Positions 1-64,000 of a stretch of DNA of 64,000 bases are shown one piece after another. Positions within the stretch are counted from its first letter, which is position 1. Each line of letters begins with the position of its first letter. A program made the translations under genes and the position numbers. Under the pieces are notes generated by a model. The model had not been told where the DNA came from and did no database searches. It saw only the letters and a list, made by a program, of their open reading frames with translations. The stretch is taken from NCBI GenBank assembly GCA_950295325.1, contig OX485804.1, positions 21,266,001 to 21,330,000 of the forward strand. Direction: 5' to 3'. The stretch comes from Polytrichum commune (Eukaryota > Streptophyta > Polytrichopsida > Polytrichales > Polytrichaceae).

Positions 1-31
1 CGCTCGTCGTGGGCCGAGCCGGCGTCTCCAC

Positions 32-706
32 ATGGAAGCTCCCCGGTGCGACCCCTCCCCTGTCGACTCCGTTCCTCCTCCCGCAAACTCGTCCGTGATC
101 GTTGGCCCTCCTTGCCTTGCTTCCCCCAAATTAATCAATAGTGCCACAATTCAACCGGCTCCGCATGCTCTCCTCGACACCCCCGCCATGCCCATCGTCC
201 CCGGGATTGATGTCACCAAAGCCAAGGTGCCCTTCTTTGTCCCTGAAACCCCTTTTCACCGTTGCTTTCCTCTTGTCTCCGCGTGCCGAGAGGTTTACGA
301 GCGCCCATCCCAAACCGCCCTCATTATTTTCCCCACTCCATTTTTATTCTTATCTTTGTACGGCATTGTTTCACAGGTGGCTCCCCACTCGCTTGGTGGC
401 CGGCCCTCCTTGACTTCTTCATTGGATAGGCATGCCCTCAAGGCTGCATCTTTCGAGTCCGATCGTTGTCTGGCCCTCCGGAGAAGTGCAAGACGTTCCC
501 TCTTGCAAACGCCCTCATATTCTACTTACAATACCACCTCGTACAATTTGGGAGTGCGTCCGGATATATGGAAGAACGACATATATTCCGGTCCAGTCAA
601 CAAACATGGATACAATCGTGGGCCGGAGATTTTCAGAGCCATGGAGACTACCAAAAACAAGGACATAGCCGCAAAAAAAATAGTGGGACTAGAAACGTCT
701 ACTTGA
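32..706 (+). other. Unassigned 224-codon open frame, GC-rich window start
   Basis: An open frame with an ATG at 32 runs through a C-rich, coding-looking stretch that turns AT-rich after about 720. I recognise no domain. Its early part is rich in proline and serine and its later part has no clear motif; overlapping frames are also open. It could be a fragment of a retroelement or of a gene whose 5' part lies outside the window. I would not treat it as a proven gene. Confidence 0.15.
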
Positions 707-719
707 TATGTAAATTTGT

Positions 720-1146
720 GTAGGGGTAGAACGTAGTGCTTGGCTCTCTATTATATTTGAATTTTTTCAAGACATTGATGGTATTTCCATTATATTTGTA
801 TTTCAAGCCCATTGAATAGATTCAATATGCAATCATTCTCCTCATAGTCCCTTCCTTTGGCATCAATTTCTCATTTCATATGCAAATGTTTTCATTTATG
901 CTTCATATTTGTTTTCACTTTCATGCACTTATGTCTGATAATTATATCCAAAACTATATATATGGGATTCTTATGTTGTCATTATTGGTCCACATTTGAA
1001 AATTGCGTCCTTAAAAAGTCTCAAAATCATCAAAAAGTCTCCAATTACTGAATATAGTGATTCAAGCATTCAAGGTCTTTTCAAAGTTCATCAAAACTAT
1101 GAAGTTTTTGAATTGATCTTAACACTCATTGGGGGGTGTTTAACCA
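720..1146. other. AT-rich spacer
   Basis: No gene, RNA or clear repeat seen. The only open frames are short and lack motifs. Confidence 0.5.
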
Positions 1147-1745
1147 ACTCCCTACCTAAATTTGATTGCAACCAACTGGGATGTTGCACATGAGGAATTC
1201 GAGCTCCTTAAACTCTTATGATAATCATCTATATGAGCGAGGGCCTTATGCCTCATTCTCAATGAAGGGAAAATGCCCCACCTCAAGTAAAGGGGTTTAG
1301 GGTTTAGGGTTTAGGGTAACCTTTTTAAGCAAGTAACATTTATTTTGTGCATTGTATTTTTGTGCATAGGTGCTTAAGGTTGTGAACATCAAGTGGTTAT
1401 CCTAGGATTGGGCTCCCTGGGTTCACCCAAGAGAGTTACGCCACTCTTTGTTTCCAAGTTCTAGTGGCCTTGTATTTTTCTTGGGTAAGAGAACAAATCT
1501 CACTTGGAAAGAAAGAAAGAAAGAATAATCAAACAAGCCATTCATTTTGAGGCTCAAGCCTCAGAGTTATGCATGGAAAATTCAATAATGCATGGATATA
1601 AATATAGATATTCAATTCAAAATATAGATTACCGAGTATGCTCATGTTAAGAAAGATGTACATATGTGCCATTTAGGTGTCCTTACATGTAGACCATTAA
1701 TTGCACTAGTTTTGTAGTTTTAGAAAATCAATTTCCTGAAACTTG
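1147..1745 (+). repeat. Dispersed repeat family 1, copy 1 (carries telomere-like heptamers)
   Basis: This stretch is repeated in the same orientation at 7138-7733, with long shared blocks such as the one around CTCATTCTCAAT and the one around GTGTCCTTACATGTAGAC. Divergence is substantial, with substitutions and small indels throughout. The unit contains TTTAGGG heptamers at 1292-1317 (about 3.5 units), so this interstitial telomere-like tract belongs to the repeat. No TG...CA ends and no coding sequence were seen, so I do not call it an LTR. The two copies flank the dehydrogenase gene at a spacing of about 6 kb. Confidence 0.75.
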
Positions 1746-3445
1746 GCATGCTAGAAATACTTATAATGATGTTGTCTCTTAATTTGTATGTAAGATCTTG
1801 TCTAGATAGTCTTCAATTGATAGTGACAATACACTTATAAGCTACTAGTAACATTTGTCACATTTAGAAAGTAATTATAAATTTAGTACAAGCATATGAA
1901 TCATACACAATTGACCTACACTATTGAAAACTTGGCCTATAAAATTGAAAAATTTGCAAATCTAGCTCAATGGTAATTTTGCATTCTCATTTCATCGCGG
2001 TTACCTTCTATTGCACTAGCATAGTAATCCTAAAACATTTATTTTCTTTCTATAAATGCGGGCCCAACCTTCCACACAAAAATTTGAATGTATTACATTT
2101 CACTTGGGTTCACTTCCTAAATTCATTCTCCATCCACGACCCCAACAACAACCGGTCTATAAATATGTACATTCATTCTTAATTTCATATGCTTCTCTCT
2201 CTATACCCTCTACTCTCATAAATCAAGTTTAAAATTACAAACTTCTCCCATTCTCCTTGCAAAAGCAATGCTTAAATGTCCAAAATATATTTTAGAAGTT
2301 TGAACCAAAACATGTACAATCTTAAGATCAAAATAAGGTTGCTCCTCCTCTCTTCCTCTCCTTCATTGCAAGTATGCTTGCTGAAATTCAAGGTGAAAAC
2401 AAGCAAAAACAACGAGTGAACACAAGAGAAGAAAAGACCCAAGAGAATGATCAAACTTGATTTTCTTTTTCAAAACTCTCTATTTTGTGCATATATTAAA
2501 AAAATCAGCACATTCAATTTTTGGTCCACTATCATCCCTCTTAGTTTACATTCGGTTTACACCTACTGAGGAGCCCAAGGCTTTGTAAATCGATTTTTTA
2601 AGAAGTCGGATCATGAAAGTTGGACCATGTAGTCAAATCATTGAAGTAAATTGGCCCTTACTAACACTAAAATCCAACACTAACCAGAGTACCACATGGT
2701 CCACCTATAAAAACAGGCACCAAGTGGCCCGCACTTTCATGTTGACTCGGACATGAGAGAGAGGACTGAATGGACTTCGCATATCATGGGAGAAGTCTCT
2801 TCTGTTCCTATTTCTATTTGCTTTTTGTTTGGGCACATGGCTGGTCAGTACGTCTAACCAGTTCCTGGCAGAATTATTAGCTCCACGCTCCACAATGATG
2901 AAGGCGTGAAAGAGGGGCCTTCAGGAGGTCACTTAGGCTCTTGTGTCACAGGTTTCTTGGCTTGGAGAGGGGCTTAAAATATATGCTAGGAATCTCGTCG
3001 ACCTGGTCTGATTTGCGAGTACAAGTAATGAGAGGGATGTCGGACAAACACTCTTCCAATGTCTAACTAGTCTACAGTGCTGCCATATTTATGCAGAAAC
3101 TAATTTTCGATCCCTGATGAACTGAATCTCCAGGGTGGGACAGTTGCTTGGAAGTGCCGATCTCAAGTAAGGATCGGCGCCTTGTTGTCGTAGAATATAG
3201 CTTTCAGAGGCTCGAAGCTTGCTCCAGCTCCCAGTTGATTCATCTGGATTTCAAGCACACGTCTCTTTTGACGTTGTCACATGTGATCTGCACGTTCGTA
3301 GATTGTCTGCTTATTCCAAAGAGGCGATACAGAATAGAAAGCAACAGTATTCATACAGCACGTACTGTGAAAATTTGAAGGTGTGTTGAGAAGCAGAGAA
3401 TCCTGTAAAGTGTGTCTTTGAATTAAGCGACCTCGTTCAGGAAGG
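1746..3445. other. Intergenic, upstream of the dehydrogenase
   Basis: AT-rich until about 2690, then more balanced. No gene was recognised. A TATA-like TATAAAAA occurs at about 2706, too far (about 740 bp) from the dehydrogenase start to be its obvious TATA box unless there is a long leader or a further upstream exon. Confidence 0.4.
2716..2775 (+). repeat. Short inverted-repeat sequence related to the one beside the left direct repeat
   Basis: The segment has a small hairpin (TCATGT ... ACATGA arms around TGACTCGG). It resembles 37351-37410 in the block that runs from GCAC(C/T)AAG through CATGTTGAC and GGACATGAGAG to a GGAC. The second occurrence is just outside the left 219-bp direct repeat. 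It is probably a diverged dispersed repeat of unknown type. Confidence 0.4.
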
Positions 3446-4489
3446 ATGGACATATTACACAATCAACATGCAGCTTCCCCCTCCGCAAAAAGGTATGTAT
3501 TGTTTGAGCGCCATGGCCATGGCCATGGCCATGTCTGTCATGCATTGAGTTTCATTGCACAATGTCCTGTCACTTCCCAATTGCATTGTGTGGGGACGAG
3601 AATTTAATAAGTTTTGACATGATTGAATCAATTTTATATAGGAGCTGTGGCCTACTAATGCTATGCTACGTATTTGTTTGAAAGGCTGGAAGGAAAAGTC
3701 GCAGTAATTACGGGCGGGGCGAGTGGGATTGGAGCGACCACGGTGAGGTTGTTTGCAACCCATGGAGCTTCGGTTGTGTTTGGTGACATCCAAGACGACC
3801 TCGGTGAAGCTCTGGCACAAACATTGAAGAATTCACAACTTGAAGTTTCTTACGTCCATTGCGATGTTAGGCAGGAGGCAGATGTACAGAGATTGGTGGA
3901 ATTTGCTGTGGAGAAGCACGGGCACCTCGACATTATGTACAACAATGCGGGTGTAGTAGGGAAGATGGACGCGGACATCAAGGACTTGGACATGGAGAAC
4001 GTGGACGCGGTGTATTCTGTGAACCTCCGAGGAGCGCTGCTTGGAACGAAGTACGCTGCAAGGGTGATGATTCCCGCAAAAAAAGGCGTCATCCTCTCCA
4101 CCGCGAGCACGGCCAGCTTCATGCCCGGAACAGCCCCGCATCCCTACAACATCAGCAAGTTTGCATTGCTGGGGCTGGTGAAGAGCGCTGCGTATGAGCT
4201 CGCGCAGCACGGTATCCGTGTCAACTGCGTGTCGCCCCACACGTTGCCGACGCCTCTTACCATCTCGGCCTACCAAAGCCTCGCACCTCATTTGGCTTGC
4301 AAGGAGCTCCAGGCTCTGATCCTGGACTCCTCGGAATTGAAAGGAGCAGCCTTAACCACCGACGACATCGCGAATGCCGCGCTGTTTCTTGTCAGCGATG
4401 ATGCCAAGTGCATCACGGGGCACAACTTGGTGGTCGACTGGGGGTTCACTTCGAGCAAGACATATTTGCCAATCCCAGTGCAATTGTAG
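3446..4489 (+). CDS. NAD-dependent short-chain dehydrogenase/reductase, plant SDR110C type (2 exons)
   Basis: This encodes a classical short-chain dehydrogenase of 283 residues, probably cytosolic. Such enzymes oxidise hydroxyl groups of terpenoid, lignan or abscisic-acid-type substrates; the substrate cannot be read from the sequence. Exon 1 is 3446-3492 (ATG at 3446, donor AG/GTATGT) and exon 2 is 3685-4489 (acceptor TTTGAAAG/G, with a CTAAT branch-point-like motif at 3652). The joined exons keep frame and give the typical start ending SPSAKR-LEGKVAVITGG. Visible motifs are the cofactor loop TGGASGIG (residues 25-32), an acidic residue after beta-2 (GDIQDD) that favours NAD(H), NNAG at 102-105, and the catalytic YNISK with Tyr170 and Lys174. 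The C-terminus has TGHNLVVDWG. Length and motif order match secoisolariciresinol/xanthoxin dehydrogenase-like plant enzymes. The frame is intact. An AATAAA lies at about 4615. The 192-bp intron contains four GCCATG units. Confidence 0.9.
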
Positions 4490-5930
4490 ACACTCCATTA
4501 ATATCTGTAATCAGGTTCCCCTTGGCTAATTTATCAATATTCCACACTATTTTGAATATTTACTACCACAAGAACAAAATGTAATCTTTTCTTTCTATTG
4601 CGGTTGCTTTATTGATGAATAAACAAGGCTACAAGTTTTGTGTACATGTTTTAACCCAAGGTACACTACTAGCATACGAGTCTTAGACAATTGTCCTACG
4701 TCACTAGAAACTTGTCCTAGGAAAAATTCAAATCTAGCACATTGATAGATTTGCATTGTTCTTTTCATCTACGTGGGACAATTGCATATGACTTGTGTGC
4801 TAGTAGTGGTGATTATCTTGGGTAAATAGGGAACTTAATTGCACATGTCAGTGTAGATAATTATGGAATTTGAGTTAGTTCTAGGTCTTGGATGTCAAAC
4901 TGGATGATACTAATTATTATGTGTTGGACAGGTGGTCAAATCAAGCAATTTAAGCCTTTCTTGCCCCTGGGTCCGTTACATGGTAACCTTAAATTTTAGT
5001 CCACCTCCTTTGTTACATGGATTTCAAGCCTTTTAAATCACCATTTTTTGATCGGGCTTTTGCTTGTGTTACATAAGTTCAACACACATTTTTGGTAAAA
5101 AAACAATCCATAGAAATCTCACAAAATCCAACGGTGTCAAATTTCAATAACCCATGTAGGGGCAACTTTGAGAATACTAATCTTTTCTATAAATGGATGA
5201 TTGGTTTACCATAGACCCTCAAAAAAGTCTATATGCATATTCCCCATTCAAAATAGAGTAATCTCCCTTTTTTTAAAGATTGGTTTGGACTCTTTATGAT
5301 GACGTTATGGTTGGTTAAAGTCTATTGACCGATTTCTAGGCTTACTCATGTGGAAAATTCCCATCCCCTTGAGCATGATGAAGATGATTATGGGCTTGCC
5401 CGTTTATTTGTCCGGATTTTTTCGAGCAATGCCAATTATTTCCTACCCGCCCCGCCCTGCCAATAATTCATCGTTCTACCTATAATACCTACTAAATAAC
5501 ATCTCACGTGCAATTATCTCAAAATTGGTTTATGTATTATGTCCCGTTTATATGATATTGTGCATAATTGCCTTTATTTCATGTACCAAAAAAATTCTAT
5601 ATATATGTTGCTAGTGAGAGGAATTTATCATCTCCAACCTCCCTACGAGCACTAGTTCCTACCTACCCCCACCCTTATGTAGTAAACATTTAAATATAAT
5701 ATGTGACTATTTTGCATGCCATGTCACAAAACACTGACCTAGGCAAAGTGCTTGGTTGTCACATGTAGGGCAATCAAATTGTTATTTTTGATAATATGTT
5801 CCACAATTTCTTCTTTTCCGTTCTTTATGGTCACTCCACATCATGCTCTAATGAAGCATGTGTGCATTTTTAACTCCTTTCTCCATCGTGCATGTAGATG
5901 TAGGCCGTTTATCGAACAACGTTAATGTCT
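4490..5930. other. Intergenic, AT-rich
   Basis: Holds the 3' end of the dehydrogenase transcript (AATAAA at about 4615). I see no further gene; scattered short repeats only. Confidence 0.45.
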
Positions 5931-5933
5931 TTG

Positions 5934-6360
5934 CTATTGCATAATTAAATTCCCTATGGGATAATTTTTTATTTCACCCTTCTCTTGCATATTAATTCTA
6001 TACAAGACCCATGAGTTCACCAATGACATGTCAAGAGTGTGCAAAAATAAACAATGCCACCACTTGTGGTCTTTGTTTTGAACCGTGTGGTAGCCTCGAA
6101 GTTGATCCACCACATCCACACTTCTCATGTGAGCTTGGTAATGAATAATGAACTAGAATTGGGAAAGAAGGAATGGATTTCTCCGGAGTCTTATGCCACC
6201 TTTTCACAAACACAACATCATTCATGTCAATAAGTGAGAACGTCATGCTCAACAAACTAATTGGCTTATTTTCATACCAAGTTATTGCTACTAGTAAATT
6301 AGATGCATGCATTCTCCATAATAAGTCTCCCCTCTTTGGACACTCTTTAGCCAAAGTCAA
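5934..6360 (-). pseudogene. piggyBac-like transposase relic (DDE_Tnp_1_7 C-terminal part)
   Basis: Read on the minus strand, two overlapping frames give consecutive parts of a piggyBac-type transposase. The upstream part has LLVAITWYENKPISLLSM, matching the family's block of a W-x-D/E-x-K/x followed by x-x-LLS. The downstream part has MRSVDVVDQLRGYHT and KWWHCLFLHTLDMSLVNSW, matching the MGGVDLxDQLRxYxxxRKxKKWWxRLFFxxLDxxxVNAxxLY signature. The switch of frame between them (about 6130) shows at least one frameshift. No intact gene or TTAA-flanked ends were found. The match is to the C-terminal part of the catalytic domain, so this is a truncated, dead copy. piggyBac elements are uncommon in plant genomes. 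Confidence 0.7.
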
Positions 6361-7137
6361 TGCTCATGGCCATCCCTTTCTATTGGTCTTGGTAGTACTT
6401 GTTGCACCTACCCCTTTCTAGATCAAATCATGATGTTAAAAAGTTGTCACATGTTACAATATGGCCTTATATGAATATTATGTTCAGATACATAGATGAA
6501 TTCACATTTTGTAATGCAAGGAGATCTCTTGTGGAAATTTTGACAATCTTCCCTAGTATGCCCAATTCGTATTTGTCATAATATTGAACATCTAACCCTA
6601 CATGTGCGCAATCATAGCTCTAGCTTACAAGCAATGTTGGAAAATCAAAACAAATATTCATAACGCAGCCATTCACATTTGATTTGGTGAGAGTTCTGAA
6701 TTGGAGCCTAATTGCAGCTCTTGTGACCTTGGCCAATGAACTTTGAACATGCAGATTCTTAGAAAGTTTTTTTTTTCTTGCATTGAGCCAACACCCACAA
6801 CTAATGAATACCATGTGACTCCTTCATGAGCACTAAATTGCCTAATTAAAAGAGAAGGAGCATGCTCAAAGGTATGAATAAAAGGGATTGGAGTAGCAAG
6901 AACTTGAGCTACATGAGGGTGCAAAACAATAGTGGAACCCTGTCCGAAGCTCACAAAATTCAATGATCCCAAAAAAATTCAAGTTGATTTGCAAAGCAAA
7001 AGGCAAATTGAAGTAGCAGCTTGAAGCGAGCTTCGTTGAGAAGGAAGGATGTAGCAATTAGGCAAGGAAAAACTTGCATAGGGGGGGGGATCCCAAATTG
7101 AAATGTGGGCAAACCTTCATACATGTTTGTTGAAGCC
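6361..7137. other. Probable upstream remains of the piggyBac-like element
   Basis: Several short minus-strand open frames overlap here, but I cannot align them to the transposase. No other gene seen. A run of nine G at 7081. Confidence 0.25.
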
Positions 7138-7733
7138 TCCCCCTACTAGAATTTGATTGCAACCGGTTGGAATGTTGCACATGAGGAGTTTGAGCTCCTT
7201 AAACTCTTATGATAATTATCTATATGAGGGAGGGCCTTATGCCTCATTCTCAATCAAGGAAAAATGCCCCACCTCAAGGAAAGGGGTTAGGGTTTAGGGT
7301 GACCTTTTTTTTTTTGGTAAGAAATTATGTCTTGGTTGCATAGGTGCTTAGGGTTACAAACATCACGTGGTCATCCTAGGATTGGGTTGTGCGGTTCCCC
7401 TGGTTCACCCAAGAGAGTTACGCCACTCTTTTTTTCTAGGTCTTAGTGGCTTTGTATTTTTTTGGGTAATAGAATAAATTTCATTTGTAAAAAAAGAAAG
7501 AACAAACAAACAAACAAATCGTTCATTCTGAGGCTCAAGCCTCAAAGTTTTGCATGGGAAATTTAATAATGTATGGATATTATTATAGACATTCTATTCA
7601 AATTATAGATTACCAAGTATGCTAATGTTAAGAAAGATGTACATATGTGCCATTTAGGTGTCCTTACATGTAGACTATTAATCGCACTAGTTTTTGTAGT
7701 TTTATGAAATCGATTCCCCCGGAAGTGGCACAA
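7138..7733 (+). repeat. Dispersed repeat family 1, copy 2
   Basis: Second direct copy of the 1147-1745 unit, similar along its whole length with many substitutions. It has a shorter TTTAGGG tract at 7283-7300. It shares the GAGGCTCAAGCCTCA palindrome-like block and the terminal GTGTCCTTACATGTAGAC block with copy 1. Confidence 0.75.
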
Positions 7734-8024
7734 TGTAACCTAAATCAGACTAACTGGAGTTATGTACGTTTGCAACAAATGAGGCTATTTAAATACTCTT
7801 TATACACTTAAATTAACACCATAACATTATTCAACTGATGAGATGTGTTCATAGGCCCTGTAATAGAATCGAGAATAAGGCCTCCGAATGTTGGAATCCC
7901 AATGCTTCAAACGGAATATGAAATTAGGGTAAATGTTGAAAAGAGTCAAGGAGTCTCTCATGTTGTGATGTATGCATAACATTATTTAGCCATGTGGGTC
8001 CGTTCCATGACCTTGGAATATGTC

Positions 8025-8365
8025 AATTATATTTTGTGCCCTCCAAACAAAGTAAGGATATTCATTTATTATTCATATATTTAGATTGAACTTGAAATTT
8101 GGGTGGAGTTATACTCCTAACCATGTACAAGAATCATTGTTCATCTCATGAATATTTACATGAAACATTGTTCATCCTAGTATAATTCCCTAAAAATATT
8201 ATTCATAGCAACAATATCATTAAAAATGCCAACATTATTCACAATATTCTTATTGTTCATTATTTGTATTGGCGTCAGGTTTTTCCCATGAAAGTATAAT
8301 AGTGGAGGCCCATGTCAAATGCCAAACATAAAATCAAATGCAACCATGCAACTAAACAATGTTAT
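8025..8365 (+). repeat. Dispersed repeat family 2, copy 1
   Basis: Shares a colinear ~340-bp segment with 9475-9830: an AACAAAGTAA block, GGGTGGA(G/A)TTATACTCC, repeated ATTGTTCATC units, and AGTGGAGGCCCATGTCAAA near the end. No coding sequence. Degenerate tandem ATTGTTCAT motifs dominate the middle. Confidence 0.65.
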
Positions 8366-8589
8366 GTTGCGAGGATGCCTTTCCCATTTGTATGCAAGAG
8401 TAATGTTAATGACTCATGACAAGTGCAATTGTGGCATGGCACCCCATATCCCCCTCAGAAGTTAGCATTTGCTTGTCACTTTAAGGTGTGTGGGTGTTAT
8501 TTGGGTTATTATTCATGTTCTTCAACTTCTACCGATTGGATTTAGTGTTGCATTAGTAAATCTATAGATTGAGTGTGGAACAATTAATT

Positions 8590-8720
8590 AGATTTTGAGA
8601 TATAATTTAATCTCTTTGGAATAGATGTCTTTACGATGTTTGTTCTTTGATCCTCACCTAACCACACACCAATCAAATTTAGGTGCTGAGTTAAGAAAAT
8701 TAACCAAATAACACCCGCAT
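8590..8720 (+). repeat. Dispersed repeat family 3, copy 1
   Basis: A ~120-bp segment around ATGATGTTTG and TTTGATCCTCAC that recurs at 9840-9960 and 11985-12115 in the same orientation, each ending near a block like CATCTACCTTAT. In copies 1 and 2 it follows family 2, so the two may be parts of one larger decayed element. Confidence 0.55.
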
Positions 8721-9474
8721 ACCTTATGTAAATTGTTTGATTCTCCCATCCAAACTTGATTTTTTTAGCATTAACACCCCCATAGACTCCAACTCCTCAT
8801 GCCAAAAAGATCTAACAAAAGGGGGGGGGGGGGGAAACAAGGGATCCACATCATGACAAAACTAAAATAAAGCATGTGCGCCTCAGTACGTGGTTACTCC
8901 CCTTTATTGAACACTTATATTTGAGTGATGTGTGACAAGGCTCGTACTTAAGAAAAGACACCTATGATGCTAAGTTTTTCAAAACAAAAGTCTCCATTGA
9001 ACTGCTCTAGGATAACTTCTTCCTACTCATTTATTGTCCATTGCGTATTGTTGTATGCGTCGTGTCTCGGGCGATGTTGCGTTTATGTACTGAAGAGCCT
9101 CACACTATCCAATCACTAAGCCAATCAAGGACCAAGGTGACACACCACAAGTGTGGTTTCCACGCTACGTGCACTACTAGCATACGAGTCCTACGCAATC
9201 ATTCCATGTCGATGAAAGGACAATGCAAATTTATCATCATGCTAGATTTGCAAATTTTCAAGTTACACAGGACAAGTTTCCATTGACATAAGTCAAATGT
9301 CTAGGACTCATATAAAGTATAAGATAACAACAACTTAAATTAAAAGCATAAAAGAAAAATATTACTTTGATACTTCACACATTATTTTATCAAAAATAAA
9401 GATTGTCAACACTTCATTCGACTCCTTATATTGCATCCATACCCTCTTATAAAAATTATTCAGCAGAATAGTCA

Positions 9475-9960
9475 ATTTTTATTCTATGGGGCCTCTGAAC
9501 AAAGTAATAATATTAATTTTCTATTCATACATTCAAACCGACACTTGGATATTTGGGTGGAATTATACTCCCATCCTACTTACAAGAATCATTGTTCATC
9601 CCAACACTATTCACATGAACCACTGTTCATCTGGGCATTGTTCATTATAAATACTATTCATAGCATCACTATTCACTGACAATATCCACTCTATTCAAAA
9701 TGTTCATATTGTTCACACCAATATCAATTTCTTCTTATTATCTGAGTTTCTTCCCATAAAGATAAGATAGTGGAGGCCCATGTCAAAGGCTAAATATAGA
9801 ATGAAACACAACCATACAACTTAATAATGAGAGGGTCCTTTAAACATGTGTCTTTATGATGTTTGCTTTTTGATCCTCACTGAACCACATACCAATCAAT
9901 TATAGGGTCCAATTAAGAGATCGAGCCACTTAAAACCCATCTACCTTATTATCCCATGGC
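9475..9960 (+). repeat. Dispersed repeat families 2 and 3, second copies
   Basis: 9475-9830 matches 8025-8365, and 9840-9960 matches 8590-8720. The order is the same at both places, which supports a single composite element that has decayed and acquired different spacers. Confidence 0.6.
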
Positions 9961-10384
9961 CCAAATCTGTACAAGACATGGGAAAAGTTTTGGGAGCTGC
10001 CCAAGGCAATGAGGTGCCTTCAGATGTGAATATGACATTATAATCAAATATGGTCAGATGGAAATTAAAATTTAATTTAATTAATTTAAACAATTTTGCA
10101 TGTGCATGATATTTTTGTTAGATAATAGAGTCCACTATAATTTCGCAAATGAGAAGTTTAAGTCGTGGGGTGGAAAAACTGCCCACTGTGAGCATGAGCA
10201 TTTTAGGGATTTACCATGGTCCAGAAGCATGTTAACATATAATTTTGCAGGTAGAAAGTGAATGTTGAGAGTTGAACACCACGACGTGCTCAAGCCCCAA
10301 GTGTCTTCTTAAGCTGACCTTTGAGTATGGCCAGGCTTGATATGAAATGTGCTTCGACGATTGTATGGATTTTTGGATACCTGT

Positions 10385-11520
10385 TTGATTTTTTTCAAAA
10401 GGGTGGAGGATGGGGAAAGATCACCCATCCAAGATCATCACGAGGTAGCCTGGAAGCAAGCCGATTTCTAGATGATCCTTGATGCCAGGAAATCCCTCCC
10501 CAGTTATCTATAAAATGTGAGCACACTTTGCAGCCAAGTTTGACTATATTTGATTCAGGTTGAGTGTACCCAGGGACTATTCATATTGACTGGATGTCCG
10601 TGGAGTTAGCCAAATTTCACGTGGTGGAGGATGGGGCTAGAATTCTCAGCTTAGATCATCATGAGGTCACTAGGCAGGCCAACCTGTAGATGATCCAAAT
10701 CGAAAACTCCAGCCTCATCCTCTACTAAATGTGAGGATTTACTGAATGTCTCTCAATCTTATGAAGTTTCAGGTGGAGGATGGGGCTAGAATTTTCGACT
10801 TGGATCATCATGTGGTGGCCACGCCAGCTCCAGGTGGTCTGAATCCGAAAACTCCAACCCTGCCTTCTCCTAAATAGGAGCACGCTTTGCAGTCCTTGAC
10901 TTGGAAAATGTAATTATGGTTTCCTGCACAGGACCTACAATTGAAATCACAAAGAGATGAGTCGGTTGTTGTGACTTTACAAAATCTGGAATTGACAAAG
11001 AAGACATTTCTGAGTTGGAGAATCATTTAAATACTCTTGGAGTATTACAAACAGTGTCTTACATTGAACAGGGGCCAAAGGAACCACAATATATCTCCCA
11101 ACATGCAGTCCACTGCCAAACAACTGCTTTTTAAAGTTGAGGATCAGGAAACCAATCAAGCCCCGATAACGGTCCGGAAACCCATGATCACATGAGTCAC
11201 ATAATATTGTTACACAGTGGTTTGCTACTAGACTCTTGCACATGTATTAAAATTGATGATTTCAAGACGGAACAACCAGGCTTGTCCATGTTGTGGGGCT
11301 TTCACAGAATTGAATTTCACTAAAGTCCTGCCAAAGGCTCTAACTTGCAAAGTCAGGGCCGATCATTAAAAACTGCTAAGCATTGAAGGAAAATCAGCTC
11401 CAGCTACTTCAAGTTTGAATCCAAGATCAGCTTCCCCCACAAACTTGAATGGTCTCTACAATCTGCCCAGTGCATACCCACCCGAGCACCTCCTTTCTAG
11501 GTGCTCATAATTGATCTAGG
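10385..11520 (-). repeat. Kilobase-scale dispersed repeat family 4, copy 1 (inverted relative to 27.6-29.4 kb)
   Basis: Its reverse complement resembles 27640-29370 in several blocks in colinear order. One runs from GGGTATGCACTG through CAAGTAGCT to TAGCAGTTTT. Another runs from TTGATTGGTTTCCT to TTGGGAGATATATTGTG. A third, repeated group centres on GGTGGAGGATGGGGC and GATCATC. Around the second block both copies keep a similar short peptide frame (LIGFL...GSxLHxGRYIV), which hints at former coding. Within this copy the GGAGGATGGGGC segment itself occurs three times (10405, 10625, 10775). Family unknown. Confidence 0.6.
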
Positions 11521-11984
11521 GACTCAGCTTCCTGCTCTCACTTGTTTGATGAAAGAAAGACTAAGCGATGAATGCAGATTGAGAAAATATTGGGAAAGTT
11601 GGAAAATCTTTCTGGGCCAGATTTTTTACCTTGTCTATCCATGTCTTGTTAATTTCACCTGAGGTAGTTTACTTACTAGATTTAAACCCATAAGTGTCCA
11701 AGAGGCCCAGATTAGGCCTCTCTCTAAGGTATGTGGGTGTTATTTGTTTTGTTTTTCATGTTCTCCAACTTCTACCTATAAGATTTACGTAACAATACTC
11801 ATGTTGCATTAGAAAATCTACGATGAAACATCTGTTAAAACCATATAAAAAAAACGGACCTCCCTTGATTTAGTCATGGTTATCGGAAGTGCATGTTTGT
11901 AGATTTCTTAACTGAATACATAGGCCCTCCCAATTATGTACACCATTGAGTGTAGAGTAGTTATTAACATTTAAAGACGTGGTC

Positions 11985-12115
11985 CAATCTCTTTTAAACA
12001 TGTGCCCTCATGATGTTTGCTATTTGATCTTCACCAAACAATACACTAATTATATTTAGGGGACTAATAAAAAAATAAGCCATTTAAGACCCATCTACCT
12101 TATGCACAAAAACAT
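11985..12115 (+). repeat. Dispersed repeat family 3, copy 3
   Basis: Third copy of the segment at 8590-8720, here without a neighbouring family 2 copy. Confidence 0.5.
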
Positions 12116-12985
12116 GTATTTGAGTTACATGCTTTCATTTTCAACAAAAATGCTTTTAAAAGTGATTATATCTAAAAATAACATGCTCTTCAAGTACACT
12201 TTTTGAATTGGTGAAACACCTTGATTTCATTGAAGATTAAGTTCCAACACCACTCTTAAATGGACACCAATGTATTTTAGTTATGCGTGATTATGTGTGG
12301 ATCTAGGCATGGACACCGAAAAAACATGTGCTTAAAGAAAATGGACTATGTCTTCAAGATATGCTAACCATGGCAACATCATTTCCAATTTCGAAAACAT
12401 CTTAATTTTGAACCTCCTTTGAATCATTCCACCTTCAAGTGTAATACACACAATCTAACTTATGTGAACCAAAATGATTGTCAATCTCTATGAATTACAC
12501 GTGCCAACTTCTTTGACATTCTTAGAATCAGCTCTCGTGCTTGGAAATTCATGATACATTTTTTACTCTAGTACATCTTAATTACCTAGACTATCAGTTT
12601 CCTCCATAAAACTTTCACTTGTATCATAGTTTCATGTGCACCGTGCAAGTTACACCATGAAAATTTGAAATCTACTAATAAATTCTTGACTTGAATTCCT
12701 TTAACACAAAAACTTCAGCTTAATATTACTTCATTTATCACCACCTACTATTATTTTCATAAATCTGGTATATATGAATCAGTTTAAATTGTCATTATCT
12801 CATATAAATCTTATTCATCAAAAAAGATCATTGATCCACATACAAAATTTGCATGAAAGTATACGACTTAGAATGCATGTTAATTATATCACATATGTTA
12901 ATTTTACAGATTGGTGACTTTGTACATTTGATTTATACGATTCATATTTTTTTTCATATATACACAAATTTCAAAGAAATCTTAT
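12116..12985. other. AT-rich spacer
   Basis: No gene or clear repeat seen. Confidence 0.5.
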
Positions 12986-12989
12986 TCTA

Positions 12990-13385
12990 TCACATAATTT
13001 TTTTTCCATGTACATTGATATTAAATAACGATGACATTGTCTTACCTTTTGTACCACTAACCGTCGCTTACATATCAAATATCAATATCGAATAGTAGTG
13101 ATATTGTCATTTCCTTTATACTACTCACATGTCTCATACATATAAGTTGATATCAAATGGCGGTGACATTGTCCTACCTCTTACAACACTTACATGTCTT
13201 TTTATTCAACCGGTGACATCATATTGCAGTGGTACCATCCTACCTCTTACAACACTTACATGTTTCTTACATACATATTGATATTAAATAGTGGTAGCAT
13301 CGTCCTTGCTCTTTCACCTTTCTCGTACCTCTCACATATACCTTTATATCATATAGAGGTGGCATCGTACTTCAAACTATGTTAA
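12990..13385 (+). repeat. Degenerate minisatellite, block 1 (period about 67 bp)
   Basis: A unit resembling GTGACATTGTCCTACCTCTT followed by ACA-CACTTACATGT and ATATTGATATCAAAT recurs about every 65-70 bp (near 13028, 13099, 13162, 13230, 13299, 13358). Units are diverged. Block 2 lies at 14060-14395. Confidence 0.65.
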
Positions 13386-13669
13386 CTATTTTATACTCAA
13401 TAGTTAACATATTCCTTTGGTAAGATGACTTCACAGAAGTGCAAACTCATTTTGGTTAGAAATGCAAACTCAATTTCATAAGGTTCCAAGCCAGTTCATG
13501 ATTCTTCTAACCAATGGTACCATAGTGTTTTACCAATTTCATAAACTTTCTAAATTAGTCTATGATTCTTTTAAAGTGACTTGAGATGTAGCCCACCTTG
13601 ATTTCATGAAAGTAGACCTTTACCTCTAGCAACTTCATGAATCTTCCAAACCAATGTCATAATTTTTTT

Positions 13670-13700
13670 CACACTAATTTTTTTTTTTTAATTTTTTTTA
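13670..13700. repeat. T-rich/A-rich low-complexity tract
   Basis: A run of T followed by A residues. This and the surrounding AT-rich 13386-14055 hold no gene that I can support. Confidence 0.5.
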
Positions 13701-14059
13701 AAAAAAAATTCTCGCCTCTTTGTTTCACATTCTTTGCTTTCTTGTTGTTTATTGGTTCGTCTTTGGTCCCATTGTTGTGAGTTTGACTAGTATCGCAATG
13801 TTGAGACTTATAGAAATTTTTACAGTGTTTAATAAAAAAAAGATTGATGCCAAATTTCACCCAAAATAGTAAGTGATTTTCTTTCAATTGTTTGGATTGA
13901 ATTGAAAAGTTAAAAAAATCAAACTATTTATTACTATAAAAAAGTGACAACATACAACAAACTTCGTTTAATTTCACCCTAATGCAAATTAATTTTGATT
14001 CTTAGAATTTAAAAATATTTAAAAAAATCCCAATTTTTTTTGGTTTTATCATTCAACAT

Positions 14060-14395
14060 ATTTTTTATAACACGATGATATCATATTACAATGACATTGT
14101 GTTATCTCTTACATCAATAACATATCTCTTACACATCACATGATATCTAAGTGTGGTAACATTGTCCTATCTCTTACATCACTAACATGCATTTTATATA
14201 TACATCCATACCAATTGCGGTAACACTATCTTATTTTTTACATTTCTTTCACATGATTCTTATGCATGTATCAATATCAAACAATAATGACATTGTCCGA
14301 AATCTTACACCACTAATATGATTCTTAAACATACATTGATATTAAATGGCAATGATATTGTCTAATATCTTATATTTTTACATCACAAATATGCC
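14060..14395 (+). repeat. Degenerate minisatellite, block 2
   Basis: The same ~67-bp unit as 12990-13385 (anchor TGACATTGT near 14082, 14157, 14222, 14290, 14355), separated from block 1 by about 0.7 kb of AT-rich sequence. Confidence 0.6.
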
Positions 14396-14559
14396 TAATG
14401 TAGTTAGGTTTTTGCTATGACTTAAAACAACAAACCCAGGGAACTAAGTCTCAAGGAAGACTGAGCTAGTGTCTATAAGGGTTAATGTCACATTGGATTA
14501 AGGTATCTAATGACATTACATGGTTATCTTCATTCCTTACCAATGGTCCGGGAAAGCCG

Positions 14560-15960
14560 ACAGCTAGCTCATTATCAGCCAATGGATTTCCCCTCACGGC
14601 CGGTCCAAATTTCCAATCATCATATGGCAATCCGACTGTAATTTCAATCCTCCGGCAATTAGCCGATGGACCAGATTATGTCCCAGAAATGTAGCTGAGT
14701 TTTCTTGTGAGTTACCGGATTTCAGCCAAAAAAAGTATTCAAATACTGGCCGATACCCGGGAAATGGTAACTAATACCCTCCGGGTCATGAGCATGGGTA
14801 TCTCAGTGCAGGCATGTATTGAGGGATGCAGGTCAAGGCTTCGAAGATGAACGGCAACTTGCTCCATAGCGGCGCCTCCATCCTCCGCTGCTCCACAGAG
14901 TGCTATGCCTCCGTCCTCCGCAATCTACACAATGCTCCACGCCTCCGCCTCCATCCTTTGCCATAGTGCTCCAACTGCTCCCCGGCTTCCGACCTTCACA
15001 TTTTGCTCGTCATGTTTAGCGCGAAGAGCGGACTCCCTGCACAACCTTCTGCTCACAAAACTGCATCAGAGTATTAGATATGTTCACTCGTTCACCTGCT
15101 CGCATCGCGTTGGATCTCGTCACTTGCTCTTCGTCATACTACACACCTTCTGCAAAGCAGAGACCTCCTGATACAAGGAAGTACAGAGTGGATGGATCTT
15201 ACTTTTGCAGATGTATGGACATCAATTTCTTGGTCTCCATCTTTGAAAGTGAAGTATTCTAACATTCTGATTCTTGCTGAGATTGCTAAGTGCCAATGTG
15301 TGAGTACTGCAACATGTGAAAGGGCGTACTCTGTTCAAAATATTATTAAACAAAAACTTCGTAATCGAATGTCTACATCTAACTTAGAAAGTATGATGCG
15401 TGTTGCTATAGAAGGCCCAAACAATGATTTTGATGACATTCTAACAAATGCTCTAGATCTTTGGAAGGATGCTGCTAAGTTTCGCTATTTGTATAGCAAT
15501 CCAGAGCGCTATTTGTTTGGGGCATCTAATGATGCACTTGAGGAAGTACCCTAAACCTTAAACTTTTTGAATTATGCAACCTTTCCATGACCAAAACCAA
15601 TTGTTTTTATGAAGAATTGGGGGACCCTTGGCCTTCAAGCGGTGAAGGCATTGCTAGGTTCAATTCCTGCCAAGGATATTAACTCTTCAAATTTAAAGTT
15701 TTGAACATGCCTTTCTTTTCACTTATTCAAGATTTTGTACTAAGAAATGATTTCCAATAAATTTTCATGCATTTTTTAAACAATCAGTGCCGATATGAAT
15801 TCCATTTAATCGAATATTGGCCAATGAAAATATGAAAATATAGGCAATTGGCCGATTGATTTTACAAAAGACCGGCTCTTGCCGATGTAAATTGGAAAAA
15901 ATCCGACCCTTCGTAGCAACTACCGGCAATTAGCCACTAAGGCTTCAAAAACTTCCCGAA
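14560..15960 (+). mobile_element. hAT-family transposon relic
   Basis: The hAT dimerisation-domain fragment at 15192-15554 sits between two stretches (about 14560-14760 and 15785-15945) rich in short GCCGAT, TGGCC and CCGGC motifs. The 13-mer CCGGCAATTAGCC occurs in both (about 14652 and 15922). Subterminal motif clusters like this are common in hAT elements. I could not fix the terminal inverted repeats or an 8-bp target duplication, so the limits are approximate. Confidence 0.5.
15192..15554 (+). pseudogene. hAT transposase C-terminal dimerisation fragment
   Basis: The frame contains the hAT C-terminal dimerisation signature: a short run ending in STATCERAYSVQNIIKQKLRNR followed by MSTSNLESMMRVAIEGP. 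This corresponds to the (S/N)xxxERxFS...K...R.(R/N)...ExL..IxxxGP pattern of hAT transposases of the zinc-finger/ZNF862-like type. The catalytic core upstream is missing; the preceding sequence (14880-15180) is serine-codon-rich low-complexity DNA (repeated CCTCCGTCCTCCGC). It is therefore a truncated remnant; it ends at a natural stop at 15554. Confidence 0.75.
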
Positions 15961-17415
15961 CTCTATTCCTTACTCTCATTCATATGAATTTACTCTCCTT
16001 TTAGATGTTCATTTGTGACTCTTCCGTCGTGAGTGATTCCGTCCTATCTTCGGGGAATCTTCTATCACTCTATGTCTTGACCTATTTCAGTCATGAAGCT
16101 CAATAGCTTGGTGAGTAGTCGATGACTCATAGTCATGACAAAGTCCGGGGTAATGTCTTTTTGTAACCGCATAGTCTTTGCTCAACATAAATCACAATTG
16201 CGGTAATTCAATGATTTAATTCCTTCTTTAATCAACTTACAACCAGCATGCAAGTGTCACAAAGCTAATAGCCATCATCTCCACTTATCTGGTAAACCTG
16301 GCAACTCATCTCAAAAACATCCACACTATCAATACACAAAACAATGCATGACAAGCTAGGCGATATCCTGTGTTAAAGCTTTTAGTCTGTTGTTGTTTAC
16401 TAAGAATTTGCACTGGTTATAGTCTTACTCTTTGGTAGTAACGCCTTCTCCTTCTCTGATAACGTCCAGGCAGCCTATGGCCTACCTGCTACTGACTTCT
16501 CACCTTCTCCTCTCTCTCGGCTCAATGACCCTACCCAGGCTATACCCTTACCTCGGTAACTGCCGGGTAACGTCTATCTCTAACACTCAGGCTCAGGCCT
16601 TTGACTACGGCTATGGCCACTCCATCTCTCTCGGTAATGGCCTCGTTCTTCTCGAGCCTCTCTGACTTAGCCGTTTCCTCTCGGACCACTTGCCTTTGTT
16701 ACTTCCTCTCAACATCTATCCAACTTCAACCTCTTGACTGGGTAATCTCTTTATCTTACTGATGAATAAGCGATCGCCCCTCTCAAGCAACTCATCTTCT
16801 CTCTCACTGACTCTCATGTTATGGCGAGTATACCCTTGCTTATTGCCAAGACTTTTACTTCTCTGCTTTTCTTAGACTTAGTAAATCTTCCTCTCGGCCA
16901 TGGCCCTCAACAGGTTACTACGATTATTGTTAGACAATGCCAACCTTTCCAGACATTACTCTGTTAGACTCTTCTCCTTCTTCATCGGCCTATCGCCCGA
17001 ACATACTTTCTTACAAACGACTTGGTTACTCAGTAATCTTGCTCCCAATTTCTGACACAATCTTGTTCAAGTTAACTCATCAGTCATCACCCACGAATCA
17101 ATTACACTCCAGACATTACATTCCAAAGCAAACATTCACGACAACCATCACACTTTCGGTGCACATGTATTAGGACTATTGCTCATCAAATTTATGTATT
17201 CTTTATATCAAAATTAAAGTCATGAGATCCCGAATCACTCGGTTCTCAATAGTCTATTGCTATGTTTCTCTCAAGTATCACACTCGGAGTATGCCTAATT
17301 GCACTCAACCTCAATCACTGAGCGTTGAGGCTCTACAAGCCTATTGCTCTATTCTGAGACTATGTCTGATTCTACATTTGAAGATAGCATGTCGTCCTCC
17401 TCGGCTACGTCCTCC
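15961..17415. other. C/T-rich unassigned region
   Basis: 16430-16900 is markedly pyrimidine-rich with repeated CTCTCTCGG- and GGTAAC-like motifs and short open frames without recognisable domains. No gene supported. Confidence 0.35.
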
Positions 17416-17597
17416 TCATAGAGTCGGGGAAGAGGAGCAGTCGGTTAGAACTCCTAACCGCTTGAAACGGCAATAGCCCTTCCATCCCACACTGGATGGC
17501 TTCCAGTGGCTAATAGCCGGATGAATCTCATCAAAAATAAAAATTGGCCAACTTCGGCCAGGCGATAGCAAGAAAAATGGTTTTACATAGCCCCACG

Positions 17598-18184
17598 CTA
17601 ATTTTTTTGCGTCCCACAAAACTCTATCTTTTCAGCCGCTTGCCGTCTGTGCCCATCTACTTGTATTGTCTTTGTGATGATGGCCCATAATCTTCTACGC
17701 ATCCTGGGGCCATTACCTCCTCTTGTGGAATCACCGTGTTGAGCGTCAGTCTTTGATTCTTCAAAGCTCGACTGATCACTCCGTAACAGGTGGCTCCAAA
17801 CTCGTTCACCAGATTGTGGTGAGGCCCAATGATGAAATACGTAGCGCACATTGCCTCCAAACAGCGGTACCATCTGGTTGAGTTGTAGTTTATCTTCGTT
17901 AAGAACATTGCCTCGCGGTTAGCCTTACTCAACAAATTTACATTGTAAACAAAATCATACTTCTTACACCAAAACCCTAGAATCGCCATGAAAATAGCCA
18001 CTCGAAAACACACTGGGTCTTGATGCTCCATGTGTTCGTATGAGAACTGCATGTAAGACTCATAGTAGTCTTGAGACATCATGAAACTTCCAGGAGTAAG
18101 AGGCCAGTTATATTCCAAATTGTCGATTAGGGCATGAGGTGGCCATTTCCAATGCCTAGGGCAATTGCAGAACCTCGAAAACAA
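17598..18184 (-). pseudogene. Unidentified coding relic with an acceptor-like 5' edge
   Basis: A 175-codon minus-strand frame (18184-17657) with protein-like composition (many W, Y, F, C; for instance DNLEYNWPLTPGSFMMSQDY) opens just after an acceptor-like TATTTTGTTTTCGAG. It is overlapped by another open frame from 17873 to 17598. No ATG at the expected place and no upstream exon could be fixed. I do not recognise the family. It could be an exon of a host gene or of a transposon; the surrounding sequence gives no help. Confidence 0.3.
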
Positions 18185-18189
18185 AATAT

Positions 18190-21100
18190 AAGTTAATCAC
18201 ACATATGCACTTTTTGGATTCAAGGTTGGAATCAAATAAAATCTTACTCTCTTGATGACTTTGACCAATCATTGCCTCCACCTCCTGGTTCTAGAGTTAG
18301 TGGTGAGAGCATTGACCTTGTGGCATGTAACTTGAAGTCCACATTTCAAGTTTTAAAGTCAGAGTTGAGATGCAAACAATTATGATTGTTCAAAGTGAAG
18401 ATTATCTTTCTTTTTTAAGTGATCACATAAGCCCTCCCAATTGAACATTGAATGGTTCATATTATTTGATCCTCTTAATCCAGTCCCATTGTAACACATC
18501 CTTGTTTAAATCCACTCTTCACTACGAGCCTTGCCGTGTTATGCATCTTAAGAAATCTATAATGAAATGTTGTTGCCGATGATTGAAAGTTTGGATGAAA
18601 AACCACTTGGTGAGTGCAGTAATTGCAACATTGTAAATCTGTAATGCCCAAAGGAATGTCAGGTTTGCATTGAATGTCGGTGACATTACACAGGCTGTTT
18701 ACAATTTAGTATTGAGCAACATTTAAAACTAGATTCAGTGACACTATTTATTACAATATTCAGTGTAGTCGTGACCATCATCCAACCACCCCAGACTGAC
18801 AGACTTCTCTCTCACTGTCTAAGCAAGAATCCCATCAACCATCAATTGTTATAATTCGGCCTGCCACTTCGTAAGGGCCTTTAGTCATTCTCATGGCAGC
18901 AGACCAGCTCACGGGCTCACGGACTCGGCAAGGCTGTCCTCTTGTGGTCACTTTCCTTTCCTTCTGACACCCTGAGTAACATGCAAATTCATCGCCATAG
19001 ATCAAGGTACAAATCTCAGGGCCACTTCACACATGGGCCAAGAGCCAAGTGCCGTGACCATGACATTGTGAGAGCCCAAAAGAAAGTGTCCAAAGGCCGT
19101 CCCAACACACCTTCAAATATCCGTGTAGTGTGGTCACGGATCCTCAAGTGTAGTGTGAAGTCATATGTGACCGGGCCCTCAAACAAATGCTATTTCAATG
19201 AATTTCTATTCATGTGGGTCCTCACACATGATAGGATAAACCAACGGTTGTGAGCGTTCGGAGTGCCATGATCTCCTGGTTTTCTGGTAGGCCTACCTCC
19301 AAGAGGTGGTTTCTAAGGATAGTCCAAGTGACCATGAAACACGATCCATTTGATGCCATGTAGGAATCCATGTAGACTTTACATCCATCTTGCATTCACG
19401 TACTCACTCCGGTTGGTCCCCTCAAGCGTAGTGGGAAGTGAACTCGGACCGGCTCCGCTTTTTCCACCAATGAGAGTGCTTGAAGTGTACTGGTCACGGG
19501 CTCTCTGTCTCGTGTGTGTGTGTGAAGTGGCCGTCAGTCTCAATCCCAGCTCTCAGCTGTGTCCGTAACTTCACCCTTGATGCTATGAAGGGCTCAATGT
19601 ACGACCAATATACATACTACACATGGCTTTGAAAGTTTGTTCAGTACATTTGTCTTATCTCATGGACATGGTTATAATAATAGTAATATGGGCTCCCAAA
19701 ATTACAAGGAAAACGACTATGGGCACATATTATTGGATTGCACCAAATTTATGTAACTTTCTAGTCCTTCAAAAAGTGGGCACTTTAAATACAAGGGTTT
19801 ATTTAAGACATGCTTATCTTAATTGAACCTACTACATTGCATTGTTATGTCATATGTGGCCACACAAATAATCTTGAGATCTCAATCTATTCATGTGATT
19901 AGGTTAGTATGGCATACAATGGCTCTCTACCATGGGGGGAGCACTCTTAGAGAGTGTAAGCCACGTGCTTGCGAGGCCCCTTACTAAAACCCCTTATATA
20001 CAAAATAAGGAAAAAGGAGAGAGTATACTAGAAATCTTGAGAACGTAATATAGTCTCGTGTATATACAAGGGAATTTATGAAATGCTAGAGTAGATTAGC
20101 TAAATTATGTTCACAAATTGATTGATATGAACAATCTACATTCCTTGTATGTGTGCTCATAAGTTACTTTTTATTGACAAAGTCATTGAAGTATGATCTA
20201 GATTTGGATGACAAATATATGCTTCGTGGATGAAAGCATATAAACTTTTAGGTTCCTTTTGGGGGGCATATCTAGATGAGCTTAACTCTTCTTGTGAGAA
20301 ACTTTTGGGGGGCTTAGGATGCATATACAATTGGTCGCATAATTCACACTACCTCAATGGTTTCTATTAAACCAGGTGGAACCTAGGGGTGGGCATCAAC
20401 AATATGTAGAAAACCATGTGCGAGAAAATGTAGGGTGGATTTTATTCAAAGCACATAATTTATATATTTTTCAAATATATAATAACATCTTTTAAATGTG
20501 AATTTGGAAATTATATATAATGTACAGTGTGGTTTGAGTTGTGATAGTTTATTTATTTAGATGTAAATTAGCATAAATAAAATAAAATTCAGATTCTTAT
20601 TTATTCATAGGTCCAACATAAATCATCTACCATTAGTGACATTGGATAAGAAATAAGCAAAATGTATGTGGACATGTGGATGGATTTGTTGAAACGGTCA
20701 CCTTTGAATGAAAAATATTGTCCATTCGGTGATGGAAGGGTTGGATGGCTTATTTAGGGTTTCCTTGGAGGGTTCAAGAACCATACATAGGGAATTAGGG
20801 TAGTAGGAACTATTTGCATGGTATCAGGGTAGTATTAGGCATCAAACAAGCATGGAAGAGGCAATCTTAAGGTTATGAAAGGGGTTGTTGAGCTCAACTT
20901 TTCATTTCCACCCTCAGGTTTTTGTTTTCTCTTCTGGTCGGCCACCGCAATCTCTTTTGACTAAGCACTTGCTCGTATGAGCTATATGCATAGTATATTA
21001 TATGCGTAATGTATGTGCAAATTGTTTACACAAAATTTCTACTACTTATAAACAAGACAAGGTGATTATAATTATGTGACTCTAAAATTTATATATAATT

Positions 21101-22275
21101 ATAGGGTGTTAGAAAATACCATCAAGTAGAAATTTACCTACTTATAGGGTGGAAAATATTCAACAAAGGAAGGCAAATACTCCTTTCCCCCCTCAATAAA
21201 TGGAGGGTTCTCGCATGTGTATACATAAATGAAATATAGATGCATCCCCTGGCAATGGAACGGAAACCCATGATTCCATATATATACTTTGTAAGCCAAA
21301 CTCTCATTGGATATTATCCTTTTGTATAGCCACAAAATTTTGTATGGGCTACATGGAGTGCCCTCCCCAAACTCTCTACTCATGAGATGACCAACAAAAT
21401 TTCAAATATATATTTGTCTTCAAATAACTCATATTTAAGTAAATTTGACCCAAGCTTAGTCCAAAACTACAACCTGCTCAATTTGTATGTACAAATCCAT
21501 GTATATAATTGCACATGTAGGTAAGAAAATTGGTATTATTGATACATTGGTGAGAATTTTAGAAGGTAAAATGTCGGATGGAGATACAACTACAGTCACT
21601 TGGTTTCAAATGGGTGGTTGTGCATATGTGACTTATTTCATTACATTCAGATATTCAAATATTGATTTTCAGTCACAATTGCATAGTCAGTACATAGATT
21701 CCTCAATAGTGTATAATTACAGGACACTCTATTTCATCTTTATTGAATCCTGAATGTAGTTCCACATGGGCTCAAGGGTCCCAACCAATATAAGAGTGAC
21801 ATGTGGCATAATTTTAAGTGATATATATATATATATATATATATATAGGTTGGAGTTCAAAGAGCCCCCTAAGGAATTGGCTGTTGAAGTACATTCTGGT
21901 GTGAAAACCGTGCCCTATTGTAATTTACAACTAGTAAGACAAATTTTAGGATGTCCAGGGAATAGTAGTTGACCATTCCCAAACTTTGACATTTGCAAAG
22001 TCAGGAAATAAATATTGAAAAATAGTAAAAAAATATAAGTAAAAAATTTCAAAGGTTTGAAGTTATATTATTCCTAAGAAATGTGAATTGTGTGTATGGA
22101 GGTGAAAATGTTGGAACAAAACATCACCTTTGCATGAATTGAATGATAAGTTTACAATTTCATATCACAAAAGTTGTTTGACACACTCTTATATACAACC
22201 TTATGGCGGGACATTGGTGTTTCATATAAATCGGAGCCAAAAAATGCATTAATTATTTAGTTTAGGGTAGGGTGT
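18190..22275. other. Long gene-poor stretch
   Basis: No gene recognised in about 4 kb. 18880-19600 is more GC-balanced with a few short open frames without domains. An (AT)n microsatellite lies at about 21822-21846. Confidence 0.4.
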
Positions 22276-22277
22276 AT

Positions 22278-22288
22278 CTCCTATATAG
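22278..22288 (+). promoter_or_regulatory. Possible TATA box for the orphan gene
   Basis: CTATATAGAG lies 35-45 bp upstream of the ATG at 22325, a plausible core promoter with a very short leader. Position and sequence only. Confidence 0.35.
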
Positions 22289-22324
22289 AGAGGGGGAAGG
22301 TGTTGGCAACCCGCATCATTTGCA

Positions 22325-22918
22325 ATGGCGTCCAAGAAAACTGAGGAAGAGTGTAGTCAAGAGCTAAACGAGAGAATGCACGCCCTCATTTGTTATCCTA
22401 AGAAGGATTGGAACCATCGCTCAATGTTCAAATTTCAAATTGCCCTGAACGAGATCGAGAAGTTTCAGGTTATCTTCAATTCAAACTTTATAGCGTCGTG
22501 TTGGGAACAACAAATATTAGGGTTGTTTTTTATCCCACCCGAGTATCTTGCGTATTACCCTGCCATTTCGATTGGGTTCACGGAGCATAGCTATCTAGTA
22601 TTGTTGGCCCCAAAAAGAGGCATAACTCCTCATGCTACAACACGGTTTGCTACGTTAAGCATTTGGAAAACGGGCTCACATTCATGCGAGTACAATGTAC
22701 GGGCGTAATTTTTTCTTTTCTTTTTCTTTTCTTTAATGTTGGCCCCAACTCACTTGAAGAAAAGGCAGGTTGAGGCAATTGCCACAATGGTGATTGATGA
22801 TCTAGTTGTTGATCTGCCCAAGGCCAAAGTGGGTCACCCCAAGAAGGACATGATGATTGTTGATGCTAAAAGTTCCGGCCATAAGTCAATCTTGGCATTC
22901 TTGAGCAAGTGTTCGTAG
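22325..22918 (+). CDS. Candidate small orphan gene, two exons
   Basis: The ATG at 22325 is in good plant context (GCAATGGCGTCC). The first frame gives about 123 residues, starting MASKKTEEECSQELNERMHA, up to a possible donor AAT/GTACGG at 22696. It is followed by a long T-rich tract and a possible acceptor TTGAAG at 22762. Joining there keeps frame and adds about 51 residues (KRQVEAIATMVIDDL...), ending in ILAFLSKCS at 22918. Without splicing, exon 1 would simply end at the TAA near 22708. I recognise no domain; the tail (KVGHPKKD...) is basic then acidic. It could be a species-specific gene or an exon pair of a dead element. Confidence 0.35.
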
Positions 22919-23415
22919 GTGTTGGTTGCTCAACAACCTCCTAAATGATTGGTTTTGTGGTTGTCAGTGATTGAAAATGAAAACCAACTTTGAACATCAC
23001 ATTGTGTACATGACGTTGAGATAAGTTCAACACCGATTTGATCGCCTTCAACCGATCATTTTTGACGTTGACACAGGCTTTAAGCAAGAACTAGTGCATT
23101 ATGGGACACCGGGTCCTGCCATAAGGTTCATATGATCATATTCTTTTATGCATTTTGAAACATAATATTATTACTCTTTAAGAGATGAACATATTTACGA
23201 AAAATTTAGACAAGTTAAATGTCATCTCCGTTTTATGAAGTTTTATTTTTTCAGTTTTTTCTTTGAAATTGCCTAAATGATGCTCATGAGCTTATACTGA
23301 AGGTCCTCCAACATAAGCTTACAAACCGCACTACATGACTAATCTTGAAAACACATAAATCCCTAGAGATGCTAAGAGTTAAATCAAGTAGACACCATCT
23401 TTTTAATTCTTGTTG

Positions 23416-23636
23416 CTACTACACTAAATGTTGTATTTAGTGTCACCTACTATTTGGAGTTACACAATACAATTTCTTGTTAGTTTTGATGTGATTTTTA
23501 ACCAAGTATAGATGTTAAATGTTCTTAATGTCCGAACAACCAATTTGACATTTGTTGAGAAAAAATAAGATATACAGCAAAGCATTGCGTAATTCCAAAT
23601 ACCAAGTGACACTAAATGTAATATTAAGTGTAATAG
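23416..23636. mobile_element. MITE of the CTACACTAAAT family, full copy
   Basis: A 221-bp element with terminal inverted repeats of about 54 bp at 80-85 percent match by eye. The left end reads CTACTACACTAAATGTTG and continues ATTTAGTGTCAC...TATTTGGAGTTAC; the right end reads the complement, closing in AGTGTAATAG. The tip itself holds a sub-palindrome (CACTAAAT...ATTTAGTG). Related sequence occurs at 47910-48224 and 63197-63272. No clear target duplication. Confidence 0.7.
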
Positions 23637-24599
23637 TTATGGCAGCTCTAGCTTATTGGAAATTAATGAACATCACCAGTGACCTTTTTGGGTTTAGGAA
23701 GTTTTAGATAACCAACAGTGTTGAAGTTGACCTTTTATTATAATTGGTGAAGAATGCATGGAGTGCATGTGGAAAATGATAATAAGTTCGAGGAGGTCTT
23801 TTGAAGGTAAAGACATTTCTTTCAAAGTATGTGGTGAACTCATATTGTTGAAGAACAAAGTGGTTATTGTGCAAGACTTGCGTGTGTTGGTATTGGGTGG
23901 AGTGTTGGTTTTAGTGCTTCAACGGTTTTGGAGGTGAACATTGGGGGAGTCACTTGCAATGCTCACAAAAAAAATATAGGGTAGAGAGGGATTTAAGCAG
24001 ATAGAAGTGGGTAGGCTTCAAAAATTTGTAATACATTCACGTAATGTGCATTTTTTTTTTTTAAGGTTTTTCCATGTGTGCCCCAATTTGTTATGCCGTT
24101 TTGGCTATCATTAATCCACGTGGACTCCAAATAGAGGTTAAAATGCCCAAAGGGGCGGTTATACACCTTCTACCTCAAGGTTGTGGTCATTCTTCCATAC
24201 ACCCCATTTATGAGTGATATATCCTACAAGTTTTGTACTTAAGGACAAACACTTAAAGCACACATATTATCGTGAACTTGGATTATGTGCTCAAAATATA
24301 TAAACCATTTTGGGTTTATATGTTAATATAGTTAGGAGGGTCCACGGAGGGCTTACAAGATTGTGCTTTAATCCCTAAACCCCTAAATGACCCAAAGTGC
24401 TTATGTTCTGAAGACGTAATTTGTTCTCCTTTATTCACGTGGTTTACCATATGGAGACCTCTTCTTGAGAGTTTCATTATTTAGCCAGATCATATAAATA
24501 GATAGTATGGACATCAAAGAACATAATACACAAGACATGATAAAGAATTATGTTCTTCCTGAAAAGTTACAACAACATGTAATTCCAAATGGTAAACCA

Positions 24600-24910
24600 C
24601 GCTAAGGGTCCATCCATACCACCTAATTAAGAGAATCGACTAACTTATGAGTTAGTGAGGAATAGCTAACCAAGATTCTAGCTTACTAAGTTCATGGTTG
24701 CACCACCTACATAGGAGAATTAGCTAACAATGTCAGGGTCTAGCCACACATTCCACTTAAGGCTCCAGTAAGAGTAAGTAACCACTCAAATTAGTTATAT
24801 TGTGGCCACATTGCCTTGTTAAGAAGATTAGCTAGCATATGAGGTAGTTAACCTATGTGAGAGCTCATTTGTCTCGAGGCCACACCAACTTGTTAAAATT
24901 AAGGTTTAAA
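24600..24910. repeat. Degenerate tandem repeat (period about 85-100 bp)
   Basis: Three to four loosely similar units, each with an AGATTAGCTAAC-like block, a GAGTTAGT-like block and a GCCACACCA-like block. Degenerate; boundaries approximate. Confidence 0.4.
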
Positions 24911-25189
24911 TCAAAATTATCAAAATAGAAGTTAGCTAACTTTTGGGACCTTGCTTTCTTGAATACATCTTAATTTATCCATACCCCTAATGCTAACTAA
25001 CTTTTACACATGAGTAGCCCAACTTTTTGTCTTGAATGACCACCTATCATTTTCCCTATCTATTCTCCATTCCACTAGGAAGTGAACCACACTATTTCTA
25101 ACATCATCCTAAATTAGCATAATATTATGTCAAAGTGGGAAGTGGTCAAGTTTTTGTTGTATTGGGAGCTCATGAGAGGTTGTTGACTC

Positions 25190-25530
25190 CTCGGGGGGGG
25201 GGGGGGGTAGTCATTGGTTGGAGTAGCAGTATACGTGCGAACAAATGATAGGGTATTTTAAAAACATGGGGGCAAAAAATTATAAATGGACTTAAGAGTA
25301 ATATAGGATATCAAAAATGGCACTGGACATCTTTAAAGTACTATAGGGTATGGAATAATAGGTAATTTGGAATTATAAGTAATGCAAGCCATTTTTCTAT
25401 TAACCCAAAGTAGAAATTTACATAATGATAGCATGTGAAAAAAAGAAGAGAATTGAAAGTAATACCCCCTATAAAATAGTGGTTGTTCGCACCTATATCC
25501 TTAACTTTTTAACACACTGCCTCCCCCGAG
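25190..25530 (+). mobile_element. Poly-G-tipped hAT-type MITE, full copy 1
   Basis: A 341-bp element with short inverted tips CTCGGGGG ... CCCCCGAG and a long G run just inside the left tip. It is flanked by a perfect 8-bp direct duplication GTTGACTC (25182-25189 and 25531-25538), the target-site length of the hAT superfamily. Its body recurs, inverted, at 56473-56827 and in partial copies at 51340-51480, 51650-51860 and 54539-54745 (shared block AAAGTACTATAGGGTATGGA). Non-coding. Confidence 0.85.
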
Positions 25531-25550
25531 GTTGACTCCTATCAATAATT

Positions 25551-27170
25551 GGCATTCCAATGCAAACTTCGTATGAACTTCAATGATGTTTGTTTTGATA
25601 AAAATGATTTTTTAGTTGATGTTTGTGTAAAAACAAGCTTTGTCCTCACATCCACTGTTTAGTTTTACATTTGGACATTCTTTGAATTATAGAGATTTCT
25701 TTACATATTTATGGTTAGAAATATGGGACAATTTATATACTCCAAATGCAAGGTGGCTAGCTTATTATGGTTTGCGTATTTTGGTGTGAGGGTTTGTGGA
25801 GATTTTCAACTATTGACTGGTTCCCATCTAGTGGAGCACATAAGCATCCCTTCCTTCAATTGTTATATTTAAAGAATCTAAGGGATTATTCATGCCCCTT
25901 TTCCCCCTTGAAATAGCTCATCTCCCAAGATTCTATGGATGAATCCCCTTCTAACCTCAAAACTTGTCCATGAATTCCATAACCAAGATTAGGTGACATT
26001 CACTTGAAACAACCCTTGCATAGGCTTGGGAAGTTAAGAGAACATGATATTTGTGAAAACATCACATGGCATGAAAAAATGTCACAAATGTCATTTTCTC
26101 GAATACAAGGAAGGCTTGCTTGAATTGGTCTTTGGAGGCAGCTTTGCCAACTACATCTAGATGTAATTACAAAATGCCAATAGCATGTGCAAGTGATAAC
26201 AAGGAAAGAGGTCTTTTTATATCGTGAATGTTATGTTCTTTATTGTTACTTCAAACACTCTTAATAACAATCAAAACATAACATTCATGATATAAAGACT
26301 TCTAATTTACTCTATAAACTTCTGCCTACATAGAATTAGTTTCAAAATGCAAACTTTTCCAATGTTGAAATGCACTCCACAAAACTAGAAACGGATCGGC
26401 CTTGAAAACACAAACATCACATGTGAATGTGACATTTTCACGAATACTTTGTTAAAGTTAATAACCTAGATGATCATCTAATAACCCAAACATAACATTA
26501 TTTAGATGAACTTTGGTGTTCAAACGAGGTGGCTCCAGCAAACCCTGCTTATTTTCCACATTCAATATGAATCCTGCCTGCAAATCCGAATCCTAGCCAT
26601 TAATTGGGAATCATTCCTAGTAAAAAGGGCCCCCACATAATAACTTAGTAAAATCTGAACAATGGTATGGAGAGTCTTCACTTTGACAATGAATAGGATA
26701 TTCGTAGGAGCTCCAAAATTATGAGAAATCCCTCCAGCAAGCCCTGGGGGAGAGTTGCATAATTGAGCTGAGTCCTTAGAAAAATTCCAAACAAGCCTCA
26801 AAATTCCTCGAAATTCTACCAGGTGAAGCATCAGTTGATTCATACCTCAGCTGACCCGAGCGTAAGGTACATGCACGTGCTACGATATAATTGCCTGCAA
26901 CCCTAAATGTTCTGGACACAGCCTTTCCGTGCTTGGGCCATACCCTTTAAGAAAGCACGAGTAGAAGGCATTTGCATTGTATTGCTTTGCATTGTATCGC
27001 TGATTTGTGTGGCAAGTTGTGAGGTCTAAGAGTTAGTGAGTGCCGCAAGTGTAGCTCTTGCATTTGCTCATGCCTTGAAGGTTGCGAGCCTATTTGGAAG
27101 CAGGACCTGCTCTTGGTCCTCATCTCAGTAGTTTCATATGTGTGTGCCCACGACCTTCCGTTGCCCACCA
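25551..27170. other. Gene-poor stretch
   Basis: No gene or convincing repeat seen; short frames without domains. Confidence 0.4.
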
Positions 27171-27175
27171 TTCTC

Positions 27176-27308
27176 TAACATTGCCACTTGGTAGGATGAC
27201 ACCAAAACCATCCCGACAAGCGTTGCGAGTAGTGCAAACGAGATCAATAGCAAGGTTTGATCCGGCGATCTGTAATATTGGTGTAATCCTACCAAGTGGC
27301 AATGGTTA
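27176..27308. repeat. 133-bp foldback with 29-30-bp arms
   Basis: The left arm (TAACATTGCCACTTGGTAGG at the start) pairs with the right arm (CCTACCAAGTGGCAATGGTTA, less its last base) around a ~74-bp loop, with only a few mismatches. It may be a very small MITE or a decayed terminal inverted repeat pair. No target duplication was apparent. Confidence 0.6.
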
Positions 27309-27639
27309 GAGCATGTTGGGTGGTGACATGTCATTTATGAAGATTGCCATGTTTGCGGTGGAAGCTTGACAATGGGCGGAGCAGTCCTTGAGCAAGAGCT
27401 CGAATGGTGAGAGTCAACAAAGCTTTTGGGAAAATGATCCTATTGCTGTTGCCATCCGGCACATGGCGACCTTTGAGATCCTGGTAAAGCTTGTGTGTAC
27501 AGGCGCAAATCAAGAAGCTAGCTGGATGGTGAAGGTTTAACATCAATACTAACCCTGCAAGCACCGAAGTGGAGTCATGGCTTGAAGTTTGGCAATGTGA
27601 AAGTTTAGGATTGAGAAGTTTGAATTTTGTTATCACGCA

Positions 27640-29370
27640 TGTATAAAAGAGATGCTTGGGTATGCACTGTGCAGGTTGTTGAAAGGATTCAAGTTTCTGT
27701 GTGCAGGTGATCTGTTAGAATTTCAAGTAGCTAGAGCACCTTTTCCTCCAATGTCTAGCAGTTTTCGATGATTGCCCCGGACCTTGTAACTTTGAGCATG
27801 TGGTATGACTTCAGTGGCTAACCAAGTAATTTAGATTGTGTATCTAACAAGAACAAAGGTTTTTTAGGTTTGCTGTTGAAGCTGGTTGGTGTTGGGCTGA
27901 CCTGCCTCTTGCTAATGGTTATGGGATGCTTGCATCAGCCACTTCACTTCAATTTGATGTCTTCGATTTGGTAAGTTTTGAGCCCTCCAAGAATATTTAT
28001 TCATGTCATGTAATTGGAGGGCTTTCTTTGTTTGTGCATCATGTCTACTAGTACATGTCATCTCCCAATCTAAGAGTTACAAGGGGTTTGTCTTTCTGGA
28101 TCTCCTGGCCATGGCCTCTCACAAGCAGCCCTTCTCCAAGTGTATGTGTAACTAATCTCCTGATTGCAGCTCCTTGTGATGAGTTTTCCTCGGATCTGTT
28201 AATTCATCCTCCAATGTTCATCCCGACAATGTCTCAATCTTGGCTACAGTGTGATTTGGTGCACAATCAAGTTTTCAGTTCTGTGGAGATCATAGTTATC
28301 CTGTCTCTAGGTCACTAGTCTTAATATGTGTGCACTAGTGTAATAGCACAACACTGGAATGTAATATGCTATACTTCAAGTGGCCATGAGAGTTGATTGG
28401 TTTCCTCAAATTTAACTTTAGAAAGTGGTTGTATGGCAGTGAAACTGCACATTGGGAGATATATTGTGATTCCTTGGGCTCTTCATTCACAAGCGTGGTT
28501 TAATAATCAGCTTGTGGTTAACTTGTGTTGGCAATTTTTGTTTTGTGTGCACTTGCTTCAACATTTTGTAACTGAGACATGAGCTGTCTGGGCCCTTGTC
28601 ATTTGGAAAGCATAGTTTCGTCAAGTACTTTTTCATGTAAGAAATAAGTAGGTATGGATGATACTCACCTCCATATAACTGATTTGTGCCAATCATATGA
28701 TATGCTCCTCAAGCCTCAGTGGGTGCTATACATCCCAGCAGTAACTTGTCATGGGAGACATAATTTGAAATACTGTCAGTGTCCTTGAATGATATCTTGA
28801 ACTTTGAAATGTCAACCTTTCCGATTCCACATTTTGCAAATAATAACTAAATCATGTCTTTGTGGCTTAGTTTTGTAGGTCATGTGCAGTATACTCTAAT
28901 CACATTTTTGAAGGACTGCAAAGCATGCTCCCATTTAGTAGAGGGCGGGGCTGCAGTTTTTAATTCGGATCATCTAGAGCTTGGCCTGCCCACCACATGT
29001 TGATCCAAGTCAAAAATTCTAGCCCGTTCCTCCACCACTTGAAACTCCATTAAATCTACAGAGATCCAGTGGTCCTGATCACATTCAGGCTGCCTAATAT
29101 CCTCATGATGATCTTAGTCATGAAGTCTAGCTCCATCCTCCGCAACTAAAGATTTAACTAAATTTACAAACATCCAGCAAATCAAGCCCATCGACCCCTG
29201 GCTGCGCTGAATAACATATCGTTGAAGGCTCCAAACTATCTTCACATTTAGTAGAGGAGGGGGCAAAGTTCTCCTAGCATCAGAATGAATCATCTAGAAA
29301 TTGGCTTGCTTCCAGGCTATGTCATGATAGTCTTGGATGCCATGATTCATTTGCCCCATCCTCCGACTTT
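27640..29370 (+). repeat. Kilobase-scale dispersed repeat family 4, copy 2
   Basis: Colinear, diverged partner of the reverse complement of 10385-11520. Shared blocks start at about 27650 (GGGTATGCACTG), 28391 (TTGATTGGTTTCCT, GGGAGATATATTGTG) and 28920-29360 (GCAAAGCATGCTCCCATTTAG, less its last base; GATCATCTAGA). The copy is longer because of insertions between the blocks. Confidence 0.6.
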
Positions 29371-29374
29371 GGAA

Positions 29375-31530
29375 GAAAAACAAATACTAGGCATTGAACG
29401 AATTCATACAATTACAGAAGTACATTTCAAAGGTCAGTTTAAGAAGAATTTTTAGGGTATCAGCAGGTATTGGTGTTCAATTCTTGACATTCACTTTCTA
29501 CACGCAAACTTTTGACATCCTCCTGCACTCGTATAGGATGTGAGGATATGGAGAGTGTGTCTTTGCGATTCTTTATGATTGATTAAATTAAACAGAGTTC
29601 AACAAAGTTAAAGGAATTTTTTTTTGGGTTGAATGTAACTTGGTCCCACTCTTCTGAACGTCTATGATTATATTGTGGTAAAGTCAGGATGATTTTTCTT
29701 TCATTCAGATCAGAATTGGACCAGAACTTGCAAATCAGGAAAAGTTTATATTCCCACAACATTCCATACTTATGTACACACAGGTTTGCCAATGCTGCTG
29801 ACATGTAATCCTCACACATTCTGGTTCTCGTGATTTTCAATGATTTTAACCTTAATATTTTAAGGCTTGATCATATGAAATGACAATACCCATCCTCTAG
29901 TTTTGCAAATATTTTACTGAAATTTCTAAACTTTGGATAAAGAGAATGTCAATGGAGTTCAATCTTGCCCTTGAGTTTAATCGTTAGGCTACTAGTAGGT
30001 GGAGATTTAACTCAGCTTCAGCAACTCTTGAGACTTGCAGTTTTGATTCTGCAAACAAAAATATATGGCCACCAATATTCATTCATAGAATCTTGCAGAA
30101 TTTCAAAATTCAGGAAACGAGAAAAACAAAGAAGTCGTTTGAGATACTACCCTTCACCAGAGGAGTCAACCTGGTTCAAATAATTCACGTAGTACATATT
30201 ATAATTGCAGTCCAGCATTGTACTAACTGAAAAAGCTGAATGACTGCCAAGTTGCCAACCCTTAAAAGCTGGCTAATTAAGTTCACAGGGGGCTTGACGA
30301 GAATAATAATAAAATTGCTTATTTATACTCCATCTTTAGTCGTTTCTTAAAGAAGCAACCTGCCATAGAATATTTTAATCCTTTTAGCGAGGTAAATTCT
30401 CCATTTAAGTACTAAGTTGAAGTCCATATTTATGGTATAAATATGGTCAAGTGCATCATATAATTTAGCATATAGTTCTATGCAATATTTTGTATTTTGG
30501 GCCACTAGTCTTACGCATGATCAACTCTTATGCCAATAAGTTGATAAAGAAATTTTGGACTTCCTGGTCAATTCCAGACTGAACTATCATTGCATGTCCG
30601 CTATAATGTCTTCACTATGGTCCCAAATATTTGTGCACAATCTTCAATAATAAGTCAGTTGGAGTTGTTCTAGCATTAATGTCAAAACTCATCATGTATG
30701 GGAGGGAGTTCTAACAATAAGGAGTGAGATTTAAACTAAGAATATCCAATCCCTAGGGTGTCAAGATGTAAGAAGCAATGACATTAAGGAGGTTGATACA
30801 TGAGAGTTTATAGTGTATTGCATGGGAGACTCAACAATTTAAATAAGGTACATTAGACTGTGTTATTTGGATACACTTTTTAATGGGGCACCTATATGTG
30901 ATTAGTATGTATTAGCTGATTCAAGATCAAAGAACAAACACCATGTAGACACATACTTTAAAAAAAATTGAACTATATCTTCAAATTTCATTAACTACTC
31001 CATACTCAACAATGGACACAATTGAGAGGAGGTCCTATGTATTCTATCAAGGAATCACAAAGCATGCACTTGTAATAACCATAGCTAAATAAAGGGGTCC
31101 AATTTTTATTGATGCTTCAACTATAGATTTGTTGAATCATGCAACACAAGTTTTATTGTGTAAATCTAATCAGTAGATGTGGGTCCACACTCAAGCTCTT
31201 ATGTAGCTAACCTGATAGTTAGCTATTGGAGTCATCTTTTTTCTTACAGTTCACGGTTTTATTTTGGGGTTGCCCCACCCCCCCCTTTCTTTTCTGACTT
31301 CATTTATTTATTCATATATATTTTTATAAAAAACTGCGGGGGAGGGGGGGGGGGTGCGGGTTAGGGGGAAAGGGGCGGTGATGATTTTTTCTTCCACATA
31401 ACATTTGATGGAAGGATGACATTTAAGGGATTTTACATGATGAGCAAATTGAGTTTTAACATAATTCAACAACTTAAATGAATGGCATTCATTTTTCATA
31501 TTCATTCTAGATCTGCACCATAGCGTTGCA
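29375..31530. other. Gene-poor stretch
   Basis: No gene recognised. G-rich and C-rich runs at about 31268-31280 and 31337-31375. Confidence 0.4.
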
Positions 31531-34500
31531 TAATGCTATGGGTGCTAACCTACTTTTCTACATCACAATATGGCTTGTGTAATCATACTCACCATACTCA
31601 CACATATATGATTTCTATCTTATATAACATATCAGTGTTATTCCACACTATCTGTCCGCGATTCACCAATATACAAGTCCACCTCTTACAACTACAACCC
31701 ACACAAGCACCACCAAGAAACACCGGCCCATACACAATAGAAAAATACCGCATCTCAAAGAAACAATCATATTGACTGCATCAAAAACTAGCAAAATGCC
31801 AATTGATACAAACAAAATTGATCCCACAACCTAGCACACTAGCCTCATCACTCCTATCCAAAAATCCCATAAGACCTTGTTAAAACACCATCATGCAGTT
31901 GTTGCAACCCTTGCTAGCATCCCTTAACAATCTTGACCATTTCTCAATTCTAGCAAGGGTCATGTGCTCTAACCCTTCGCATTCCACCCATGCGAATGGT
32001 TAGCCCCCCATACCGCGGACCTCTTAGCTCATAGGTGGGTGGCCAACTCTCTTATACTTGCATTTGGGACTCTCCCCTTAATCGGTAGCCAATGGTTAGA
32101 TGTGGACTTCCATCCATGAAAATCCAATCTTTAGTTGAGCATCGCGTTGCTAGAGCAACACTATAACAACCCGAATCATACTAGGCAACTATACCCCCAC
32201 ATTGGGCCTTCGCCCGTGAAGGCCGTGCTATTTGGCCTCGGGTGGGTTCAGTCAGCCACGTCGCCTCACCCATATAAGCCTCTTGGACTTTGGGCAAGGC
32301 CCCTACCCCACCGTCAAAAAACCTTTTGTCTCTCTCCTAAGGGTTGAGGCCAAGGAACCTCTAGCAGCTTCAAACCACCATAACTTCTTCTTACAATCTT
32401 TGATGCAATCAAGAAACCACTCTATCAACATCTTCTCTTTGCATAGATGCCGATGAATTCCTCACTTATCTTATTTAGGCAAGTACTGAGGAAGTTATGG
32501 TTGCTCAAACCTAGGCAATCCAGGGCACCACTCCTAGGTTATTGTTGTTCCAAGGCAATGTCCCTAGGCTGTGCCCCATTCATATTGCCATATATCCTAG
32601 CTCAGCTCACACCTCCGATTGAAATGTTCTTGAGCATTTTGGAATTCAAACGACATAAGCTACTCAAAACTCATGGCTTTACCCTCGTGACTCCAAATCT
32701 TCGTGGGTGGGAGGCGTTCCCAACTCTCAAGGCCTTCACCCACACTAAGATCATTTGGGCCCTCGCACCAATGGCGCCACAAGTCCTCGCACAATGGGTG
32801 TCACTCTGGGGTCCCTTTTGTACCCATGGTGTTTCAGGCACTTCTCATAAAGAGGTGTGCGACACCACCCCACACCTTCAGACCACCTCACAACATAGCA
32901 AGGCATCCCCCAAACCAAAAACAACCAAACAAAAAATAGCAAATCAATGCAAACACAACACACATACAACTTTGATCCCTACAAGGTACCAAAACCGCCA
33001 CCCATGTCATACGGATCGCCACTCCTTCCACCCACATTCTGCCACCTTCAATCACATACAAATACCAACAAACTTAGCAACCAAAACACCATCACCAAGC
33101 CTACCAATCACCAAGGATCATGATAGAAATGTGTACTTGCCACTCCCGACCTTATCATCACCACAAACACTAGGGATTTCACCGCTTAGGACAACCTCAA
33201 CCACAACATGTTGGATAACCAGCTGGACAACCCCCACCCCTGTACACCTGCATTAGACTACCGAAACCCTCCCTGAAGGCCCTTCTTGCCCGACATCAAC
33301 TCCCATTCATGAAGTCAATACTTTACCATTGGACCCTTCATAGCCATGACCTCGACAACAATCTCAACATCAACCCACCTCACAACCATCCCCACATGGG
33401 TATCAACAACCCCAACATACAACACACTACAAAACTTGTACTTGTAGTCACCACCAACAAAAAAGACCCCGTAGCAAAAAATGGCCAACAAAGGCATGAT
33501 CACCAAGACTTATGAGAGAAAAGTGCAAAGCCGCCATATCAAGCAAACATAGCCCAAGCAACCCTGAACAATCAACAACAATACAACGTCAAACATGCAA
33601 AAAACAAGTAGGCACTACTAGCCCAACCTCACACCAAGATGAAGACATCAACATGTAATTGGAGGCACTAACACTTGAACATGGTGGTAGCCCTAAAAAA
33701 AACACGGCCTTACTACTATCACTTGCCTAACTACAACAAAAGATAAAGTTCCTCAACACAATCATTTGCCTGGGCATCAAATATGCCTTTTATGCCACCC
33801 CCTTTTCTATCCCAGACATCAAGAAACTGGATAAACTCCTCATCAAACTCACAAAATCCATGTGTAGCATCCCCAAAGACTTCCCTGACATCCTTGTCTA
33901 GCTACACTGCGAAACGTTTGGCACTGAAGCATTCTCCTACTCTCAAAATGTACCACTACACTAGTCAACAACTCACACATATACTTATGACATATGTTCA
34001 TTAGGCTAGATATACCAAGGAATAGTGGAAACTATAGCCAACAAATATATAACCAACACGCATACGCATTATTAAAGAATTCCAAGATAAATACCATGCC
34101 AAATTTAAAATGTTAAAAAATGCACTTCTACAAGTCACTATTGTCTTCCCACCAAACACATACCACACACCATCTCCCATACAACACGCACCATCACCTC
34201 CCACAACCCTTAACTCTACCTCACATCCAAGGTATAACACAACTACGCAATCCCTAGGCACCCCTGTCTCATACATTTCTAGTTTTTAAATTCACATACA
34301 AAAAAGACAAATCGAGAGCCAAGCAACATACCCATAAATGTCAAAGATTAACATGGCTATGGGAAACATACTCACTCTATAAACCCATTGAACCACACAC
34401 TCTCCCACCTATACAAGACTTTGCCATGGCAATTGTCCTCCTCATTAACTGATATATCAAACCACTTCCAATACACGAACCACCCACCACCCACCACCCC

Positions 34501-34869
34501 CTCATCCATAACCACCACACATTTCCATCATTAATTCTAAACAAACCCATACAAACCTGCCAAATCACACACTCATATTTCTTCAGTCCACTCACATGTC
34601 CCATGTAATTAACTTATCACATTACCACTTCCCATATGAAAGAGATGTAATCTTTGGCTCACAAGAACCAACCTTCTCCATTCAATGGAAAGGACGTGAG
34701 TACACCCATATAACAACCCTAGACATACTCCCAAAATTTATCAAATGAGCAAGGCTAGCAGTACAAACCAATCACAGCTCCAGTACAATTATTATCATCA
34801 CACATGATGATTGAACAAACAATCCAACCAACTCGCTTCAACAACCACACATAACTCCTATACTTACTA

Positions 34870-34881
34870 TCCCACCCCTCA
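34870..34881 (+). repeat. Target-site duplication, left copy
   Basis: TCCCACCCCTCA, repeated exactly at 35641-35652, brackets the insertion inside the LINE. Confidence 0.75.
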
Positions 34882-35640
34882 GATAGATAGATAGATAGAA
34901 ACTCCGGTCCCAATTTAAGGGGCCGGCGTGAATGAAGTGTTCGTTCGTATTGTCAAATGACCCGATGCCCGCCATACAAGGGGAAATTTGGACAGTACTA
35001 CTCTCCCCTTTCGAGGATGGACACTATAGTAACCGGAAGACAAATAAGAGTAACCCACCGTAGTTGTTAGCAAGTAATTACGTTTGTGTTATAGTATAAG
35101 TTGTGGTTTGTTGTGTTGGTGGTCGCCAAGTCATGTTTCCTCGGTTGGTTGAGGGAGCAGGATGTTTGTACTACACTTAGACGGTCCGGGTTCGATTCCC
35201 GTTGAGTCTGTTTGATCGTTTAGTGTGTTATACATGACTTGGTGCTGCTAGTGATTTATAGGTAGGAAAATTGTATCAACCAACCGGCTCCTACCCATCT
35301 TCCTCAGCTATTGGTGTACATATTGTTCAATAAATAATGGTCATCATTATGACCCCTTTTCTTATTCTATTGGTATTGCTTGGTTGTTTTCAATACGTCT
35401 TTTATGTAGAAGGATTGAACTAGCATATTGTATGGCAATAGTGTTTATTTCTTTGAATGTATGTTTTACAAAATTTTCAGGTAGTTTAAATGTTTGTTCA
35501 AGTTGTTTCATTGACGGGGCGTGTGTGGTTCCTCTAGCTCTAGCCGTAATGACTATAAGTGGATCTATTTTCTAGCCTTGCTGAGTGATGTCATTGATTA
35601 GTGGTTGATCTTTTTGAATTTTATTGTTAATTGTATCGTG
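34882..35640. mobile_element. Nested ~760-bp insertion with GATA-repeat end and tRNA-like segment
   Basis: The insertion interrupts the C/A-rich LINE and is flanked by an exact 12-bp duplication. Its left end is a short (GATA)n tract. Read on the minus strand this is a CTAT microsatellite tail following a CCCCTTAAATTGGGACCGGAG-like (less its last base) end, which suits a retroposon inserted in minus orientation. A tRNA-like stretch with A- and B-box-like blocks lies at 35140-35212 on the plus strand. An open frame at 35384-35575 has no recognisable domain. It could be a SINE or a truncated LINE. Confidence 0.6.
35140..35212 (+). other. tRNA-like segment (SINE head or tRNA relic)
   Basis: TCCTCGGTTGGTTGAGG resembles a tRNA D-arm/A box. 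GGTCCGGGTTCGATTCCCG about 40 bp later has the T-arm/B-box GGTTCGATTCC with a four-pair stem. A convincing acceptor stem is missing, so I treat it as tRNA-derived rather than a functional tRNA. Confidence 0.5.
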
Positions 35641-35652
35641 TCCCACCCCTCA
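35641..35652 (+). repeat. Target-site duplication, right copy
   Basis: Exact 12-bp partner of 34870-34881; the LINE resumes immediately after it. Confidence 0.75.
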
Positions 35653-35899
35653 CTTTACAATACACCAAAACATTGCCCTTCCCCACATACAAAGAATCCC
35701 TACTCACCTCCATTCTAATACTCTCCCACACATACACCATCCCACAAATACCCACCTTCCTCCAACAACTCTCTACAACATCCCTCCCCACTTGCACCAC
35801 CTACCCCACCCCACCCACTCTCCATACAAGTAGAACATACATCAAAATCCCTAAAGCATGGCACACATGTAACCTCCCCCCCTCCCCCCCCCCCCCCCG

Positions 35900-36290
35900 C
35901 AGATGGAGAAGAAAACATAATATCGTAGGAGCCGGAATTTTGAATGGACCACTGCAAGTCAATATTGTTGCTCGCCTACGTGAATACCCCAATATTCTCA
36001 TAGCAAAATTATACATAATCTTGATTGCTGCGGAACACACCAAAACACTCCCAACAAATACATTCATATTTACAGACAATCTCAACAACATATATCTTCT
36101 TCTCAATCACATAAGAAACCCATCCTCCCAATATAACCACCCAGATAAGCTCTTCATAATCTATAAATACACTAAAAACCTCCCACCACAATATCATCAT
36201 CCGCAAAGTTAAAGCCCACACAAACATCATTGGAAACAACGAGGCTAATGCATTGGCCAAACAAGGACAAAATAACCGTGCAGTGTAGAA
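35900..36290 (+). pseudogene. LINE RNase H domain remnant
   Basis: The frame reads ...NIVARLREYPNILIAKLYI, then IFTDNLNNIYLLLNHIRNPS. After a stop/frame change at about 36205 it reads KVKAHTNIIGNNEANALAKQ. These are the RNase H strand with its acidic residues (E and TD), and the VKAHxxIxGNExAD(N)xLAK block of plant and fungal LINEs. Frame breaks make it inactive. Confidence 0.7.
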
Positions 36291-37433
36291 ACTCCTTTCC
36301 ACCTCATTAGACATCAAACATTGTATTGGTTGTCTACCCCCCCAACATCCACATAACATGACGGCTCAGTCCGCAACTTGAACTACATAGCAAATGAGTA
36401 CGTAAGTGCACTTATTTCCCATGCAAAGAATAAAATACCCAATATAGACAAATAGCTCTCCAACACAAACACACACATAAAATGGTCAAATATCTTTTGG
36501 GAGCCCCCTAGATTACTGATGCGCAAATTACACAAATCCTCAACTTTGGATATGGAAGATACTTTGGGAACTACCCCAAAAAACACATCCTCAAACAAGA
36601 CATATTTCCAACATTTAACCTATGCACATCCCACCAAAATGACACATGTCTCCACCTACTATCATGTTGCATCAATAAACACATAAACAATCTAAGGACA
36701 AATCGCCATAATAAAGTAGTACACACACTAGTGAACAGACTACTAGCCCACCCCACAACCCATTGCTTTACCCTAATTAAAGCCGGTGACATTAAAGACC
36801 ACACACCTGATAACAACATAGCCTCATGACTCCTCCCATGCACATTCTATCTACCAAGATGTTAAATACCAAACTCAACTTAGACCCGATATATTATCCA
36901 TCTTAGGAGCCCCACCTATAGATAAACCACCCTTCACACCCAACCCAAACTTGAATACACAAATAATTGAATTCACTTATTGCAATGATAAATTCCCTTT
37001 AGAAGCCGCCAACCGAAAATTTGATAAATACGCCATTCTCTACCCACTCCTATACCAACTAGGGTGGATTGTACTATGACCCATTATGATCACAGAAGGA
37101 GTTAGGGGCACTAAACATACAACAATTGTTAAGCTCCTTCAACACCTACAAATCCCCAACTCCAAAAAATCCATAAACTAATGGAGTCCTTCTCCCAAAT
37201 TGCTATAGGGTACCTTGCACACATAATCCAAACAAAAGGAAGCTAGAAAAGAAACAAGCCCTGGTCCAACTTGAATAAACACACTAACTAATTGTAAAAC
37301 CCAAAACTAACATAAAACACATAGCCCTAACACTAACTTATGAAAATAAGCACTAAGCTGCCCCCACTCTCATGTTGACGTGGACATGAGAGGGGGTCCG
37401 GTGAACGGACATGTGAAAGTAAAAGACTATGAC

Positions 37434-37652
37434 ATTCCTTTTTCTTTTCTTTTTAGTAACTTAAAACGTTGGAGAGAATGGACATGGGCTTAAGTTAGCA
37501 GCTATTGGCACCTTAATTTCATTTTGAACCCTAATTTCAACACGGGTAGATCACTCCTTGTCAAATTGAACACCACGTGCGGACAAAGTTTGCTACCCCT
37601 ATATTACATGCCATATATAATTTTAAAATTTATGATTTTTTTTCTACATATA
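37434..37652 (+). repeat. Left direct repeat bounding the 25-kb unit
   Basis: 219 bp, repeated in the same orientation at 62296-62515 with one substitution (AAACG versus AAATG near 37465/62328) and one T indel in a T run. Its first 107 bp precede, and its last 112 bp are, the left part of a hAT-type MITE that is complete only at the right-hand copy (62403-62813). The repeat therefore ends in the middle of a MITE and is not a conventional LTR (no TG...CA, no primer-binding site). Confidence 0.9.
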
Positions 37653-37815
37653 GGTGTATAAATGTATATGTGTATAAAATGTGTATAAAAATGTGTATAA
37701 ATGTATATGTGTATAATGCCTTATAATTGTATATGTGTATAAATGTGTATAATTGCTTATAATTGTATATAATGTATAAATGTATATGTGTATAAAATGT
37801 GTATGATTGCTTATA
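37653..37815 (+). repeat. TGTATAAATGTATA-type simple repeat
   Basis: Degenerate (TGTATAAATG)n array directly inside the left direct repeat. The open frame of the phosphatase-like fragment reads through it into low-complexity Y/T/H/I residues, so its true end must be before this tract or lost. Confidence 0.75.
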
Positions 37816-37819
37816 AATC

Positions 37820-38545
37820 TGAGAACTTGGCAGCTCTAGATTGAAGGGTCCCTGTCCTGATGGATAAGGGTTGCTCCCCACAAAATCTGGCACATACTGT
37901 TGAGAACTCAAGAGCCTTTGCAGGTAACTATGCAGAGTATCCAAGCTTTGGGTTGACATAAATGGGGGAGGGTTAATGTAGATCCCAGGAGGGTTTGGGA
38001 TGCATTTGTAAGGGGAGTCATCAACAAGTAATGTAGTTCTATGACTGGGTTGCTTCGTATGCGACACTGGATGCGTCCGGCTCCACTCAAAAAATGCGCA
38101 CAGGTCTTTCATGAAGAAGCTTGAATCAGCATTCATAGGACTAGGAAGAATTTGTCCTCTCTCATCCTTCAGAGTGTGACACAATTCTTACCCAAACACA
38201 TACTCTGGCTGTCTACAACCATTGAAGAAGTGTCGGACAATTGGCTGAAGATTCTTCATAAGCTTCGACGACCAGATGACAACATGGAAGTTTGCAAGAA
38301 CAAAACGCAGAAAGCGCCCCAGTCCTTTCCTAGGTATGAGGGCACTATATGGAAGAAAGAGTGGAGCCAACTCCCCAATTATCTGAGGGCTATATTGTGA
38401 TTCAAGAGTCTTCCTGGTGTTGACATTGTCGCACTTTGTTGACCTCACCAGGATCCCGTTCACATCCAGCACTAACCATATCTTCTCTCTCCGATGGATA
38501 ACAGTGGTTGGAGAGGTGAGGATCTGGCGATGACAAAATTGAAAG
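37820..38545 (-). pseudogene. FCP1/NIF-type (HAD) phosphatase-like fragment, interrupted by one stop
   Basis: A possible exon opens after TCATCGCCAG at about 38534 and reads ...REKIWLVLDVNGILVRSTK, then IPRKGLGRFLRFVLANFHVV-IWSSK, an in-frame TAA at 38190-38188, then CHTLKDERGQILPSPMN, and TTLLVDDSPYKCIPNPPG. These are motif 1 (DxNG, as in a plant subfamily of FCP1-homology proteins), the PGL...FL...VxxWSS block, and the DDSPYK block of FCP1/SCP/NIF-interacting-factor phosphatases. Known members remove phosphate from the RNA polymerase II C-terminal tail or other phosphoproteins; with N in motif 1 catalysis here is doubtful. The stop replaces what would be Gln (CAA to TAA). The upstream frame (38788-38402) is open but unrecognised. 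It may be a captured host gene fragment or the 3' exons of gene A. Confidence 0.6.
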
Positions 38546-38783
38546 TAATTGTAAAGGATTTCTATCTAAGGAAACAGTAGATTCTACATGATTTTTATCG
38601 AATGAATCAACACGTTGGGTACACATGAGTATGCAAGATAAAAGAATGCCTGCACATTTATTGATTAATTTTGCGAGATCGGGTAAAATATCGTACCGAC
38701 GGTGGTATTCCGGCAGTGGCTGTATGACCTGTGACAACATGCACACACGACATATGAGATCCACACGCTCAAACCCATACTCT

Positions 38784-38805
38784 CCCACGGGTGAACACCC
38801 GTGGG
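38784..38805. repeat. Inverted-repeat unit (AA centre)
   Basis: Perfect 10-bp arms CCCACGGGTG / CACCCGTGGG around AA. Leftmost unit in the window, about 1.1 kb inside the left direct repeat and downstream of gene A. Confidence 0.9.
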
Positions 38806-38886
38806 CACAATATTAAAAAACCTTTACATAAATAATACTCGAGAGATAACAAATTGTATGGAAATTGAAAAGTATACACAGGTGGT

Positions 38887-38908
38887 CCCACGGGTGTTCA
38901 CCTGTGGG
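38887..38908. repeat. Inverted-repeat unit (TT centre, one mismatch)
   Basis: Arms CCCACGGGTG / CACCTGTGGG around TT, extended outward by GT/AC. Lies just past the likely end of gene A. Confidence 0.85.
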
Positions 38909-38986
38909 ACCAATTGCATTCAAATAACACTATATATGATACCTTGAGCTTGGCTTAGGGGGGGATCCCCAGCATGTGGAGGGTCG

Positions 38987-41900
38987 TCATGAGAACTCCG
39001 TGGGATGACAATCCGTTCTGCCGCAACCAACACCTGTTGCAAAGACACTTTTAGAAATCTTGACGACTTTGCTTTCAAGATGAACACAATATTGAATTGG
39101 GAAGGAAGTATGTAGTACCATTTCGGACGATGCCGGTTGACCCTCAGCATACCGGTCGACATGAGGGCTTGAGGACTCCGCAACTGCAACATTGACTTCC
39201 TTCCTTGGAGACTCTGGCACTCCACTAATGTCAATGATCTCCAACGTCGAGTCCACAACACTGCCGGCTTGAGCGGCCGAGGACCCCGCGAATTGACCTC
39301 GTTCTTCACGATGTTTCGGAGCTTCGAACGCTGTCCATCTCTTTCTCATTTTCTTTAATGCAGCGGCATGAAGAATATGTTTCACCTTCACTGCTGCACA
39401 AAACGCTGGTGTGGAGAGATAAGCGAACATCTTGTGATAGTTGTACGACTTGTACAAATGCGCAAGATTCAATCGCACGTTCTCGGGCACATCTACCAAG
39501 TATTTGTCCACAAACGGGGCAAAATGCACCTTGTCCTTCCCCTCTGATTCCTTGCCCATGTCAGGTCTCTCAGCAAACATCGGGTGAGAGTCATCAACAA
39601 AGTTGAGTTTCACTCTGTTGTACCCGGGCTTTCCATAATCTTCATCCTCGGAATCATCTGTCATGTAGTCAGCAAACGTCCCCCGAACCCGATGTGGAAC
39701 TCGATCTCTGACCTTCACCCTCACGTCTAGTTCTACGCATCTCTCGGGCACATCGTCATCATTATCCAAGCATATGACTTCGGTTCGAATAACCTCCTCT
39801 GCTTCATTGGATGGTGCCGCTACAGTAGGCTCTTCTGCAACCACAACATCAGGGGAACCACGGTTTGATCGCCCATGGCCTAGCACCTCGAGAACGGCAG
39901 CGGCAACGTCCTCCACAGGTGAGCTGACGTTTAAATCTGTGCTTGTCCCTTCAACATGCACAGCTTCAGACATGATTGCATCCCGCGGAACATCCTCCAC
40001 ATCCGCTACTTGGCCAGATTCAACCTCGCGACAAAGACCAGATTGCTCCGTTGCCTCCGAAGACCGCAAGTTGGCACCAACTCTAGGGGGACGTAGAGAT
40101 GACCTTCCCCTTCGAGGAGCTCTCATTTTCTTCCTTGCAGTTGGTTTCGCTCCAGACCTTGCAGGAGGATTAGCTGACTGCAGACGCTCATCCTCCTCAG
40201 ATTCTTCCATAGGTTGAACATCTAGTTGTTCTTGACTTCGTCTAGATGCCTCAAATGGTACAAACCCGCGGCCGGGTGTAGATGGGATCCCAGACGAGAA
40301 AGATGCCACAGTGTCATGGACACTGTGCACGGCTTATGGTCCTTCAACTTCCTCTTGCCGCTCTTCCTCACCCTCACCCTCCCCCTCCCCCACGGGTGAA
40401 CACCCGTGGGGAAACTCCTCCGGGGACATGGCTTCCGCAGACGCCGCCGCCATGGCCGATGCCTTGAAATTGAAGGCCTCCTCCTCCGCCTCTGCCATGG
40501 CCTCCGCCAGTACATCGTCCATGGCCACCTCCTCGTCCTCCTCGTCCTCCTCCTCTTCGTCTTCGTCGGCCTTTTCTTCCTCCTCTGGAGACTCCCCTAG
40601 AACAACAACTGGGTCATCTTCCTCCTCCACGTCTTCCTCCTCCTCCTCTTCCTCATCTACCTCCTCTTCATGTGTGTCATTCCCACGCTTTCTTCGAATC
40701 TCGCGCTCAATGATGGAATCCACATCGATACGCCCTTCTTCCTCTTCCATATCCACGGCAGCGACATTTCCCTCTTCATTCCACCTTTGTAGGCTCCAGT
40801 CAACTGCGGAAACCATTTTCGTCTTCGCCACCTCTAGCATCTCTACCGGCACAATATTCACCACCTTCATACCCAAGGCCTGCAAAAACCAAGGAATGAG
40901 AAAAAGACTTCTCAGTCAAATTAGTCTACATCCAAAAGCGAAAAGAGAATCAATAAACCAATAGTCCCAACTTGTTGATTGTCAACCAACTAATTGTCAG
41001 GAAAGCTATCGAGCAGGTGGCTAGCAACCAGGTGGATATAAATCACGTGGATGTCTAGGCCCACGGGTGTTCACCTGTGGGCCTCCCAACCTGGTTCATG
41101 GCTAGGTTATCCAATGCACCATCCAAACCAGGAATAGTACTCTGAAATTCAAGAACCACTTAGGGGAAAAGATGCTCATTACTTACATGAGCCACTATGT
41201 GCGCCTTATTGCCTCCACAAATATTGAGGAAAAAAGACCCCTCAAGACATGAAGGCTTGATGATATCTATGTAGGTCTGCATCCTCAACTCCCCCTTGAA
41301 TAAAGACTTGACCTCCTCATTGGAATACGCCATTTTCACTGAATAACGTTTATATCGTCCCGGGTCATGGACGTCCAACATCTTCCGGCCTCCACAGAGC
41401 CGCACAGCCACCTCCGAACTTGACTCGCCCCTATTGTTAAAAATGCAAGTTGTAACCCGAAGAGCATTTGATTTGAAGAAGCAATCGCGAGATGCAATTT
41501 TCTCCTCTTTAGTGCCATGGTATAATGCGTCACAAAATCTGATGTTGCTCGGCAGGTGCGCCTTCAGTACATTGTGAATGAAATGCCGATCCGGATATTC
41601 CGAAATCACGGTCCACAATTGGGGGGAGTTTAAAAGGCCTGGAAAATCACGACGAAGACCTTGCAGAGTGGAATCCATACACTCCTTCACACGCCCCCCA
41701 GTGCCTATTCCCGCCTGGACTCCGGGGAGAAACCTTGTGTCCATGTACGCGTGCAGGACTGGTGCAAGCACTGTCCCACCACTGAAGTTGTAGTTGTTGT
41801 CAATAGACAACACGACATGCTCAGGTGTAACCTCGGTGTTATGTGTACCTAATATGTTCTTCACTCATTCTCTAAACCGGTCCGGAATAGGTACTCTCTT

Positions 41901-44900
41901 CCTTGTGGGGTTCATAGTGCCAAGAAGGTACTCCGCTCCAAGTCGTTCTCGCTGGAGTTTACCAAACTTATGTGCATACTTCCATACTTTCCAACAATCA
42001 CGATCAATAGTCTCTTTCTGATCGACATGAACAATGTACAATGGAGTCGGGTCTAGACACTGTGTCATCGCGATATAAGTTTCATTCTTCTTTTTCCTAT
42101 TCATCGCCCAATCGCGCACAGTCTTCAAGGTATGTCGAGGGTGCTCCTCTCCATCTCTGGTGGTGAGGATTTGATTCGCTGCCATGTCGAGCTCCATCTC
42201 TGTCAAGCCCCGAAATTGTTTCAGGTCGTTCTTGACCACCTTCTTCGACTTAAACCCCTTTATCTCTTTTATAAGAGCTCCGGTCTTCGGGTCTACATAG
42301 TCACCACTCTCGTAATCCTTGAATATCCGCTTCCACTTCCTCCATATGTCATCGCTCAATACAGGCAAGACGTGCTCCATGATCAGGTTGGTTTCCTTCT
42401 CCACGCGGAACGTCCACATGACGCACGTAATGAATGCATGTATCAAACACCGGCAATGTATCAATCTCTATAAAAAAAAACCTTCATGTATTTCTATCAA
42501 TCACCAACAACATGATAGTCTCCCACGGGTGAACACCCGTGGGAGTCACAGAAATGAGAAATTCAAAAGTCACAGGTTTGAAATATATCTTCCACTTCTT
42601 AAAAGCTTCCGTGTTGTTGGCCTTCTCGCGTACAGTTCGGTCAGGTCTTCCTTGCCTAATCCAAGTCTTCCTAGCGTGCTGAATGCACTCCGTAAATGAC
42701 GGAAAGTGCTTCCTGTATTCACTATCCAGGTTCAGAACGCCAGAGAGGTGGAACAGAGGGTCGTCATCACCTTCAGGGGCCCAGACCACATTACAAGGCC
42801 ATTTCGAGAAAAACCTCTTCACCTCATTTGTGCTGCTGGGATCATTCACATACTCCAGACATGCTGCTAACGTGTGCTGTCTATTTACCACGTGGAACGA
42901 TTTGTCCTTCACCTCCTCAAAACTGAATGGTTTAGTTTGCCTATCCGAAGGAACGATTGTCAAGAAGTTGGGATGAATCTTCGGAATGAAGGCATAGTTG
43001 AATAACCATGTCTTGATCTCCTTAAAATGCGCCTCGGATATAGGTCGGCAATTATACCCTGCATCTCCCCGCTCTATATTGTTAATATTGACATATCCAT
43101 TCACGCCTTCACCGAATATCCACACCCTTTGGTACTTGTTCTTGAACAACTCCATATCCATCAACCTGTCTCCAACCGATTTGTCTGGAGGCCCATGCAT
43201 TGATCACTTGGGAATCTTCTCGAGTTCAAGAAATGGACTATCCTCGGATGTTTTCTTCTTGCCTCTCTTGGAGACAACATCCTGGCCGGAAGTTTCAAGG
43301 ACAAGCAGTGGTTGTCCTTCATCGGGTCTCGTCTTCTTCCTAGACGAGGTGGCACGGACATCAGCAGGATCCTTCCTCTTGCCATCGCGGATTTCCTTCT
43401 TCTTCAAAGATGCTTCTAACCTCGCCGCCTTTGCCTCCTCAACTATAACCTTCACTCGTGCTAGAGCAGATTTGTAGTCCTGCTCGATCATTACTGATCT
43501 CTCCTCCACGGACTTCGTGTGCACATTGGTCTCGCAATATACTATACAATAGGTGAGGAAATCACCGTTCAATAAGCGGATGTTCTCTCCCTCATTGTTG
43601 AGCTCCTCATTCACATCCGCATATGAGAAAGTCTCCACGAGTGCTGCAACCTTGAAGTCCTTCTTCCGTTCAGACGACTTGCACATTATCAATACCCGGC
43701 TCCCATCCGCTTGAATGTCCAATACATGTTTTACCTTCATGTACTTTCTCCATGTGGAATTGGGCCCAGTCCTCGTGTAAAGCGAGAGCACCGTTGTCTC
43801 TCCGAAACCACTATACTGCATGAACCATTGCAAATCTGGGCCAAAAACTTCAACATCGTGATTCACCCGTCTGCCCACACCTCCTGATACTGCAGAAGAC
43901 AATGCACGTGTTAGTACTCAGCATAGCCCAATATTATCACGGATTCTATAACTCAGATAACATTGACGTGCACATAGGTATTGTGGTTATACCTTTACGG
44001 GCTGTTTGCTTTGTTCTTGCCATCTCAATTCAAATGAGAGAACACTTCGACACCTCTATGTACCTGAATGAAACACCAACTGTCTATCACATGTTTATGT
44101 CTAAAACCTTCAAATGTTTACAAAGACACACCAAATATGTCTACATAAAAAATCCAAAAGACATTTATCAAACAAAATCTCCCACCCAGGTGAGTGCAAA
44201 GGCTCACGGGTGAACACCCGTGGGCACTCCTAACCAGGTGAGTGCAAAGGCCCACGGGTGAACACCCGTGGGCACTCCTAACCAGGTGAGTGCAAAGGCC
44301 CACGGGTGAACACCCGTGGGCACTTTCAACCAGATGAGGGGAGAGGCCCACGGGAGGGCTGATTTTTCACAAAGTTTTAGCTCGTCCACGTCCAAAAACC
44401 TTGAATTGAAAGGCAAAAAAAATCTCAACCCGTCCCGAAACTCGTTGCACTTGGAAACAATAGGATCTTGACAAATTATGCCTTCAATGTTCGTCAGTTT
44501 TTTGTCTTTTTCTACCGATTCTGAGCTTTTCAGTCCACCCCATTCTAAATTGTGTGGTTGAAAAATTAATGTATGCAGGTGAATCAAGCACTTCAAGATT
44601 GATATTTTGATTGGGTTTTACTGGGTTGATTGCATTATGCTTATATTCACATGTCATATATGACATAATGTAACAGATATTTAGACCATCTTTCTAGGAA
44701 AATGTATCAAAAGAATTTTCATTTTTAGAACCCGTCCACAGTGATATCAAGCACGTCCAAAAACCGGTTCATTTTCTACGAACACGTCCACTGACCTTTT
44801 GCTTTATGAACATGTCCCTAGACATGTTAGGGACCTTGTGAAGAATCACCACTGCCCACGGGTGTTCACCCGTGGGACTCTCCACCTGGTGAGTGCAAAT

Positions 44901-45211
44901 GCCCACGGGTGAACACCCGTGGGCACATTCAACCAGATGGGGGAGAGGCCCACGGGTGAACACCCGTGGGCACATTCAACCAGATGGGGGGAGAGGCCCA
45001 CGGGTGTTCACCCGTGGGCCTCTCCACCTGGTGAGTGCAAAAGCCCACAGGTGAACACCCGTGGGCACATTCAACCATATGAGGGGAGAGTCCCACGGGT
45101 GTTCACCCGTGGGCACTTCAAATATCCACTTCCAGATAACCGCTTTCACACTAACAGAAAAAACTGGGATTTATGTAATGGACACTCACCAGGGTTCTTT
45201 GGTCGGACCAT
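38987..45211 (-). CDS. Gene A: large multi-exon protein with possible ParB-like segment, three in-frame stops
   Basis: Inferred exons: a 5' leader exon ending at 45718 (donor GTAAGT); exon 2 45242-45190 with the ATG at 45211; exon 3 43889-42550; exon 4 42467-41187 (donor GTAAGT); exon 5 40879 to 38987. Phases agree at every joint, giving about 1,511 codons starting MVRPKNP-VSGGVGRR. Codons about 150-215 are charged and basic (coiled-coil-like, then KRKDP, SRKKTR: a nuclear signal). Codons 275-350 resemble the ParB/DGQHR fold: NINNIERGDAGYNCRPIS, then VVNRQHTLAA (N343-R-Q-H). Codons about 920-1010 are almost all acidic. In-frame stops lie at codons 236 (TGA), 655 (TGA) and 1063 (TAA); no frameshift was found. 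Each stop is one C-to-T change from CGA or CAA. The TAA could instead lie in an unrecognised intron (GTGAGG donors at about 40365). The exon 5 tail near 39060-38940 may be spliced differently. The ParB link is inference; the rest is unrecognised. Confidence 0.6.
40389..40410. repeat. Inverted-repeat unit inside gene A exon 5
   Basis: Perfect arms with an AA centre on the plus strand. In gene A's frame it would encode PHGCSPVG. It is the only unit within an apparent exon; GTGAGG donors next to it suggest it may in fact mark another intron. Confidence 0.85.
41060..41081. repeat. Inverted-repeat unit in gene A intron 4
   Basis: Arms CCCACGGGTG / CACCTGTGGG around TT, one mismatch, within the 307-bp intron 41186-40880. 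Confidence 0.85.
42522..42543. repeat. Inverted-repeat unit in gene A intron 3
   Basis: Perfect arms around AA, within the ~82-bp intron 42549-42468 and only a few bases from the inferred donor (GTGACT). It makes up over a quarter of this intron. Confidence 0.85.
44203..44369. repeat. Tandem array of inverted-repeat units, part 1 (gene A intron 2)
   Basis: Full units at 44203 (one mismatch), 44251 and 44299, at an exact 48-bp period, with the spacer CCAGGTGAGTGCAAAGGC. A half unit lies at about 44347. All the full units have AA centres on the plus strand. Confidence 0.9.
44855..45113. repeat. Tandem array of inverted-repeat units, part 2 (gene A intron 2)
   Basis: Six units at 44855, 44902, 44949, 44997, 45044 (one mismatch) and 45092, at 47-48-bp steps. 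Centres are TT, AA, AA, TT, AA, TT, so orientation is mixed. The unit at 44997 extends to a perfect 36-bp inverted repeat (44990-45025; 17-bp arms GGAGAGGCCCACGGGTG and complement). Confidence 0.95.
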
Positions 45212-46140
45212 GTCAAGATTCTTTCAACACGAATGTGGTTTCCTGCACAAAACAAAACACAAGAGCATTTGTTTCAAACTATGCCTACATGTGCAATACA
45301 TTCATACTCTCAAACATCTCAACAGGTAAATTCTGGTCTCACATTTTTCTTGCATTCTGGTCTCACATTTTTATGAACATAACCTCTTGTCATTCATCTT
45401 GCATTATGATTTGAGCATTCTTCTCACATTTCAATCAACTCTTCACACCCAAGCATCACACAATTCACATGCAAATCTCTAGTATTTATGGGTTTGAAAT
45501 TCTTCAAGCAATTCAAACCCTAATGCACCAGAAATTTAGTATCTTATGCAACAAGTGTCAAGACATTCCAAACATTCATCATTTAGCTCTGATTCACCAC
45601 TGCCAGACAACTTATAGCCACAAGCATTACAATGCAAGCAAGAGGAAGAATGAAATTGAAAGAAAAAGCAAAAGAGTGAAAGAGAGTACAAAACATTGAA
45701 AGAGTTCAGAAACTTACAAGCTTGTGGGTTCTCAAATCTTCATGATTGGAACTTCCCTCCACTTGCTTCAGGGTCGCCTTCCTCTTCTCCACATCTCACC
45801 ACTACCACATGCTGGATTGAGCAAGAAACAACTATGCTCACCAAGAAACTATCACATATTCCAAGAAAATGCACACTGAATCTATTCCAGGGTTTTCTTG
45901 AGAAGAGAATCAAGACAAGGAGTACAATAATTGAATGAAGAGAAGAGAATGAAGAGAAGCAAAGCAAAGCAAAGCAAGTTCAGAATTGTGGGAGAAGAGT
46001 TTTGCAACAACATTCCAGAAATGTGGAGAGTGGTGAAGGAAAGAGAGAAAGAATTGGGAGAGGAGAATGAGAGAGAGGGTGCGACATGTTGCCATAATGA
46101 CGAGCGGGTGGAAGTCTAATGACACATAATGCCTCATTAG
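45212..46140 (-). other. Gene A leader exon and intron 1
   Basis: The AAGCTT/GTAAGTTTCTG donor (45718/45717) closes an upstream non-coding exon. The T-rich acceptor GTTTTGTTTTGTGCAG (45243-45258) opens the exon holding the ATG. The transcription start is probably somewhere in 45.9-46.15 kb on the minus strand; I found no convincing TATA box. Intron 1 is the only inferred intron of genes A and B without an inverted-repeat unit. Confidence 0.5.
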
Positions 46141-46219
46141 TACGAAGGGACATGATGGAGAAAATCTCGGGACGCGAAGAGATATGCGATTTGGCGGCTA
46201 AAGTACGTTTTGAGGAGGG

Positions 46220-46780
46220 ATGGGCGGTATGATGGTATTAGGAGGTAGCGATTAAAAATTATTGGTACTTTGTAAGGTTCGCCCTATTGGTATGATAATT
46301 ATTAGTACTTAGTAAGATATCTAAGTATTAGTGAGATAATTATTAATACTTAGTAAGATATCTAAGTATTAGTAAGACAATTATTAGTAAGATAACTCAT
46401 ATTAGTAATTATTAGTAATTATCAGTACTTAGTAAGATAACTCATATTAGTAAGTTCATTATTAGTACTTATTAAGATAACTCATATTAGTATGATTGAT
46501 ATTATTTTTATTGTTAGTAAATTGTCATATTCACTCTATTTTTAATATTAGTAAAAATAATTTATAGCTATTAATAGTAATTACCAGTAATAGTAACTAA
46601 TAATAACTAATAGTGACTAGTAGTGAATAATAGTGAATGCTAGTGCTTCATAGGTCATTATAGTCATTAATAATGTTTAATAGTGATTGATAATTATGAC
46701 TTACTAATGGGTGACTAGTAGTGATTAATAGTAATAATAATAATCACTTTCAATCGATAAATGGTAATAGTATTGATAAT
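46220..46780. repeat. AT-rich degenerate TTAGTA tract
   Basis: More than 500 bp of variations on TTATTAGTA, TTAGTAAGATA and TAGTAATAG, including two near-copies of a ~46-bp unit (46296-46380). Almost no C. It directly follows the upstream edge of gene A. Confidence 0.8.
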
Positions 46781-47290
46781 GCTTAAAATAGATTCATATT
46801 ATAACATAGATTCCATACTTTAACATTCTACTCTGTAACATAGCTTCCTATTATAACATACCAAAGTCAATTGCACATTCTCATAATATGCGTGTAAGAT
46901 GCTCAATCGCGCTTGACATCAAGCATAGCTATGATTTCCAATTCCTTATTGATGAAGTCATGAGCATCCATAATAGGCCCACTTTCACCATAGCCCATGA
47001 ACTCAAGTTCAATTGTTCTCTTGTTTTCTCTTGGACTATGAACCATTAGAGTTCCAAGAATTCAAAATTTTAAATATAACATATATTTATCATCCTTATC
47101 ATCCTTATCATCATCGCCTTATACCATATATATTGAGAGGATGACAAAGGAGGTGGCCAACGAGTGGGCCACATCAAGCACCACATGAATCTCGAGCAAT
47201 ATTAAGATTGCATCTCCATAACCATAACTCATGTTTGCTCGAATGTTGTGTGGCAAAGTATTGCAATCATCTACTAGAGGTTTTGGCTAA
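46781..47290. other. Spacer
   Basis: No gene seen. Confidence 0.45.
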
Positions 47291-47294
47291 GTTA

Positions 47295-47837
47295 GGGCCG
47301 GTTTACACCATGGACCATGAAGTCGGAGCATGGAAGATGGCATTTTTTTTCCATGGTCCAATTTCTTAAAAAAACAATATCCAAAGCCTTTGGGCCCCTC
47401 ACTATGTGTAAATTGAATGTGGACCAAAAAACGAATGTGCTGATTTTCTAAATATATGCCCAAAAGAGCACTTTTGAAAAGAAAAAGAAAAAGAAATCAA
47501 AATTGACAATTCTCTTGTCTTCTCTTGTCTTCATCTTCTCTCCCCCCCAAAAAAAACCATTAAAAAAGTTATTATAACAACATTTCTTTGCCATGGGCCA
47601 TTGCCTTTTTCTATGGAGAGCACCTCTTTTGCCTCTCCCACCGCAAAACCCGTTGGACCATGTCAATGGATAATTTAGGCCTTAAAATATGTCCTTTGGG
47701 GACCTCGAACTCCATGATCACCTTGACATTTTTTTTTCCTTGTTGTAAACCGAAGTGGTCCCGGGACGAGTTCAACAACCAATCACAAGCTTTACAGGGC
47801 CTTGAATGACTTCATGGTCCATGGTGTAAACAACCCC
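47295..47837. mobile_element. TIR element, PIF/Harbinger-like, non-autonomous
   Basis: 543 bp with inverted ends: GGG(CCGG)TTTACACCATGG continuing ACCATGAAGTC on the left and its complement, ending AAACAACCCC, on the right. Flanks are TTA and TAA, near the 3-bp TWA target of PIF/Harbinger. No transposase inside; a short open frame on the minus strand has no domain. Confidence 0.65.
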
Positions 47838-47909
47838 TAAATTAGGTGCAGTTTGACAGAGGTTTCCAAACCTCTCCCTTGTTTGTAGTTTATCTTCGGT
47901 TTACAATAA

Positions 47910-48224
47910 CTACACTAAAAAGGATATTTAGTGTTCAGTACATTGAATATGAACGCATACACTAAACATCAGTAACCCTATGAAAATAAATAACATTAAA
48001 TATAAACAAAAACACTAAATATCAACTATGATAATATGTGGAAGTTACAAGTTTGAATTTAGTGTTAGTAAGGCTATGAAAAAAAAGGAAATAACAATGA
48101 TAAAAGGAGAAATCCAACATATCTTCTAACACTAATTGTCAAAAAATTGAAAATTAGTGTTGAGCAAAGTAGGGTGGTATCAACATTAAATATAATCAAA
48201 CCCTAAATATCCTACTTAGTGTAG
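47910..48224. mobile_element. MITE of the CTACACTAAAT family, second copy
   Basis: The left end CTACACTAAAAAGGATATTT and the right end CTAAATATCCTACTTAGTGTAG (less two bases) form inverted tips like those at 23416-23636, including the internal ATTTAGTGT block. The interior differs and contains further ACTAAAT motifs. Confidence 0.6.
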
Positions 48225-51200
48225 TGCCCTGATAGTGTACACAAGGTGTTGGTTGTCTTCCTTGATCGTGTGAATGTTAGAGCAAGTGGAGGGGCAATAT
48301 ATGTTTCTACATGGATCCCCGGTCCTAGACGCAAATTAGTGTGTAGTAATGCTTGTATCAATAAAGCCAGACTTCATGCTGACCTGTCTTCTTTATGAAA
48401 TTTCTTTTCTATTTTTTATTGGCTTTGTCTGCAAGACAAAGACTATGCATCAACTTCTTCGTTTCAAGAGCAAATTTCCTAACCACTTTGCGTTCACATT
48501 TGGACATTACTTATTCTTGTTATTTTTGGCCCACTTTATTCAATGTGGATGTTAATTATAGTTTATATATATATAAAAACTATAATTGCTCCCTAAAAGG
48601 CATTGAAAGAAAACTAGTTAATAAGTATAGTTATTTCGGTAGTTGTTGATTATTTATTTTGAAAATTTCGGGTGATAAATGAATAGCTTCAATCCTTGAC
48701 CCGCATTTGAGAAGGAGGTGCACAAAATTCAAGAAATGTTTGGTATAGTAAGTAACCATGGATTGGCACGAGCAAAATGGACATCTACAATTGTAGTCTT
48801 TCATAGTAAAGGACAGAGCCTCACGGTTCTACCGTTTTCTTGTTTTTTTTGCAAATAGATGAGCTAAAATATATTACAAATTGATAGAACTCCCGATATA
48901 CACCACAACCCTTCCTTCATTCTAATTCACACTTTGGAAAGCCAATGCAATCTTTGGTTGTGAAAGCCATTCCAAAATAATAAGTTAGTTGAGGTTGCGA
49001 AGACTTTGTCCTATACAATAATCTCAACTTGAGCAACACTCCAAAATGGGCACGAGTTCGATGACACACCACCGAGTGGTCCACATACAAGGTCTCTCAC
49101 TAACTTGACTTATTTGTAAGCTTGTTGATGTAACCAAGGGTTGACCATTGCTCACATCTTGCTTTGGTTTCTGCACTAGTATGGGCAAAAGAGGCACAAT
49201 TTGTCATCTTCCAAGGCAAAAATGTTGGGGCAATTAATGCGGTGGAACCTCTACAAGAATAAGTGGCCATTGCACCAAGAATCGCATAGTAATGATCATT
49301 TAAGAGATGTAATTAGGCAAACTTGCCGTGCCCATTATGGTGTTTATTAGTGTCATGTGCACTATTTGCAAAGGAACTACATCAAAATGTTCACAATCTT
49401 AGAGATGACATGTTCGTTGATTGCCAGAATGACATTAGTTGTCAATGTAAGTGATAATTTATGTATGAAGGAAAAACTTTTGATCTTTTTGACCTTCAGG
49501 TGCATTCACGGTTGGGGTACTACTTTTGGGTGTCTAACGGTTAAAGGACTAATTAAAATTAGATAACTTTACATAGTTGGTGTGCTTAGATTTGTATTGT
49601 GGAGCATATTTTGAATCATACCTACATTTAATATTCCATATTGAGTGCACCGACAAAGTTAATTTACAAGGAATAGGGTTATCAAAGATATCATTTTGAT
49701 TCCTTAACGGACATCCATGGGTGTTGTCAAAATTGTTGACCTTAGGATCAATGAATGACAAGGACAACAAAAATTAATTGAAATGATCCCAATTTTTTTT
49801 CCTCACAATTATCATTCGATTGTGTACCAATAGAACTAAAAATGTATTGCATACCAATTGTATAGCTTTACATATGACACCAAACATGGCCAACAATACA
49901 CAACAACATGGCTACATGAAAAAGGAACGTTTAGTATTAGAATTGAACATATATATATATATATATATATGGATGGATACATGAAACTTACACCAAGGTA
50001 CTAGGATGGAAAACAGGTAATAATTCACCTCCGATGTTCACTTCAATAATGAAATTGTTATTGATGTGGCCCAAACAAGTCATATGACCTCTTTACAAGT
50101 CCTTTGACCTATCTACTCATTTCATAAAGGATTTATCTATTATTGGTGATTATTTAATAATAAGTAATATCTTTCTTGACAAGTCCTATGACCTATCTAC
50201 TTATCTATTTAAATTTTATTGATCAAATAATAGTAAATCATAATAAACGCCGAGATCCAATGCAACATAGTCCTTAATTTCTTTGTCCCAAAAGTAGTAC
50301 CCCAATCGTGAATAGCCCCTCCTAACAAATAAAACCATCTTTAATAATTCTCTTAAGGTAAAAAAAAGACCTCCAATTACTTCATATATTTCAGATTCAC
50401 TCTGAGACAATATTATTCTTTCATAAAAATAGAAGATTGAGCCAATTGATCCACGTTGGATGAATTTACCTAGATGCCGTGTAGCTCAGGTTGTACTCTC
50501 AAACTTATCTAGCATCGTCATGGAGGCTCTTGACATATTCTTCCCCAATTCGATATACAATAGAATAGTGTGAGCGTTTCCAACACATTTGTGAGACCCA
50601 TCTTGTTTCCATAAAAGTATCAATATTGACATGGACCATGACAATGGAGACATGTTCACTCTCTAATAATGTTGAGGGATCCCGAGGCTTAGTATAACCA
50701 CTCCAAAGTAGTGACAATTGAAACCCCTACCATTCTTATCCGTTGGATTGATCCTTTAAGCATGTAGATTGCTTCAAAGTGTCACAATGGAGTAATCTAT
50801 TGTTGTTATTCAAGTGATACATTTATCATCTCATGAACCATGAGTTGATCATTCCTCCATCACTTTTGAGTAGTTGATTTGTTAGTATTATTATGGAATG
50901 TCATACATGAGGGGCCCATTGGTCATTGGCCATTGGTGGGGGCAAATCAAGATGGTTGTTTGCTATCACTACCTATATCTCTTCATATGTGAACGCTACA
51001 TGAGGTATAACTTAGAGCCATGTCATGATGATGGATGAGTTCATCCATTGACCTTCTCATGTTAGCAACTTGTGATGCAACATTGTCATGGATGATTGCT
51101 ATATTGTCTACTGTGATATAGTGATAACGTACATGTTCATATTAAACGGTTTTGTTTATTCCCACTACATTCCCACTACATTCCCAGTGTCATGTGCCGA

Positions 51201-51295
51201 CACTTACGGTGTTGTTGTTAATCTGCAATATAACATAGCATACCCTTCAAAATAGGGGTTTCCATTACTGTGGGTTTTTCATCTGCATATTTGGA
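48225..51295. other. Gene-poor stretch
   Basis: No gene recognised. (AT)n microsatellite at about 49949-49970. Confidence 0.4.
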
Positions 51296-51339
51296 TGAAA
51301 ATCCAATGTAAGGCAAGGAAAGTACAATAATATTACAGT

Positions 51340-51533
51340 GGGCCACACTAAAAATGAACAACAGGACTTAGAATAATATAAGGTATCAAAAATGGCAATG
51401 GACATCTTTAAAGTACTATAGGGTATGGAAGAATATGTAATTTGGAATTATATGAAATGCAAGGCTTTTTCTATTAACCCAAGGTTGAAAATGCTAATGA
51501 AATAAATAACCCTAAACCCTAAACCCTAAACCC
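51340..51533 (+). mobile_element. Partial poly-G MITE copy with telomere-like tail
   Basis: Contains the family's AAAGTACTATAGGGTATGGA block and AATTTGGAATTATA, then GAAAATGCTAATGAAATAAA and a (CCCTAAA)n tract at 51508-51533. The same MITE-plus-heptamer join is seen at 54539-54799. Confidence 0.65.
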
Positions 51534-51649
51534 ATTAGTGTGGTAGTCCACTTAGTGTTGGACCTTCTTAGTTGCTCGCCATCTATTTGTGTCCCACTCA
51601 TATGCAATTAGGAGTCTAGTAACAACTAATTCTCTTTTATCGCGCATCC

Positions 51650-51860
51650 ATGTGCAAACAACCACTATTTTATATGGGGTTATTACCTTCAATTTTTTTC
51701 TTCACATGCTATGATTATGTAGTTTTCTTAGTTGGGTTAGTAGAAAAGGGCCTTGCATTAATTATAAATCCAAATAATCGATTTGTTCCATACCCTATAG
51801 TACTTTAATGATGCCCAGTGTCATTTTTGACACCCCATATTATATTTGCTTTAACATGGG
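51650..51860 (-). mobile_element. Partial poly-G MITE copy, inverted
   Basis: The reverse complement matches the 25190-25530 body (AACCACTATTTTATA, TCCATACCCTATAGTACTTT). It lies head-to-head with the copy at 51340-51480. Tips not preserved. Confidence 0.65.
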
Positions 51861-54535
51861 CGGACGTTAAATACCCCCTCACGAACTTTTGGAGGTATCT
51901 AATCTGGGTTGGGGCAATCTTGTAGCGAAAATTTCTAAACCCAACCAAAAATTGCAGTCTTGAAGGCCGCTTGACTACAAATCCCATATTGAGTGCACTA
52001 AAATCCGCTTGACTTACCATAAATAACTTATATTTGTCATTCTAATGATGGATTAGTGCAAGTGTTTATAAGAGAATAAGGTATAAATAAATGATATGTT
52101 ATTTGGAATTAGACTCGTGGGACAACGTTATGGATGGGGTATATATTACTCAGAAAATCATAAGTTTCTGACTATGGCCTATCTGAATTATTTAATAATT
52201 TATCCTCATCACATATTGTATTATCTTTCAAATCACATAGTGTATAACCGTTACTTTAAAATAAATATAATTATATGATACTAATACTAATACTAATACT
52301 ATTATGCAAATACTAACAATAACAATACTAAGACTAATATTGAATTGAGTTTTTTAGTTCACCAATTTATCATAAGGTGATATATATTATTGTGCCATAT
52401 TACAAATGTTTGAACAATCACACATGTGCAAAATAAATGAATTATGAACAAAAAGATGTCTATGACAACACTTCATAATTATATATTGCACACATTGATA
52501 TCTTACGATATTTATCAAAATAACCATGTGAAATTCAAAGCCACATCATGGCCTTGGAAACATCTCATGGGAGGTTAGAAAATAGGCTTAGAGCATCCAA
52601 GGCCACATCATTGCCCCTTGCCAACTAATTAATATTTATAAAATAACTATGAGGGAGAAAGTAGGTCTTACATGCCAACTCGGAGGTATTTCACTAAAGT
52701 AAGCTCCATCCGAGCTTCTTGATGGACTCATCCGATTTTTGTTACCGGATGACTTTACTTGAGTGCCACGAATCCCCGGCCCTTTCAAGTGGGCTTGTAC
52801 GGTTAAGGTATTTGTTGACTTTCATATTTACGGCCTCGAATGTCCTTTCCAAAGTGCACATCTAAGGGTACTCATGTAAGTATAACCATGCTATCACATA
52901 GAGCCTTATTATAACCTAACATAGTCAATCGCACACTCTCAAAATATGCTTGTCATTGTAGGGTCGATAGTGCACATGGATTGACAACCTAAGTACCAAA
53001 GTACTAAATTTGAGCAACAACAAATCCCACATGGATGCAACATCTATGGCTACACGGTCCAAAATTGAGCTTTTATATTCTCCTTAAAGGTGATTTCAAA
53101 AATACTTTATGGCAAGTCCACAAGTCATACCCATGGATTGGAGCATGACATTATGGAAAGGTTACTTAAAGGTTACTCAAAGGTATTTGACCCCGATTTT
53201 AAAGAGTAGTTTAAGTGCATACATGCACATGAAGGTTTTACAGGGGCATGGGCATATGGTTTGCATGGGTGATTGTGGTTGGGTTCATGCAAGATATGAA
53301 CCCAAAATGATTCATACGGACTAGTGTAATGGGTCAGGATGGCACATGCCCAAACTAATAAGGTGTGTGGGGCTCATTGATAGTTGTAGTTTGAGGAGGG
53401 AAACTTGACTAGCTCTATATTCAAGCACATGGAAATTGATTTTCATTTGAGCGGAGAAACCTTGGTTTTTATATACATTGTTAGTGTGAACCATAATTTG
53501 TTGTATTTACATTGAGAGTTCATGATGCCATGTTCTTACTATTCAAACCTTGCCCAAAGTTTTCTTAATTTATGGAGATTTTGTTTTTCATTTTTCTAGC
53601 ATCCCATGATGCAAAATCAATCAGTCTAGTCAATCAACAACTAAAGTGCGTCAGTACAAGGATGGCCACGTTTCAACTTGTGTTTTGGGCAACGAGCCGA
53701 ATCTGCTACCCCCCCCCCCCCCAACCACCATTGCCACTCCACATGGGAGTGCCCAGTCCAAAAGATGCTTGAAGATACCGGCAAAACCTTCACCAACGTC
53801 AGAGAACTCTATTTTGTTTCACCAGAACGATTGGTACATGAAAGTGTGCCCTAACTTGGGCCAGACTAATTTGGGGTCAATTCAACTAAATAGGGTTTCC
53901 AATAAACTTTGAAAAATAACCTCCTTACTACATACTAGTTTAAAGTTTCATTGTTGGATGAATGAGAGTAATATGCTCGTATGCGATAATCCCATTTCGT
54001 TGGCCAAAAAAACATTGATATGTATATAGGGCCTCACATTAGAAGCCCAAGCCCTTGAGGATGTAAATGCTATCACAAATTCCCCATGCGTAGGCAAAGC
54101 CTTCCTTTTGGAAGCCGGGCTATGTTGGGTGCGACTATCTATTTGGGGCATCCAAGTTTGGGAAGAGGGGGTTGACATTGCAACCATTGTATCTCATTGC
54201 ATCTATTAAGGGGTTGTATGTGTTTGTTTTGTATTGTTGTTTCAATGTATGTGTTGTGGCATAAGGTTTAGGTTAAGGAGTATATGTCCTCTAGCTGCAT
54301 TGGGAGTTCCAATCACACACGTGGTGTCCAAACTAAGTCTACCCAAACATGTGCATTATCCAAGGACATGTCAAATGATTGGAGTCACGTTTTTCTACAG
54401 CCTTGTCGATCGGTCAGCCTTAAGCCATCATTTTGACATGGGATCTCAAAACGGTCATCCAAACGGGATAAGTGGTGGGCCCATAAGTATATAGCGTAAA
54501 ACCTAGGAAGTGCAGCTAGAAATGTAGTGGACACA
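51861..54535. other. Gene-poor stretch
   Basis: No gene recognised; a run of C at about 53699-53715. Short open frames have no domains. Confidence 0.4.
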
Positions 54536-54538
54536 TAC

Positions 54539-54800
54539 CGGGGGGGGGGGTTGTGATGTATTGGAGTAGAAATATATGTGCAAAAAATTGAGAGGGTATA
54601 TGGGGACGTAAAATGAACAAAATGATTTAGAATAATATAGGGTGTCAAAAATGGCGTTGGACATCTTTAAAGTACTATAGGGTTTGAAATAATAGGTAAC
54701 TTGGAAATATAAGTAATGCAAGGCCCTATCCTACTAACCCGGTGCTGAAAATGCTAAGGAAATAAATAACCTTAAACCCTAAACCCTAAACCCTAAACCG
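54539..54800 (+). mobile_element. Poly-G MITE variant with telomere-like tail
   Basis: Starts with CCGGGGGGGGGG, keeps the AAAGTACTATAGGGT block, then a stretch reading CTAAGGAAATAAATAA and (CCCTAAA)n at 54772-54799, ending AAACCGG. Tips may be CCGG/CCGG. Confidence 0.65.
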
Positions 54801-54889
54801 GTTTATAAATGGATCAACATCTCTAGCGTAGTGCTATAAATTTGATGATTTTCCCCAGTGTAAATAGGGCATTGACGCCCGAGTTGGCC

Positions 54890-54892
<3 letters not shown>

Positions 54893-54926
<34 letters not shown>

Positions 54927-54956
54927 CATACATACATATAGACACACACACACATA
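54893..54956. repeat. (TA)n/(CATA)n/(CA)n microsatellite
   Basis: Compound dinucleotide repeat. Confidence 0.9.
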
Positions 54957-55389
54957 TTTGTGGTCGCGGAACTCTATGGTATGTTGCTACATGTCCAACA
55001 TCATGATTGATAAGAATGACAAGTGATGCTAAAAGATGAAAAATGGGTTGTGCAAATCAAAGAGGTGCCATGAAAATGGACTCTCTCTCCCTCTCTCTCT
55101 CTCTCTTTGGTGGCATTTTGCATGTTTCAGTCAATACATGCAAATTCATTTTGTAACATGTGGCGCTTTCAAGTCAAAGATGGATAAACCCTAGGCTTGA
55201 GCTATTGGGAGAAGGGTCGAATTGTCAAATTATGTATAATGCCATAGTAGGAGTCTAGGTAGGTATTGAGTCATCACATCCTATATCATACTATTAATGG
55301 GGGTGGGCGAGGCAAGGTTGAGGCAAGTTGACAAGGTTGGGCATGGTCACGAATCATTGGTGCTAAGGTTGAGGTCACATGAGAAAGTT

Positions 55390-55680
55390 ATTAAATGGGC
55401 ATCTTGGATAACTTAACTTGATAAAACCACCACAAGTTATTGTGAACCGTTGATGATGAGGTTGAGGTTGTTTGGGAAGAGTGTTCAACAGTCATCTTGG
55501 ATAACTTAACTTGAAAAAACTGTTGTGAACCATCGGGGTTTAGGTTGAGTTTGAGGTTAAGGTTGAGATTGTTTGGGAAAGGTGGTCCACTTAACTTCAT
55601 AATTATAAATTCAAGGTTTTATGTTTTGATGTAATAATTCTCAATGGTCATCTTCGATAACTTAAGTACATGATTGTGAC
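55390..55680. repeat. Local degenerate tandem repeat (~100-bp unit)
   Basis: The block CATCTTGGATAACTTAACTTG occurs at about 55400 and 55493 (21 bases, one shown fused here as CATCTTGG-ATAACTTAACTTG), with a weaker third CATCTTCGATAACTTAAG at 55649. Each is followed by TTGTGAACC-like and TTGAGGTT/TTGTTTGGGAA blocks. Confidence 0.6.
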
Positions 55681-56472
55681 CTTAGGGTTTTGATGTTTAA
55701 TGCTTCAAAGTCGTGAACAAAACCAAGAGGTTTATAAAGGAAAGTGACACATACTCCTTTGGTAAGATGAATCCACAAAAGTGCAAACTCAAATTCATGA
55801 TTTAACAAAGCAATTTAGCGATAGGTTCTTCCAATTTCATTGGAAATATGAACCTGGTTCATGGTCCAAGTTCATTATTTAAACAACCAATTTCAGTACA
55901 TGTTGTGAACAATTTCATGATTTGGTACCCATATTCAAAACTTCACAAAATCAATTTTAGGAAATGCATAACTCTATTTCACAAAGAACATTACATCATG
56001 TATAGGATTATCCTAGTAAACAAATTGCTCCCTATTCCGCACAACTATACACTACACTCCAAAAACATTATGCGCTTTGCTCATGCTACCAACACTCTTC
56101 CCATAATCAAACCCCCAACTACACTACGTACACTCTCAAACCCATGAGATTACGCACTCCAACTATGTTGGGTATGAGTTGTTTGCTTTGATGTACAATA
56201 ATCAAAGACCAAAGGAAAAATGACATTGCTTGCTTCTAACTCCAAGGTAGTGTAATGAAGACCAAAGAAAATTTGACATCAAGGCTAGAGGCTTCCAAGT
56301 AAATACAAAACAATGAGAAGGCAAAGAATGCGAAATGAGGCGGCGAGAATTTGAGAAATAAAAAAACCATAAAGTGTGAACTTGATATGGAAGATTCACA
56401 AAGTTGCTAAACATAAATGTCCACAATGGGGTGGAGCGAGGCAAGTTGACAAGGCTAGGAAAGTATAAGTAT

Positions 56473-56827
56473 CTTGGGGGGGGGGGGGCGGGGCAGTGTG
56501 TTAAAAAGTTAAGGATATAGGTGTGAACAACCACTATTTTATAGGGGGGGTATTACTTTCAATTCTATTATTTTTCTCACAATGATGCTATCATTATGTA
56601 AATTTCTACTTTGGGTTAATAGAAAAATGGCTTGCATTACTTATAATTCCAAATTACCTATTATTCCATACCCTATAGTACTTTAAAGATGTCAAGTGTC
56701 ATGGTTGATACCCTATATTACTCTTAACTCCATTTATAATTTTTAGCCCCCATGTTTTTAAAATACCCTATCATTTGTTCGCACGTATATTGCTACTCCA
56801 ACCAATGACTACCCCCCCCCCCCCGAG
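56473..56827 (-). mobile_element. Poly-G-tipped hAT-type MITE, full copy 2 (inverted)
   Basis: 355 bp, matching the reverse complement of 25190-25530 over its whole length, including GTGTGTTAAAAAGTTAAGGA. Flanked by ATAAGTAT and AGAAGTAT (7 of 8 identical), consistent with an 8-bp hAT target duplication. Confidence 0.8.
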
Positions 56828-57845
56828 AGAAGTATATGAAACTTTTCCGAAGTTGCAACACAATGGGCCACAATGGGCCACAATGCTAGTTGCTCTAAAA
56901 GGAGCAGGCTAGTGTTGAGCTTCAAACCTCGAATTTGGGAGCCCTTATTCCCAAATTAGACTGCAAACATGAAAGTTAATAGTAGCTTTGACCGGGTTAT
57001 CCTCGCACCTTGCCCACAAAATAGGCATCCTATTCACAATTATAAAATATAAAAGAACTATAACTCTGGTGAGAGAATCCCATGTGGTTGTTAACTCTTG
57101 CGGATGAAACAATACCTAACCTTCATACTATTCATTTTGCAAGGGTGCCCATCATAAGTGGTGGATAATTCCTACATTCCCCACACTATGGGTGATCACC
57201 TAAGTGATGAGTATGTATGGTAGGCACCAAGACATTGTATTGGCATTTGTTTGTGCTATCCGTTTGAGTTATGTTGGGCCACCTTTTGCATGGGATAAAG
57301 TGCTTCTTCAATTACATGTGATGACCTTGACTCCCCCTTGACTACAAAATACAACCTCAAGATTGTGATAATGTGGGACCGCAAGTGACATGCTACACTT
57401 TGTTTTTAACAACTACATAGTCACCATTAAATTTAAGAGTTGGCAACTCCATGACCCTATTTGTGTTAGAGGTTCTATTCACTTGCTTCTCCCTTGCTTG
57501 TCATTTGTCACCATCACAATGTCGCACACAATGGACCTGTTATGTGTGCACATGTCCTTATGTAATTTTGGCATGAGTATGCTTGGTAGTGGTATGAGGT
57601 GTATGCAAAGGTTACACAATGATCATTGGTACCGCAAAGACTCTCCTTCGCCTTGTAACAAATTTTCACTCCATGTACATACGATGTAGAACCCCACTAC
57701 CGAAGGTCATCATTATTCAATATGAGGAAGGTTAGAACGTGATTAGCTAATAGCGATAGGAATTGGAGGGAATGACGTCTATGTACTTACGAATTTGGAG
57801 GGAATGCCTTGTACTTCCTCATGTGAAGTTGATGGCCATGCTCAC
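56828..57845. other. Spacer upstream of gene B
   Basis: No gene recognised; open frame at 57390-57689 has no domain. Confidence 0.4.
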
Positions 57846-57849
57846 GACC

Positions 57850-57857
57850 TATATAAA
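57850..57857 (+). promoter_or_regulatory. TATA box of gene B
   Basis: TATATAAA inside CCTATATAAAGGCC, 71-78 bp upstream of the gene B ATG. The transcript would start near 57880 in a pyrimidine-rich stretch (TTTCTTTCTCCTC), giving a leader of about 45-50 bases. Confidence 0.75.
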
Positions 57858-57927
57858 GGCCACCATTTGGAGGGTCATTTCTTTCTCCTCATTTGAGTCC
57901 ACCCCCCTTCACCCTTGAGGAGCAACC

Positions 57928-60900
57928 ATGGAGAGCGTGCCTCACATGAGTGAAGAGGTTGGTTTTATAACCCCAATGTGCATCCACTTTCCCACGGGTG
58001 CACCCGTGACAACACTCTGGCCGTACGCCTCCTGTACGGCCAGTCTGCCACGGGTGTTCACCCGTGGGAGACGCTGGCACCCGGTTTGGGGCCCCCACGG
58101 GTGTTCACCCGTGGGAGCTTATGGTTTTTATTTCGGTTATCCTAGCATATGTCAGAATAGAAGTTATCCATATGCTCATGTGTGTGACAAACTTTATAGT
58201 AGTAGATGTCAGCATGGTAGCCTCCCACGGGTGAACACCTGTGGGAGAATCCGGCACCAGCATGGAAGCCCCCACGGGTGTTCACTCGTGGCAGTTCATG
58301 ATTTGTATTTTAGTTCTCCCTACATATGTGTGGTTATAAGATAGGCATGTATCACGTGTGTGACATACTCAATAGTTGTATATGCAATTCTGCTTATTTG
58401 TAAATTTCCTGCTGAGTATGTGAAATATGTTGTCAATGGGTAATTGGTACATATTATTACGAGTTGGGAGTTTCGTGATGCATTATGATAAATGATGTCG
58501 ATGATATTCGTTAAACTGGAATGTTGACACTATCCTGAATGGCAACTATTTCGCTAGCACTTGGGCTAGCAGATGTGACACCTACATGCATAGTAATAAT
58601 TGTACACAAGTAAGTGTTAGGGGTGATAGTTTTGGTGTTTGGGCTTTGTGGAAACTGGTAATAAGGGTCATTCTCCCAATGGGGATATGATAAGTAACAC
58701 ATACTTCACTTGAGTTGTGTGAAGTGAGGTGTAGAGCGTACCCCTATATGAATGTAAATATTCTGCTGAGATTTCAATGTTGTCCCCCACGGGTGAACAC
58801 CCGTGAGCTTCTGGTCAATGTGTGTTGACTTACTTTGATATCGATGTTCAGATTCCACATTACATTGGACTGTCGAGGACGGACTTGAAGGGGAAGGCCG
58901 TTGTGCTCTTTGATGATGAGGGCCATGCTTTGTGTGATGGATTGATTTGCAACACAAATCCGTTGGATTGTGTTGACAATAGCATCCTAGGGGCTGAGGA
59001 TGTTGGAGTTATTATCTTGAACCCAACTGACAATGTTATTTCGCGGGATTGGGAGAATACGCTGCACCGATGGCCACTTTCACTCACCAAATTTGAAGGA
59101 CATACATTAGCAGAAATATTGTTGGTCCATCATAATGCGACCCGCGAAGTTCAAAGTCATCGGCGCTTGCTTGGAAAACGCCAATACAACACTGTGAGGA
59201 TGTGTGCACCTCGGCCACCTGGGAAGAAAATTTGGGGAGCCACTGAGGAGCATGCGCGGATGTTATCAGCGGTGGATTGTTGTTCCGAGCATTGTTGCCA
59301 GGTATTCCCAAGGCCTTTGTTGATGAGTATTCGGGAACACTACTTCGCATTGCCATTCAATGCTCGGAAGCTCATAGCCCTGTCGGTGTTCCAATCGATC
59401 CAGAAACATGAGCACAACGGACGCGAAATGGTGCAGTTGGAAGGGAGAACAATATGCACTCGAGCATGGATGAACATCTATATGATATCAAGGGCACAAT
59501 ATAATAGGAACAAGGCTGAAAGCTTGATGGGGGTTAGATCTCGAGATCATGGAAATACAGGAACTAGAAAACCACGGACGAATGCAGTGCAAGCACGAGC
59601 CACCCTTGGAGTATTGGTTGAGGGTAGGGCGGACGCCATGCCCCATATGACTCGGACTCTTCCAAGTGGTGAGAAGATAGGGACGGAGATGCTCCCTGTG
59701 GGAACAACGTGGTGCAACCTATTGCAGGAAGTGAACAACTTGGACGGAGACCTAGGGTACACGCCTATCTCTACGTCCACCTTCAGCCGCCTACATCAAC
59801 AACATTTCAAGCAGTATGTTATAAAGAGCCCCGGCGACAACTTCTCGCGTTGTGGAACTTGTGCAGCATTCAAGGATTTGTTGCGAATACACACAAAGAA
59901 CACAGCTGGTCACTTGGCCATCTCGAATGCTAGCCTTCGTCATCTAACATTGCAGGAGGCTCATAGAAACAGTTACTATAAAGATAGGATTTTGTCAAAG
60001 TATGCTCCCAATGAGGTGCTTTGTATAATCCATGACAAAATGGATTATGGGAAAACGGCTCTTCCCGTTTTCGCGCACAAAAACAAACGTGTTGACAAAT
60101 ACGAGCGATTCCCCATATCCATTGCGGGGATGATTGCACATGGTCACTCAGATGTGAATTATGCGCATTATGTCCTTGATATGTACCCATCCGATGCCAA
60201 CTTCACTATCACCTCGATGATGAAGTTGCTTTGTCAACTTGAGGTAGAACCTGTTTGCTCTAGTAGACACATTCCGATTTCGTCCATAGGTGATCCTTTA
60301 CACGACGCATTGGTGGTTGGTGTGGAGAAGTGTTCAGGAGTACTTCCCTTGCCACCGCCCGCAAGTATTCCTCCTACAGGTTTGCCACCCCTCCTCCTTG
60401 TTCAAATGGACAATTGTGCGAAGGACAACAAATCAAAATACAACATGTTGTTTTGGTCAGCTTTGACTGCAAAGGGAATTTTTCGGGAAGTCAGGGTGTC
60501 TTTCCTTATTGTTGGACATACGCATGAGGATGTGGATGCAATGTTTGGGAGGTTTGGACAAAGGCTGAAGATTGAGGATTGCCATACACTCCCAGACCTC
60601 ATGGCATCGTTCATGGCTGCTGGGGAACCCACTATTGTCCCGTCCTTAATCCACGAGGTTGCAGATTTCAAGGAATGGGTGAAGGGATACTACAATGAGT
60701 ATGGTCAAGATCGACTTATTGGGCATTCCAAGGCGCACCAATTCCGTTTTTATGTAGATCCTCAAGGAGTGCCATTGATGCAGTACAAAGTGTATTGTAC
60801 AGATCCAAGTTGGGTGCCTGATGGAGGAATTGCTCTTTGGAAGGTGGACCCTATCACAAAGAAGACCATGGTCCCAACAGGTTAGTGGGTCCCTTGTTTG

Positions 60901-61801
60901 TATTGCTTTGGAAGTGCACTAGAAAATACATGGTGTGAAGTATGTGGCCCACGGGTGATCACCCGTGGGCAGTTAGTCCGTGGTATTGCTCCGAGCTCAT
61001 TGTATGTTTGTTTTTGTAGGGTGCCCCCGTCCCGTTCCAAAAAGGGAGATGAAAGATTCCGTGAACATAAAGCTTGGGGTGCAAGGTTTTATTAAGTATT
61101 GGAAGGATACGGCAGATCAAGATAGTTCGGGTCAATATATGGAGTCCATTGCACCAACAATTTTATATTGGGAGAATGTGCTTGCGGCTATGGATCAACC
61201 TTTACTCCCAACTCCATCTGAACTTAGCGAGCCATTCTGGCCAGCTACACGGTACTCCATTGCACCAACCCTCCATGTGGATAATGTGCATCTACTTGAG
61301 GAAAACATCATTGATTATGCTTACGTGGGGCCAGCTAGTTCTCGACCTGTTGAGACCTTCCGTCCCGGCGCACATATACAGGTTGGCCATTATGTGTTAC
61401 TACGTCCTAGTGAGGATTGTCCTAATCCAGTGTGGATGGGACGAGTGATTTCTGAGCCGAATTTGGCACATATCGGTCCTAATCCTCGTTCCATTGAGAT
61501 TGTCTATTATGTACCGGTCCTTGGCCAAAGGAACAAGAAGACCTTAGATGAACGTTATGAGGAATGGGACACGGCAAAATCTTTTCGATGGACGAGGCTC
61601 AAGGACTATGCACCACAACATCAATCCCTAGATTGTGTTGTGGCATCATGGGCAAGACAAAGGAATGCGTCCGATGACAATGTTCTCATCCCAGCTCGGC
61701 AAATTCTTTTCGCAAAGGATAATTTAGATCGATGCACTAGAGGTGAGAAAATGACTGATGGAGATACTTTCGAGGATGGGGTACCAACAGAAGACCTCTA
61801 G
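57928..61801 (+). CDS. Gene B: DUF7869-like, transposase-like protein (3 exons, intact)
   Basis: Exons 57928-57957, 58852-60880 and 61020-61801 (donors GAG/GTTGGT and ACAG/GTTAGT; acceptors GATGTTCAG and TTTTTGTAG) join in phase to 946 codons with no internal stop, starting MESVPHMSEE-IPHYIGLS. Exon 2 has a cysteine pair RCGTCAAFKDLL followed by the conserved core: IIHDKMDYGK (D405, D408), LLLVQMDNCAKDNKSKY (D530-N) and VGHTHEDVDAMFGRF (residues 564-576). That order is the hallmark of DUF7869 proteins, and the spaced acidic residues suggest an RNase H-like DDE-type nuclease fold (inference). The C-terminal exon has VGHYVLLRP...PVWMGRVIS, possibly a small beta-barrel reader domain (uncertain). 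Both introns contain inverted-repeat units: six in intron 1, one in intron 2. The TATA box lies 71 bp upstream. The intact frame with normal splice sites argues for recent function. Confidence 0.8.
57991..58115. repeat. Inverted-repeat units in gene B intron 1, group 1
   Basis: A shortened unit at 57991 (perfect 16-bp palindrome CACGGGTGCACCCGTG, centre lost), then units at 58047 (first base changed) and 58094 (perfect), both with TT centres. Between the first two lies a separate palindrome-like pair CCGTACG...CGTACGG/CTGTACGG. Confidence 0.9.
58224..58292. repeat. Inverted-repeat units in gene B intron 1, group 2
   Basis: Units at 58224 (AA centre, one mismatch) and 58271 (TT centre, two mismatches), 47 bp apart, the same spacing as in the gene A intron array. 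Confidence 0.85.
58786..58807. repeat. Inverted-repeat unit near the end of gene B intron 1
   Basis: AA centre, one mismatch in the right arm (CACCCGTGAG). 45 bp before the acceptor. Confidence 0.85.
60948..60969. repeat. Inverted-repeat unit in gene B intron 2 (perfect palindrome)
   Basis: Same arms with an AT centre, making a perfect 22-bp palindrome. It sits in the middle of the 139-bp intron and extends outward by G/C on each side. Confidence 0.9.
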
Positions 61802-62295
61802 ATTAAAGTTGCCTTGCTCATTCCTCGGTATCTGCGGGTGGACTCTCATGGGTGGGCTAGATGGTTGAGACCATCTAGCATGTTTGGAGCTCAATTTTAA
61901 TTTTGTGAGCATTAATTAGAGAGCCGTAGACATTGACATTTGTCCCACGGATGTTCAAACTACCACTTTTAAAGGCATCTTTTTTTGTGAATTTTCATGT
62001 GCATTGTCATATTAGCCAACATGTTTAATATTCCGCAGTCGTCCAATGTCCTCCAATGTTTAATAGTCCACGGGTGTTCACCCATGGAGTGTAGGCACAA
62101 TCCTTTTGTCTTCCTTGATGGGATCCTCCATATTACAATTGATTGTTTGCCCGGTTTCATTGGAACACTTGGTTTGTGGTCCCTAAAACCTCTACGGGTA
62201 TTCTCTCGTACAAAAAAAGCAATCATTGCGTTCCCATCACGTTCCCCACATTAAAATGAGCGGACCATTTGTCTCATTTTAGTTAATATCCCCAT
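61802..62295. other. Gene B 3' flank
   Basis: Contains degenerate inverted-repeat traces (half unit CCCACGGATGTTC at about 61944; unit at 62067). A 9-bp hairpin TAAAATGAG...CTCATTTTA at about 62253-62282 lies 14 bp before the right direct repeat. No gene. Confidence 0.5.
62067..62088. repeat. Degenerate inverted-repeat unit, rightmost
   Basis: TCCACGGGTG / CACCCATGGA around TT. It keeps pairing through compensating end changes (TCCA/TGGA). Last unit before the right direct repeat. Confidence 0.7.
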
Positions 62296-62515
62296 ATTCC
62301 TTTTTCTTTTCTTTTTAGTAACTTAAAATGTTGGAGAGAATGGACATGGGCTTAAGTTAGCAGCTATTGGCACCTTAATTTCATTTTGAACCCTAATTTC
62401 AACACGGGTAGATCACTCCTTGTCAAATTGAACACCACGTGCGGACAAAGTTTGCTACCCCTATATTACATGCCATATATAATTTTAAAATTTATGATTT
62501 TTTTTTCTACATATA
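62296..62515 (+). repeat. Right direct repeat bounding the 25-kb unit
   Basis: 220 bp, two differences from 37434-37652. Here the sequence continues into the rest of the MITE (to 62813), so this copy joins the uninterrupted right flank. Confidence 0.9.
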
Positions 62516-62813
62516 CATAACCATTGATAGTAACTTTTGAATAGTTTTCTGAAATTTTTAGTCATCTTTATTTTTTTTAGTAATTTTTTTAGTTCAATTC
62601 TGTGTCATTCTAGTTAGAAACGGTATGTTTTATGAAAAAAACAAATCATCAAATTTCGTTATCATTTTTAAGTATGTCATAGGTACTGTGTATATCTACT
62701 CATGAAAAAAAATTGATAAAATTTTGACCCATTTTGGTGGTGCAACTTACCAAAAGAAGATTTTTTTTGGTCGCACGTGATGTTCAACTTGACTATGGAG
62801 TGATCTACCCGTG
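62403..62813. mobile_element. hAT-type MITE overlapping the right direct repeat
   Basis: 411 bp with ~50-bp inverted ends starting CACGGGTAGATCACTCC and ending in its complement, about 85 percent matched. It is flanked by a perfect 8-bp duplication AATTTCAA (62395-62402 and 62814-62821). Non-coding. Its first 113 bp also form the end of the left direct repeat. Confidence 0.85.
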
Positions 62814-62821
62814 AATTTCAA

Positions 62822-63190
62822 TTACATTTGGAAATGTGGTATACTTAGATAATGACATATTCTGAAAATACAAGACACTATATTAACCAATTTGACTAGA
62901 ATGTAGTTCGAGAATAAAATGCATAATAATCAAACAATTATTGAACACATTATTATTTGGTTATGAAAAAGCAATTTACTTATTGATAGAATCATTTAGA
63001 AGGCACATTGTGATCAATAGTTTTGACTCACCACAACCTTGGTGGGCAGCTCTTGTACATGTACCTCTATTCGATAAAAATTCTGTTTTTAAAATGTCAT
63101 TATGTATCAATGTGTTTCACTAAATTGTGTTTGGAAGCCCACAATGGACCATGCCTGTGTGAGGAATAAGTGCTTTGTTTTCCACTTGAG
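62822..63190. other. Spacer
   Basis: AT-rich; no gene recognised. Confidence 0.45.
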
Positions 63191-63196
63191 TAGGTA

Positions 63197-63272
63197 CTAC
63201 ACTAAATATGATATTTAGTGTCACCAATTCAAATTGTCTTGCGCAGTACCAATTGTAAGCCACAGTGTAGTG
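63197..63272. mobile_element. Decayed CTACACTAAAT MITE
   Basis: The left tip CTACACTAAATATGATATTT followed by AGTGTCACC matches the family. A CACAGTGTAGTG about 45 bp later may be the right tip. Confidence 0.45.
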
Positions 63273-64000
63273 TCACCAACACGAAATGTTAACCCAACAT
63301 TGTTTGTCATTCCTTTAAAAAAAAATTGGGTGATTACAGATTTACAGTGTTGCCATTACTGCCACTTACCAAGTGGTTTTTCATCCAAATTTCAATCATC
63401 CGTGATAATGCTTCATCACAAGTTGTTGACATTAGAAGGTAGGATTTTTGCCAATGGATGAAGTCATCCATCATCCATGACAATATTTGTTCACTTATTC
63501 ATAAGAAGTGTCATTGGAAACGTTACCATATGACACTAATGCCCCCTCCCCACCTGACTTCAACGAAGCCTAAAAGTTGGTTCTAAAAACACGGCCTCCA
63601 CACCATTGACATTATCTAGTGCCAAGCCTAGTTGGCAAATGATGTGGCATGGCTTAAAAGTGGAGGTTTTAAGCCCCAAGCACCGACTCTCCCATCAGTA
63701 CCTAGACATGAGGCAAGAATATAGGACTCTTAAAAGTGTCGCCTCCCGCCCTTGTGATTGGTTGCTTTTAGTCTTAGTTATGAGGGCACGAGGAGCTCCA
63801 TTAACAAAAAACCGATGATAAGATAGATGAGTAGTAAGGGATTTGGGGATGGGACCTAAACTATCCAACATTCATTACTTGGTAGATAAAACTATGAACA
63901 AGTTTGAAAGCTACTTAACTAACACCTACTTGAAAATCTCCAGAGCAAGTTCTTGTAGGTGCATTGGGATAGCTAGATGCCTCCCCTATAACTGAGGGAG
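63273..64000. other. Window end, no gene recognised
   Basis: Short open frames without domains only. Confidence 0.4.

Follow-up and report, generated by a model that had tools for sequence, protein, structure and literature searches.

A repeated palindrome in the non-coding parts of two genes suggests a mobile element that may counter host silencing in Polytrichum commune

We analyzed a window of 64,000 nucleotides of the Polytrichum commune genome (assembly GCA_950295325.1, contig OX485804.1, forward-strand positions 21,266,001 to 21,330,000; coordinates below are those of the window). Two direct copies of one repeat, DR1 (219 bp, 37434-37652, plus strand) and DR2 (220 bp, 62296-62515, plus strand), enclose two divergent genes, A on the minus and B on the plus strand. 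An initial annotation of this DNA had placed these genes and a phosphatase-like fragment, of NIF type in our analysis, between the repeats, and all three are present there. In the ca. 12 kb separating the genes, a MITE-like repeat occurs in several copies and frames of 120 amino acids or more are absent. A short-chain dehydrogenase and the repeat content suit a plant genome. A 22-bp palindrome, CCCACGGGTGNNCACCCGTGGG, recurs beside both genes.

The gene B model consists of three exons and encodes 946 amino acids without internal stops. Its proposed first exon (57928-57957, encoding MESVPHMSEE) was placed from sequence signals and lies downstream of TATATAAAG (57850-57858), which we read as a TATA box. 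The proposed intron 1 (57958-58851) is followed by the main exon (58852-60880), a predicted GT-AG intron 2 (60881-61019) that joins the frames in phase, and the last exon (61020-61801), which extends up to the stop codon, all on the plus strand. The frame at 58807-60882 matches the Pfam model DUF7869 (PF25273), a domain without assigned function, with an E-value of 2.4e-46 (158.2 bits, the cut-off being 26), and model positions 56-192 of 192 are covered by the best-matching part. No Mutator-type or other named transposase domain was found in the main frame by the Pfam search at E up to 1, in which DUF7869 was the only match. Residues D405, D530 and E569 of the modelled protein, all from the main exon, are separated by gaps of 124 and 38 residues (D-124-D-38-E) and may form a DDE triad. 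The earlier claim that a transposase-like gene lies inside the unit is supported, and we infer from DUF7869, the possible triad and the setting that gene B is likely the transposase of an element.

Other searches with gene B were less informative. The comparison with solved structures gave no meaningful match (best E 0.71), and the single-sequence structure model had a pLDDT of 29.5 and was unusable. No match was found in viral contigs, and none of the six pattern matches in prokaryote contigs was confirmed. A scan for bacterial-type promoters in front of the gene returned nothing, which says little for a eukaryote, and a literature search for DUF7869 by name retrieved no paper.

The predicted first coding exon of gene A (43993-44023, minus strand, ATG at 44023) encodes MARTKQTARK, which is identical to residues 1-10 of histone H3. 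Splice signals stand directly behind this peptide: the donor reads AAAG followed by GTATAACC, the predicted intron 1 is 103 bases long with a TACTAAC branch-like site before the acceptor TTCTGCAG, and the predicted exon 2 (43204-43889, minus strand) begins with VSGGVGRRVNHDVEV. With this predicted splice, the joined frame reads MARTKQTARKVSGGVGRRVNHDVEVFG... until the TGA at 43206-43204 that ends exon 2, giving the predicted N-terminus MARTKQTARK-VSGG. In 15 letter-shuffled windows, the best six-frame match to the ten H3 residues had 5 or 6 of 10. By tblastn, the match had an E-value of 7e-05 with PAM30 and of 0.19 with default scoring, the latter being only this good because the match is ten residues long. 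No other convincing part of H3 was found in the window, the next best E-values being 0.42 (PAM30, among the matches listed) and 8.1 (default scoring). Exon 2 has no Pfam or NCBIfam match.

Beyond the TGA, the same frame continues with FHVVNRQHTLAA, which may be ParB/DGQHR-like (42561-43203, minus strand, right limit of coding approximate); the single-sequence structure model of this frame had a pLDDT of 40.8 and was unusable. Further frames on the minus strand are found at 41163-42470 (start approximate), with an in-frame TGA at 41867-41865, and at 38960-40915 (limits approximate). The latter, acid-rich at first and mixed thereafter, contain a TAA at 40336-40334, possibly within an intron to which the palindrome at 40389 would also belong. 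The NIF/FCP1-type phosphatase-like segment with DVNGI (37851-38565, minus strand) is interrupted by an in-frame TAA at 38190-38188; it matches Pfam NIF with an E-value of 6.9e-06 for 38191-38565 and of 0.0066, below the cut-off, for 37861-38184. The gene A frames are broken by three in-frame stops, and whatever lies beyond the first of these may be dead or represent separate genes. Apart from the NIF frame, none of the nine A-side frames scanned has a Pfam match above the cut-off, and eight frames searched against NCBIfam gave no match. When two gene A frames were compared with solved structures, the best E-value was 1.1 for one and there was no match for the other, and a gene A frame searched in viral contigs gave 12 pattern matches, none of which was confirmed.

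The palindrome CCCACGGGTGNNCACCCGTGGG has 21 near-copies (at most 3 mismatches) in the window, all of them between DR1 and DR2, and no near-copies in 100 shuffles; an extra 16-bp form stands at 57993-58008. All 41 CACGGGT half-sites of the window are confined to 37541-62807, and only three lie outside palindromes, one each in DR1 (37541), in DR2 (62403) and in an inverted partner of DR2 (62807). The initial annotation had put every palindrome between the repeats, which is right for this family and wrong for other short palindromes, which occur beyond DR1 and DR2 (e.g., at 3510-3533, 31476-31494, 63201-63219 and 63454-63471). Neither the search of viral contigs nor the literature text search with CCCACGGGTGNNCACCCGTGGG gave a match.

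Beside both genes, the palindromes are placed in predicted introns, leader or flanks. The leader intron proposed for gene A contains nine of them (44203-45113), which form two groups with internal distances of 47-48 bp. Two more lie between A-side frames in a predicted intron (38784-38908), and three single ones start at 40389, 41060 and 42522 (region 40389-42543), the one at 40389 falling within an A-side frame that is open there if no intron is postulated. At gene B, five near-copies and the 16-bp form are found in the proposed intron 1, one near-copy in the predicted intron 2 (60948-60969), and the outermost and most diverged one (3 mismatches) downstream of the gene (62067-62088). For a placement test, the 21 palindromes, without the 16-bp form, were grouped into 12 clusters. 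Eleven of the 12 clusters lie outside coding sequence (p 1.1e-4 at a non-coding share of 0.36), and all 12 do so (p 5e-6) only with the assumed intron around 40389; both figures flatter the case, since the positions of the palindromes were known when the exon and territory limits were set.

The spacing of tandem neighbours is 47 or 48 bp in all nine cases, of which seven belong to gene A and two to gene B. The identity of A versus B spacers is 0.38-0.56, compared with a mean of 0.46 and a 95th percentile of 0.58 for random pieces; equal spacing with unlike spacers suggests that the spacing matters. Since the two gene B pairs probably arose from one another by duplication (repeat D13) and the copies in the A-side array are largely alike, the independent evidence on spacing amounts to about one array per gene.

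Genes A and B had also been described as related-looking. We compared 29 A-side with 14 B-side frames of at least 50 amino acids each, and all protein matches at an E-value of 0.01 or below run through palindrome sequence; the best match outside palindromes (E 0.013) is between two alternative frames. With no palindrome-free match at E 0.01 or better, A and B are not visibly related, and their homology was rejected. The statement that the unit is not an LTR retrotransposon, on the other hand, is supported in that the unit is no obvious LTR element: the repeat ends are ATTCC...CATATA and not TG...CA, and Pfam detected no gag or pol in the 11 distinct frames scanned inside the unit, all of them outside 46-57.8 kb, where frames have at most 116 amino acids. 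Rfam at gathering cut-offs gave no match.

The direct repeats are real: over 220 aligned columns, they differ by one C/T substitution and one extra T (99.1% identity), and there is no third direct copy within the 64-kb window. They fit tightly around the palindrome family, with 1.1 kb to spare on the left and 0.2 kb on the right, and by hand arithmetic done post hoc, a pair of points placed at random in 64 kb has a chance of about 1e-4 of an equally tight fit. DR1 ends at a TATA/TGTG-rich simple repeat, and inspection of the sequence by eye revealed no target-site duplication at DR1 and DR2. The likeness between the 219-bp repeat and the palindrome is weak, equal scores being reached in 10 of 1905 outside tiles and in 6 of 1064 palindrome-free inside tiles, and is suggestive only. 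Terminal inverted repeats were looked for by comparing 37300-38900 with 61850-63000 and were rejected; the exact inverted 11-mers found were palindrome pairs, the known partner block of DR2 and an AT-rich part of the 219-bp repeat that is complementary to itself only.

Fold-back elements and MITEs have long inverted repeats, and the region around DR2 likewise pairs with itself (62200-62992, outer limits soft). DR2 is embedded in the left arm of this fold-back, and immediately to its right 47 bp of the repeat are present again in inverted orientation with 87.5% identity, forming the best-kept block (62766-62813) of a diverged partner on the minus strand (62691-62901). In a loose alignment, bases 9-220 of DR2 pair with 62901-62691 with a score of 98 versus a maximum of 67 in 200 letter shuffles, and the complete arms (62200-62583 and 62630-62992) score 144 versus a maximum of 93 in 300 letter shuffles. 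Among 358 real stretch pairs within the first 36 kb, the highest scores were 119 and 104, and true repeats may be among these pairs. Folded as single-stranded DNA, the region has a z-score of -4.59, with none of 20 shuffles as stable. Inward of DR2, the pairing extends with 1 of 200 shuffles as good, whereas outward it is weak (8 of 200), and the DR1 flanks contain no continuation of the fold-back (scores 11 and 0). Unlike in typical fold-back elements and MITEs, the arms here are diverged, the ends soft and no target duplication is visible by eye. The extension of the fold-back past DR2 is modest, which counts against a fold-back reading of the repeats.

The proposal that the unit is bounded by the repeats stands in so far as these are real and closely enclose the palindromes, and is doubtful as regards termini. 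DR2 lies within the longer fold-back and DR1, which matches part of one arm of it, lies outside any; DR1 would therefore be a copied piece of an arm and no clean terminus. Judging by this arrangement, DR2 is most likely the parent setting and DR1 a recent partial copy of the fold-back arm beside gene B, the fold-back itself looks older than that copy, and DR1 and DR2 are probably not the true ends of an element.

VANDAL elements are Mutator-like transposons, and several traits of the locus can be compared with theirs. In VANDAL21 of Arabidopsis, arrays of the VANC21 motif, often in tandem, are described for VANC21 and VANB21, where they are intronic, and for the upstream region of VANA21 (PMC5735166), and VANC causes loss of DNA methylation (PMC5735166; PMC10398659). 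VANDAL21 has several genes, among them the VANA transposase and a further DNA-binding protein, as may also be the case here, and a family-specific short motif repeated in non-coding parts, a feature that is also present here in upstream regions and, on the predicted exon structure, in introns. The motif there is the 9-bp YAGTATTAY, whereas here it is a 22-bp palindrome, and VANC carries DUF1985 and DUF287 (PMC5735166; PMC10398659), neither of which was found in the nine A-side frames scanned (Pfam, E up to 1). A Mutator-like element would be expected to have a Mutator-type transposase, but none of the Mutator models was matched by gene B, which hit DUF7869. An H3-like tail such as that of gene A is not mentioned for VANDAL21 in the consulted parts of PMC5735166. 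The layout at our locus is of the same type as that of VANDAL21, but the motif differs and so do the proteins.

The short H3-identical peptide of gene A is also reminiscent of histone H3 tail mimics. Judged by titles and the first lines of abstracts, the mimics among the literature matches listed are viral, oncohistone and linker mimics; in the same material, we found no transposon protein beginning with an H3 tail and no like case of histone mimicry joined with ParB or named transposons. The papers listed for the peptide itself were, by the same parts of the text, unrelated, probably owing to run-together words.

As a whole, we tentatively favor, at a little under even chances, a partly decayed, transposon-derived cassette with a palindrome-bound protein, an H3-tail bait and repeats that are not its termini. 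In this cassette, gene B would likely be the transposase, while gene A and the frames behind it would be accessory genes of the same element, gene A being directed at chromatin. Because one palindrome occurs on both sides, in a 47-48-bp phase where it is tandem, these sites are most likely the target of one element protein, which probably binds in dimeric form. Such binding would maintain promoters and introns of the element in an open state, in the manner of VANC on VANDAL transposons, and the H3-like tail of gene A may be a bait to which host enzymes or readers acting on H3K4 or H3K9 are drawn. What the sequence itself shows are the repeats, the palindromes and where these lie relative to predicted exons, the frame of gene B and the reading identical to H3, whereas splicing, binding, mobility and anti-silencing are inferred. 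The 219-bp repeats would be a recent copy of part of the fold-back arm beside gene B.

The tight enclosure of the palindromes speaks for DR1 and DR2 as boundaries, and we therefore still consider, as an unlikely alternative, a large mobile element that has the 219-bp repeats as its termini. DR1 would be its left terminal repeat, and DR2 with its inverted partner would make up the right end or a nested short derivative that has the terminal repeat in common with it. In favor of such an element, a CACGGGT half-site is found in the best-kept block of the fold-back, and apart from DR1, DR2 and the partner, no sequence outside the palindromes contains a half-site. Against it, the fold-back continues in the inner flank of DR2 and not in the flanks of DR1, no target duplication is seen by eye, and the likeness of repeat and palindrome is as weak as the tile counts indicate. 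It is somewhat less doubtful that both genes are enclosed by coincidence, the 219-bp sequence being either a repeat dispersed in the genome or a break-repair copy: DR2 is part of a larger fold-back and DR1 a bare fragment ending at a simple repeat. The fit around the palindromes, tight even if its chance value is a post hoc one calculated by hand, and the lack of a third direct copy in the window do not favor a coincidence.

Two further alternatives concern the genes themselves. They could be ordinary or domesticated host genes, immobile and co-regulated by a common palindromic element, as would suit the intact modelled frame of gene B with its TATA box and the fact that DUF7869 is merely a domain of unknown function; with in-frame stops on the A side and some 12 kb of intergenic DNA carrying MITE-like copies and no long frame, we regard this as quite improbable. 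By comparison, it is a real possibility, if not the one we prefer, that MARTKQTARK is a captured or fused piece of host histone H3 without bait function, or an exon unconnected with gene A. Identity to H3 ends exactly where the exon does, and if the 5′ part of an H3 gene had been captured, this would agree with the pyrimidine-rich leader and the leader intron proposed here. However, VSGG after the predicted splice is close to the STGG of H3, and the ten codons have stayed intact on the side with the broken frames.

The most specific version of the favored cassette is a eukaryotic DNA transposon whose H3-tail protein, with K4 and K9 kept, is directed by the palindrome to its own introns and promoters and decoys host H3K4/H3K9 writers, erasers or readers, i.e., anti-silencing by histone mimicry. 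We consider this version a long shot. If a palindrome-directed transposon protein with a histone tail did exist, it would constitute a second, mechanistically different route of sequence-specific anti-silencing beside that of VANDAL, and DUF7869 would gain a context. The palindrome is distinctive enough that one genome search should expose every copy.

Upstream of the coding part of gene A, the predicted minus-strand gene whose first coding exon begins MARTKQTARK, a donor-like GTAAGT is present at 45717 (minus strand), preceded by a pyrimidine-rich leader, and an acceptor-like ATTCAG is located before 44063. Together, these two sites would define a leader intron of gene A of ca. 1.65 kb, with nine near-copies of the 22-bp palindrome inside it. 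In the NIF/FCP1-type phosphatase-like segment on the gene A side (37851-38565, minus strand), DVNGI is found at the position of the catalytic motif where a second Asp would be expected; the segment may represent an inactive or variant enzyme.

A MITE-like repeat family was seen in five copies (25186-25527, 51341-51533, 51652-51842, 54540-54793 and 56486-56833), four of which fall within the ~12-kb interval separating gene A from gene B, the proposed plus-strand gene with a DUF7869 match. Repeats of families D6 and D10 form a loose array with a spacing of ~65 bp at 13011-14374.

Decayed reading frames with a strong C skew occupy 31800-37200 (plus strand), and their 3′ limit lies shortly ahead of the left copy of the 219-bp direct repeat. 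By eye, they look like a LINE, including an RNase H part; a Pfam search with two of the frames returned nothing above the cut-off. A hAT dimerisation-like fragment at 15078-15551 (plus strand) scored 21.0 bits, slightly below the Pfam cut-off of 21.4. The 276-aa open frame at 3659-4486 (plus strand) matches the short-chain dehydrogenase family strongly (adh_short_C2, E = 1.5e-57) and looks like an intact host gene.
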